NCBI GenBank assembly: GCA_030272155.1
Contig: CP126194.1
Span: forward strand, 1,789,501-1,853,500
From: Tetradesmus obliquus
Lineage: Eukaryota > Chlorophyta > Chlorophyceae > Sphaeropleales > Scenedesmaceae
DNA: 64,000 bases
Reading direction: 5' to 3'
Positions 1 to 64,000 of this stretch are shown piece by piece. Made by a program: the position numbers and the translations under genes. How positions within the stretch are numbered: the stretch's first letter is position 1; each line of letters begins with the position of its first letter. The notes under the pieces were generated by a model, which did no database searches, had not been told where the DNA came from, and saw nothing but the letters and a program-made list of their open reading frames with translations.

Positions 1-3000
1 GTGAATGCTGGCATTGAAAGGCAGCGGCAGCGCTGGCGCGGCAACCGGCCGCGTTGTGAGGCTGCTGTTGAAGAAACGATGCGCCTTCATGACGTGTGCA
101 TCGAGGGTGTATGTGCCTGGGGTAGGGCTGCTGCTGACCTGTACAGAGAGGGTGGTTGCAACGGTGACAAATGACAACTGGAGTAACACGTCACTAACAA
201 TCAACAGACAATATGGCGTAGAAAAGTTGGGTGGTGCACTGCAACGGACCGCATGACAGCCATCGATAGCACATTTAAATTAGAAGGTACTCGGTATTGC
301 TGCTGTGGTGAGCAGCCTGTGGGCATGCAGCATGAAGAGCACGCAAGGGGCTCATCTTCAACCGCGTGAAGCGCATGCTGTGGTGCAGGCGGGTGGCTGC
401 CGTATCACGTAACACAACCTGGTTCGAACGTCGTTTGTACAAAACAAGCGCTCACCTTGAACTGCGTGAAGCGCAGGACCTGTCGCATAAACTGCGTCTG
501 CGCACTCCAAAAGCTTTGGCCTTCCTGTGCACTGATGAAGGCGTTGGCCCTGCAGCACACCCAGGCACATGATGAGTTTGCAAATCAACTTCACTATGCA
601 GGAAAGTGCATGCTGGTCGTACAAGAGCACAAATAACAGATTGCTGCGCAGGCAGTGCCACCTTATCGCGACAGATGATGAAGCGCAACAAACCTCAAAG
701 TATTGAACATGCCCTGCAGCTGTGCGTGCTGCTGCCACCATAAGACCAACGCATCGATGAAGTGCTGCTGAGGCAGTGCGGCACACCCCGTGTACTAACG
801 TCTGCTATACAAAGCTTCAGCTATTGGCCTGCCAGGCCAAATCTTGCAGCTGATCGTGCTACCGCTCACCAGAACACCAGTGCATCGATGAAGTGTTGCT
901 CAGGCAGCACCAAGCTGCAGTCCCACAGCACCAGCCGCTGCCGCGACCTGACCATGCACACAGCAGCAACAGCATGGCGGCACAACCATCAACGTGGCAC
1001 AACTGGCCGAGTGTGACGGGTGACGGCTGAATCATTCTACCTCAACCGCGGTACCAGTTACGCTGGAGGATATTTTGCTATTGGGGGAAGCGTGATCCCG
1101 CCGGCAGCTACTCACAGCTTGCGGGCGGCTTGCATGGCACAGCTGAGCACTCAAAAGCCGGGTAGAACGCCTACTCCGCCGTCGGCATGCAGAGCTGTGC
1201 CACAGCCTTGCTGAAACAACCCTTGTGTTATGTTATATTGTCATTTTGTATAACATGTTACAACCCACCGCCGGTACTGGAATGCCCACAGCTGGGTAGG
1301 AAGCAGGATACTGGTGCCTTCTGCGAGGACGCCGCTGGCCTCATTGCCATATGCAAGGTTCTCCAGCGCCAGTTTGAACATGGTGATGTTGGCTGAGGCT
1401 CCCTCCAGCACCACCTGGAGAGGGCATTGAAACACATGCGGCACACCAATCATACGCAGATTCGGGGTGTGCCATGTGCAGACAAACACCAGCTGCAACG
1501 CCAGAGTCATGATTCTTGACCAAAGGCAGAAGGGCAAGTGATCGAAGTAGCAGCTACTCGTGTCGGCGGCTGAGCTTCAAGCTGCTGAAGCTCAGCAGAT
1601 TATCCAGCTACATCATAACATGTCATATAACATATACATAAGACCAGCGCACCTGCCCCACTTCCATGCCCAGGTCGATTGAGGTGGGCCGCCAGCTGCT
1701 GCCAACAAGCACAACCTGCCTCCTCACCACAAGCCCTCCAGCTGGCCAGGCAGAACCCCAAAACCACGGAGCCAGTGACACATTGGCAGCCAAATGCACC
1801 AGACACGGCCCAGCGGCTGCCAGCTGCGGGCTGTTCAGCTGCTGCAGCAGCTGCAGGAGTGTGGCGTTGGTAGCGGCTAGGACATAGCTGTCAGTCGCAG
1901 TTGCAATGCCTGCGGAGTCGCCTGCTGCTGCTGCTAGCGCAGCTGCAGTGGGGCGGCTGCTGTTCTGCTGCTGTGCAGCTGAGCTTGCTGCCAGTGCCTG
2001 CAGTACAGTGACTGGCGTGCTGTTGACTGAAGCTGCCGAAGGCGCTAGGAGTGTAACAGAGTAAGCTTCAACAACGACCCCGGCGTCTGCTCCTGCTGCA
2101 GCAGCAGCTGCCACTGCAACGCTGCTGCTGTGATTTCCCACGTGGATGAATGTTATGTTGTCGCTGACAAACACAGCAGACGGCAGCTGCTGCAAGAATG
2201 CGACGTACTGCTGCAGCTGCCGCGGGCTCACAAGCATTTGCACATCTTCCAGTCTAAGCCTTGCTTTAGCTGGCAGCTGCAGCGACAGCGGCAGGAATGC
2301 AGCAACCTCGGGGCTGGCCAGGGTGATGTTTGCGAGCAACAGGCCTCGCAGCAGTAGGCTGCTGCCTGCACATTGCAGCAGACAACCACACAAGGGCACA
2401 GAACACAACGCGCCAGTTGCTGTGGCTGTGCTGGTTCATGCTTCACATGGTCAGGCTGGGGCTGGCAACATTAAGCGCAACAGCAGCTGGTGTATTGCGG
2501 CTATTATCGTCCTTGTGTGTGCGCGCTTGCATGCACGTGTGTTGCCTGCAACTGCAGCTCAGCTGGAACACCTGTGCACCACACAAGTCTTGAATGCCAG
2601 AGCAAGCTGCTGTGTGCCAAGCAAGCAACATGCACCTGTAATTGCCGAAATCACCTGGAGCTATGGCAAGTACAGGCTCATCTGCAGCACTGGCACCAGA
2701 GCCAGCGGCAGCATTGCTTGCTGCATCGCTGCCTGCTGCTGCTGTGGCCAGTTCCACTGCAGGAGGCCTGCCAACGCTGCCATTGTACACGCCTGCATGT
2801 GCAGCAGGAAACAGCCATACACAACAGGCTGATGTGATGTACAACGCGCTGTTGAGAAGAAAGGCTTGGCTGATGTCACCGCGCAATTCTATCTGCCTGG
2901 GTCGAACCCCTGCAATGCCATTCATGTTGACCTTGGTGTGGCAAGGATATGTGCTGCAACAACGAGAGGCTGCTGCCGGGGTTGAGCATGCTGTGCATGT

Positions 3001-3397
3001 GTGGCAGCTGTCTTGTTATCTGTGAAGTGGCTTCAATCCAAGTCCGCAGCAGCTGAGCGCATGTAATGCTGCCCCATGCTGCTGCAGCTGCAGCTGCTTC
3101 TGCTGCCTGTCTGCCTGCAACAGTATGCTAGCCTGTAACAACAGCATCGTTTGGAAGCTGTATCAAAGCTGGTCTTGGTGCATCGGTCCACGACACGAAC
3201 GACAGTCGGCAGCCCAATTCGCCTGCTGCGACTTCGAGCGAGCTTATTTTGTCCAAGGTCTGCCCGCCTGCTGCTGCACTGCCTGCTGGTAGCTGGCATG
3301 CAGGCCAAGGCTTAGCGTCGACGGGAATATAAACACATGAATAGTACAAACTCAGCAGCAGAACAAGCAGCAGAGGCCTGGACCGACCCTGCATCAT
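1..3397 (-). CDS. large secreted surface protein, probably beta-helical (3' end outside window)
   Basis: I do not recognise a named family. The start at 3397 (two consecutive ATGs) gives a classic signal peptide: MMQGRSRP followed by a Leu-rich core and a VDA cleavage-like site. Exons I can support are about 3128-3397, 2636-2953, 1653-2365, 1269-1414, about 456-566, and one in about 4-140 that runs toward the window edge. They encode Ala/Ser/Leu-rich sequence with many N-glycosylation sequons (NITLAS, NATLLQ, NVSLAP) and repeated beta-strand-like phrases such as 'LRLEDVQMLVSP'. Similar phrases ('LVLWDCSLVLPEQHF', 'ALPQQHFIDALVLW') appear in short ORFs at about 870-955 and 725-790. Such repeats are common in large algal wall or extracellular proteins with pectin-lyase-like folds; assigning that here is inference. 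The gene continues past base 1. Several exon joins, especially after the first exon, are not certain. Confidence 0.55.
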
Positions 3398-4569
3398 ACT
3401 CGAAGCGACTGCGACATATCGCCTGTTCCCTCTTGCACTGCATCAATTGTTATCAAAGCAGTTCAAGCACCCATTGGTGGCATTGCGAGGCACATCAGGG
3501 CTGAAACAGTTGAACCAGAGAGTGTGTTTTAGGCAGCAGGTGCGTGTCACTGCCAGACCCTGCGGACAACGGCGCCTGCGTGTCCCTTCGCCCTGGAACC
3601 TATAGCCAACGTTATATCTTGTGTTGTTAACCAGCAGCTCTTACACGTTCGCTTTCAGGTGTGACGTGATGCAACCACAATGGTAGGGTGTCGCACCCTG
3701 TAGTACCGGGCAGTCAGGGATTGTGCAGGGTCTGAACTTCTGCCATGTTGGAGGTATGCTCACCACCGTATGCCTATCTGCTGCATAGATTCAAGTTAGG
3801 TATCGGAGTGCTGTGATTATGGCAGCTGCTGCGACACCTTTGGACAGGAGGGGGCGGCAAGGCTGCAGCCGCTGCAATATGTATACAGTGTATACATATT
3901 GTAGACATACACATACACGTCTCGGGATGACGCCATCAACGTCTTCTTCACCAGTGCTGCGGCCGCTCTTGCTGTTGCCACAGCCGCCGTCACCTCACAA
4001 TCTTGCCAAAAGACAGGCCAGGAAGCGGCTTTTCCGTACCGTACGGAAACTTGTGACAACTGTCCAGGCTGTGCTGGCGTTGGCCCCTGTCTCTTGCAGT
4101 GACTGTCTGCGCAAAGCGCTTCAGCGCGCCCAGCTCTGGGTTTGCTGTGCTTGGATTCCTGAAGAAACATTGTGTGCAGGCTGGCAGCCGGTCTGTTGCC
4201 TTGAACCAGCTACGCTGGTTACTGATAAACTCCACAGAATCTCTGCCGAGTCACAGCACATCTGCTCTAGAGTGTGCACACTGCCAGTCAGTGACTGCAG
4301 TGAACTCCAATGTGAAATGTGAAAAAAGTGAAATGTGAGCACAACTGCTTTCTACACACACAGACATGAAAGCACCACCATTCAGAACTGCAGCACTTGC
4401 ACGGCCTCATCCAGGAAGCCGCTGCAACCACAATGCATGGCAAACAACTTGTCTGGTACGACCACCCTCAGCTGCAGTCGAGACCCTCCTGCAACACAGC
4501 AGCTCTCATGCTATATGCAAACTCTCTGTGAACAGCAGCTCTACTGCAGCGCTCTTCTTACTGCAGCGC
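3398..4569. other. intergenic: promoter of the surface-protein gene and 3' UTR of RPF2
   Basis: This 1.2 kb lies between the start of the minus-strand surface-protein gene and the stop of RPF2. Short ORFs here look like chance reading of a GC-rich sequence and show no recognisable protein. An inverted repeat around 3883-3903 (tatacagtgtata-like) is visible. No gene is called. Confidence 0.5.
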
Positions 4570-7500
4570 TCACTCCCCATCACCTGCTGCCGCCGCTGCT
4601 GCTTTCCGCTGCCGCTTCGCCGGCTGCTGCTGCTGCTGCTGCTGCTGCTGCCCCTCTGCCGCACCACCACCACCGCTGCCGCTGCCTGCGTTCTGCTTTG
4701 CTGCCTTCTTTTCTGCTGCTGCCTCGCGGCGCTCCCGCTTGAGGCCCTTGGGCTTGGCCAGGGCCATCTTGTCAACTGTCTGCTGCGGCATGTAGATGCG
4801 GCCCACGCGGCCCTTGAGCAGGTCGCTGCCAATGTTCTTCTCCTGCAGAGCAGTAAGGAAGGCATGTCCAAGAGCATACAGTCATGAGATGCTTGAAAGA
4901 TGAGCGACGTGCTATTGCACCAGCTGCACACCAAATGCGCACACACTCAAATCAGGACATAAGGCAAAGCAGCACTGAGCACAGAGCACTGAAGCTAAGG
5001 AAACTGCACCTGGCTGCTGAGCTACCTGGCAGATCGTGAGCTAACACCCCCAAACCCTGTGCCCTGCAGAGACACTTGGCGTGTACTGCTTCACTACTAG
5101 GTGCACCAAGATCATACCACAGCAACGACTGCGCAGCGACCATCCCGTGCAAGCTGCTCCGCTTATGAACGGCTTTCATAAAAGCATTCTCACCTTCTTC
5201 TTGGTGAGCTTGGGCTGCTTGAGTGCCTCCTTCTCCAGGTCCACCGCAGGCAGCCTGCTGCGCCGCAGCACGCAATCAATGCTGGGGCCCATCTCAGTCA
5301 GCGACACTTTCGGCACCTGCATGCAAATCAACAACGGCACAGCACGGCACAAGATCATGTTGAGTTATGCGGTGTTCTGCAGCTGCGCAGTCGTAACTGC
5401 TGGGGCCCATCTCAGTCAAGAGACACGCGCACCCAAATACACCCAGCCCAGGAAACCGTTCACGAAATACTTGTGTGGTGCTGTGCAGCTGCCCGCTAGT
5501 GCGTGTGTGTGGTCAAGTACCCACGCAGAGCATCGGCTGGAACAGCAGCAGTGCACTGGCAGCACCTTGAACTTGGTTCTAGTTGTATAGCATTGCAAAT
5601 GCGCACGCTGTTGCACCCAACACGCTGGCGTCACCGTTGTCTGTTAGTCTCGCAGCAGCTGCAGCTGCAGCAGCAGCCCACCTTGGTGCCACTCTTCTTG
5701 AAGGCTATCTTGTACTGCCGCAGCAGCAGGCTGCGCTCGCTGGTGCCTGCTGCATACGCCACCAGCACGCGGTCTAGGCCGGCAAGGTTCACCTGCTCAA
5801 CCTGCGGCAGCAGCAGCAGCAGTTCCCAAAGCTGTTACGCACGATAAGTCAAGGTGCAATGAGCTTACTGTTTGCAGTTGAAGCCTTGAAGTCTGGTATG
5901 CATATGCAAAGCGGCCGCCGCTGCCGCAGCACCATCTTTTTGTGCTGGTGTTGCAATGCTATACCGGCTCTGCACCCCATTCGCACCCACATCCCTGCAG
6001 CTGCAGGTTACCAAGCTGCTGCGACTTCACGCTACTTGACTGCTGCAAGTGCTTGTCATCGCACTGCGCTGCAGCTGCTTGTCATAGGCTGTGCTGCGCA
6101 GGCGATGAAGATGCCCCGCACCTGCTGCCCCCTGAACATATCCAGCAGCATGCTCTTGGCCAGCTTGAAGTCCGGCTCGCTGTCAAAGCGCTCCCCAGCA
6201 AACAGGATGGCAGGCTGCGGCAGCAGAGGCAGCAGCAGCGGCAGCAGGGTGAAGCAACGCAGTTCGACGCGTCAGCAGGCATGCAATGCAGCACAGGTCG
6301 CCCTCAGCACTCGGTGGCCAAGAGTCACAGTCGATGAACAGGCTGCGTAAAACTTTGGCAACATGCTCGTATGCATCATGATCAGCCAGCTTCTGCCTTG
6401 ACCAGCCCCAGCCCCAGCCCGCCAGCCTCCTCCTACCTCCTTAACCAGCGCCGCTATTGCCGCTTCCACCTACCTTGTTGCTGACTTGTGCTGTGCCTGC
6501 GCCCCTCAGCTGCTGACCTGTTTGTTACTTTCCACCCCCAGCTGCTTCCCGACCCAGCCTGCCAACCCCAAGCCTCAACTCAAGCAGCACCCCTACCTTG
6601 TTGCCGACTTGCGCTGTGCCCGCTCCCCTGAAGCTGCTGATTGGCCTGTGGCTCTCAATGCCTAGCTCCAGCGCATCAAACAGGTGGAAGTCGTACAGCC
6701 GCCCCAGTGTTATGTTGTGCGGGCGCTTCTTGCTGTGGCTGCCCAACACAAACAGGCTGCAGTTTGACTTGTTGCAGAAGAACTCCAGCGGGGCCTCGCC
6801 ACCAGACTCAAAAGGCTTTACGTCGGGGTTCTTGCGGCTAAAGGAGTGCGCGTCAGTCTGCAGAGGGGAGCAGGGTGAAGGGTGAGTAAATGGGGGATGC
6901 ACCGGCAAAGACATGGGCAGCAGAGGGCTGTGTTGCAGAGTCTGCACATAGAGAGGCGCTGCTGTCTGGTGCTGATTGTGCTGAACGTGATGCTGCTGCT
7001 TGACTTTCAGAGGGCTATGACTGCAACTATGTTGTTGGCGGTGCAGCAGAGCGCGCTGCAGCTGCAACAGGTAGTGGTGAGAGCTGCGCTGCCCACCAGA
7101 CTGACGCAAGCCTTTTCAGCAACCAGTGGCTGCGTTCTTCGCAGCTGCTTCTGCTGATGCTGATGCTGACATGCACTTAAGATGATTTTGTCTTATAGGC
7201 GCCAAGCCACTGCTCCTGGTGGCTGCACCACTGCTGGATTGTGATGCATTCACTGCCTTGCAGCCTGGCTGTCCTGCACGCATTGCTTGTCCTGCAAGCA
7301 CTGCTGTGTTTGTGTCTGCTCCTAAGCACCACAGCCGCTGACTGGAACGCACCCCCTTGATCTTGTGCAGGTCTGTGAGCACCTCTTTGACTGTCTTGCT
7401 GGTGTCATTGCCGTACAGAAACAGAGCACGCTTTGCATCCTCCACCTACGCAGCATGCAGCAGCAGGTGCAGCAGTACAGCTGAGGAGATGAGAACGGGT

Positions 7501-7765
7501 TCAAGGACACAATCAAAGCACCATTTTTTTTGCTGTTAGGACAGCTGCAGGCTTTCGAAGCATGGTTGCTGAGTCTCACTAGCATGCCATGCCAGCAGCA
7601 GCAGCGGCAGCAGCAGCAGTGACGGCAGCAGCAAGTGTATAGGTTGCTGAGCAGACTTACCAGCTTCGGACCTCTCTTTTCCAGGAAGCGTTTGCCTTTT
7701 CTGGTTTTTGGCTTTAATAGGTGCGTCTGCTGAGGCTCCAGTGACTGCCCCTTTGCATTCACCAT
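4570..7765 (-). CDS. RPF2: ribosome production factor 2 (Brix domain, 60S biogenesis)
   Basis: RPF2 works with RRS1 in the nucleolus to load the 5S RNP into pre-60S particles. Seven exons (7661-7765, 7353-7445, 6597-6857, 6122-6214, 5682-5801, 5194-5316, 4570-4842) join in frame to 355 aa ending in TGA. Family landmarks appear in order: N-terminal 'KPKTRKGKRFLEKRGPKL'; the Brix core with 'SLFVLGSHSKKRPHN' and 'LFDALELGIES'; 'PAILFAGERFD'; 'LLLRQYKIAFKKSGTK'; and 'LTEMGPSIDCVLRR'. The C-terminal tail is Lys/Arg-rich with a run of nine Gln (CAG tract near 4620-4650) and an alanine run. This tail makes it longer than the roughly 306-aa human protein. The exon 2 acceptor is TAG rather than CAG. 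The third intron carries a duplicated copy of the exon 3 end. Confidence 0.95.
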
Positions 7766-9578
7766 GCTACCCCTAGTTGCGTCGATGCTTTGGCTTGCAA
7801 AAGCTTGGGAAAAACTTCAATTTGTGGTTTTGAGTGCTATAAATGCTTTTCGAAGCCGTTAGGCCAGCGAAGGCAATGAACAACTCTCTTTCGCAGTAAT
7901 CTCGGCGGTGCGGTGACGGCTGATACACGTGATGGTATGATTCGTGCAAAAAACATTCAAAACGTGGACACAGTGTTTGTGACGCTCGTTTGGGCTGCTG
8001 TCATGGGCATGTTATGACAACTGCCACAGGTGAGTTTTGACACCCCTGCCCTACTGCTGGCTTCATCTCACCGGGCCAGCGCGTTGCCTGATTGTCAGCC
8101 TGTATGCTGCCCCGCATCGATGCCAGCAGTTATCTGCTGTCCTCTCCTGCTGCAGCAGAGGTGAAGCTCAATTGAACTTGAAACGGACGTCTGTCCGGAG
8201 TTTGTGCCTGCCTAGCAGCAGTCTGCGCAACAGTCAGCCGCTGTTACAGTCATCATATCATCAGGATAACCAGTTAGGCCATAGCAGTTTCGCCGATGTT
8301 ACAGTGATGAAACGACAATGGCAACCACATTACAGCAAGCTACCGACGAGAACAACATATATGTTTGCACATTGCAAATTGCAGCATCCCACCAAGGCTG
8401 CTCGGTGTGCTGCTCTTCCACACATGCAGTGCATATGCATATGAACGTTCATATGTGAAGATGCATGTGCACATCCGGTGCAGCTACACCAGCATGAATG
8501 CATGCCACACCATCTTTGCAACATCCCGCTGACCACACGCGTAGCTACAGCATCACTCTACAACAGCCGCAGCTAGGTGCTGCTGCTAACTGTTGCTGCT
8601 GCACCACCACTGGTGGTTGCACCACACGTCATGCCTTGCGCTGCAACACATGTACATGCCAGGCATGGCTGCACAACCCTAAGGCCTACTGCAGCACAAC
8701 TACACCACAGAGCAGCAGGTAGCTACCTCCTGTGCCCTGCAGCCGTGCCGTGTGCGCTGTGGCAGCAGCATAAGCGGCGCAGAGCACCTGCCAATATAGC
8801 CAAATACAGCTGCAAAAGCAAACACACCAGCGTGCGCATGGCGAAGAGGGTACCTCATGATTGTGCGCTGCACTGCAAGGAAGGCAGTTGCTGCCACATC
8901 GCTGGAGCATGCAGCAGCTCTCGATCTGCACATGACAGCCAGGTAAACTAAAAATGCTGATGCATGCCACTGCGCAGTTGCCGTTGCTGTCCTTCTGCAG
9001 CCAGCACCACCATCCAAACAGCAGCACCAGCTGCTGTGAAGCGCCCAAAGCGCATCACAGGGCTACCCACTACCAACCATCAGGGATACGCAAGTGACAC
9101 ACACAGCCGCGCTTGCAGCAAAACACAACAGGCAGAGCTTGGTGCACTGCATCAAGACTGGGTGCAAGTGCTGTACACTTCCAGCACGAGCACTGCTGTG
9201 CAGCCTTACAACTGGCTGGCGTGGTGTGCTCAGCAGCCAAAGCAACAAAGCACGCAGCGGCAGCGGCAGCCTCACCCGGCCTGTGCACCACACACCACAT
9301 ACATGTTGCACAGACCCGTATGCACAGCACCACACAGCTGCTAACAGCAGCATGCGTGCTGCTGTTAGCAGCCCCAGCCATCATGCAGCAGCTGCCATCA
9401 GCATCACAGCTACTAAGCCGCACTGCTGCTCCGTCAGTAGACGCAGTGCAAGGCAATGCCGCCTCATCCTAGGCGGTCTACTCTTCAGGCTCAGGTGCTC
9501 ATGAGTGCGGTGCGTCACAGAACAACGTTGTCGCAGGCTTGAGCCTGAGAACCTTCGGGCCTATCAACATCTTCTGGC
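7766..9578. other. intergenic: RPF2 promoter and RBM25 3' flank
   Basis: About 1.8 kb separates the RPF2 start from the RBM25 stop. The part from 8500 to 9500 is rich in CA/TG and GCA repeats and yields many Cys/His/Ala-rich chance ORFs on both strands. None resembles a protein family. It probably holds the RPF2 promoter near 7770-8000 and the RBM25 3' UTR just below 9579. Confidence 0.5.
9206..9210 (-). terminator. candidate poly(A) signal TGTAA for RBM25
   Basis: TTACA on the plus strand reads TGTAA on the gene's strand, about 370 nt after the RBM25 stop. TGTAA is the usual chlorophyte polyadenylation signal. A five-base motif occurs often by chance, so this is only a candidate. Confidence 0.3.
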
Positions 9579-12500
9579 TCAGGCGCTCAGGAGTGCGGTG
9601 CGCTCGCACTCGTAGATGATGAGCCGCTTGAGCTTCATGACAAAGCTGCCTGCATCTTGAGCCAGGATGGGCTCCAGCTCAGCCTCCGTGGTGTCTGCAG
9701 GGGCGGCATAAGCAATGTGGTACAGAGGCGTCAGCGTCGTGCTAACAAGTGCAAACAAAGAGAGCATGCAGGCAGCAGCGCTCGCTGATTGCAGCGCGTC
9801 AGCATCAGCATCACCGGCAGCACTGTCGTAGGATCAACGGCCTTGCAACGCCAGCCTGGGTGGCCTGGCGTGAGGAGGTCATGTGACGGGGTAACTGCAC
9901 TGTACTGTGGTCGGTTTGGCCCCAGTTCGTGTATGGCAGCGTCACCGCAGCTCACAGTCTGTGCCACCGGCTGCAACCTGTGTGCCGACACCGCCTGCCA
10001 GGCGCGACCTGCACAGCAAAACTCTCCAGAGCTGTACACCAACCCTGCCCTGCTGCGCAGCCTCTGCCTGCTGAAGAGATTGCAGCACCAAGCTATGTTC
10101 CTGCACGGCAACCTGCTGAGTAGTGCTGGCTGCGCAGTCAAAGCCGCAATTCTGACGGTGCACTACGGCGCGCAACCACTCGCCAACCTGGGTCCCAGCC
10201 CTTCGCAGCCACAGCCACACATGCGCACGAGCATTGCACCTGGGAGGAGACTGACATAAAGTGGTCAGGAGAGCGAGAGCACGATGCTGTGTGAACATGC
10301 ACCAAATGGTGATGGGTGGGAGAACAAGTGAGAGAAAGTGAGCGCAGATAGCAGCAGTGTGCGGCTTACTGCTGGGCGCAAGGGCCCAGCACATCACAGC
10401 AGCAGCACGTGGCTTGCTGTGCAGCAACCAAGTGCTTCAAGTAAACACCAGCAGATTCTGCGCATTGCTGATGAAACAACACTTGATAGCATGAATATAA
10501 ACATACAGTGCTACTCCTGCAACGCCCATCACCCTCAGCTGCACTGAACAACCTTCACACAGCAGCATGCAGCCCCATCACACATGCTGCCTCACACACC
10601 TCCACGCTGCAGCTCGCACGCTGTGCTCCTGCTGATCTGCAAGCATGTGCATCCACTGCTGCAGCCGCACGTGGCCCCGCCGCAACGCTCGGTCTCTGCG
10701 GCTGCCACGCCGCCCCACTCACCTGCCGATGCGTGCTGGCGCACGTGTCCCATGATGAACTCCACCAGGTCTGGCTCCTCCATGCCCACCAGCTCAGGCA
10801 CCTTCTTGCGCACCCACGCGCCGATGTTGGCCAGGCTGGGGTCGCCCATGAACGACCAGCGCACGGGGAAGCTGCAGAGGCAGTGCGGCACGCGGAATTG
10901 CAGAAGCAGCAGTTGTGTAAGTGACACGAATTCATCAACATGTTGTGGCCCATGAATGCTCAGCGCACAGGGAAGCTGCGCGCAGCCAGGGCAGTCAGGC
11001 GCAGGGGGGGTCAGAGCAGCAAAGAGGGCGTGAAAGGAGGTGGCAGGTGAGTCTGATGCATCAAATGCTGTTGAGCATTTGCACACAACCATGGATCGAA
11101 CTGCTCGGCATGCTGTACAACAAGCGCTTGTGTGTATGTGAGCGCTGTTACACCAGCACCCATGTAGCACGCATACACAGCAGCAGGCCACTCACGCATG
11201 CAGCTCATCCCGCGTGTTGGGCAGCGTGTCCATCCACTGCCGCAGGAACGCCTTGCGCCCAGCAAAGTCCAGCCCAGGTGGGTACTGCGGCACACTGCTG
11301 TCCTGCTGCTGCTGCGGCGGCGGCGGCTGGCCGCCGCCAGCTGCCGCTACTGCGCCTGCTGCTGCCTCAGCCATTGCTTGGCTGTGGTCCTCTACTGCCC
11401 GCATCTCTTCCTCTGTGTATTGGATGGGTACCAGCTTGCGCCGCTTTGCTCCTTCCTCCTCATCGTCCCCAAACAGCGCACTCACAGCCATCCTGCCGCC
11501 AGCACGCCTGCCAAACCCTCCTGCTGCTGCTGCCGCCGGCCGGCTCTGCACCGGCTGCTGCTGCCGCTCTACGTGTCCTGGCGATGCGGTGGCTGGCGCA
11601 GCGGCTGCTGCTAGCATAGCCTGGAAGATGGCATCATCTTTCGCATCCAGTGCTGGCTCCTCCTGCTGCTGCTGCTGCTCCATCTCCTCGTCTGCGGCTG
11701 CACCGTTCGTTGCTTCGTCCTCGTGCTCGTAGCGGCGCTTGCTGCCGCCACCATCCTCTTCTCTGCTGCTGACTGGCGAGGCTTCTGGACCTGCAGCTGC
11801 TGCTGCTGCCGCCTCTGCTTCCAGCTCCTGCTGCTCCTTGGCCCTGTCAGCTGCATCCTCCTCCATCTCACGCTGCCGCCGCTTGCGCCTCTCCTCCGTA
11901 CGCCGGCTGCAGGCACATTCAGCAGCAGCAGGCGCACACGCATGGTCAGCAGGTGTGTGCAAACATGATGGCGATGTCAAAGTTGCGACAGCTCTTACGC
12001 GTGTTATGCTGACCAAATCGATCGCATGGTCTTTGATCACAATGCCTTGCCTGGCCTGGCATCTGCCCGCTGTTACACCAATCCACAGCAACATACACAG
12101 GAAGCGGTTACGCATCATCACGCAAGCCACTCACTGGTGCTTCAGCGGCCGCCTCTGCCAGGGCTCTGTTTCATCGTCAGACTCCCTGGCCTCTGCATCT
12201 GCCTTGATGTGCCGCGCACGCTCTCGCTCTGCATCGCGCTGCCTGTCGCGTTCCCGCTCCCTCTCACGGTCCTTGTCCCTGCAGCACGGAGAAGCCGCCA
12301 CGCGGTTGGTCGGTTGCGGGGACACACGGACAGCGCAGCAGCACACATGGCAGGACGTGTCAGATTCAAGGCAAGCTGCTGCCAGGGTAAGATGGCGTCT
12401 CATGCAAGCGTGGTGACACAGCAGGCGCAGGCGGGCGGCCATGCCTGCGAAGCCGCAGAGCAAGGCGCAGCCTGCACTGGCCGTGCCATTCAGCAGCCTG

Positions 12501-15500
12501 CAACGGGGGTGCGCGATTATGCAGGCACTGCCAGGGCCACAGGCAACTCACGGGGGTGTTCCACTTGCCGCATGGGCACTGCATCTCATACTCGCCATGT
12601 GACAAGCGCCGAAAGGGGTGAGCCACCCTTTCTGTTTACTAGTACCTGTTTGGTGAGTCTGAGCAGGGCCGTGTTTTGGACAAACTAGGCAGAGCCCCCA
12701 CTGTGAACATGGGCAGGACTCCAATAACTGTGATAGTGAATTGGCAGGACTCCAATAACTCAAGTCCAGTGTCACACTTGCTGAGTCACGGCAGCTGACA
12801 GAGATTCAACAGGGAAAAACTGCTGCAGCAATAGCTCATGCATATGTGCAGCATGTGAAGCCGATAGAGCAGCAGCAGCTACGCTGTTCATTACTCTTTG
12901 CAGCAGTGTCTAAGAAGCAATTTCCAAAGACGAACAGTGCGTGAAGGGACAACAAATGTACACGCAACCAATTTAGCAACCGACCAAACCCTGCCGCCAA
13001 ACACTCACCTGAGCACCTTCAATACTTGCAAAGGCAACATCATCACCATGTGCATCCTGACCTGGGCCCAGCCAACAGTGTGAGTAGCTAATGGGGAGCA
13101 GTGTGTGCAGCAACGGCAGGCATAACTCTTGCCCACAGCTGCTACACCACAGCAGCGTCACTGAATCACTGCATGTGAATGGCAGCACTGAACAGCTCTG
13201 TCTCTACCACTACAACCCCGAGGCACAGACGGCAAGCTGATTCAAGCAGCTACGCAGCGTTGTCGTCTCACCAGCTGCAAATCAGCCTTGCAGCACTACG
13301 CTGGCACTGTCTCACCATGCTCATGCTCCTGTTTATGACGCTGCAATGCACTGAGCAACAAACCACAACTGCCAGTGCTGCTGCTGCGACACCGCCGTGT
13401 ATGCTGCCACACCAGCACAACTGCCTCCCCTGCCACTGCGCCGCAGAAACCGCTTGGAGACTGCTGCCGCAGCTGCCATCACCACCAACCTCTCATGCCG
13501 TTCCCACAATTCCAAGCGCCGCTGGTACTCGCGCTCCTCGCGCCGCTTGGCCTCTTCTTCGTTGCGGCGCTTGCGCTCACGTTCACGCTCGAATTCCACC
13601 TCCAGCGCACGCTCGCGCTCAGCCTCTGCGTTGGCCTCAGCTGCCCGGCGGCGTTCCTCTGCAGCATTAGCATGAGGCAGGAGTGACACGCAGCAGATCA
13701 GGAATATTTTGAAAAATCACAATCACAGCGAGTGGCACAACGTCGGTATGTGCGCTTGCGCAAGTGCTAGCCTGCTCAGCTGGAGCCCTGGAGGCCAAAT
13801 ATGCTGAGAATGACACGGGTGACAGCTGCAAATAAGCGGTGCAGTTCACCTATTGGCTTGAGGGACTTCGTAGCTTGCAGGAACTCCAGCTACCTTCATG
13901 GCATGGCCACACAACAGCAAGATCACCGGTCTAGCACAGTCTGCCAAGCAAAGGAAACCACACTACCTCGCATTGCATACGCACACCGCACTCACCAGCT
14001 GACATTGGCGGGCCAGGCAGCTCCCTGTCCTTCTCCCTGTCCCTGTCCCTGTCTCTGTCCCTATCCCTGTCCCTGTCCCTGTCTCTGTCCCTGCCTTCCC
14101 TGCTGTCCCTGTCGCCGCTGTGCCTGTGCGAGCTGCCGCCTGCATCTCCAGCCGGCGGCGGCGTGCTCCTGCTGCTGACCATTCCCATGATGATGGTGAG
14201 AGCCAGATCGTCAGTGGCCTGCTCTGCTGCTGCCTCGTCAATCTCCTCCTCATCTGCTGCAGCTGGCTCTGCGGGTTTGACGCCGTCCTGCTGCTCGCCA
14301 TCCTCAGCTGCTTTGTTACCCTCGGCAGCCTGCAGGCAACGCAGCAGGCAGCAGCAGGTGCTGGGTGTTAGGGCATGGCTTCACCAGGGAATGCAGGTTC
14401 TGCGCAGTTGCAGCAAGCAACTACAGCCATTGTATGTCAATGTCTGCAGCCAGCTGTGCGCAGCAGCATGCACCTCATGCATAGTCGATTGCTGCGCGCG
14501 CGGCCGCAGTACATTCTGTTGAGTCACGCTGTCGCATGCGCGCACAGCCGTGACGGCAAGCAGCCTGCGCAGCTGCAGCAGCAGAGCCGCATGCCTTGCC
14601 GCCAAATGCATGCATGACGCCAGCGCACCTTGGCCTCCTCGTCTGCCTTTTTCTTTGTGTCCCGCTCTGCTTTCTCCTGCGCTCGCTGCCGCCGCTGCTC
14701 ATCCTTCTGCTGCTCGTACCTGCAGGTTCACAAAGCAGGTTCAAAGCAGCAGAGCCATTACGTCAGTACATGGAGCATTTAGCTAGCTGATACAGGCCTC
14801 GCCTCAGCAAAACATGTACATACACATGTACACCGCCATGCAGACATCCCACGGCCAAGCAGCAAAGCACCAAAATGTGCGCCTGCCCCAAGAGTCACTG
14901 CTTGTTGCATATCACGCAGCTGCGTCCTGAAACAGATGGGGCAGCAACACCGCAAGCGCCTAATGCACAGCAGGCCGCTGCACAGCTGAACCGCCCATTG
15001 CAACAACTGCAGCCGCCAGCTACTCACCATACAAGGTACTTCTGCGTCGCGGTGTTGGGCTTCAGCAGCAGCTCCTGCCCGTCAAGCTTCAGGTTATTCA
15101 GCAGCCTCAGCGAGCGCAGCGCGCCCTCGCCATCCACATATTCGCAGAACCCGAAGCCCTTGGACTGCCCGCTCGGCTCTTTGACTGGATTCCACTTCTT
15201 GATCTGGCCACATGCCTCCAGCAGCTCCCGGATGACTTCATCCGGCACGCTTGATGCAATCTTGCCGACATACACTGTGGTGGCGGCTGGCGGGCTGAGT
15301 GCTGCTGAGATGTTGGGGCCTGCAGGGCCTCCAGGGAAGCTGCCTGGCCGGGGCCCCATGCCGCCCATCATTGGGCCGCCTGGCTGTCCTGCAAAGGGGC
15401 CTCCTGGCATGCCGCGCATAGGAGGCGGGGGTGCTGCAGGAGGAGGGGTGGGAAGCAGCGCGGTGGTGGAGGGGATGTGACAAGGGTGAGGGTTTGCAGG

Positions 15501-16088
15501 AGATGCTGGAAACGGCTGCGCCGGCTTGCTGTTGCAAGTATCGGGTGATTCTGCAGCTGTTGCAGGCACTAATCGCGCTGCTGGCACAACTTCACAAGCT
15601 GTGCAGAGCAGTCACACTACTGGCGGGACGCAGCGCCTGTGTAAGCTAGCCATACACGTTCACATAGACAGCTGCAGCAAGCTGCTTGTAATGCTGCGAT
15701 AGTAAGACAGCTTGAAGCATACCCATTCGCGGCATCATGCCTGGCCCTCCCATCATGCCTGGGCCTCCCATCATGCCAGGCATACCCATTCCTGGCCCTG
15801 CCATCATGCCTGGGCCACCTGCAGCAACCACGGTGCCATACGGCTGCAGATCAGTAACTGCTGGTACCTATTCATTATGTTAAGCCACATGAGGAGGAGG
15901 GTCATCCACTGATGGCTTGTCGCTCCGCAGGCGTCGCGCTGCTGCTGCGCTGCTGTGTGCTGCATGCTTGCTTTTCTGCCCAAGCTGCTGCACGTACCCA
16001 TGCCAAAGGGCGGACGGGCGCCTGGCATAAAACCCGGCATGTTGGGCCGTGGAAAGCTGCCATACTGCGGAGGTGGGAAGCCAGACAT
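9579..16088 (-). CDS. RBM25: RBM25-like splicing factor (RRM, RE/RD-rich linker, PWI domain)
   Basis: RBM25 is a U1 snRNP-associated splicing regulator (relative of yeast Snu71) acting in nuclear speckles. Ten exons (15998-16088, 15723-15818, 15028-15433, 14629-14719, 13996-14339, 13490-13658, 12135-12278, 11196-11906, 10733-10871, 9579-9694) join in frame to 768 aa. The start gives 'MSGFPPPQYGSFPRPN', followed by Gly/Met/Pro repeats (GPGMMGG). The RRM has 'TTVYVGKIASSVPDEVI' and 'SKGFGFCEYVDGEGAL', matching the RBM25 RRM. The middle is charged: an eight-fold DR repeat near 14035-14095, then ERERERK and DRERERERDRQRD. The PWI domain is split over the last two exons ('WVRKKVPELVGMEEPDLVEF', then 'FVMKLKRLIIYECE'). 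The stop is TGA. The start lies about 510 bp from the divergent ABCG gene. Confidence 0.93.
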
Positions 16089-16597
16089 CGTGTGCTGCTG
16101 CTCCTGGTCTGCTGCAGTACTACTGAGTCATTGCAGCCTGGAACGCGACTTGAACGGTGCCCTAAACAAGCAAATATGTTTAATTTTGAATGATCAGAGA
16201 CGACGCCGTTGCTGGCTGGTCGGAAGGGCTGAGAAGATGCCGCATACAACGTCAAGCACGGATAAACAGCCAACAAAAGTGATAAAAACGTTCAATTCGT
16301 GGACATCACGCATGTGGAGACTGTGACAGACCCAAACAGCTGAGCCCGCCTCACTTGTTCTGCTGTGTTACTGTTCAAGTGATGACTGTCGTGAAAGGCT
16401 TTGCTTTCTTTCGATGTAATCCCTTTCATGCACTATATTGGGCGCGTACATGGTTTTAGCCACACAGTTTTGCTGCCTCGTTGACACGAACAGCTGTACA
16501 GACAAAGGGAGAGTGTTAGCCTGCTTCTCAGCAAAGCTGAGCTTCTCTGCCTTCATTGATTGACAGTTTCTTGTGAGCCAAGCAAACACCACCGTCA
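16089..16597. promoter_or_regulatory. shared upstream region between RBM25 (-) and the ABCG gene (+)
   Basis: About 510 bp separates two divergent start codons. It must hold both promoters unless an upstream non-coding exon exists. No specific motif stands out. The region is less CTG-rich than its neighbours. Confidence 0.45.
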
Positions 16598-19500
16598 ATG
16601 GGGGACAAAGACGTCGCCATACAGATTGCTGTGAACACAATGAAGGTGCCGGCACCTGCACCACCAGTCCTTGGTGCAGCAGGCCCAGCAATGCCAGGCT
16701 ATCCAAGTGGCATGACTCTCACTATACAGGTGTGCAGAAATAGCTGAAAGATCGGTTACTTGAAATTTACGCTGCCATCTTGCTCCCTGCAGCACTCGCC
16801 TATCGTGCTGCCAGCACGGCCAGGCTGGAGCACTGCTGAGCTGCAAGCTTAGCATCACGTGCAGCAGGCACTCACGTGTGCAGGCTGCTCTGCCTGACAA
16901 AACTCCTGCAACACACTGCAGGGTCTCAGCTACAGCGTGCTGAACAATCAGAACAAGAAGGAGACCCTGTATTTGTTGAAGGATGTCACCGGCTTCTTCA
17001 GGCCTCAGGAGATGGCAGCGCTGGTAAGCAGCAGCTGCCTTGAACCATACTGCTGCTGGGTCTCCTGAAAGCTCATTGCACGCTGGGATGGCAGCCGTGT
17101 TGTAGCCCCATCCTTACAAAGCACCCAGGAGTGCAGCCGAACATGCCGTACGTGTGCAGCAAGTCGCTCTGGTGAATGCCACCCTGGCAGACACACGGCC
17201 TATGCCCACCAACTGTGATGCCTACCCTGTTGCATCTGTTGGCAACATTCTCATGCACCAGATGGGCCCCAGCGGCAGCGGCAAGACCACCCTCCTGGAC
17301 TTGCTGGCAGGGCGCAAGACGGTTGGCAGCATGGATGGCAGCATCCTGTTTGCAGGACACAAGCCCACGCGCCAGTTCCTGCGCAAGTTCACCGGCTATG
17401 TGGAGCAGTTTGGTAAGCACTTCTTGGATTCCAGCTGCTGTATGCAGCCTTAGCAGCATCTGCAGTGGACTACAGCTCCCTGCTGGCTGCTGCCTGCGCT
17501 TCACACTGGTGGTTACCAGGTGGTTTTCCTGGCTTTCGTGCTCACCTGCTACTGCCTGTGCATGTTCCTGCAGACACGCTGCTGCATATCCTGACAGTGG
17601 AGGAGATGATGCTGTACACTGCCGAGCTCAAGCGGCCCCGCAGCGAGCCGCTGGCTTCCAAGAAGGCAGCAGTGGATACGCTGCTGGACAAGCTGGGCCT
17701 GACGCCATGCAGGTGGGACACAGCAACAACAGCAGCTGCAACAGCAGCAGCAGTTGCTACAGCAGCAGCAGCAGCAGCAGTTGTACCAGCAGCAGCAGAT
17801 GCTGCATGCAAGCAAGAAGCAGGTGCGACTGCTGCTGTTGGGCAACCACAACACTCGAGTAGCCAGACAGCAACTTTCTCCAGTCCAGAGCAGCTGCAAG
17901 CTTACCTTGCATGCTGGCGGCTGCTTCAGGCGCGTAAAGATCAACAACCCATTGGAGAAGCTGTGGCTGCTGGTGCTGAGCAACAACTTGGGTGGAGCAG
18001 CAGTGCAGCATGTTACTGTAGCCTGAACCAGCACCCAGCTCAGTTTGGCTGCTGCTGTGTCACAGGCATGTGAAGATAGGCAATCCTCTGGAGAAAGGCA
18101 TCAGTGGCGGTCAGGCCAAACGTGTGAACATCGGCATCTCCCTCATCACCTCGCCGCGCGTGCTGTTCCTGGATGAGCCCACATCTGGCCTGGACAGCTT
18201 CACAGCTAATGAAGTCATGACCACAGTCAAGGCCCTGGTAACAGATGGTGCGCAGCGGCTGCTGTGCTGTGCCGCGCCCCATCTGCTCAGCACGTAGAGC
18301 GTGCAGGTCGCTGCAGCCTCATGACCTGTTACAGTCAGCTGCATGGCAGCCCAACTCGTAGTGTGCCAAAGCGTGCTGCTCAAGCTGTCGTGGTCATGTC
18401 GCTGTTGCTGCTGCAGGCGTGACCATGGTCGCCACCATCCACTCTCCCACCGCCTACTCCTTCAGCCTGTTTGACTCCCTCATGATGCTGGTGCGCGGCA
18501 GGTGCGGGCATCTGGGAGTATGGCTCATTATGTTGATGTGCTATGTTGTCCAGCTGCGTGAAGTTCCTGCATTTAGGTGTTTTGTGGTGTCCCATCAACA
18601 TTCTCATAACATAACAAGTGTGGCACAGCACAGCAGCCTGCAGGTAGTGTAACCACCGTTCATGCTGTTTTGCATGCCTTGCAGGACTGTCTACTTTGGC
18701 AAGCCGGGTGACGCCGCAGTCAGCTATGTGAGAGCGCTGCATGGCGCGCCAGGCATCAGCCTGACGCAGCAGCAGCTGGACAGCAGCAGCGCCTGGTCAC
18801 ACAACGCAGCAGAGTGGATGGTGGATGTGTTCACGCAGGCAGACAGGGAGGGCAGGGGCGGCGCGTTTGCAGATGCATATGAGGCGTCAACACTTAAACA
18901 GGTGCGCCTCCGCAGTGCAGCAGCGCTGGCTGCATCAGGCGAACGCAACCTGCTGACTGACAGAAAATAGCAGCTGTTGCTCTTCAGGCGAGCTCCAGCG
19001 TTTGTTGCTGCCAGCTGCATATACATCCCTGCACCAAAAGGGCTAGCTGTATTATCAGAACAGCATGACGCTGTATACTGAGCTTTACTTGACTGTCCTG
19101 TGCTTGCAGGTATTTGATGCTGAGGCGCTGGCGCTTGCAAAATCGCATGCAGATCTGTCACCACAGGTGCAGAAAGAGCTGGCGACACGCTCTGAGACAG
19201 TCACACCATGGTGGTGGGGCCTCAAGACGTTGGTCAAGGTATGCTGCTGCTGCTCCTGCACCTGCTTGCTCTTCCTGCTGCTGTTCCTGTGCTGGTGTGC
19301 AGCAAGGTCAACGGCCCCATTGTCAGGGTCACTGCGGCATGCGACACAATGCTGCTGCCACACCATCTCGGCAGCAGTCCTGCAGCAGTGCGGTGCATGG
19401 TGGCTTACAAGTGCCCGGCTCGTTGCAAATGCCTTGCAGAACTAATAAGCTGTCCTCTGTTGTTGCTGCTGCCACCTGTGTTTGTTCTCCCTGCTGCAGT

Positions 19501-21791
19501 ACCGCACCACCAACAACTACACGTCCTCTGCCTTCCTTGGCGCCCGCATCGGTGCGTACAGTAGGGCATCGCTGCTTGGCAACAGCCGCCTCTACGCTGT
19601 GCGCGCCATATTGCCGCCTGCATGGCTTGCCTTGCCCATGCCGCAGCAGCATGACCAACATGCATGCGTAGTAAACACAACACCCCCATGCTCGTGCCAT
19701 GGTACATAGAAGTTAAAACAACAGTTCAGTGTGCTCAAAGCTTTACATGTCCACTCCTGCATGCTTGTTTGGTATTGCCCTGCGGGCGATAAGGTGCTGG
19801 TTAGGCTGCTCATCAACACCGCCTGTGCACACACAATGGTACAGCCACTTTCCCGTGCTGCTGAAAGTCCTCACGTTATGTGCTTGCGCATTCCCTGCAG
19901 GCGACAAGGTGCTGATGGGGCTGCTCATCATGACACTGTACCTGGGCATCGGCGACGACTTCAATGCGGGCAACTACATCAACATGGCCGCGGTGCTGTT
20001 CATGTGGATCACCATGCCAGCCTTTGGCGCAGCGGCCTATGTGCCATCACTGGTGCTGGGTGAGTGCGCAGGAGTGTGGAGATGCAGCACAACCACGGCA
20101 ACGCTGGTGCTGCTGCTGTGCATAATGGGCGCACCACATGATCTCCCAGGCGTTACACAGCCGCATGCTTGCGCCAGCTGCTGCTACCCAGCTTTGCAGC
20201 GTGCCACAGCATGTTGCCGTTTGTGTGGGTCCACCAATCATGCTGTTTTGCTTTTGCATATGTTTCACAAATTTTGCTGCTGTCTCTATGCAGAGCGCAA
20301 CCTGTTTGCCCGTGAGCGCAATGACGGGCTGTACCGCGTGTTCACCTACCTGGGCGCCAAGATGTTTGATGAGCTGGCCATCAACCTGGGTGCGCTGCAG
20401 CAATGTCGGGTTAAATGCACACGTTGACTGCACCCGCTTCAGCAGCAAGGTGGTGGTTTAAGCACTACCATAGCATATCCTGATAGCATCAGTGTGTGCA
20501 GAGCAGCTGCTATATTCAGTATCAACATTACTTGCACCATCGCTCTGCTACTGACGTTCAACTCCATATGTGCAAATGCTGCTGTGTGCCACCCTTGCAG
20601 TGGTGAGCCTGCCAGTGGTGGCAGCTGCCTTCTACGGCATTCGGCTGCAGGGCTCCTTCGTGCTGTTCTGGCTGGTGTACTACATGACGCTGTGTGTTGG
20701 CATCGGTGAGTTCGCAGCACAGCTCATTGGAGCATTATGTCCAGCTACATGGGCATGTGCATCAATACCTTTTTCAGATGCTGACCTATGACGTGCCCGT
20801 GCATACAGCAGACGCGGTTGCTGCCTGTCATCAACACTGATGTCTGTTCCTGTTGCTCTGCATGTTGTGCTTCATGTCACCCGCCTCGCTTTGTTTTTGC
20901 AGTGCTGGCTTACTTTGTGGCCGCGCTGGCGCCCAGCATGGACGTGGCCAACGCAGCGCTGCCGGTGTACGTGTCCACGCTGCTGTACTTTGGCGGCTTC
21001 CTGTTCACCTTCTCCACCATGCCGCCCTGGTGGAAGTGGTACAGCTTCATCAACCCGCTCAGGTGAGGGGTACTAGCACTCTTGTCATTGGCTGCTGCTG
21101 GGTGGCTGTGGAACGGCAGCAGTGGCTGTGTGCAGGAACAGCAGTGGCAGCAAGGCCACTGTGTGCATGACTGCTGTACAGCACATGTGCCTGGCCAAGC
21201 AGTATTTGCTGGCAGAGGACCAGACAGCAGTTCACCGCGCCTGTGCAGCCACCCGCTTGTATCACCTGACCTAGAAGCAAGCTCGTGCTGCTCTGCTGTG
21301 GCTTGCTGCGCCTGGCTGCTGCTGCAGGTACTCCTGGACCGCAGTCATGATCAACCAGTTTGAGGCCAACGACCCTGTGTGGCTGAATGGGCAGACAGTG
21401 CTGGAGTACTACGGCATTGCAGGGCAGAGCAAGTGGGCCAACTTTGGCTACGTGGCATGCTTCTTCTGGTTCTTCATGTGAGTGGTGCAGGAACATGGTA
21501 AAATCAAACAGGTCGAGGAGCGGCAAACGGCCATGTGGGCTTGCACCGCAGGACAGCAACAGCTGCGTTGTAGTGCTCAGCAAGTTGATGGAAACAGGGC
21601 ATTGTATACCACAGCAGGAGCAAGATGGCCTGCAGCCTCGTGCCTGTTTTGGTGCTGCAACTGCATGTTCCCTGATCAAGACCACTGAAGGTCAATGACT
21701 GAAATGCTTCTGGTGCATGTTGCTGTCACCTGCATGCTGCAGGGTGTGCGCATGGGCAACCCTGTCATTCAAAAACTACCAGAAGCGCTAA
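16598..21791 (+). CDS. ABCG-type half-transporter (ABC domain then membrane domain)
   Basis: This is an ATP-driven exporter of the ABCG (White) subfamily, which must dimerise to work; the substrate cannot be read from sequence. Fifteen exons (16598-16729, 16922-17023, 17262-17412, 17574-17712, 18066-18247, 18417-18501, 18685-18901, 19110-19238, 19500-19551, 19901-20059, 20294-20389, 20601-20705, 20903-21062, 21328-21477, 21743-21791) join in frame to 635 aa, the usual half-transporter length. The ABC domain shows Walker A 'GPSGSGKTT', signature '[12 protein letters not shown]', Walker B with D-loop '[12 protein letters not shown]' and H-loop 'TIHSP'. The C-terminal half has about six hydrophobic segments (e.g. 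'[15 protein letters not shown]', '[15 protein letters not shown]'), then '[15 protein letters not shown]', typical of ABC2 membrane domains. The final exon ends 'FKNYQKR' and TAA. No N-terminal targeting peptide is evident. Confidence 0.93.
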
Positions 21792-22538
21792 CACAACAGC
21801 ATCTGAGCAGTCTGGGTGCCAGCCAGGCGCTGAGTGCCAGGGCAGATGCTGGGGTTCGGGTGTTCACAGCTGCTGCTGCTTCTAGATTTAGCACATTATG
21901 CTGGAGATGTGTCCTGCATTGAGGTTTTCCACCATGCTTGTACTTGGCTGTTACATTGTCCACAGCAAAGATACAAGCTTGATGTGGTGCCGCAGTGTTA
22001 TGTGGAGTGATTCCTGTGAAATGTATAAACACAGGCGGGTGGAGTGGAGTGGGATAAAGCAATTCCGATTTCACTGAGGGCCTTAACTTGAGGCAGTTGA
22101 ACTGAGGAGTGTGCTAGTGTGTTGTCCGAGTGATCGCATTCGGTTGATTTGAGGCGCTCCACATGCGTTTGCAGACGAGCGCGTGGTTTGAATGTCTCAG
22201 TGGTAGAGGGACTCCAACATTATGGAGTGTGCGTGCCGCACGGGGCGGAGGAGAGTGGAGCGAAGTGGAGCCGCTCCACAGCGGCTGTGAGTGAGTTCGC
22301 ATGGTGAGGGGGTTTGAGCGTTTTGTTTTTGCGGGCACTCAAACATCAAAGTGCCGTGTGCTGTTGAGACAGTTTTGTGTCACAAGGGCTACCATTGAGT
22401 TTGGAGACAGACTCTAGAGACTCTCGGAGCCATACATGGCTGTTGCCACAGCAGCCATACTATGTGACATGCGTCAGTTGCATAAGGCTTGAAGCCATCA
22501 TGGTGGGGTGTCTCTGCAGTCAGGGTCTCGACAGGCTT

Positions 22539-22592
22539 AATCTACTACTAGAATCTACTACTAGAAAAAAAAACTGTCCGTCCGTCCGTCAG
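22539..22592. repeat. 13-bp direct repeat, A9 run and CCGT microsatellite
   Basis: Two perfect copies of aatctactactag (22539-22551 and 22552-22564) are followed at once by nine A and then tgtccgtccgtccgtc. The order resembles the end of a degraded retroposed sequence, but nothing coding flanks it. Confidence 0.7.
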
Positions 22593-23791
22593 AAGCCTGG
22601 CTTAGGACCTGGCCCTTGAACCCGAGGGCGATCCGAAAAAGTGCAGAGGACGCAAACGAAGGCGCGAGAGCAACAGATAAAAGTTAGTGTAGACATGTGA
22701 AGTCGTTTCGAAGCCGTGGGCTGGGTGCAGCGGTGTTCTGTTGCGGGGTGCTACTTCAAAACATCACGGGCTACAGCAGGAACAGCAGGCAGTGAAGCAA
22801 CGATATCTGGGAAGCGATGGCGTGAGAATATTACTTTCAGCGAAAGGCGAACGGGATAGGGATGATCATGGGTGGCTGCTAAGATTGCAGGTGTTGCAGT
22901 TGCTGCCTTGAGGACAGCACCAGCAACAAGGGTGCCTCCCGTAATTACTAGAAAGGAGTGACGTAGTCACGGGAAACTGCTAGTGCCCGCCCTGTTGTCA
23001 CTTGCCATGCTGGTTGTTGTCACTGGTTGGGTGACAAAGCCTCGCGGTTCTGTGCGGGTTCGCCGGGAAGGTAACAGTGACGAACTTCTGTCAACGCCGT
23101 GGCGGCATCCTACCCTAATTGAAAATCCTTCTGCATCTTGCTTGCTATATGTTACTTCATGCAACTGCCTTCCGGCACACCCATGTTGGCTGCACGTTCC
23201 TGCAAATTCGGATGCAGCTGGTTCCGTTTCATCGCCTCGCAACGAGTATTGGTCGATTGAAACCTCAGGTTATTGCTTAGTTACGGAAATTAGCCAGGTG
23301 GGATGAAGCCTCTGTGCACTGGCAGTCCTGATAAAGTGCTGCCAGGCAGTTGCATCGTCTGGGTTAGGCCAACTTTTCTGCACTAGCGGACATTGCATGC
23401 ATCAGATTGAGGATAAAACCGGTCATCAAATGCCTGGACATCAGCCTATACAGGGTGCTTGATTGCACCAACATGGGACGCATGACAGCTTGGCTCCCAT
23501 GAGCAGCTGCTCACAGAACGGAGTTATGCTCCACCTGCATCACAGCAACAACAACACGCGGACATAGTGCTTGTACACTAAAGTCACGGGCTGTTAGATA
23601 CAGTCAGTTCGCCTGCACGCATGCCGATCTGCCAGACAGGCGCAGTGCGCGCCTGCCTGCTTGGATCAGCCTTTGACAGCACTGTTCTGCGATGACATAT
23701 TCATGCCTCCTGCCAACCTTTGCTGCCTGCAACACCAGATTACACAGAAGCAGCGGTGCTCAGCCTTTCAGTGTGGTCAGCAGCTGCTGAT

Positions 23792-23809
23792 CACGTGATC
23801 TGTCACGTG
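23792..23809 (+). promoter_or_regulatory. paired CACGTG boxes just upstream of the first protease-LRR start
   Basis: CACGTG occurs at 23792-23797 and again at 23804-23809, 15-27 bp before the chosen ATG (23824). CACGTG is the core of plant and algal G-boxes bound by bHLH/bZIP factors. Their closeness to the ATG means they could instead lie in the 5' UTR. Function is inferred only. Confidence 0.35.
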
Positions 23810-23823
23810 TGTCATCATTGGTG

Positions 23824-26800
23824 ATGCCTCACCTAGCAGGTTGCAGTGTGCCGGCAGCAGCGAGGCATGCGGCAGTGCTGCTGGTGGCAGTGCTGCTGGT
23901 GCCATGGCCACAAGACTTTCTTGTGCTGCAGCAGCAGCAGCAGCAGCACAGCAGCCAGCAAACAGGTGTGCTGCGCTCGCAGCGCCTGGTGGCTGGGCAG
24001 GGTCTGCTGGTGGGCCCCGAAAACCTGGGCGCAGGACAACTGGCAGTTGCCGACACCTTCGATCAGTTCGAAGACATGCTCGACGTTGCAGCGCAGCTGT
24101 CAGGTAAACAACAAAATGCATCATCAGCCCTGGCAGTTGTTCTGTATGCGTGCTTTCAAGCAGCTGGCCAGCATGCCCCCGTATATGTTGCACGCTGAAA
24201 AGCTGATGCTGTAGCATGAGTAGTTGCCTGATCCATGCATGGCATGCTGTTGTTGCACTAATGTTTATGGCACTGTGGTGGGTGGCAAGGGTACACAGCG
24301 ATGACTATCCTGCTGCTGCTGCTGCTGCTGCCGCAATTTTTGCAGGTGGCAGAGGCCGTGGCGGCCGCGGGCGCAGCAACAACCTGGGCGGGGAAGGCTT
24401 CAGCAGCACCCCCGACATGGTGCAGCTACAGCTGTCTAGCTACATCTTGGCAACCACACCAGCAGTGTTCCGCACAAAAGATCTGCCAGAGATCAGGGAC
24501 CAAGGTACCACCGCATCTATGCCGCGGATGCTGCATTACCGCACATTTATGATCAAAGCGCCGCACCCAATCAGCCGCCAATTTGAGAGGCTATAAGCTA
24601 CTTGCGGCTGTACAGTGGCTGACTGAGACGTCTGCATCTTCTGCCTCCTGACGTGCAGGCTCTTGTTCCACCTGCGTGGCTCAGGCAGCAGCCGCAGCAG
24701 TACAAATGGCAATTGCAGCCGCTTTGAAAGAGCCTCCCAGCAACTGGAACGTTAGCGCGCACTCACTGTACTATTGCAGCTTGCAAGGAAGAAGCTGCAG
24801 GGTGAGGCCAATATGCTATCTTTCAAGCAACTAGCATACGGCATCAAGCGCCAACTGCTGTAGGTGTCTGTTTGGTATCAGCTGCATCAAGCTGCTGCTC
24901 AGACTGCACGGCCTGGTGTGCATGTCAGCTGGAATTCAGGACAACCATGTTGTAGCAACACACCAGTTCTAATGTTGCCGCCAGATGTTTTATGCTCTGA
25001 CGTGACAGTTTGCTGTGTCCTCCTCTATGTGCAGACTGGCTGGGATATCCCTGATGCTTTAAAAACCATCGTGAGTGCCTAATCAGCAGCATAACAAATC
25101 GCAGACAGAACATAATCGCAGCCAGATGCAGCAATACAACATGAATGTAGCCAGGTGCATATATGCATATGAATAACAGCATATCTCTCGCAGAGCAGCG
25201 CCACTTTTTGGCTGGCAGCAGGCTGGACAGCACGGTGTGAAAGTGCATGCAGCAAGTAGATTGAGCCAACAGGGGGTTGTCCAGTAGCTGAACTTGCACA
25301 TGTGTCTTCCGCAATGCTGTCGAGGTAGCAGCACTGCTGCGGCACCAGGCAGGCAGCAGCAAGCCTCTGCTGTGTCGCTATCTGTGCCATTTACCTCTTC
25401 CTGTTTGTTTGGCCCCTGCTGGATCTTGTTGAAACAGATCGATCAGACGCCGGGTCCCTCAGGGCCTGAGCTGGTGCGCCCCTACAGCTGCTTGGCCCCC
25501 CCTAGTTCCAAAGATGAGATAGGGTTCACTGGCTGGCGGTCTTGGTGCGCAGAAGCAAGCAAAAGGGCAGCAGCGGGCGACTGCAAAGGCCTCGGCACCA
25601 AAATTACCGCGGAACAACCCTGGATAAACTGCACCTACAAGTCAATGAGCTCCTTTGTGGAGATACAGGTGATCTGGCTGCAAGGCGGGAAACAGTATGC
25701 ATTGCTGATATCACGGAGTGCAACAGCGTTGTTGAAACTGATTCAAAGCGCTGCCAAGCACGCTCAGAGATCACAGCAGGGTCGTGTCTGCAGCGGTACG
25801 CAACGCAGCGGCGCGCCACCGCGCGCGCATGTATGCTCAGAGCAAAATTCGCGTTCACGGCACAGTACATATGCTGCCACATACCCACGCATCTGCTCCT
25901 CAAAAGCAGCCTGTTATCTTGAATGTACACGCGACCGACCAAGATAAGGATGTAACAACGCTGCTGTGAGAGTTGATGCTGGTCTTGGCACGCAAATCTG
26001 CAACCTCATTTTCCACTGGTTGCTAAGCTGAAACCACTGGTTGCTGAGCTGATATGTTGTGGTTTGGCAATTGCTGTCGGCCTTGCAGGAACATATCCGT
26101 GACCACGGCTCTGTGATATCGAGGATAATCATATATGTGAGTGGACGAGCAGGTTCAGACTGTGGTTCAATTGAAAGAAGTATCACGTCAATGCTGCTGC
26201 CAGCAACACACTGTATGAACCGTACTTTGGTTGATTGTGAGGCCACAGGATTGAGGGGGCAGCCTAACACCTTCTTTGTGTTCAAGCCTCCATTCAACCA
26301 TGCAGGTGATAGGACACTTGCAGGAGATGCTAGCTGTCGCCAGTAGTACTAGTGTGCAGTTAGGAGTGGTGTTATATATAACATACCATATGTAAGTTAC
26401 ACATTTATGTATATGTATGTGTGTTTTCTTCTGACGGTTTGGACGATGATGAGTTGTTCTTCGATGTTTCCTCCCCCTATGAGCCTCTCGTTGGCTCCTG
26501 ACTGGGGTTCCCACTCCTCGTTGAGTGGAGCATGTAATGTAATGTAATGTATAATAAACATACACACGCTTTAATGTCATCTTCCATCTGAAGGTCGCGG
26601 ATTTCCTCTGTGCCGGCTGGCTGTCATAGGATGACTTCAAAGTGCAGTTCAACAGATCCGCCAGATACTTTACGAGCGCGCAACTGCCACCATACAAGCG
26701 GAACCTCACCGCGAAGCCAGCGTTCGGCCATGCAGTTGTCCTTGTGGGGTGAGTGCCAGCTGGCTGCTGTAGCAGCGTTGTTGTACCTGACTGTCAATCA

Positions 26801-29800
26801 TGCACAGCAGTGCTGCCACAACAGCCAAGTGACAGCTCCGCCCTGGCTGTGCGCCCAGCCTGCACTCATCCGCACCAGGCGGCCTTGCTTAGTGTGATTC
26901 CGTGCGGTGCCGAGCCACTCATCCGATGCAGGGGCCGCACATCGCTGATACTGTGTGCAACACCTCATGGGCATCAAGTAGAGCATCATGTTGTGCAGAA
27001 CAGCTGGAATATAACAGGATTCCACATAGTCTGCTCGCTTGCTGACGTACGTGTGTGATCTGTCCGTGCACGGCCGCAGCTACGACAACAACAACTACAC
27101 CTGGACTGCCATGAACAGGTGCGCTGCATCAAAGTGCTTTGCTTGTTCTATAACCTGAAGTAAACATGCTATGCATGGTGGGATGGCAACACTACTGCTG
27201 GTCCAGCATGCACGCATGTGATCACATGAGGATACAGGCTTTCAAAGCTATCACAGCTTGCATACTATGCACGCGGCATGTGCAGGTTACCTGACTGCAT
27301 GAGCAGCAAAGCAACTGCTGTGATATTGTGTGTCTTCAATGCCTCATCAGTAAGGTCAGACAACACTGTAACCATGAAGTTGTTTGTAATTTGTGGCTTG
27401 GTACATTGATGCTTGGGGCCACATGAGTTGGCTTGCAAGAGTGCACTTGACAGCTTTTTGATTGTACTTGACATGCACCAAGACACTCTCTAATGACACT
27501 GCCATCGATTGAAATCGTGCTTCACGAGCTTCTTCATATAGCACTCACTACGGTGTTGCACTGGCACACATGTCTCCAATAGCTGGGGCAATGGTACTTC
27601 AAGATTGCAGCGCCGGCCAACACGAGGGTTACAGGATGAGACTCATCGTAGTGCCACAGCAGATGGTCTGTTCAGGATACAGATGGGCATTGGAGGTGCG
27701 CAGCTGGGCCTCACGGTTGGAACATCCTTCCTATCTGCAGCGCTGTAGCTGTTGTGTGTGACATACATGTCAAGTTGGCCATTGTTGGCAGTATTCAGGT
27801 GGCATTAAGCAAGCTGCACAGCACAATCAGACATTGTGGGTTTGGGCCTGGTGAATGTGGATTCGCAACATTTTTAAAACGTTGGCACACGCACACCAAT
27901 GCCAGCACACCTGGTATGCAACTGCATGCAGCGACGCATGATGTCACACCATGTGCGTCCTTGACACCCTACAGTGTACTTTTGCACTACATGCAGGTGT
28001 TGGGACTCCAGAGCAAACCTACGGGGTTGTCTGCACTGCCACACAGCAGCGGCAACTAGCCACTGCAAATTCTCAGCCTTGGGAGCAGGAAAGGCGACCT
28101 GTAGACCCTGACAACAGATCTGATGCACTGGACATTCTAGCTACATGCTACAAGTACAATTTTAGGTTGGGCGTCGGTAGTGAAGTGGTCGGGGATACCT
28201 CTGCGGAATTTTGTCCAGTTGAACGAGAAAACATTTGGCGGGCTGCAACACGTCAATTTCAGCTTTGCCAGCAAGTTGGCTGAAGCTGACATCATTGATG
28301 TCCTTGGGTCTGTTCAAGAGGCTACACTCAACCTCACAGATGACAAGCCGTTCCTCACCTGCTTGTCTTACGATGCACGTGGGGAGGCTACCAATGTTAC
28401 ATGCTATCTCGACACAGTTGCAAAATGCGGCGGGCTGGGTGTGGCTGCCTGCACCCTGCACTACAAAGATGTCAATGTGTCGGAGACCCTGCCACCAGGT
28501 GAGGGGTATGTGATGGCAGCTGGGCAGGATGCAACGGTTGATAGACTGCGATATGATCTGAAATCTCGCAGCGTACCCGAGTTGAGCACAAAGTACAATG
28601 CAAAGCATTCTTTGTGTCAGCTAAAGAAGTCATACTGACAACATGCTATGTAGCCCGGCTTGGGGGGGGGGGGCAAGCAACGGCCTTGATTGTGTAGCGG
28701 TGTTGTTGAAGTGGCTTGCGCTGCTGACCGGCATCACAAAGCATATTTTTGCACTAGTTTTGATAGTATTTTGTGAAAGTAATCAACATTTGCATGCTCA
28801 TTAATTCATGTTGCAAGTCCCTCACACCGCCATGCTGATGCAGCTTATGCTCTTGTTGTAGACGCGCACAACACCTAGCTACCAAGTTGAATTCCAGTGC
28901 TTGAAGCTTCAGCAACACATCTGCATACATGCAGGCACTACCGTCCAATTGTGCGACTCCAGATTTGCAAGACTAGGTGAGTTGGACCAGGTTGCGTTCA
29001 TGGCAAGCAACAAAACGTCTCAACAACGGGCTCTGTTGAGCGTTTTGAAGTTGGTGGCACCAGGGTTGTCAGTCCAGTCAGCACGGAAGTACGCTCAGTG
29101 CAAGCCCACCCCTAATGTTCAACCCGTTGAGATACAGCAGAAGGGCTACAAGCTCAAATGGTACGTCAACTGTACCCTGCAGCCCTACGAGGTGACAACG
29201 TTGTCATTCCGACTTGACATCACAAGTCGTCCCAACGCAGCACTTGCAGCTCGGTTGCCTACCCTCAACGACGCTTTGATGAATGCATTACTAACTTTCG
29301 AGGATAGTCTGGAAAACCTGGACATGATGGTTTATCAAGGGGAGTTGCCTTCAAAGTTGGGTGCTCTCAGCAAGCTGCAGCGGTTGTTGGTGTATTACTA
29401 CTGCATGACGGGTGGCCTGCCGCCCAATTTGCTATATGGTATGCAAAACGCATATGAGGTGACCATCAGCCAGTATGCAGGTGCGGAGCAGTACCAGCCG
29501 GATGGTGTGCAGTGTGGCATCACTGGATTGGTGCCTCCAGAGTGGTTTACAGACACCACCGATGCTTCCGGTGTCACCGTAACCCCCGCCACATCAATGC
29601 ACACAATCGACGCCAGTAACAACAAGCTGTCCGGCAGCCTGCCAGACATAACGGCATGGAAGAGGCTTCAGCTCCTCTTCTTGTCCAACAATCAATTCAG
29701 TGGTCCGGTAAGTGCTCCGCGATGCACCAGTCAAGCACTACCCATGTCAGTATGCACGGGATGAGCCGTTCAATACGGCAACAACTGCACTTTAAGAGAG

Positions 29801-32800
29801 CTTGATGATAAATGAGGCTAAGGCTGCTTGTTGGACATGGTATCAGCGCTGTCACGACTGCTATCATGGGTGCCACCATAGAGGGCTTGTGCAAACATAC
29901 ACATGACATACTCATGAAGTGCATGTCAGCAATGATACTTCTCCATGTCGATGATGACTATGCTTTGATGCCTTTAGCAATAGTTGACGTATGCGGCCCG
30001 CACCGGGTGCTACATGTGTCTGGCACTTGCACTGGACTGCTGGGCTGAATTGAAGCATGTTGGCACATGGCGTTCCCTACTGCAAGCATGCACAGTCCAG
30101 GCCTTGGCATGTGCTTTCCTGCTTGCAAGCTATTGTAGCGACTAACAAGCTAGGCTAGCTGGTTATTATGTGGCGGCCGCTACGGCAGCCTCTTGCTATT
30201 GAACAAGTTGTCCTCCGATTGAAACAGAAAGTTTCAAAGTAGTTTTTTGCAATTTGTGTGAGCTCAAATGCAGGTTCCTGCTAAATGGGCAAGCGTGGCT
30301 GGTCCAGTCTTTACTGTTGACCTGCAAGCCAACCGGCTGAGCGGCGTGTTTCCTCGTGAGTGGTCGGATCTCAAGGGTTACATCGTCACGCTCACATTGG
30401 ACAACAACCCAGCGCTCACAGGTTGCGTGCCCTTGGATGCTAGCACCACTGTGACGTATGACAATACTGGCTTATCTGGTGTGTGCATGGCAAACACAAA
30501 GGAGGTAGAAGCACAACAAATTCAGGCTCTACAAAATCACTTGAAGCCGTTGTTTGGAGCTGGAGCAGACAAGGCATATGTTGACATGCTTGAGCAGCTA
30601 TTGAAAGATGTTGCAGGCTTGGCTGATGTAGTCGAAGCGGGCCAGAAATACTCGAGGTTTTATGGTCGGATGGGAGCAGATAGTGGAACCACCATTGACA
30701 TCGTCATTGGTGTGGAGCTAGTGCAGACTACCACCTACATCATCAGCATTGACGCAAATGGCGGTGCTCGGGCAGGGCTCAGCTTGACACACTTGGTGCC
30801 ACTAGCACAGAGCCTGCCACGTCTTAACACCTTCATCTGCAAAGAGTGCAGTGCCAATGCGCGGCCTGGGCCCCAAGACCTGCAGCTGCCAAGCCAGCTT
30901 GCCCAGGCAGCTCCACTGATGAAGGTGCTTGATTTGACAGGTTGTGGTCTACAGGGGCAGCTGCCAAATTCATGGGGCAATTGGAAGAGCTTGGAGGCCT
31001 TGTATGTGGGATCTCTTGACCCAGAGACTGGTGCACAACTCCCCACTAACAACCTGACAGGCAGCATCCCGCCCTCTTATGCAAACCTCAGCAATCTCAA
31101 GTTCTTGGAACTATCAGGCGATGTTGGTTTGACAGGCCAGCTGCCACCCGAGTTTGGCTCCGCAGAGAAGATGCCAATCAGTGTTGTGTTCTACCTGGGC
31201 GACACAGGCTTGCAGGGCCCTATTCCCCTCAGCTGGTCATACTTCAGCCTGGGTCTTGTGGAGGTGGGTGGAAGCGGAATCAACTTGACTTGCATCCCTG
31301 ATGGGTTGTTGGTCATGGAGTTTTATCGATTCACCACAGCGCCACCATGCTCAGACACCAGCCCACAAGTTGCTGCATTGGTCGCCCTACAACGGATGAT
31401 CAGCAGAATTGGCGGCAGCTCTGATGCTCTGGCCACTTGGAATGGCGCCGACCCTGGCGGAGCAGGTGGGCACGGCAGCTTTCAACAAGTCGCCTCCTGC
31501 TCTTGCACAACTGTACTTGAAGTTGGAGCACCTCGGGTAGAGGGTGTGGAGCCCAGGGGCGGCGCCCCTGGCCACACACACCCTCTTAGCCTTAACTTAC
31601 CCAGGAGCTGCAGAGCTGCCTGGGTAGACACTCACTCACTCACTCACTGGAGCACCTTCATCAGTCGCGCAACAGGCATGCCGTGCCTGGCTTGCGACAT
31701 ACTATTCATTCTCAGCTACTTGCGTCTGTGTGTAGCAGCAAATCAACACACATGCTGCTGCAACAGTTGTAACGCGACGCAAGCATCGCTGACATGATGT
31801 GAATGGTGCGTATGTGCCACGCCTGTAGGTCCAAAAACGCCCCCCAAGTACTGCCGGCTCTGGACTGGGGTAAGCTGCGACTCTGGTTACCAGGTCATCG
31901 GGCTCAGCCTGACCGCCTTGAGCATTCAGCTGCCTCCCACTGCTTCACTCAACTTCACAATGGTTGTTGAGCAGCTGCGCCCCCTCAGCTCCACTCTGAA
32001 AATTTTGGATGTAGCAGCGCTCCAATCTGCTGGCGAGTTGCCAAAGCTCCTGGCCATATTCAGCAAGCTGGAGGTGCTCAACCTCAACGGCAACACCGAC
32101 CTCACTGGCAGCCTGCCCAGCATATGGTCAGCACTCACAGCACTACGAACAGTGGACGTCTCCAACACTGGCATCAGCGGCAACCTGCCATCCTCTTGGG
32201 CATCGATGCAGGAGCTGCGTGCATTCAGGGCAGCCAACTGCAGCGGCTTGTCAGGGCAGCTGCCGCTGGAATGGGGCATCCTGAGGAGCCTTGAGGAGCT
32301 GGTAGTAACAAACAGCCAGCTGGGCGGGACCCTGCCAGCATGGACAGATGCAGCGGAGGTACGGGCAGCAGGCGCTGCTGTCCTGGCGACCGCAGAACAA
32401 ACAGCCAATGATGCTGAGAGTGCTGGCTTGTCACCTGCTTCTGTGGAGCGGAGCACGCGTACAGTGCGGTACAGCAGCGGCCATGTGGCGCCGCAGGCGT
32501 TGGCAGCAAGTGCCAACCGCGCTGTCACTGCAATCAAAGCAGCGCTGGCAGCAGCACCAGCAGGCACGCGCTTCATGCCGCTGCGCATCATCGACCTGTC
32601 GGGCAACAAGCTGAGCGGCCAGCTGGTGCCGGGCTGGTCGCTATTTGAGCAGCTGCAGGTGAGCCTTGGATGGCTTAGCTTGGTTCACAGTGTTACGGGG
32701 TAACATTGCGTGAGGTAGCGCTGACGAATGGCTTCACCTAGTTGCAAGGTCGAAGGTGCTCGGGCAAGAAAGCAACAACACCACGCTGTTAACCTGCAAC

Positions 32801-32895
32801 ACATCTATTATTGTTCGCGCATCTTGGTTTGTGTGGAACTATTGCATCACAACAACTGTGATGGATGGCAGGTGCGCTGCATGTAGAGCAGTGGC

Positions 32896-32929
<34 letters not shown>

Positions 32930-33416
32930 GCTGTTGCTGCTTCTGGTGTTGGTGTTGCTTTGCTGCTATGCTGCTGGTGATACTGCTGTTGCGGGTGCTG
33001 ATGCTGTTGGTGACGTCATTGGTGCTGCTGCTGCTGCTGCTGCTTGCTGCATCGAGCAGATGCTCATCTTATCCCGCAACTCCCTTTCAGGCCCCCTCCC
33101 TGATGGCTATGCGCGCCTGACCACCCTCACGGCGCTGGACCTGTCAACCAACTCCTTTACTGGCCTGCTGCCCTCCACATGGGTCAGCATGCGGCAGTTG
33201 GTGTTCATGGACGTCTCGGGCAATGCCCTGGTCAGCCCTACTCCTGAGACCCTGCCTTACATGGCTGGGGAAGGGTTCAGCCTGAAGTGCCTGGTGCTTT
33301 TTGGCAATGCTGGCATGGACGCTGCAGAGTTGGCTAGTATAAAGCGCCAGATGGAGGCTGATTCGGTCAGCAGGGTGACAGTTGTAGTGGAGGCACGTGC
33401 AACATCTCTGTGCTAG
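23824..33416 (+). CDS. papain-like protease plus LRR protein, plus-strand copy (frameshifted)
   Basis: Fourteen exons: 23824-24103, 24346-24504, 24659-24801, 25035-25070, 25438-25668, 26089-26136, 26630-26748, 27080-27118, 27583-27695, 27997-28498, 28935-29707, 30274-31465, 31829-32658, 33060-33416. A hydrophobic N-terminal segment suggests secretion. The C1A protease domain keeps its active site: Gln146 (IRDQ), Cys152 (GSCSTC), His333 (GHAVVLVG), Asn351 before SWGNG. Then come a Cys-rich linker, LRRs and an LRRNT_2-like cap (CRLWTGVSC). Exon 10 is 502 nt against 513 in the minus-strand paralogue. The reading frame shifts near 28164, and without correction a TGA is met at 28281, giving about 484 aa: the whole protease with a short tail and no LRR. 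The last exon also ends out of frame with the paralogue. It may be a pseudogene, a shortened protease, or carry a sequence error. Confidence 0.8.
24310..24330 (+). repeat. (CTG)7 in intron 1 of the plus protease-LRR gene
   Basis: Seven perfect CTG units end 15 bp before the exon 2 acceptor (tttttgcag), in the position of the polypyrimidine tract. Confidence 0.9.
26372..26560 (+). mobile_element. possible 3' end of a non-LTR retroelement in an intron
   Basis: The intron between 26136 and 26630 is about twice as long as the matching intron in the paralogue (494 against 233 bp). The extra sequence has AT-rich composition unlike its surroundings and ends in a tandem atgta repeat (26532-26552), which creates three overlapping TGTAA poly(A) signals. 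Short terminal repeats of this kind are common at 3' ends of algal LINE-like elements. No reverse transcriptase is present, so the call is tentative. Confidence 0.4.
30794..31157 (+). repeat. near-identical tract shared with the inverted paralogue (plus arm)
   Basis: These 364 bp match 41577-41940 on the other strand with two mismatches by direct reading (Asn/His and Val/Leu codons). Flanking parts of the same exon differ at many positions. It covers the LRR stretch around 'GCGLQGQLPNSWGNWKSLEA'. Confidence 0.95.
32894..33043 (+). repeat. interrupted CTG tract in the last intron of the plus protease-LRR gene
   Basis: Long CTG runs, broken by CTA/TTG variants, fill the 3' part of the intron right up to the exon 14 acceptor (atcgagcag at 33051-33059). 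They produce a spurious Leu-rich ORF that should not be read as protein. Confidence 0.85.
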
Positions 33417-34529
33417 GCGCGTGAAGGGTTGTATGCAGCATATATATAAGGGGCGCACTTGCGGCATCTCTGTGCTGGGTGTGTGAAGCTGTGCAGTGCA
33501 TTGTGGCCAACCTAGAGTGTGCATAACGCTGCAAAGACTTAGGCGTAGTGTGTTGATGTGAGATCACTATGTCTTGGGCTCGAATTGGCGAGACGAGATG
33601 GTACTACTGTTAGTAAGGCTGTAGTGAGACATAGTTCGTCTTCATTTGAGTAAGCAAACCCATGTGCACATCATGATGTCTTTGCCAATCACTCTTGTGT
33701 CACTTGGCATGCAGCTCTGCAGCCCCTGAACCGGCAGCTTTCTTTATAACGGAGCTGTAGTTCAACTACGAGCATGCTGCTCAGTGTAAAACCAAACCAT
33801 GCACAAAATGTCCAGACATCTTCTAGATCTTGAACGCATGCTTGCACGTTATACCCCTTGAATATGCATGCCGTGCGCTACACAGGTCTCTCCGTGTCTC
33901 ACATGCTGCTGCAATCCATGCCAGCATCAAGCAGCAATATCAACAAACACCATCAAGCAGCATGACATAATCGGTGCTTTGCACCAGTTGCTGGCCATTT
34001 GAATGGGAGCACTCAGTCGAGCCAACGTAAGAAAAGCATGCAACACACAATCATTGCAACGGTCACCAGTGTCCATGGCGCTGTCACACAGGTGTGGACA
34101 TGCGGCACTGCTGCTGCATGTACATACAGCTGCACAGCATGGATGTACAACTCAAATATGGAACTCAAATTGTAGCCAGACAATACTGTGTACGAGACAG
34201 ATGCTTGCCAACAGGTCTGCAGCACATCAAAAGAGACAGATCTAGAAAAATTGAACGGCCCGGTAAGGCTGACAGATGTTGTAAGGTATGCAGGCTCTGC
34301 TCAGTAGGCCCATCTGGGTGCACATCGTCACCACATGTACGCAGGCGGCACATTCATCCGGATAAGCAGAGGCTGTTGTCATCACATCAACTGACCATAT
34401 GCATTTTACGCAATGCCTCCTCATCTGCAAAGCCATCCATGTAAATCATAATCATCTTTGGCACATCCCGTAAAGTCCCCAACCACGCAGCCAAATATTC
34501 AGATTGACTGGCCTCATGAATAGGCTAAA
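33417..34529. other. 3' flanks of the plus protease-LRR gene and the aspartic protease
   Basis: Convergent 3' ends meet here. Just after the stop, 33451-33490 repeats the last coding bases of the gene with changes. No separate gene is seen. The remainder is ordinary mixed sequence. Confidence 0.5.
33785..33789 (+). terminator. candidate poly(A) signal TGTAA
   Basis: TGTAA occurs on the sense strand 369 nt after the stop of the plus protease-LRR gene, a normal 3' UTR distance for green algae. Confidence 0.35.
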
Positions 34530-35361
34530 TCAAGCCTGCACTGAGGTGTAGAAGCCGATCTGCAGCGCCTGGAAGTCAAACACCGTGTAGAACTGCGCCA
34601 GGAAAGGCAGGTCCAGGATGTACCAATTGGTGACGCCTGGCGCCAGGTCGCTCACTTGGAAGTTGGTGAACGTTGCGCCAGCGTTATAGTTTGTGGCGCA
34701 GTTGGGAACAGGCGGCTTACCATCCCTAGTCAGGTTCATCTTCACACTGCCTGCTGCCCCCAGATCAACCAGCAGCTGGTGGCCACAACCAAGAGCAGGT
34801 GTGACACCTGTCATGGCTCCAATGGCAATGTCAGCTGCGCCCTTGGGTGTGATGACAATCTCAGGCCAGCCGCTGTCAGCAATGGTGTTGCAGTCGGTGC
34901 AGATGGTCTGGGAGGTGCCATCAGCATACAGGATGGCCATGCGGGCGACCGTGAACTGCCACCACACCTGCGGCAACAGGAAGGGCACAAACAGCACCCA
35001 AAGCGCGTTGATGTTGCGCAGCGCCGCTGCCAAACCAAAGCATTGCAGACTACACGCACCTTGTGTGATCTACCCCGGTGATCATGTGCATGCAGGGCAT
35101 AATGTTGTCAGGATACAAACCGTCAGTTTTGGTTGCTGCTGCCCTCGCTGATGTGGCAGCACTGCAGACTTGCCGCCTTGGTGATGATCAAACATGGCAG
35201 CGGCCTGTTGTACACATGTGTCTAGAGATCTACTCACCAGCGTGTTGTTCTGTGCGTTGGTGCGCACAGCAGAGTTGGCAGGCACAACAGGGGCCCACAC
35301 AGGGGAGCCTGTCATCCTGTTGGCGTCCAGTTGCCCAATGTCCAGCCACCCTGCAGCAGCC

Positions 35362-35397
<36 letters not shown>

Positions 35398-36980
35398 ACG
35401 GCAGCAGCGACAGCAGCAGCAGCGGCAGCACCAGTAGCATACGTGTCGGTCACACAAACAGAAACATAGCCGTGGACTCTGGTGCAGGTCGTGCAGCAAC
35501 TCCCTGCACCACAAACTCCTGTTGAGTATGGTGGTCATCTACCAGCCAATGACAAAACGGGCATGAGGCCCTGGTGAGAGTAGCCTCAGCAGCACCGCCG
35601 CACCAGTTGCCCCAACACAGTAGCATTCGCAGTAGCAGTTGCAGCAAAGCAAGCCGAGCAGCGACAACAGTAGGAGTGGCAACTCTACACCAAATGCATT
35701 TAAAGCAGCATGAACACTAGCAGCAGCAGCAGCAGCAGCAGCACCGACCCCAAGGCAAATGCGCACCTCCTATGTCATTGTAGCTCTTCAGCAGCGTAGC
35801 GTTGTTGCTGAGCCACAGCCCATAGCGGTTGGAAGCTCCGCCAGCAAAGTTAGCAGCAGTGGACAGCTGGCGCCAGGTGGACGTCATGTTGTTTGCCTGG
35901 CCGCCAGGCTGAGCGTATGAGCCCAGCGCAAAACCGAACAGGCCGCCGCCATCGCCATTGGTGCCCTTATCGCCATCTGTCACGAGCAGGTTGAAGTTTT
36001 TCACTGTGATGGAGCCAACTGTAGCGGTGTCTGTGCAGTAGAAGCCCGTCTTATCGCCTGCGCCACCATACCTGCAGCACCACAAAAATGCATCATCATT
36101 TGCTTAATTAGGTACCGGCAATATGGAAGTGGTTGTTTTTGCTGAAAAATGCCAGGTAATGGTCACAGAGGCGTGCGGAAGCATGATCACACAGCTGAGT
36201 GCCCCTGCAAGAGCGCCACTTGCTCGAGACAGACCAGCAGGCTGTATGCTGCATAACGCTGGGTAGCAGATGAATGCTGCAGGTGTTGCCACAGAGGCAC
36301 GCGCAGGCAGCCACTCACACAAGCGTGCCAGGCACAGAGGTGTTGACAAACGAGGTTGACTGCTGCCAGTTGAAGCCGCTGGTGTAGGGCGTGGTGCTGC
36401 CTGTGTCCAGCACCACAGACAGCTTCTGCTGCTGGCTGCCCATGACCACAGGCAGCATCACCTTCTGCAGGCCGCAACAGCACGCAAAGGGCACAACACC
36501 CGTGAAAGCAGGTGTATACGCACTAGGTAAAGATACAGCAGAGTATAGCTGGTTGATGTTTTGTTAACGGCTGATAACAACTGCATAACAGACCCATGCA
36601 ATCTACCCTACTCACACGGCTCGGGAGTACAGAAGACAGCACAGCTGAGGTGAAAATGTGTGCAGCTGCTGCAGCATCTCAGCAGAGCCAACGCTACACC
36701 GCAGCTGCTGCCCTACAGCAACACAGCCCATGACCCACCTTCCCATTTGGCTGCCAGGCCAGAGGCACAGCAGGCATCAAGGGCTTGGATGGAGCCACAC
36801 CCTCTGCAAGCATTGTGGTGATTGGCACGCCCCTGCTGCTGCTGTACTTGCAGAACAGCATCAGCGTGGCGCATTGGTTGTCATTTATGCCGGGCACAAC
36901 AGCAGCCATGTACCTGGCCAGCTGGCTGGCGCTGGAGCCGTAGGCAGTTGCGGAGTAGGTGGTGGCCCAACCGCTGGCCT

Positions 36981-37018
<38 letters not shown>

Positions 37019-37455
37019 GGTGTGGCGCGTATCGTCAGCAGCAGCATCAATGCATGACATAAGTTGCTGATGACAGGTGTGATAACTACGACTCGCTGCA
37101 TATGCAAAACAAGCTATGGACAACTGCCATGCACATCCAACCAAATGCTGCAACCAAGCTGCAGGCTGCCTGAACCGGGGCTTTTCTTGGCTGCACAACA
37201 CGCACCGTGTCACGGCAGCCGACATAAGTAGCTGACACCCGTACAATCTTAGGCAGGTAGCCTGGTGAGGACAGGGACACTTGCAGCCTGGCTGCTAGAG
37301 CTGACATAACCTTCTGGTTGAGCTGTGAGCAGGGCACAGGGGTGCTGACATGCAGGCTGAAGGTTGTCGATTGCTTGAAGTAGGTGGCAGTGTGTGCCTG
37401 CTGCTGGGGCTGAGCTTGAGCATGGCTGAAGGAGAAAGGACAGCAGCACGGCAGC

Positions 37456-37498
<43 letters not shown>

Positions 37499-37883
37499 CA
37501 GGTGTTGACCAGCTTGGGTGATGTGGATGCTCAGTTCACCATAACTACAGCCCCTAGTATGTAACGAACAGGTCGGAGCAATCATCAGTCCCATCACATG
37601 CACACAAGAGGCATGCATGGGACCCATGTGATTGCATGAGTCTGCACTTGCAGGTGACTCTGGCAATTGCTGTGGCGCTGAACAGGTGGTGAGGGCTGCA
37701 TGTGCGCCTGTTGCACGCACTCATGCACTCCAAGGCAAAGAGAAACAAGATCGCTGCCGATTGCAGTGCTCACCAGCCGGACAACGCAGTCGCCAACGCC
37801 AGCAAGAGCACAGCTAGCTATAGCGCTGCCTTCACAAATAAGCCACTGCTGCACTGAGACGGGGCATCCCCACGTGAGCCCAT
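34530..37883 (-). CDS. pepsin-like aspartic protease (family A1), secreted
   Basis: This is an endopeptidase of the A1 fold with two catalytic aspartates. Seven exons (37774-37883, 37206-37425, 36739-36978, 36319-36464, 35767-36071, 35238-35350, 34530-34967) join with consistent phase to 523 codons. The first active site is 'VVLDTGST' (Asp about 210) and the second 'TIADSG' (Asp about 409). The roughly 200-residue spacing is normal. Other A1 landmarks are 'GLFGFALGS', 'GWLDIGQLD', and the ending 'LAQFYTVFDFQALQIGFYT'. Residues up to about 190 look like an unfamiliar, Cys-containing pro-region. Exon 1 encodes a good signal peptide ending 'LLLALATALSGCHA', but it has an in-frame TAG at 37818-37820. 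Either the true first exon differs (an acceptor could end in that TAG) or the gene carries a nonsense change. It lies between the two inverted cysteine-protease genes. Confidence 0.82.
35363..35393. repeat. CAG tract beside an acceptor of the aspartic protease gene
   Basis: On the gene's strand this is a CTG run ending about 12 nt from the acceptor of the exon at 35238-35350. Confidence 0.85.
36981..37017. repeat. (CAG)12 abutting an acceptor of the aspartic protease gene
   Basis: Read on the minus strand it is an uninterrupted CTG run whose last unit forms the ctgcag acceptor of the exon at 36739-36978. Confidence 0.9.
37458..37498. repeat. (CAG)13-14 in intron 1 of the aspartic protease gene
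   Basis: It lies about 30 nt upstream (gene sense) of the acceptor at 37426, reads CTG in gene sense, and creates a false poly-Leu 'signal peptide' in ORF scans. Confidence 0.9.
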
Positions 37884-39417
37884 GTTGGCCACTTCGCGTC
37901 CCGTAGAAACAAACCGTAGAATGCAGATACAGATTCAGATCTGTATCCTTGCACAGCGTGAAGCGTGCCGAACGGGGCTAGCACGCAGAAGGTGATCATG
38001 ACGACCCTCCGCTGACAGCCACCTTACACGCCTGCAGTGTTCCAGTGAATGTTCAGTCGATTCACCTTGCACTAATTCATGAATATTTCTTGTGTTCGCG
38101 TGACGGCAGCGAACTTTCCGCTGCGCTGCCGATTGACAAATCACTGCAACGATTTGTCAATGCATTGACAAAGGTGAGCGGCGCGTGCTATTCAGGGATG
38201 GTCCCTGGTGCGGCATAAGCACATATCGAGTAATTTAAAACCTCTTTCATTGCAGAGAATCCTGCACAAACACAGCTCGGCAGTTTTGGCGGGAGATGCC
38301 CCCTCCCGAGCATGCCTGCCAGTCACTGCCAGTGACTGCCAGCTGGCAGTGAGTGCTCACTGGCCTGGCGCCCTGGCAGACAAGCTTTGGTGATGTTTCT
38401 TATCAAACCTAAGTCTGCCCAGAGAAACTAGTGACAATGCATACATATTAGTTGTCTTGATCGCTGATGATCAATGATGGCCTAGCCTGGAGTCTGTGCT
38501 GAAGACGGATTGGCAGCAACAGTTACTTGCTGCCGCAGCTTGAAGGCCTTGGTGGCTGCAGAAAAAAAAGCGCAGTCGCGGGCGTAAACACAGGCATAAA
38601 CACATAGCCCCAAAACCAAACATCTACTGACAGGTTAGGACGAATGTTTGTCAGGGCATGCACAGAAGCGGATGCATAGCCATACATACACATGCATGAC
38701 TGCACATGCACATGCAGTGCGGCTGCTGTCTGGCACCACAACTGCATGGCGCGCATGCGTACATGCTATGCATAGCAACACATACATACATCATAGCACG
38801 TGCACATGTTGCTAGTTTCTGCTTGAAAGTTCCTGCGCTTGCGCTGCTAGAATCAACCTGTCTGCAGCTGAATGCAGCTGACTGCAGTTGTTCACGTCCA
38901 TAAATGATGCTAACAAAGATGCTACAAAGTGAACCCCCACTGATCCAAAACCCTGCTGCAGACATACCTCCACGTTGCTGCTCCGCCGTTGGCTATACAT
39001 GAATCAGCACCCTGCCCTTGCTGCGCTACATGTAATCTAACAGTGCAACGGCATAGTATGCTGCTGCAAAGCAATCAAGATGGTGATGCCTTCTAGGAAG
39101 CATGCACTTGAAGTTGCTGTGCAGCTTCATATGAGCAACAACTGCCTTCTCAGAATTCAACTCAGCATGCGTACACCATGTTGCTCTACACAGATCACCC
39201 ATGTGGCTTGCAGGGCCAACATTCTGTTTTGAACCACCCGACGGATTGCCACTCGTTTATGCTGTGTTGCATGGACACTGCAATCATTGCTACCACCGTA
39301 GAGCCACAGCAGTGCCCCTCGTATCTACTGTCACGCAGCAGCAACTGCCCTTGTGGCATGTTTGCATGCAGCGACGTCTGCATGAGCAGAGGTTGCTCAT
39401 ATGCTGCATGCACCCCT
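37884..39417. other. upstream region of the aspartic protease and 3' flank of the minus protease-LRR gene
   Basis: No gene is seen. There is a perfect 8-bp inverted repeat (gatacaga...tctgtatc, about 37925-37946) and a cluster of cagt/actg inverted repeats at about 38319-38375. From 38640 to 38800 the sequence is rich in catacacatgca-type alternating repeats. Confidence 0.5.
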
Positions 39418-42400
39418 TCACGCGTCTAGCACAGAGATGTTGCACGTGCGTCCACTGCGCGCAACGACAACTGTCACACTCTTGCCTGAGTCAGCTTCCA
39501 TCTTGCTCTTAATGCTGGCCAATTCTGCACTGTCCATGCCAGTGTTGCCAACCAGCACCAGGCACTTGAGGCTGAAGCCGTCCCCAGCCATAAATGGCAG
39601 GGTCCTAGGAACAGGGCTGACCAGTGCATTGCCCGAGACGTCCAGGAACACCAGCTGCCGCATGCTGACCCATGTGGAGGGCAGCATGCCAACAAAGGAG
39701 TTGGCTGACAGGTCCAGCGCCGTGAGGGTGGTCAGGCGCGCATAGCCATCAGGCAGAGGACCCGACAGGGTGTTGCGGGCCAGGATGAGCCTCTGTACGG
39801 TGTCAGCAAGCGACAACAGCAACAACAGCAGCATCAGCAGCTACATGGTGAGGTTCTCAAAAGCATAGGCCCTGCAGCGCAACACCTCGATCTGGGTCAT
39901 ATAGAGCCAAACACAACAACAGTGCAAAGCCGAGATGACATCACAACGGCTCATAGTATCAAGGCCGTCAGTGGCACACCACTGCTTCATGTCAGCATCA
40001 GCTGAAGTGGCAGCAGCCTGAAACATCAGCTGGCACAAACAAGCCTTCCTTGGCTCACCTGCAGCTGCTCAAAGAGTGACCAGCCCGGCACCAGCTGGCC
40101 GGTCAGCTTGTTGCCTGACAGGTCGAAGACGCGCAGCGGCATGAAGCGCGTGCCCGCTGGTGCTGCTGCCAGCGCTGCTTTGATGGCAGTGACAGCGCGC
40201 TGGGTAGCTGCTGCCGTCGCCTGCGGCCCAACACGGCCGCTGCTGTACCGCACATGGGTAGGGCGCTGCTCCACAGAAGCAGGCGACAAGTCGGCATCGA
40301 CCGCCTTCTCCGCTGCCTGCTCTGTTGCAGCCAGCGCAGCAGCCCCTGCTGCCCGCACCGCCCCTGCATCTGTCCATGCTGGCAGGGCCCCACCCAGCTG
40401 GCTGTTTGTCACCACTAGCTCCTCCAGGCTCCTCAGGATGCCCCACTCAAGCGGCAGCTGCCCTGACAGCCCGCTGCAGTCTGCTGCCCTGAATGCACGC
40501 AACTCTTGCAGTGACGCCCATGAGGGTGGTAGGTTGCCGCCGATGCTGGTGCTGGAGATGTCCACTGCTTGGAGCGCAGTGAGCGCTGACCATAAGTCTG
40601 GCAGGCTACCAGTCAAGCCCTTGTTGCCGTTTAACATCAACACCTCTAGCCTGCTGAATGCAGCTAAAGATTCAGGCAGGTCACCTGTTAGATGAAGGGT
40701 CGCTGCATCCAGCACACGCAAAGACGAGCTGAGAGGCTGTAGCTTCTCAACCAATGTGGAGAAGTTGAGAGAAGCAGTGGTTGGCAGCTGAATGCTTAAA
40801 GCAGTGAGGTTAAGTGCAGTGATCTGATAACCAGAGTTGCATGCTACTCCTTTCCAAAGACGGCAATACTTGGGGGGCGTCTTGGGACCTGCAGGCATGC
40901 GAAGTGCAAAGTATTCTCATGTTGACGGTGCATGGTACTACTGAGTTGCTGAATTGGTTGCAGCTAAGCTGCTTGCCAACAAGTAAGACGTTGCAATTCA
41001 TTAATGACGTCGAACTTCATAATAATGTAGTGCACTACGCAGCAATGGATTTTTGTCTCTTAACTAGTGAGAGGGTAGCTGCATCTGAACATCACACACA
41101 GACACAGAACCCAGCACCAGAGTTGAGCATGTGTAAAAGCAGAAAAGCATACGTTGTAGCGAGGGAGGGGGGGGGGGGGGTGTTGTAGCTGACAGCGACT
41201 GTCCAACAGTTGACATTCTAAAAAGACTGTTCAACAGATGACAAACAAAACAGACATGTCAGATTCACCTGCTTCGCCAGGGTCGCTACCATCCCAAGTG
41301 GCAAGAGCATTGGAGATGCCACCACTTCCTGTTATCATCTGCTGCAGGGCGACCAGCGCAGCAACTTGAGGGCTGCTGCCTGAGCAGGGTGGAGCTGTGG
41401 TGAATTGATAAAACTCCATGACCAACAACCCATCAGGGACACAAGTTAAGTCAATCTGGCTATCGCCAACTTCCACAAGCCCAAGGCTGAAGTAAGACCA
41501 GCTCAGGGGGATGGGGCCGCGCAAGCCTGTGCTGCCTAGGTAGAAGACTGCATTGATTGGCATCTTCCCTGCGGAACCAAACTCGGGTGGCAGCTGGCCT
41601 GTCAAACCAACATCGCCTGATAGTTCCAAGAACTTGAGATTGCTGAGGTTTGCATAAGAGGGCGGGATGCTGCCTGTCAGGTTGTTAGTGGGGAGTTGTG
41701 CACCAGTCTCTGGGTCAAGAGATCCCACATACAAGGCCTCCAAGCTCTTCCAATTGCCCCATGAATTTGGCAGCTGCCCCTGTAGACCACAACCTGTCAA
41801 ATCAAGCAACTTCATCAGTGGAGCTGCCTGGGCAAGCTGGCTTGGCAGCTGCAGGTCTTGGGGCCCAGGCCGCGCATTGGCACTGCACTCTTTGCAGATG
41901 AAGGTGTGAAGACGTGGCAGGCTCTGTGCTAGTGGCACCAGGAATGTAAGGTTCAGCCCAGCTGCGCGGCCGCCGTTGACCTCAATAGTAGTGATGTATG
42001 TGGCACCCTGAAACAACTCTACGCCTATAGTTACGTCGATGGTTGTTGTGCCATTTGTATTAAGCTGCCCATAAATCTGGGAGCTGGTCTGGCCCGGCTT
42101 GATCACCAGCCCCAAGCCTTCACCATTCTCTCCTTGCATTTCCTTCACGAGCTGTTTGAGCACGGCAACGTACGTTCTGTTTGCTCCGGCTCCCAACAAC
42201 CGCACCAAATGATCATGCACAGCCTGCACTTGTTGCGCCTCCACCTCTTTGGTATTTGCCTTGCACACACCGGTCATGCCAGTGTTTTCGTACTTCACAG
42301 TCGTGCTAGCGTCGAGAGGTGCGCAACCCGTAAGCCCTGGGTTGTTGTCCAGTGAGAGTGTGACAATCTTCCCCCTGAGCTGCGACCACTCACGGGGGAA

Positions 42401-45390
42401 CACACCCCGAAGATTGTTGTCCGCCACGTCGACAGTGTAAACAACCTCAAGGCTAATGTTTGCCCAAGAAGAAGGAACCTGTGTACATGAAAGGGTGCAC
42501 ATTCATCCATTGTGTACACATTGTTTCATGAGCAGCAAACTGTGCAGAGCAGCAGCGGCAACTTCGAAAGTGGCACAGGCTAGAGACAAAAATTACCTAA
42601 GCGCCCTCTCAGAGGGCGCCGAGTCAGCGCCGTCTGTCAGGTGTGACGGCAACATGTTATGTGCAAGGGGGCGCGCCTTCTGTTCATGAGTATATTGTGT
42701 ATACGAACGGTAGGACAGTTGTGCTAGATACAGGCTCAGAAGTGCACTAGCTAGCACACTTTTCCTCAGCATAGTACACGAGAGTGCAAGAGTTGTCAAA
42801 GCTGTGCATACAACGCAAGCAATAAATGCCTCAACTCAACGACTCGTTGTGAGTGCCACCGTGGCCAATGATTGGCGGCATCTGTGGCACACTGAGTTCA
42901 GCATACTACCATCAACATGTGCTCATGAACACTTACCCCGCCTTCAAATCTGTTGTTCGACAAATACAAGTTTTGTAGTTGTGGCCATGTATTGATGTCA
43001 GGAAGGCTGCCAGAGAGCTTGTTGCCGCCAATGTCAATCACTTGTAGTGATGTGGCAGGGTTCAAATCTGCACCTGATGCATCTTTAGTGGGTGTGAACC
43101 ACTCAGGAGGCACAGGTCCAGTGATGCCGCACTGCACACCATCCGGCTGGTACTGCTCGGCACCTGCATACTCCCTGATGGTCACCTCCCATGCATTTTG
43201 CAGGCCATACAACAGGTTTGGTGGCATGCCGTCTTTCATGCAGAAGTAATACACCAACAGCCGTTGCAGATTGCTGAGCGCTCCCAGCTGTGTTGGAAGG
43301 CGCCCACCATACACCACCATATCAAGAAGCTGTAGGCTGCTTTGAAGTGACAAGATAGGGTACATCAGGGTCTCATTGAGATTTGGGAACGAACCTTGGA
43401 GTGTGCTATCCACTCTGCCAGCAATGTCGACTCTGAACGATAGCGTGGTAATGGCGTATGGTTCGAGCGTGCAGTTGATATACCATCTGACCTTGAACCC
43501 TTTCTGCTGGATCACCTCAGGTTGAATCGTTGGAGTAGGCTTGCAAGTGGAGTACTTGCTGATGCGCGTCTTTGTTAGCCCAGGTGCCACTCTGCGTAAC
43601 ACACTGACAAGAGCCCTTTGTTGTGCCAGTGTGTTGTTGGCGATGATTGCAACTTTGTCGAGCTCTCCAGGTTGCGCAAACCTGTCGCTGCACACTTGCA
43701 CTATGGTGCCTGCAGCCGAGAATGTGACAGTCTTACTGGGCAGACGTAGCTGATTGATTCATCAAAACAACACATGCAACACATATTGCAGATGGCAGGA
43801 AATTGTCTACAAACATGCAGGCTGTGCATTATGCACACCAGACTGAGTTCATTTGGCGGTGCGGGCAAATATGAGCTTACAGCAGCTTGGCAGGGCACTT
43901 TGCCATTGTGTCAACGCAACTCCGACAGCGTCCATGAACAGCCTACACATGAAATGCACTGCAAGACTGCTAGGATGCTGGTGTTCCATGCACTCACCTG
44001 CTGCCAGCTCCAGAGACACATTCACGTCTTTGTAGCGCAGCGCACAGTTCACAGTGCCATTCTGAGCGCACTTCTGGGTATTGCCAGAAAGGCACGTCAC
44101 ACTGCTCGCCGCTCCACCTTTGTCATAGAATGTACATGTGAAGTACGGCTTCTCTGTCGTGAGATCTGCTGTGACGTTGCTCACGACGTCAAGGATGTTC
44201 TGCAGTTGACGTGCTTTCTTGGTCTGCCCTAGCCTATACGTGACGTCCTGCAAGTTCCCAAACTGCTTTCGGTTGCGCTGGATGAACAGCCGATAGTCCA
44301 AGTCAAACCACTCCACAATGGTTGAGACTGACTCGTTGGCTTCTGTTTTGTACTTGTAGCAATTGGCATTCACCTCGAGCGCCACAGCAGCATTAATGGG
44401 TGACACGGGCTTGCGTGGCTTGGCCAGCCATGGTGTGCCGTGCAAATCCTTCTTGTTGCCAGGAAACACTGTGCAAGCCACGCCATATGTCTGCTCAGGC
44501 GTGCCGACACCTGCCGGAGTAGCAATGGCAGCAGCACGGCCATGTAAAATAAATCGCTAGCATGTGATTTGGCCCCAAGGGTTGCAGGGCAGTCGGCAGA
44601 GTTCCCACATGCAGCCAGATGCTGGTTGTGAGCCATGAGCTTGTCAACTGCAGCAGCAAATAGCAATCCAGTTGAGCCTCCCAGGCAACTGCTCACCTGC
44701 CAGGCCCATGTTGATCCGGAACAGACCGTCCGCAGTGATGCCTTCCTTGTCCTTGTTGGTGGAGCCCTTGCCCCAGCTACAAGCACACAAGAGGGCACGG
44801 AGCAGCAGAGTTGTCAACACTGCGCGACGCATTGTCCATAATGCCGGCAGCTCATTGCTGCACAAGGTGGATCAACTGTAGTGTCCAGTTGAGCATGGTG
44901 GGCTCATGCTGGCCAGCTCACACTTTACAAGCCGTGCAGAGCCGCCAGTACCCCATTGGTGATTGCTTAGGAGAATTCACTAAATGGACTGTAAGCTGAC
45001 TACCATACATGAATTGGTCCAACTGTGGAATGTGTGAGGTACTCATGCATGCTATGCTGTTGCAGCACCACCATTGCAATTAAGATGCAGGTGCGATAAT
45101 TTTCACCTGTTCAACCCAGTCCATGTGTAGTTCTGATTGTTATACCTGCAGTAGCAGCACCAAGAGCAGCCCCAAACTTGTCATTTACAAGAGATTCGGC
45201 AGTTGACAGATGTGTTGCAGAAGCCAGAAAGCACAAGCACACCACCAAGCAAGTGTGTGCTACTACACAGCTGGTGCTGCTAATGGCTATGTCTGCACAT
45301 CACCACTCATATCAGCCACTGCGCTGATGATTGCTGCTCTGCCGATTGGAAATGCAGTGTTGTGGTGATGCGCCGCTGTATGCTGCTGCC

Positions 45391-45422
<32 letters not shown>

Positions 45423-48400
45423 CGTGGCATTTGTGTGGTATCAACTGCTCTACTGCATTGCAAACGCAGTGCTGTGGTGAAGCACCACTGTCTGCTGCTG
45501 CTGCTGCTGCTGCTGCTGCAGAAGCGCTCTGTGTGCTGATAGTCAGCAATGCTGTGCCGGACTCCGCGGCATGTGTTATTGCAGCAAGGCTGCAGCAGCA
45601 TAGACCCACCCGACTAGAGCAACAGCATGGCCATAGACAGCCTTGGCTGTTGTGTTCTTCTTGTATGGTGGCCACTCCAGCCCAGAAACGTTCCTTGCAG
45701 TCTCATTGAACTGGACCTCCCAATCATCCTGCAAGACACATGACAAGAGTACACATTGTGGCACAAGCTTGCAACTTGAGCACACCATTAAATAATTTGG
45801 CAGAAGGATAAGGCAGAAGCTGTGAGTTGTCGTGTCGTGCAGCCACGACAGGCGCTCATAGCATAACAGGCAGCACCAACACCATGCATAGCGCCACAGC
45901 CTGTGCTGCACCCAGCTGCATGTACTGTTGACCACAGCCATTCAAAGCTAGTGCCCCTTACGTTCATGATGATGCGCGACACGATTGCGCCATGCTTGCG
46001 GATGTGCTGTTGCATCTGGTAGAAGTTGCTCAGCGACCTGTAGCTGCACTTGAGCAGCGGCTTCGGCCGCGTGATCTTGTCTGCAGTGCACTTGCCGTCC
46101 GCTGCTGTTTCATTGGCTGCTTTGCAATAAGGCTCCCAATCGATGATGTCTGGCTCCTTGTTGCGGTCCACCAACTCAGGGTACTTTGATTCAAGGCAGC
46201 CAGTAGGCCTTAGGAGGTCTGGTGCTGTGTCAACCTGCAGAGAGCAGCAGCATCGTGTTGCCATGTAAGCCATAGCAAGTCGCCATCGGCCCATCGTTCG
46301 CTGCAAAGAGCTTGATGCAACAGGCACAACTTGAAGCATCGGCGCAAACATGCTGGGCTGCATCATTACTGGTTGCGCTGCGTGCATACCACGCACGGTT
46401 GTCGACCAGACGAGGCACAGGATGCCCGAATGCGCAGCACATGGGGTCGGCTGGTTGTTGCATGCATGCAGCCTCATGTGCATACGCAGCATGACACTGT
46501 GTTACTCACAATGTGCTTGAACGCATCCGGGATGTCCCAACCAGTCTGCACACGGCAGCAACAGCAACAGCAGACAGCAGCAGGCATCAGCAATCTGCTT
46601 TTAAAGTTAAGTTCAGGGTTTTGAGTAGCATTCACCAGCTACTGCTCCTGGAAGCTGTTGCTGCTGATTGGAGCTGATCAAAACTGCTCCCCACTCTCCT
46701 CAGAACGCAGCACAGCACAGCTGCTGTGCCCAGTCATGTTGCCGGCTGCGGCCGCACACCTTGCAGGTCCTGCCCTTCAAGCTGCAGTAGTAGAGGGACC
46801 GTGCATCAATGTCCCAGCCAGCCGCAGACTCATCCAAGGCAGATGCAATGGCCATTTGCACCGCTGCTGCAACAGCTTCACCAACGCATGTGCTGCAAGG
46901 ACCTGCAGGGGCAATGCACATTGGACAGGCAAGAGCGTGAGTCCTTGCTGTTGAGTGGCAGCAATGGGGTTGGCCGCGCTATCGTACGCAGCTGTCCGTT
47001 CAAAAGAAGCTGTTGCGGCGTGCGCAGCAGGCGCGGGTTTGGGATTGCAAACGGTGGTGTGGGGAATGAAAAAAGAAATGCAGCTGCTGGAACTGCTGCT
47101 GCTGCTGTGCCAGCAGAGTGTTGACCAGGAGTCGTGCGAAGCCTGCCCTTATATTGCCGATCGCTAAAATGCTGCTGCTGCACACACAATTCGGCGGCCA
47201 CAACCCACCCTGATCCCTGACGGGTGGCAAAAACTTTGTGTTGGGATGCCAGACCAGGGGCGATGCTGCAACCGCGTAGCTTGCAAGCTGCAGCTGCTGC
47301 ATGTCCTTCACTGTTGTGACGCCACCAGCACCCAACTTGCCGCTGCCACCACGGCCACCTCTGCCCCTGCCGCCTGCAGGAGGAATAAATGTGCAATGGA
47401 CTTGTTCATTGCGGTTAATGCAGCGTAGCTGTATCCCTGCTTGCCTGGTCAAAGGCAAGCAGTGGGTGAGGTGACAGTCATAACACGTCATTACCTCACT
47501 GCTGCCGAAGGCCACTTAGCATGCGCAGGCGTCTAGCCCTGCACGTTTCGTTGCTGTTCATGCGAACTGCAACTCGCCCGCCCTTCCCGCCCCCTTTCTT
47601 TTGTGGCTACTGTTCCGCATTGTGCACTGGGTGCTGGTGCTGCAGTGGCTGTGTTGCTAGCGGTGCCTCTGGTTTCAGGTGATTGACCACTGGTTGTCAG
47701 TTGCCGCAGAGTAGATGCGCAACATGCACAACGTGCCGCGCTACCTGCCGAACCTGTGCTGCTTGCTGGGTTTCATGGTTCTATGCTGCCTTGCAGCAAC
47801 GAGATGGTGTTGCCCGCTGCAGCCCCTACATAGTGTCATGTCCGCTGCCATGCAGCGTCTGACAGTGGTGCGCTGTCGTGCAGCTTTGATAGCTGTGCTG
47901 ATGCTGGTTGCTTCCCATAGTGTGTGCTGCTTTGCAGCTCTTCAGTGTTTCTGCTGCAGGCCTGCGTTGCCTGTTTCTGCGTTGTGCGCCCTTGCGGCGG
48001 GCTTGTTTGGGGACCTGTTCATTGTTGGTCCCCTGCCTTCCCTTTGCTGCCGGTGCCTGCACCTGTCAGCTGCTTTCGCCTTTCCTCTGTCTTGCCTCTT
48101 GCTGTTGAATTGTGCCGCTCTCTGTGCTTGAAAGTGTGTAACCCCTCAAACGACCTTACAGCCCTTGCATTTTCCTGCCAGCTGTTACAGCAGCCTCAGC
48201 CATGCCTTCCCACTATCTATATCGTCATGGCGAAAGCAGTATTAAAGCAGAGGGCAACACTCAACTGTGAGAGGTGTGCAGCCAGCTGCAGTGCATGCAT
48301 CGGCTGTGATACAAGTCCATGACAATGTGTACAACTTCTTCATGACGTGGCTTCTCTAGCTGCTCTAGCCAGCATCAGCGAGCCTCAGAACTGTGCAGTG

Positions 48401-48674
48401 GTAGGGTTGCTGCATTGGTAAGCTGCAGGTATGGGGGTTACGCTCAATACTGACCTGTTAGCTCTGCTGCCAGCTCCAGAGCATCCTCAAAAGTGTTGAA
48501 CTCGTTGACTACTGCCAGCTGGCCAGCACCCAAATTGTCAGGGGTCACTGCCAGGCCTTGGCAGTCAGCCAGCAGGATCCCACCACCCCACTGCTGCTGC
48601 CACTGCTGCTGCCAGGGGGCCAGCAGCAGCACGACAGCGAGCAGCAGTGTGACCAACCCTGAATGCATCATCAT
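39418..48674 (-). CDS. papain-like cysteine protease fused to leucine-rich repeats (intact copy)
   Basis: Thirteen exons (48455-48674, 47209-47373, 46760-46902, 46510-46545, 45962-46234, 45610-45728, 45107-45145, 44697-44776, 43998-44510, 42937-43709, 41269-42478, 40059-40888, 39418-39792) join in frame to 1591 aa, TGA stop. The start MMMHSG leads a signal peptide (LVTLLLAVVLLLAPW). A Gly/Arg stretch (GGRGRGGRGG) precedes the C1A domain: Gln128, Cys134 (exact papain spacing of 6), His313 (HAVALVG), Asn331 before SWGKG, then GLFRI. A Cys-rich linker follows, with a LysM-like stretch ('ESVSTIVEWFDLDYRLFIQR', inferred). Then come plant-type LRRs (e.g. 'LTGSIPPSYANLSNLKFLEL') with an internal LRRNT_2-like cap (CRLWKGVAC). 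There is no kinase or C-terminal membrane anchor, so the protein is probably secreted or vacuolar. The protease could process wall or foreign proteins bound by the LRRs; that role is speculative. Confidence 0.88.
41577..41940 (-). repeat. near-identical tract shared with the inverted paralogue (minus arm)
   Basis: Partner of 30794-31157: same length of 364 bp, two mismatches. It lies within exon 11 of the minus gene. Confidence 0.95.
45392..45519. repeat. two triplet tracts in a tandemly duplicated intron segment
   Basis: CTG runs at 45392-45421 and 45492-45519 each follow a similar unit (gcagtgYtgtggtga..., about 45353 and 45468), showing a local duplication of roughly 115 bp in the intron between 45610 and 45145. 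In gene sense they read CAG, unlike most intronic runs here. Confidence 0.75.
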
Positions 48675-49567
48675 AACCTATACGACGTGAACTGATCTGC
48701 TGTGCCGTCACGCAGCGGCTCAGCTGTCCGGGATAGACGCAGTGAATACCCTATGCGCCAGCGATCGCTGAATGGTGCTGTATAACAGCTTTGTGTGATT
48801 GGTGTTTGGTGACTCAGCAGACTACTAGTATGGGGCTGTGCCTCTCATCGCTGCCAAGCACCACGGCCGAGGCAGGTCACGAATTGCGTGCCAAAGTGCA
48901 GTCGATATTCACCGCAGAACTGTGCACGCTTGCACACATAGGTACTGTTGGAAGCCTCGTGGAAAAACAAGAAGTCCGATCAGGCTGGACCTCCGGCAGG
49001 GTCTGGGTATGTGGGGTATGTCCCTTCCTCGGCACTTCCTTGCCCTGCCAGTCGCTGGATTAGTCAATCCATACTACATGTATTTCCAGTACGCCATTTT
49101 GATTGATGTCACAACAGCTAAGCGACGTAGTAGCCACGCAGGCAGTAGGGTCACTCGGGTGACACCTGACAGCTGCAGGTGACAGCACGTTTGACTGCCA
49201 GCCTGTTAGCAACCGCCTGGGCCAGGTGCCCTACACTAAGCAACAAGACGCACTGTTGCACGTGCAATCACAGAACTGAATAGGCGCAGCCCATCCACTA
49301 GTTCCCAAACCCCCACAACTGAGGGAGCTTGTTCAAGCACAAGCCCTCTGCAAGTATGTTTGAACAGTTCGGCATGTGCTGCGGGTGAATCACCACAGAC
49401 ATTTCGGAACCAGGCAGCTGTGAGTTACCCCGATATTTAAGAAGCGGCAGCGACAGCCGTAGCGGGTGTCGCACCAGACACACATTGTACTGCAGCCCGT
49501 TAGAAAGCCCAGCTCGAGGCTGCGCTGGCCTCGGGCGCCTCATATACTGCCTGCGGCAATCCAAGCC
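48675..49567. other. promoter of the minus protease-LRR gene and CFAP251 3' flank
   Basis: About 0.9 kb without a recognisable gene. Short ORFs on the plus strand have no family resemblance. Both the upstream region of the protease-LRR gene and the 3' UTR of CFAP251 fall here. Confidence 0.5.
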
Positions 49568-52500
49568 TCATCCTGCAAAGCCCAGCACTTCTGATGTGAA
49601 TGTGCGCGCATCCACATACTCAGGAAGCGTGTCCTCAGGCTGCACTGCCCCAGTCAGTATCTGCAGCGCCTGCAGCAGCTCCTCCTGGCTCATCGCCTCC
49701 CCGCCCTGCTGCAGCAGCTCCAGCAGCCGATGCGAGGACAGCACCCCTGCAGTGCAGCACACACAACAGATGAGCAGATGCGCAAGAGCCTCACTCTTTT
49801 GCTTGCCAACATGCTGCAGGTGCGCATACGCGTGTGTCTAAACATGAGCTATTGAATTGCATCGCCAGCACAGCGTGCAGGAGCAAAAGGGCTCCGCGCA
49901 AAGTCCCTGCTTACTCACCAGCAGCCGTGCCAGCGCCCAGAGTGGTGAAGGCCTGCTCAATTTGCTGCAGGCTAACCTCTGCGACTGGCCGGTGGTTGAC
50001 ATATAGGCACAGGAATGTATCAAAGTCGATGCCGTCAGGCACGGCAACCTGCCAGCTCTTCTGCACATCCTGCTGCTGCTGCACTTGCCCTGCTGCTGCA
50101 TCTGCTTGCTTGAGCCTGCTGCTGCTCGCACTGCCGGTCCGGCTTCCAGCTTGAGACCCTGCTGCTGCTGCTGCTGCTGTTGCTGCAACAGAACCCGATT
50201 GTGCCTCAGGCTTGCCGCCGCTGCTGCTGATGGCTGCCTCGTCGTCAGGCACCATTGCTGCTAGGAATGCTACATGCGCCATGAGGCTGTCTATGTCTGC
50301 ATTAGAAGGGTAGTAGCCTGCTGCGCGCATGAGATCTGGCAGGAGTGAAACAGGCACGCGACCTGCAGCAGTGCAGCGGCAGAAGAGCAAGTTGAAGCTG
50401 CAGCCGTGCTAGGTGACAGCAGCGCCAACCGGGGATGCAGCCATGCATTGCTGCTCTATCAGCGGTTGTGAGTGTCAACAAGCCGCATGTCAAACAACAA
50501 GTCAGGGCTGTGCGCATACCATCTACATGCTGAATTGCCGCTTCACCGTCATGCATCTGCACACCTGTGATGTCATACGCCCCTGCTGTGTCCTGAGGCT
50601 GTGCCAGCAGCTGCGCATAGCAGAAGTAGTCACGCAGCTCCTCAAGCAGCGCAGGCTCCCCCACCAGGTGCGCCCACTTGGATGCTGCTGCTGCTGCGCT
50701 GCTGCTGCCAAAGCTGGCCTGCCTGCTGGGCGGTGGCCCCAGCGCTGCTGTGTTGACATCCCAGACATTGAGGATGCCCTGTTCACCTGCAGACATGCGC
50801 AGCAGCACGTAGCAAGCACCAGCTAATGTTGTAAACCCCCGATGCCAGTGAGAGCTGCAGTTCAGTGCTTTTTACGCAGCCGTCATGTTATACACGAGCC
50901 GATGCTACACATGCACTACTGCATTGCTTGAAACCCAAACCTGCAACACCTATCACTAGGAAGCAGCACAACGCGCTGCTGCAACCTCAAGCTCACCCAG
51001 TGTGACAAGCTTCCTGCCGTCAAAGCTGAGTGCCAGGCCCTTCACCTCCCCAGGGTGTGCAATCACGCCCATGCTGTGCTGCGGGTCGCCATCCAGCGGC
51101 CACACTATGAGCCCCACCACCTGCTCTGCTGTGCTGTATGCCAGCCAAGCGCCGCCATCTGTGACCGACCTGCAGCCAGCACACAGCAGCATGCATGCAG
51201 ACAGACGATGACGGCTCACCATGCACAAGCAGGCTGCTAGGTTGCCGATCAAATTCATAGACGGTCCCATAGTGCAAGTGCTAGTGGTGCAGGACTTCAG
51301 GCACTTTGGGCACAGGGTATGTGCGGAGAGCTGTAGCTGGCTGCATACCTGAACGGCAGCAGCTTAGTGATTGGGCCGCCGAAGGTCGGGCCCAGGTAGG
51401 TAGCGCTGGCTGCCTTTGCATCAGGGTTGTAGGCCTTGATCTTGAAGGCATCGTCTGCACAAGTAAAAGGGACACCAATTTGCATGAGCGCTGAGCTCTG
51501 CATCCGAACTACCAGTTCAGCTGCAACTGCACAGTGCTGCACGCATACGCCATGTTACATTCAGCTGAAGTTAGCATCTTCAAGTGCCCTAGCACGCCCT
51601 GCAAGCCCTTATCTCCTCCCAGCCAACTCTCACCTGCCACCAGCAGCAGCGTGTCCATGCTGGCGTGGCTGTAGTACGGCATCGGCGGCGCAAAGCACAT
51701 CGAGCAGGGTGTGCCTGCGCCCCCTGGTGCCACCACATCCAGCACAGCCAGCGCCCGCAGGCCTGCATTTGCTGCGTCTGCTGCTGCCAGATTGTACTCC
51801 AGCAGCCGCCTGTCAGCACCCAAGCTGAACAGCCGCGTCTGGCCTGATGGGGCCTCGCCAAAGTGCAGCCCAACCACCTCCTCTGCAGGAATACAAGCAG
51901 CAGCAGGCACCGGATGAGGCGGTTGGCACCTCACTGCAAGCTCTGAGCTGTGTCATGTTTGTGGTGGCTGCGGACACACTGCCGAGTGCAGTGCAGCGCA
52001 GCTGCATGCATGTGCTGTCTGCCACGCCCAAATACGCCCGAATGTCAACAGCAGGCCAGCTACAACAGCAACATATACAACAGCAACATATACAGCACCA
52101 TGCTGGCAGCACTCACTGTGGTGTGCCCTGAACTTGCCCACCAGGTCCCACTTGAGGAAGGTGCCCTTGTAAGGCAGGAAGCCGTACAGCAGCACCTGGC
52201 CGGAGCCGTCAGCGGCAGCAATGTAGCGCCCACTGGAAGACACACTCACCCTGCAAGGATGCAGCACAAGAAAAGCATGGCATGCAGGTTCATTCCCACA
52301 GCCAGGGGCACAAGGGCAGCGCAGGCCACACAGGAAGCAACTGCCACTAGCCACCTGCAGCACAGCTTCTACAGCGCTGCTTGCAGGACATGCTCGGAGT
52401 TCCGTTCCCACCTGGTGATTGGCTGCCGTGTGTTCTTCAGCACCACCACTTCCTCCAGCGTGTCCCCCTTGAGCACCAGCAGCTGCCCCCCAGCACACAC

Positions 52501-55063
52501 CAGCACCACAAAACCACCATCCCGCGCCAGTGCCAGCCGCGCCGCCTTCACATCCTGCCCCAGCTGCCGCTGCGCCAAACATTGCCTGCTGGCCAAGTCC
52601 CAGCGCAGCAGCTGCCCACTGTCTGCATCAAGCAACAGGAGCTCTGGCCGCAGCGGGTGCGCTGCAATGTCGGTGATGGAGCAGGCGGGGGCCTCCAGCA
52701 GCAGCTCTGCGCCTGAGGGGTTGTCTGGGTCGGTGGTGTTGAAGGACTCTGACGATACACTCAGCAGCTTGCCAGTGAGGGTGGATACCATGAAGTCGGG
52801 GGCAGCGAGCCTGCACGCGCAGCAAGCAAGTGTGTTGGCTGCGTGGCAGCTGCTATGTCAACTGCTGTCATTGTTGGTGTTCGTGACGCATGATCAATGA
52901 AACCCCAACCAAGTGCAGCAAGGTGTGCGCAACCCGGACGTCTGATGGTTCTCCTGCAGTGCTGTGCACTTGCTTTTGCAGTGCCATGCTTACCTGTGCA
53001 TCTGCATCACTGCCTGCGGCCGTTGCTGGCCCTTGGTGGCAAAGCTGACACAGCCGACAGGCCCAGCGTCCAGCTCCTCAAACCAGGCACACATGCGCAG
53101 CATGCTGTCAAAGAAGCGCACCAGGCCATCAGCAGCACCTGGCACAACAGTTGACCAGAAGTATCAGTACGGGAAGTTGCACACCTGCGATTGACAAGTG
53201 TGTGCATGTGTTTCAGACTATACTGCTTCTGAGCGGCTGACTCACAGTTGCTGCAGGCTGGCAGTGCCGGCCTGCCAATCTGACGCATCAGCTGCAGCCG
53301 CACCTGTCACCACAAAGCCGCCGATGCAGCTGAGGTGGTGGATGGCAGCGCCGTGCAGCCGCATGACCTTGATGGCGCGCCGGTCTGTGGCGCGCGTACC
53401 CATCTGCGCTGACATGCCCTGCTCATCCCACACCACCACGTCGCCATCTGCTGTGCTGGTGAGCGCCTGCAGGCACCAGATGGTGACAGAGCAGGCAGGC
53501 AATGTTGCTGCTGCCCATGTCGAAACCCTTGCTGGAGTGCACAGTGTAATGGGTATGGGCTGCAGCTGCTGTTGCTGTGTTGTGAGCACCGCCCACCTGG
53601 AGCCGATAATACTGCTGAAGCTGCAGCCGCAAGCCCTGTGGCGCCTTTGCGCATACATTTCCACCTTCTGTGATAGCAGCAGCAGCCCTCAGCTCTCACC
53701 TGCGTGGTGCCTGGCACAAACACAGACGCCACAAAGTCCCCTACGTCTTGATGGAAGTCGCCAGCCCTTAGTGGCGGTGAGAAGTAGCTGATCAAGCTGC
53801 TGCCAGGCAATTGGCTGTGCCAGAAGTAAGCCCTGCGCTTGCCGTTTGTCAGCAGTTCGCTGGGGTCATCTGGGTTGTAGCAGATGCGACTCTGCACGTC
53901 GCCTGCAGGAATGGGCGTGGTGGCTGAGGGCTGCAAGCTGCTGCTGCCAGGGCTGGCGGTCAGTGGCCGCAGGTCCCATAATGACAGCTGCGAGCAGTTT
54001 GGTAACGGCGTAGGTTTATTCTTGGCTGTGTTTTGCCAGGGCTGTAAAATAAATCATGGTACCACTGTGCTTCCAATGACAGTTGTTTGATGCCTGACGA
54101 GTGAACGGCATTGCGAGCTACTTGCAGGCGAAGCTTTTGCGTCACGGACGCAAATCATGGCCCCTATCAGCTCACCTCCTGCACACCGCTGCTGCTGTCC
54201 ACAGCGCTGAGCGTCGCCATTTGACTGGCATCTGGCGATAGCGCCACTGCTGCTACCCCAGCTGCATGCGGCCGCTGCAGCGTGCGTGTGGGCTGGCCAC
54301 TGGCTGGGTCCCAGAACACCAGCAGAGAGTCCTGCAAGAATAGTGTGGGCTGCTGGTGTTCAAAACCTCACTACATCATGCACATAGGAGAAGATATGAG
54401 CTCACAGTCACTGCTGAAATGGTGGTACCGCCAGAATTATACAACTGCAAGTGGCCCAGGTACGGCAGAATGTGTCAGCGCTGCTCTGCTGCGTGCGCTG
54501 CCATCATGCCCGCCGCAGCTGCTGTTGATTTGCTGCCATAGTGCCAGTATGGAAAATCCCAGTTGCTGCGGCTTCCCACACACACAGTACAAACCTTGCC
54601 CGCATCAGCAGACACCAGCAGCGACCTGTTTTCTGAAGCAGCCAAGCATGTGATGGCACTGCAATGGCCCTGCAAATGCACAGAAGTGAAGTCAGGGATC
54701 CGAATTCCGCATTTACTGTGCTACCACAACAGAGACAGTAATAGGCTGACCTTCAGCTTGTCATGGTGTGCATACATGGTGTGTAATACTGCATAGCTGG
54801 TCTGCTGTACCTGCAGGAATGTCTGCTTCCTGGTGCGCTTGTCATAGATGACTGCAGTGTGGGCCGCAGCATACACCACTCTATCGTTGTGCTCATCTGA
54901 CAGGTTGATGATGTTGCATGGCACGTTGGACAGCCCATACACCCACTGAAGACTCTGCAAGCAGCGCAGCAGTGGCGGAGCGCTGAGCCAACTTCACTGA
55001 TGCCTTATGGCACAAGCTGCACGGCAGGCCATCACTTACCAGAGCCTGAGTTTCGTCCGCCAT
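49568..55063 (-). CDS. CFAP251: CFAP251 (WDR66/FAP251), axonemal WD-repeat protein
   Basis: In Chlamydomonas FAP251 belongs to the calmodulin- and spoke-associated complex at the base of radial spoke 3 and helps set ciliary waveform. Fifteen exons (55040-55063, 54811-54954, 54595-54669, 54176-54331, 53700-53987, 53304-53466, 52994-53138, 52412-52810, 52117-52250, 51634-51882, 51349-51454, 50997-51169, 50547-50786, 49919-50362, 49568-49746) join in frame to 972 aa. The start MADETQAL leads to 'LQWVYGLSNVPCNIINL' and 'VYAAAHTAVIYDKRTRKQ', diagnostic of this family. WD-repeat sequence fills most of the protein ('DSLLVFWDPASGQPTRTL', 'TRLFSLGADRRLLEYNLA'). The C-terminus has EF-hand-like helices ('ELLQQGGEAMSQEELLQALQ') as in human WDR66, after an Ala/Gln-rich insert. 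It is divergent from the next ciliary gene. Confidence 0.94.
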
Positions 55064-55471
55064 TTTCTTTAAAACTAGCTCAACCAGCTATTCACATGGT
55101 TCGGGTAGGGGCAAGCACGGCCATGCTGTTCACACCTTCAGGAGGTGACCAGCTTCAAGCATGTGCCGGTCAAGCAAGAACTTCAACAGTTGTGCTTCTT
55201 GATTTGAACTTTGCGTTTATTGACCGTAACCATGCTGAGCATTGCTCATCGTGCTCAGGATCGGCCTAGGGTTTCGACAAAACTGATTTGACTGTCACAA
55301 CTGGTGTCGCTCGCCCGATTCAAGGCAACCCATGACGTCGCAAACATATTATGATGCAGAAAGGAAGATATCTGCTGTCAAGAGACCACAGACACACAAC
55401 AGCACTGCTGCTGAGCAGCACTGACATGAGTGAGAGAAAATAGCAGAACATGACGTAGAGACGGCCCCAAC
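55064..55471. promoter_or_regulatory. shared promoter region of two divergent ciliary genes
   Basis: Only 408 bp separates the CFAP251 start (-) from the ZMYND12/p38-like start (+). Both encode axonemal proteins, so a bidirectional promoter under common ciliogenesis control is likely. I could not identify a specific motif by eye. Confidence 0.5.
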
Positions 55472-57031
55472 ATGGCGAACTTGATCACGTACACGGTGCT
55501 TACACTAGGAGAATGCAAACTACACCAGCTGCACACAGGCAATGGCAAGGTGCGCACATCAGCAGCATCTAGGCAACACCAACTTACTGCTTGTAAGCAT
55601 GCAGTTCATCATAATCCGTATTGTACACATCACTGCTGCAGTTCTTTGTCATGGGAGAAGTGGCAGTGCAGCTCTTCCAGGAGACGCCAACATCATTCTT
55701 GCAGGTGCGCATGTTTGCTAGCAGCAGTGGTGGCACACGCTCTAGTTTGCGCATGTGCCTTGGGTGATTGTTGCTTTCTGGCACATGCCAAGTTGGATGC
55801 TGTCACCAGTGGTGCATACGCGCCAGCAGCTGGCCAGTCCTTACGCTAGCCGCAACACGTTAAAAAATGAAAACTCACCCTTTGCAACACGCACGTATCT
55901 GCTACACTGCTGCAGGAGCTGCGCAAGGGCAAGTACACCAGGACAAACAGCAGCGCACCAGATGTGCTGCACACAATTGTGCAGCTGGGATTGCAGGTGG
56001 AGGGCACAGCCAGCCACACTGGTGTTACCCTGCTGCCGCCGCCTACAGTAGAAGCACTGCTAATAGACCGGCGGCGGCATGAGCTTGTGCAGTCCTTCAA
56101 ACTGGCTATGCTCAAGCTGGGGTCTCAGGCAAGCATGCAGGGCAGCAACAGCAACAGTGACCGCCGCAACAACAGCACTTGGCAGCTAAAAGGGGGCCAC
56201 ACAGCAACAGCACTGCCTGCGGCGTGGCTGGATACTGTGAAATGGCGGCGGCAGGACAGCCAGCAGCTGGCAGCAGCACAAGAATATTATGTCTGCGCAA
56301 TGTACATGCCATGGGGTCGCCAACAGCAGAAGCTGCAGTTCAGCACTGACAGTAGTTTTGCGCCATGCTGGTGTTGCACGCAGGAAGCAGCGCGGCTGAT
56401 GGCTGCTGGCGACTATGAGGCAGCACTGCCGGTTGCTGTGGAGGCAGTCGCTCTGGGGGAGCAGCTGTTCAAGCCACAGCCAGCCCTGCAGCTGTTCCCA
56501 CTGTACTTGCTGGCAGCACAGGTGCGTGCTGCAGAGCAGTCGCAGCATGTAGCAATGTATGACCAGCAAATGTCTCCTGTAGTTCAGCAGCTGGCTGGTC
56601 AGCAACGCTGCTGCTGGTGACGCTGCCCGTGTAGTGCTCCAGCATCAGCCAGGACCTGCAACCATGCACAAACAGAGTTTGCTGCCTGGCGTGTCTGCAT
56701 GTTGGTGCTGCAGGCAAACCTCGGCCTGCGGCGTGCAGTGCAGTGTGAGAAGTGCCTGGCGCTGGCTAGCATGCTGGCCATGAAGGAGCCCAACATGACC
56801 ACCAACGTCATGCGCAGCCAGCTCAGCAGGCTGTATGGCCAGCTGTATGCCTTCCAGGTGCGTGGTGTGCTATATGCAAGAAAGGCAACATCACTGTGGC
56901 GCCAGTCAGCAATGCAGCTGTGGCACGACAATCATGCGTGCGAACAGCAGGCAGCACACTTGTTGGCAAGGTGCTGGCTCACTGCCGCCAGCTGCATCAA
57001 TTGAACTGCCTGCATTGTCCTTGCATCATGC

Positions 57032-57065
<34 letters not shown>

Positions 57066-57995
57066 GCTGCTGCGTTGTGGTACTGCAGAGCAAGGCAGAG
57101 GAGGCGCTGCAGGTGTTTGCCGAGGATGTATACTACTGCTCCATAGAATACGGCCCGCAGGACGCCCGAACCAGCCTAGGTTACTACAACCTGGCGAAGG
57201 TGAGGCAGGCACGTAACAGCTAGTCATGGTTGAGCCTTTTTTTTTCCAAAAACCCAGCTATGACTTCATTGCAGGGTGCTTGGAAACCTGTGCTTGCAAA
57301 TGGCTGTGATCTGCTCAGCGCCGCAATATGCCGTTCCTGGTGCCGCAGGTGCTGCAGTCCACGGGCGAGGTGCAGGGTGCGCTGTCCTGCGCCGACATGG
57401 TGGTGTCCATCTGGTCGTCCTGCCTGTCGCGCAGCGTTCTGGGGCTGCAGGAGGACGGGCAGCCGCTGCCGCCTGGCGCGCCCATGGAGCTGCCTGTGGG
57501 GCGGCTGCAGCTGGTGGAGGTGGCGGAGATGCTGCAGGTGCGTGCAGGAAACGAGAGTCACGTCGCACAGGCGTGTCATTGGTGTGCGTGTGGCCAGCAG
57601 GAGAAGAGGTGCAATGATGGTGTATTTGAGCGCGTGTCGCGGCAACATGGCATTGTGCATTAGCTTCTGGAGAACCAGCTTGTGTATCTGCCCAGAGGTC
57701 GGCATGTGTGTGCTGTGTGCAACCAGCCCAGTTCTGTCTGATGGCTGCTTGTCTGGTTGCTTGCTCGCAGGACATCTGCAAGTTGCGAGCTGACGCGCTG
57801 GGGCAGCAGCACCCTGGTGCTGCAGCAGCGCACACAGCAGCAGGACTAGCGCTGGCTGAGCTAGGCGACAGCGACAGAGCCATGCAGGAGCTACAGGCAG
57901 CAAAGAGCCTGCTGCGCCAAGCAGCTGGGGCAAAGCAGCAGCTGCAGCTAGTAGAGCAGGCAGAGAAGCAGGTATCATGCAGGGGTGGGCGGTAG
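55472..57995 (+). CDS. ZMYND12/p38-like axonemal TPR-type protein
   Basis: ZMYND12 partners TTC29 in the axoneme; the Chlamydomonas counterparts, as I recall, are p38 and p44 of inner-arm dynein d. Eight exons (55472-55549, 55642-55704, 55916-56128, 56384-56521, 56714-56857, 57089-57199, 57349-57537, 57771-57995) are nearly all phase 0 and give 386 aa, close to the 365 aa of human ZMYND12. The match covers 'AARLMAAGDYEAALPVAVEA' and, best, 'EEALQVFAEDVYYCSIEYG' with 'DARTSLGYYNLAKVL', then helical repeats to the end. The N-terminus (MANLITYTVLTLGECKL) shows no MYND zinc finger. Exon 2 is assigned by phase and acceptor quality and is less sure. The third intron starts with GC, not GT. The TAG stop at 57993 could be bypassed if a donor at 57972 is used. 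Confidence 0.82.
57031..57073 (+). repeat. interrupted CTG tract in an intron of the ZMYND12-like gene
   Basis: About 14 CTG units with one CTA end 15 nt before the tactgcag acceptor of the exon at 57089. Confidence 0.85.
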
Positions 57996-58754
57996 CACAC
58001 AGACAAATTGCAAGTCTCATACTGGCAACAGCTTTGTCCTGTTACTGGCATACGAGCCACAGGTTGGTGAATGTTGCCTTCAAAGGGGTTGCAGAGCTAG
58101 CCCCTGTGCAAGTAGGCAAAGGACATCGCTGACAGCACGCCTCGGTAAAAACGGTGAGATCTGGCATTAACCCTGCCAAGCTGCAACGCTTTCTTACGCA
58201 TCTTCTGACTGGGTTCAGCTCGTCTGGGCAGACTAGAACCCTGTGCCCGTGCAAGGCATTACATTGGACTCTGCCTGGCTAGTTAACTAGGGAAACGTTT
58301 CCCCTGTGCTGCAGGCCAGCCAAGCAGTCAGGTGTAGCATGTTTCAAAGGCACGGCTGACATTACACAGAGGTCAGGTTCTGACTGTATTCGGATGTGCT
58401 CTCAGTTCTCTGGCCATATCAACAAGCAGCACACTGTGCAGCAACGCTTGCTGACAACAGGCTATGCCAATCCCGTACCAACGCCGTCCTTGACATCTCA
58501 CCAGCACCCGCTATCGAAAAGACACATCCATTGCGTGTTCATGTCACTGCGGCTGCCATGGCTTGGGCACAAAGTTCAGCATCACTACTACAGTACTGTT
58601 ACTGGTTACAACCCCTGAATTCAAATCAAACCCTCAGTTTCGGGCACTTCGCTAGCCCCTTTCCAACAGGCTCCCAAAGGACCATTACAACCGCTTGGTG
58701 TACAGTAGCGAAGGTTCGCTCAAAACGCTGTTGGTCACGTCCCAGGCAGAGCCG
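57996..58754. other. intergenic: 3' flank of the ZMYND12-like gene, promoter of the BTB gene
   Basis: Tandem genes in the same direction are separated by about 760 bp. No ORF with family resemblance is present. An open frame runs upstream of the BTB start to 58695 but has no ATG. Confidence 0.5.
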
Positions 58755-60602
58755 ATGGAGTCATTCGCCCGACACTTCCGCCAGGAATCAATAGCGGACG
58801 TAGGTCTGGTTATCAGGGCCTCAGGTACATCTGAGGATGCTGCACCAGAACCTAAACGCGCCAGGGGCTCTGCATCAGCAGCTGCAGCTGACACAGCAGC
58901 AGGGGACCAGCTGCAGCTGGCTGTTCTCCCTGCTCACAAGATCATCCTGTTCAACAGCGAGTACTTTGAAGCCCAGGTGGGTGCCAGGACCCTGTTCAGT
59001 ACGCGATGGCTTGCGTTCTTGTCAGTCTGGCCCTGCAAAGCGCTTCTTATGTGGCAGACCCATGAGTGTCACAACGTACTGCTGCTGCTGTGCTTGTGGA
59101 TGGCAGCACTTGTATCGCATCGCTGCACAATGTGTTCAGCACAGCAGGACGCGATTGCAAACTGCACATGCATACCGTGTCTAGCTCAACACTTCGCTGC
59201 AGCTGTCATTGGTGCTGACACAACCAATGACGTGTCTGCTGCTGCACAGGCACGGCACTGGCAGCAGAGCTCAGATGCACCCTCAGCCACCACCAAGAAA
59301 AGAAGGGGCAGGGCCGACGACAGCATGCCTGGCGGCCGTCCTGTCATGCACCTGACCATTGACAGTGCAGAGCAGCTGCCAGCAGCAGAGGCAGTCATTG
59401 CAGTTATGTACGGTGTGCCGGACGCAGTCAGCAGCTTAGAGCAGCAGCAGCTAGTGCACGCAGTGGTGATTGCAGACATGGTGGGAGTGAATGCAGCAGC
59501 CCAGGAAGCAGTGCAGGCCCTAAGAACTGCAGCGCGCTCGCAAGGTGGCCTGTCCGCAGCAGCCACGGAGGCGTTGGCAACCCTTCCTGCATGGCCCGCC
59601 TGCCTCCTGCAGCTGCTGCCTACCATCATGGAGCATGCTCCCTGCTGCAAACTAAGCAGTGCTGATCTGGCACCCATAAAGGCAGCAGACAGCGGCAGCA
59701 GAATACAGCAGCTGCTGCTTGCAGTGTTTGGTGACCTGGAAGCAGTGTGGGCTGACGCGCAGCTGAGGCAAATGCTGCTGGGCTTGCCGCTGCCAGCAAT
59801 GCAGCTGCTGCTGAGCTCAGGCGAGCTGTGTGTTGCATCAGAGGACACCGTACTGTTTGCAGCACAGCAGTATGTAGCGGCGCGGCACGACGTGCAGCAG
59901 CTGCAGGCGATTACAGCGGCGCTGGCGCCCCTCGTGCGTGGCCCGCAGCTGTCAATGTTCGCTATGTCTAGCATCGTGCTGCTCGGAGATCTCAGCAAGC
60001 ACTTGCTGGCAGCTTACAGCTCGCCGCTGCGAGCGCTGGCCTCTCTGCGGCGTGTTGTTGAGGCAGATACAGAGGGGTACTATGATTATTTAGGGTTGAT
60101 ACCCTCTGCTCCTGCCAGCTGGCGGCTGGGCTCCCGCCAAATCAGGCCAGCAGCTGGTGGTGTGCGGCTGGAGTGGCGGCTGCCAGTGGAGCAGCTGCGG
60201 CAGGCCTGCAGGGACAGCTTCGCACAGAAGAAGCCAAAACTCGTCATCTGCGACGTTGGCAGCAACCTTCCTGTCTATGGCTTGCAGTGGACGATGGCTG
60301 CGTCATGCATTCTGACTGCCTGCGGCGCCGTAGTAGTGAACCTGATGGCGGCTGCTTTGGGTGTGCCGCCAGGCATGTTTGCCAAATACAGCCACACCAT
60401 GACGTGCGGTGAGCTGATGGTTTGTGATAAGAGCCAGGAGCTCATGGGTCCAGATCATCATACTGTCTGCGGCAATCTCAGCAACACTGCAGGGCTGCAG
60501 CCCCTGACGGGTGATGGCTGGGATGAGGCAGCTTGGGCTGCTGCTGGCCTGCCCACAAGTGGTGAGCTGCGGCTGCGGCTGCAGGTGCACAGCGTGGAGT
60601 GA
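58755..60602 (+). CDS. BTB/POZ-BACK domain protein
   Basis: BTB-BACK proteins usually serve as substrate adaptors for cullin-3 ubiquitin ligases; the target is unknown. The first ATG (58755) gives 'MESFARHFRQESIADVGLVI', the start of a BTB fold, then an Ala/Lys-rich insert and 'LPAHKIILFNSEYFEAQ'. A phase-0 intron (58977-59249; donor caggtggg, acceptor gcacag) is inferred, because the in-frame sequence there is unlike BTB and the halves join as 'EYFEAQ' + 'ARHWQQSS'. The rest of BTB ('MHLTIDSAEQLPAAEAVIAV') is followed by a BACK-like helical region ('SEDTVLFAAQQYVAARHD') and a C-terminal domain with 'VRLEWRLPVEQL' and 'KPKLVICDVGSNLPVYGLQW' that recurs in algal BTB proteins. The spliced product is 524 aa. 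The intron is 273 nt with no stop, so retention would add 91 aa. Confidence 0.87.
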   Translation: MESFARHFRQESIADVGLVIRASGTSEDAAPEPKRARGSASAAAADTAAGDQLQLAVLPAHKIILFNSEYFEAQVGARTLFSTRWLAFLSVWPCKALLMWQTHECHNVLLLLCLWMAALVSHRCTMCSAQQDAIANCTCIPCLAQHFAAAVIGADTTNDVSAAAQARHWQQSSDAPSATTKKRRGRADDSMPGGRPVMHLTIDSAEQLPAAEAVIAVMYGVPDAVSSLEQQQLVHAVVIADMVGVNAAAQEAVQALRTAARSQGGLSAAATEALATLPAWPACLLQLLPTIMEHAPCCKLSSADLAPIKAADSGSRIQQLLLAVFGDLEAVWADAQLRQMLLGLPLPAMQLLLSSGELCVASEDTVLFAAQQYVAARHDVQQLQAITAALAPLVRGPQLSMFAMSSIVLLGDLSKHLLAAYSSPLRALASLRRVVEADTEGYYDYLGLIPSAPASWRLGSRQIRPAAGGVRLEWRLPVEQLRQACRDSFAQKKPKLVICDVGSNLPVYGLQWTMAASCILTACGAVVVNLMAAALGVPPGMFAKYSHTMTCGELMVCDKSQELMGPDHHTVCGNLSNTAGLQPLTGDGWDEAAWAAAGLPTSGELRLRLQVHSVE

Positions 60603-61424
60603 TGGGTGGCAATGAGCAGATTGCAGGATCGGTGCTGAGGCTGGCTGCCGTGGCTGCAATCGGCATGGCTGCTGTGTGGCTACAGCTGTACAATATTCGT
60701 CCGCATGAATTGGTTTACTGGTTACTGGGTGTGACACGCATTTTGCGTCGGGATATTGTGGCATTGTCTACACCCCTGTGAGTATGAATTCACAACAGAG
60801 GGCTGTTGCTGTAAAGTTGCTGTAGCTGCATGAGACAGATATGACAGCAGCTCCAATGTTTCCTTGATCATTTGAGCATGCGAACACATGTGCAATGTAG
60901 TGTTGCGGTTTGTGCCGCTCCATCATTCGTTTTGTTGTTAGGGCTGGCATGCACACGACTACTACGCTTTGTAAGCAGCTGCGCAACACAGCATTGTGTG
61001 TTTGTCTGCAGCACGCCAAGTACACCCTTCATGCTTTGGACTCGAGCAGTACAGGGCCATTGCAACAGTTGTTGACAGAGACTTTGCATATGCATGTAAG
61101 TTGTCACAATCAGGCACCACACCATCAAAGTCAGGTTGAATGTATGTTGTTGTCATTGTATCGTGACTGGGCTAGTAGCCTGCTGCTCACCGAGCTGATC
61201 TGACAGTGCCGCAGCACTATCATTCAAACAGCGCTTGTCTGTGTAGAGTTGCGCATCGGGCACCTTTCCACTGTTCGTGTCACATAACAACTTGTATGCT
61301 GTGACAGCCCAGTGGGCATCACCGTCGCGGACCATCATATGCTTAATTGGTACATGCGCTTGAACCATACATAACACTGTGCACCATCATGCAAGTAACA
61401 CCTCTCTTTTGTAACACCTTCGCA
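60603..61424. other. 3' flanks of the convergent BTB and MFS genes
   Basis: About 820 bp between two stops. No gene is recognisable. A candidate TGTAA signal for the BTB gene is listed separately. Confidence 0.5.
60810..60814 (+). terminator. candidate poly(A) signal TGTAA of the BTB gene
   Basis: TGTAA on the sense strand 208 nt after the stop codon. A second TGTAA lies at about 61095. Confidence 0.35.
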
Positions 61425-63318
61425 TTACACGACCAACCTGTCATCTGCTGCAACCACGCAGCCCTGCAAATGGCGCTGCAAGTCAGGCCCGCTGTCTTTT
61501 GATGCCAGCTCAGCATACTTCTGCTGCCGCCACTGCACACACATACGCCTCAGCTTGCTGATTACTGCACGCCAGGACAAATCCTTTTGCTGCTGCTGCT
61601 GCTGCTGCTGCCGGCTAGCCTGTCCTTGGCAGCTGCTGCTGCAGCTGCTGCCATCCCCACCACTGCCGTGTTGCCCATCCCCAGTCATGCGCGCAGTAGC
61701 CTGCTCTGCCGCCACACACAGCAGCCAGCCTGCCAGCACAATACCAGCGCACAGCGCAAACATGGCCTGCCCGCCATGCTGCTGCTTCAGCAGGCCGCCA
61801 ATGAGCGCCCCCAGGCCCTGCCCCACACCAAAGTAGAGGCCCTGGAAGATGCCCTGCAGGGCGCGGCAGCAGCAGCAGCAGCGGTGCAGCAGCGGCAGCG
61901 GCAGGACAACGAGTTTGGTATGAGAGGCATGCCTGCAGGGAACAGAGTGACTGCCAACCCACTGATGCATGCACGTGGACGACGGCAGCCTGCTTACATC
62001 TCCACAGCAGTGAGATATCTGTATATCTATCGCACCTGCATGGTGGCTTCCAGCCCTGGGGGTGCCACGCGCTTGCTGGTGATGGTGCCGGCACTCCAGC
62101 CGCAGCCAAACGTGACACCTGCGCGGTTAAAGGCAGCGCCACATGCACTCACAATGATCTATGTCAATATTGATCACTCTGCAATCACTCTGCACATACA
62201 GAGCCGCGCTGCGCTGAGGTTTGCTGCTGCACACAGGTGGCTTGAGATGCGACCCCAGCTGCTGCCTCCGAACAGTGTTGGTAGCCCAGTGAACTGCCCT
62301 ACAATGTGATGCCAAGCGCTTCACACTCTGCTGCAGCTGGCTGTCCCAAACTATTTAGGAGGATGCAGCATCAGCCGTCAAGCAACGCTCACCATGCAGC
62401 AGCTCCACTGGAAGCACAGCCCACGCACTGCCGGTGTAAGGCAGCTGCACAACAAGCAAGAAAACCCAGCCGCGGCAGTTCAGCATCAGAAGGGTGTCGT
62501 CAAACCGCAGCCCGTGCACAGATGTCCCCGCGCAGCAGGTTGTGCAGCAGGCTACATCACAAGCACCAGTTGCATCATCCTACATGCACTCATCCTGTGT
62601 CTCAAAAATTCACAAATTGCCTCACCACAGTGTGTACAATGCCATGCGCAGCATGTAGCTCCACAGCACGACATGCAGCAGGCTGCATAAAACGCAATGT
62701 CCCACACTGTGATCACGCTGTGTCCAGATTTCGTATTTTTTTCTCACCAGCGCTTACAGTGCCATGCGCAGCATGTAGCTCCACAGCACGATGTGCAGCA
62801 TGGTGTGCACCGACACCAGCCGCAGCAGCTGCGGCTGGAAGTGGAAGACAGGCACCTCCGCCAGGCAGGTGACAGTGAGTGTGAGGCCCATCAGGGTGGG
62901 GCTGCCGCCTAGGTCTTGCAGGAACAAGAACAGAAACTCGCCAATGACACCTGCAGTAGTGTAAGGCAAGGTGCCGTAGCAGCAACGGCATAGGCAAAGT
63001 GGGAAACAAGAGCAAGCAACAGAGTTGGTGCAGCGCACGTGAGGCAAGAGGATGCAGTACGTTGAAAACTGGTCAGCATTCGCGCAGATGTGCACGTGCT
63101 GTGACAATTGAAGCGCACTTGCATGAATGATGCAACAGCACCAGCGCATCAGACACTGCATGCCTCAGTAATGCACAGCAAGCCCCCAACCTATGCCAAC
63201 GCCCATCACTACACACCCACCTATGCCGAAGCCCATCACTACAGCCTGCCACATGAAGATGAGCACAGCAGGGCGGCTCAGCAGCTGCCGCAGCCCCTGC
63301 CAGAAGTCATGCGGAGCC

Positions 63319-63363
<45 letters not shown>

Positions 63364-64000
63364 AGTTCCACATCTCCAGCAGCAGCTGGCTGCTTGCTTG
63401 CACTGCTGCTCGTGCTAAATACTTCGAACGCATGCCCCAAACTGTCGCGCTGTTGCCTATGCTGCTGCTGCTCCTTTTGGGGAGCCTGATTGCAGGCAGC
63501 TGACGAGCTGCTGCTGCTGCTGCTGCTGCTGTGTAGCAGCAGCACACAGGCATCAGCATCATCCGCGCTGTGTACTGCAGCACTGCACTGTAGCTGCTGT
63601 CCCTGCTGCTCTATGTTGGGGTCAACCCGCAATCTGTGCGAGTGCAGTTGCTGCTGTGCTTGCTGCTGCTGCTGCTGCTGCTGCTGGTGCGCTGAACATG
63701 AGGCTAGCCCTTGCCCCTGCACAGACTGCTGCTGCTGGTCCTTCACATAATCCTGCGCAACACTGTCACTGCTTCTATGCAGCAGCAGGCGCTGCTGCTC
63801 TGATCCGTGGACACCAAACTGATCCATACCTTGAGGACTGACGTCTTGCTGTTGCTGCTGCTGCTGCTGCTGCTGCTCCTCCTGTGTATCTGTCCCCTTC
63901 ATGCATTTCCTATCAAGGCTGCCTGTGCTACCTACATCTCCTGCTGGTGCCCCTGCCGCTGCTGCTTTGCGCAGCTCTGCTAATTCAGAATCATGCTTGT
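61425..64000 (-). CDS. MFSD6-like major facilitator transporter with polyglutamine loop (5' end outside window)
   Basis: Exons 63221->64000, 62748-62950, 62393-62444, 62036-62118 and 61425-61853 keep phase through to a TAA stop. The visible part begins in a long hydrophilic loop with several Gln runs and a Ser run, then membrane segments 'LIFMWQAVVMGFGIG' and 'VIGEFLFLFLQDLGGSPTLM', followed by 'GLTLTVTCLAEVPVF'. Joined later exons give 'WAVLPVELLHGVTFGCGW', 'VAPPGLEATMQGIFQGLY' and 'GVGQGLGALIGGLL', which are characteristic of the MFSD6/MFS_1-like group; the substrate is unknown. The C-terminal tail is again Gln-rich. An in-frame TAA at 62754-62756 sits where Tyr is expected ('LRMAL*AL' before 'LPYTGSAW'). 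It is either a nonsense change, an error, or a sign that the donor gtaagc there is used. The N-terminal half lies beyond 64000. Confidence 0.82.
63318..63362. repeat. coding CAG tract (polyglutamine) in the MFS transporter
   Basis: Fifteen near-perfect triplets encode about 15 Gln in the cytoplasmic loop on the minus strand. Similar coding runs occur near 63657-63684 and 63856-63876. Confidence 0.9.

Follow-up and report, generated by a model that had tools for sequence, protein, structure and literature searches.

Inverted papain-type protease-LRR paralogues in Tetradesmus obliquus, with probable gene conversion in their LRR halves

Gene content of the locus

The window analysed here (a 64,000-nt stretch of Tetradesmus obliquus contig CP126194.1) contains two paralogous genes that face each other tail to tail, copy A on the plus strand (23824-33416) and copy B on the minus strand (48674-39418), as identified by self-blastn of the window and exon homology. 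Self-comparison places the inverted arms at 28930-33443 and 39399-43714, and exon homology carries them to 23824 and 48674. The longest inverted repeat in the window is 697 nt at 91% identity, and the likeness of the arms varies strongly over the length of the gene. An earlier note, made from the sequence alone, had described an inverted, tail-to-tail pair with a pepsin-like protease gene in the spacer, and our models of all three genes agree with it. The features discussed below are the following.

23824..33416, plus strand: copy A, C1A protease, LysM-like segment and LRRs, 14 exons with a frame break in exon 10 (hand-built model)
24659..27695, plus strand: protease exons of copy A, with the catalytic Cys in exon 3, His in exon 7 and Asn in exons 8/9 (model; PF00112)
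27997..28498, plus strand: exon 10 of copy A, LysM-like region, frame break near 28160; 11 nt shorter than in B
28935..33416, plus strand: LRR half of copy A, exons 11-14; exons 11-13 jointly group with B
30794..31180, plus strand: probable recent gene-conversion tract in copy A, 387 nt with 4 mismatches to B (alignment)
34530..37421, minus strand: pepsin-family aspartic protease, six modelled exons, frame open on to 37535 (model; PF00026)
39418..48674, minus strand: copy B, uninterrupted C1A - LysM-like - LRR gene, 1591 aa in 13 exons (model; Pfam)
41554..41940, minus strand: partner of the tract in copy B (alignment)
43998..44510, minus strand: exon 10 of copy B, aligned to the LysM-like segment of paralogues (alignment)

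The exon models of A and B were built by hand, with both strands read and the A/B homology as a guide, and their internal junctions are all GT-AG. The note gave both genes 1500-1600 codons and a matching exon order. The lengths hold (1591 aa for B, 1602 codons for the two open pieces of A together), as does the exon order, but A is not one intact frame and the exon counts differ because exon 5 of B corresponds to exons 5 and 6 of A. Amino acid identity of the open pieces of A with B is 51% (202/393) before the break and 70% (814/1165) after it. The 11-nt shortfall of exon 10 in A sits between two conserved blocks, and beyond the break the frame stays open as far as its stop, which comes after a loss of 10 nt. 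A short intron, considered by eye as the cause of the break, was set aside: its length would fall well under that of any intron modelled here (A and B, 154-1081 nt; a related copy on C3, described below, 152-420 nt).

CTG/CAG runs are frequent in introns and near exon borders (e.g., at 32876-33054, 35328-35441, 36962-37021, 37429-37509 and 45358-45542 of the window). In frame they encode poly-Leu and can mimic a signal peptide, as happens ahead of the aspartic protease. Twenty open frames in the flanks gave two Pfam matches at E<=0.001, one of which is below its own cut-off. An open frame at 19717-20424 of the window matches the ABC-2 transporter family over a short length (27.4 bits against a cut-off of 26.9) and is perhaps an exon of the upstream neighbour.

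The spacer gene is assigned to the pepsin family A1 by its PF00026 score (68.2 bits, cut-off 19.9) and its DTGS and DSGW motifs. No in-frame Met was found for it: the open frame to 37535 runs through poly-Leu, and a scan of 10 donor hexamers over 2 kb upstream yielded two splice-joined candidates for a first exon, neither convincing.

Domains of the paired genes

The N-terminal parts of A and B match PF00112 (50.8 bits for the N part of A and 36.0 bits for B; curated cut-off 20.7). The match is a distant one, and the nearest solved relative of the head by sequence has an E of 4.1e-4. When the models are read, both copies have the catalytic motifs DQG.CSTC (with the preceding Gln), GHAV and NSWG, with Val in place of the Trp that follows the catalytic Cys in papain. 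The heads are thus assignable to peptidase family C1A (papain), and proteolytic activity is predicted. Catalytic residues are kept in all three genes of the locus, as the note had stated (Cys, His and Asn in A and B, DTG and DSG in the aspartic protease).

Both copies begin with a hydrophobic stretch, judged by hydropathy only. The note had ascribed a signal peptide or hydrophobic N-terminus to all three genes, which is right for A and B but lacks a start codon to build on in the model of the aspartic protease. Past residue 60 of B there is no membrane-span-like stretch: no 19-mer reaches a mean hydropathy of 1.6, and the best one (1.53) lies inside the protease. Proteins of the A/B type are probably secreted.

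Several LRR models exceed their cut-offs in the C-terminal half (LRR_1 reaches 73.5 bits, cut-off 20.6), and 11 G-x-[hydrophobic]-P cores were counted in B by pattern. In a search of PDB sequences, the best solved matches of the last LRR part are plant receptor ectodomains such as those of GSO1, MIK2 and FLS2. The tail is accordingly classed by its sequence as a plant-type LRR array, and the description of A and B as probably secreted proteases joined to recognition-type repeats is supported. Plant-type LRRs are what A and B have in common with these receptor ectodomains and with the secreted PGIP. They differ in having neither a kinase domain (none at E<=1 in a Pfam scan) nor a membrane-span-like stretch and in carrying a protease in front, and so appear to be neither LRR receptor-like kinases nor receptor-like proteins.

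Exon 10, between the two halves, resembles the first half of a LysM domain in several relatives. The match is weak. A seven-row exon-10 profile has as its top four PDB matches Ecp6, a LysM receptor kinase, MltD and YaaH (E 0.022-0.12; E 0.024-0.19 for the top PDB matches with one row longer), and we take Ecp6, MltD and YaaH to be LysM bearers. None of six longer peptides reaches the PF01476 cut-off of 20.9 bits (best 16.9). Five short pieces gave 21.1 (one hand-spliced at GT-AG sites), 19.6, 18.1 and, for two, no match, and one further short piece scored 15.2 bits; short, hand-picked pieces inflate the score. Exon 10 of B has no Pfam LysM match, and its single-sequence fold is uninformative (mean pLDDT 33.8). 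Since the scores are weak and B has none, we use only the label LysM-like.

Elsewhere in the genome, a LysM match lies within 6 kb downstream of six of 60 C1A loci, four without LRRs and two with. At the loci without LRRs two matches are strong (E 3.3e-10 and 1.1e-4) and two weak (0.05 and 0.29); at the loci with LRRs both are weak (E 0.70 and 0.83). A 390-aa open frame at C4:7472417-7473232 (minus strand) has five LysM matches above the cut-off. C1A peptidases joined to LysM are on record outside vascular plants, in the part of the source available (PMC6362431). As described there, a papain-type head is followed by LysM, much as the head of A and B is followed by the LysM-like segment; in A and B, however, a weak LysM-like part leads on to long LRR arrays, of which that part of the source makes no mention.

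A genome-wide family

The genome was searched with three parts of B and with Pfam families. Exon matches were joined into loci and same-strand adjacency was taken as fusion, the modelled members being A, B and the C3 copy. At least 31 of 60 C1A loci in the window's genome have an LRR match on the same strand no more than 14 kb downstream, against two of 60 upstream on the same strand and two of 60 downstream on the opposite strand in the controls (0.37 expected). Other joining rules give 31-32 of 60-62. The census used all matches of the Pfam-family searches and of the search with one part of B, and 79 of 109 (covering the catalytic part) from another B-part search; the searches score best candidates only and the counts are lower bounds. 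One joined locus on C12 contains at least two members. This genome carries about 30 genes in which a papain-type, probably secreted protease seems to be fused to recognition repeats of the plant kind. We found no record of a C1A-LRR fusion in algae among the matches listed in the open-licence literature.

Fused loci form seven neighbouring pairs, each within 60 kb: three head-to-head, three in tandem, and A/B tail-to-tail. C1A loci on C8 recur at an offset of about 34.4-34.5 kb between C8:1400637-1415586 and C8:1435105-1450053 (1404881/1439338, 1400637/1435105 and 1415026/1449457). The peptides at 1415k and 1449k are near-identical, which looks like a recent block duplication. In the paralogue at C12:4734039-4734392 (C12:4733k) a stop takes the place of the catalytic Cys and the matched part contains two stops; it is likely a pseudogene.

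The aspartic protease does not share this distribution. Protein searches of the genome with the whole sequence and with its catalytic part returned the gene itself and weak matches on C5 (best E 2.3e-4 and 1.6e-4), C8 and C16 (E 0.16 and 0.64). A PF00026 search gave nine matches and missed the window's own gene; it is thus insensitive and its silence weak, and the protein searches are the better test. No relative was found near another fused locus, the nearest weak or PF00026 match being about 80 kb away on C3. Within the sensitivity of these searches, a three-gene arrangement with an aspartic protease does not recur.

Mosaic history of copy A

The closest other copy is that at C3:2675944-2685093, which was joined from loci and has two frame breaks of its own. 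One of these, a 1-nt break in exon 10, lies within tens of bases of the break in A and is a different indel. Counts of nucleotides common to only two of the three copies are as follows, in the order A-B, A-C3, B-C3.

Exons 1-10a: 78, 303, 105
Exon 10b: 32, 90, 33
Exon 11: 147, 107, 88
Exon 12: 287, 83, 92
Exon 13: 127, 61, 62
Exon 14 (76 codons, C3 copy cut): 74, 9, 11

Three sequences cannot show a topology, so paralogues were added to the trees. The comparison by exon took in 26 other loci, some without every exon and four (on C8) without an LRR match, and the tree rows are exon-wise tblastn pieces, many of them partial. The head tree, built from 18 rows and 384 columns, unites A with the C3 copy (support 100; AU 3.8e-6 against A+B). 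That for exons 11-13, built from 21 rows and 660 columns, unites A with B (support 100; AU 2.0e-4 against A+C3). The AU tests thus reject the alternative topologies in both parts. Single exons say less: with exon 11 by itself none of the three topologies is rejected, exon 12 favours A+B when the tract is left out (AU 0.024 against A+C3), and exon 13 favours A+B (AU 0.028 against A+C3, but KH and SH 0.054).

Four-fold sites give a clear signal in the head (n=116; 39 A-C3, 14 A-B, 16 B-C3) and lean weakly to A+B in the tail without the tract (n=241; 49 A-B, 37 A-C3, 34 B-C3). The tail/head distance ratio is 0.25 for A-B, against 0.83-3.01 for six other, non-independent pairs; it is 1.46 for A-C3 and 0.56 for B-C3. 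Intron 5 was considered as proof of the A + C3 head and is weakened as such, because ten of 16 paralogue matches cross the site and six do not. By their sequence, the two halves of A have different closest relatives: the protease half goes with the C3 copy and the LRR half with B. Exchange that predates the 387-nt tract is less certain than this switch.

Gene conversion and its alternatives

The tract lies in arms that are about 70% identical. Both of its ends fall inside exon 12, and it includes a run of 232 nt identical in A and B, a length matched in none of 5000 codon-column shuffles, whether over the full gene, over exons 11-14 or within just exon 12. In two 50-codon blocks of the tract, A and B differ at 0 of 52 four-fold sites, and A and the C3 copy at 20 of 35. 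The A-B dS is 2.07 in exons 1-9, 2.18 in exon 11, 0.92 in exon 12 without the tract, 0.01 in the tract, 0.56 in exon 13 and 0.24 in exon 14. The dN/dS is 0.13-0.37 outside the tract where dS can be estimated (i.e., not in exon 10), and 1.29 in the tract, from very few changes. Corresponding introns are unalignable except for one 27-nt match between A and B and one 18-nt match between A and the C3 copy, which fits conversion limited to exons with remaining homology. Repeated overwriting of the LRR half by ectopic gene conversion is the best-supported explanation. Conversion between the facing arms would have replaced LRR exons several times, the last event leaving the 387-nt tract, and the protease halves would have diverged meanwhile.

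A single chimeric birth of B (or A), in which an inverted duplication of an LRR half was joined to the protease half of another family member with no repeated conversion, would account in one event for the switch between exons 10 and 12, given that exon 11 alone accepts every topology. The stepped dS across the LRR half is not expected from one event, and a tract that starts and stops inside exon 12 also argues against it; we regard such an origin as unlikely, if worth keeping in mind. Uneven constraint could in principle make some exons more alike than others, and dN/dS is well under 1 outside the tract. Constraint is ruled out as the source of the identical tract by the silent sites, which are unchanged between A and B where A and the C3 copy differ at more than half, and as the general cause of the A-B likeness it is hardly credible. 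Errors of assembly could mimic a tract or a frame break, and the 1-nt break of the C3 copy might be a base-calling slip. The topology switch, however, has more behind it than the tract, and an 11-nt length difference is atypical of such slips, so that we consider this explanation improbable.

The frame break and the altered stop of A raise the question of whether the locus is a relic of birth and death, with A a dying pseudogene beside one working gene. The two breaks of the C3 copy and the stop codon of C12:4733k point the same way, and only B is clearly intact, since A is frame-broken. Against this, the frame of A past the break is open to its stop. Unique changes past the break, with the tract excluded, fall on codon positions 1+2 and 3 in proportions of 160:123 (A), 188:161 (B) and 323:218 (C3 copy); the split in A is like the other two, so any loss would be young. 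There is no sign of longer drift in A, and its break may be young, tolerated or an error. On balance, decay of A has a little less than an even chance. The note had also proposed that the three genes form a specialised module, and one could imagine co-regulation, with the aspartic protease acting, for example, as an activator. Adjacency speaks for this and nothing else does. C1A-LRR loci occur genome-wide (31/60), and within the sensitivity of the searches the aspartic protease has no relative beside the others; a module is very doubtful, and in all likelihood the aspartic protease is a bystander.

We return to conversion between inverted paralogues as the preferred reading. Partial gene conversion has been described for TLR1 and TLR6, where one region is kept alike and the rest diverges (PMC2077338, in the part available). 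Like A and B, these are LRR paralogues that lie next to each other. According to the same part of that source, they stand in tandem, and their converted region starts at LRRs 16-19 and takes in most of the TIR domain; A and B, unlike them, are inverted, and it is the LRR part that is converted and the catalytic part that diverges.

Putative function and meaning

A and B are local inverted members of a genome-wide, probably secreted family with the order hydrophobic N-terminus, C1A protease, LysM-like segment and long plant-type LRR arrays. A wall or microbial ligand may be recognised by the LRR half, possibly together with the LysM-like segment, and this binding would keep the protease at an extracellular substrate. 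From these domains we infer ligand-guided extracellular proteolysis as the function, and roles in wall lysis, nutrition or defence, suggested in the earlier note, may be considered in the same way. Taken jointly, the reading of A and B as inverted C1A - LysM-like - LRR paralogues with conversion of the LRR half, putative ligand-held proteolysis and a bystander aspartic protease is one we think moderately probable.

Other described proteins may be compared in design. A chitin-binding protease of Volvox, induced by wounding and pheromone, is reportedly an extracellular cysteine protease with a carbohydrate-binding part. RflaF_05439 of Ruminococcus is, like A and B, a multi-module protein with a papain-like peptidase module; unlike A and B, it is bacterial, bears a dockerin and belongs to the NlpC/P60 superfamily, and LRRs are named as other cellulosomal modules (PMC3573020, in the part available). 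Lectin receptor kinases were not retrieved from chlorophytes in one survey, as far as the available part of it reports (PMC6362431).

A bolder proposal is that this is a lineage-expanded, secreted recognise-and-cut family, in which a diversified LRR sensor and an executioner protease would sit in one chain and the halves would be reshuffled between loci by ectopic conversion. By analogy, the reshuffling would be as in immune receptor families, but with the enzyme built in. We put this forward tentatively and think it rather unlikely as a whole.

Little is known of how green algae perceive walls and microbes extracellularly. The roughly 30 loci with a papain-type protease ahead of plant-type LRRs offer concrete candidates for this role, and in one of these genes the catalytic and the recognition part appear to differ in their history.
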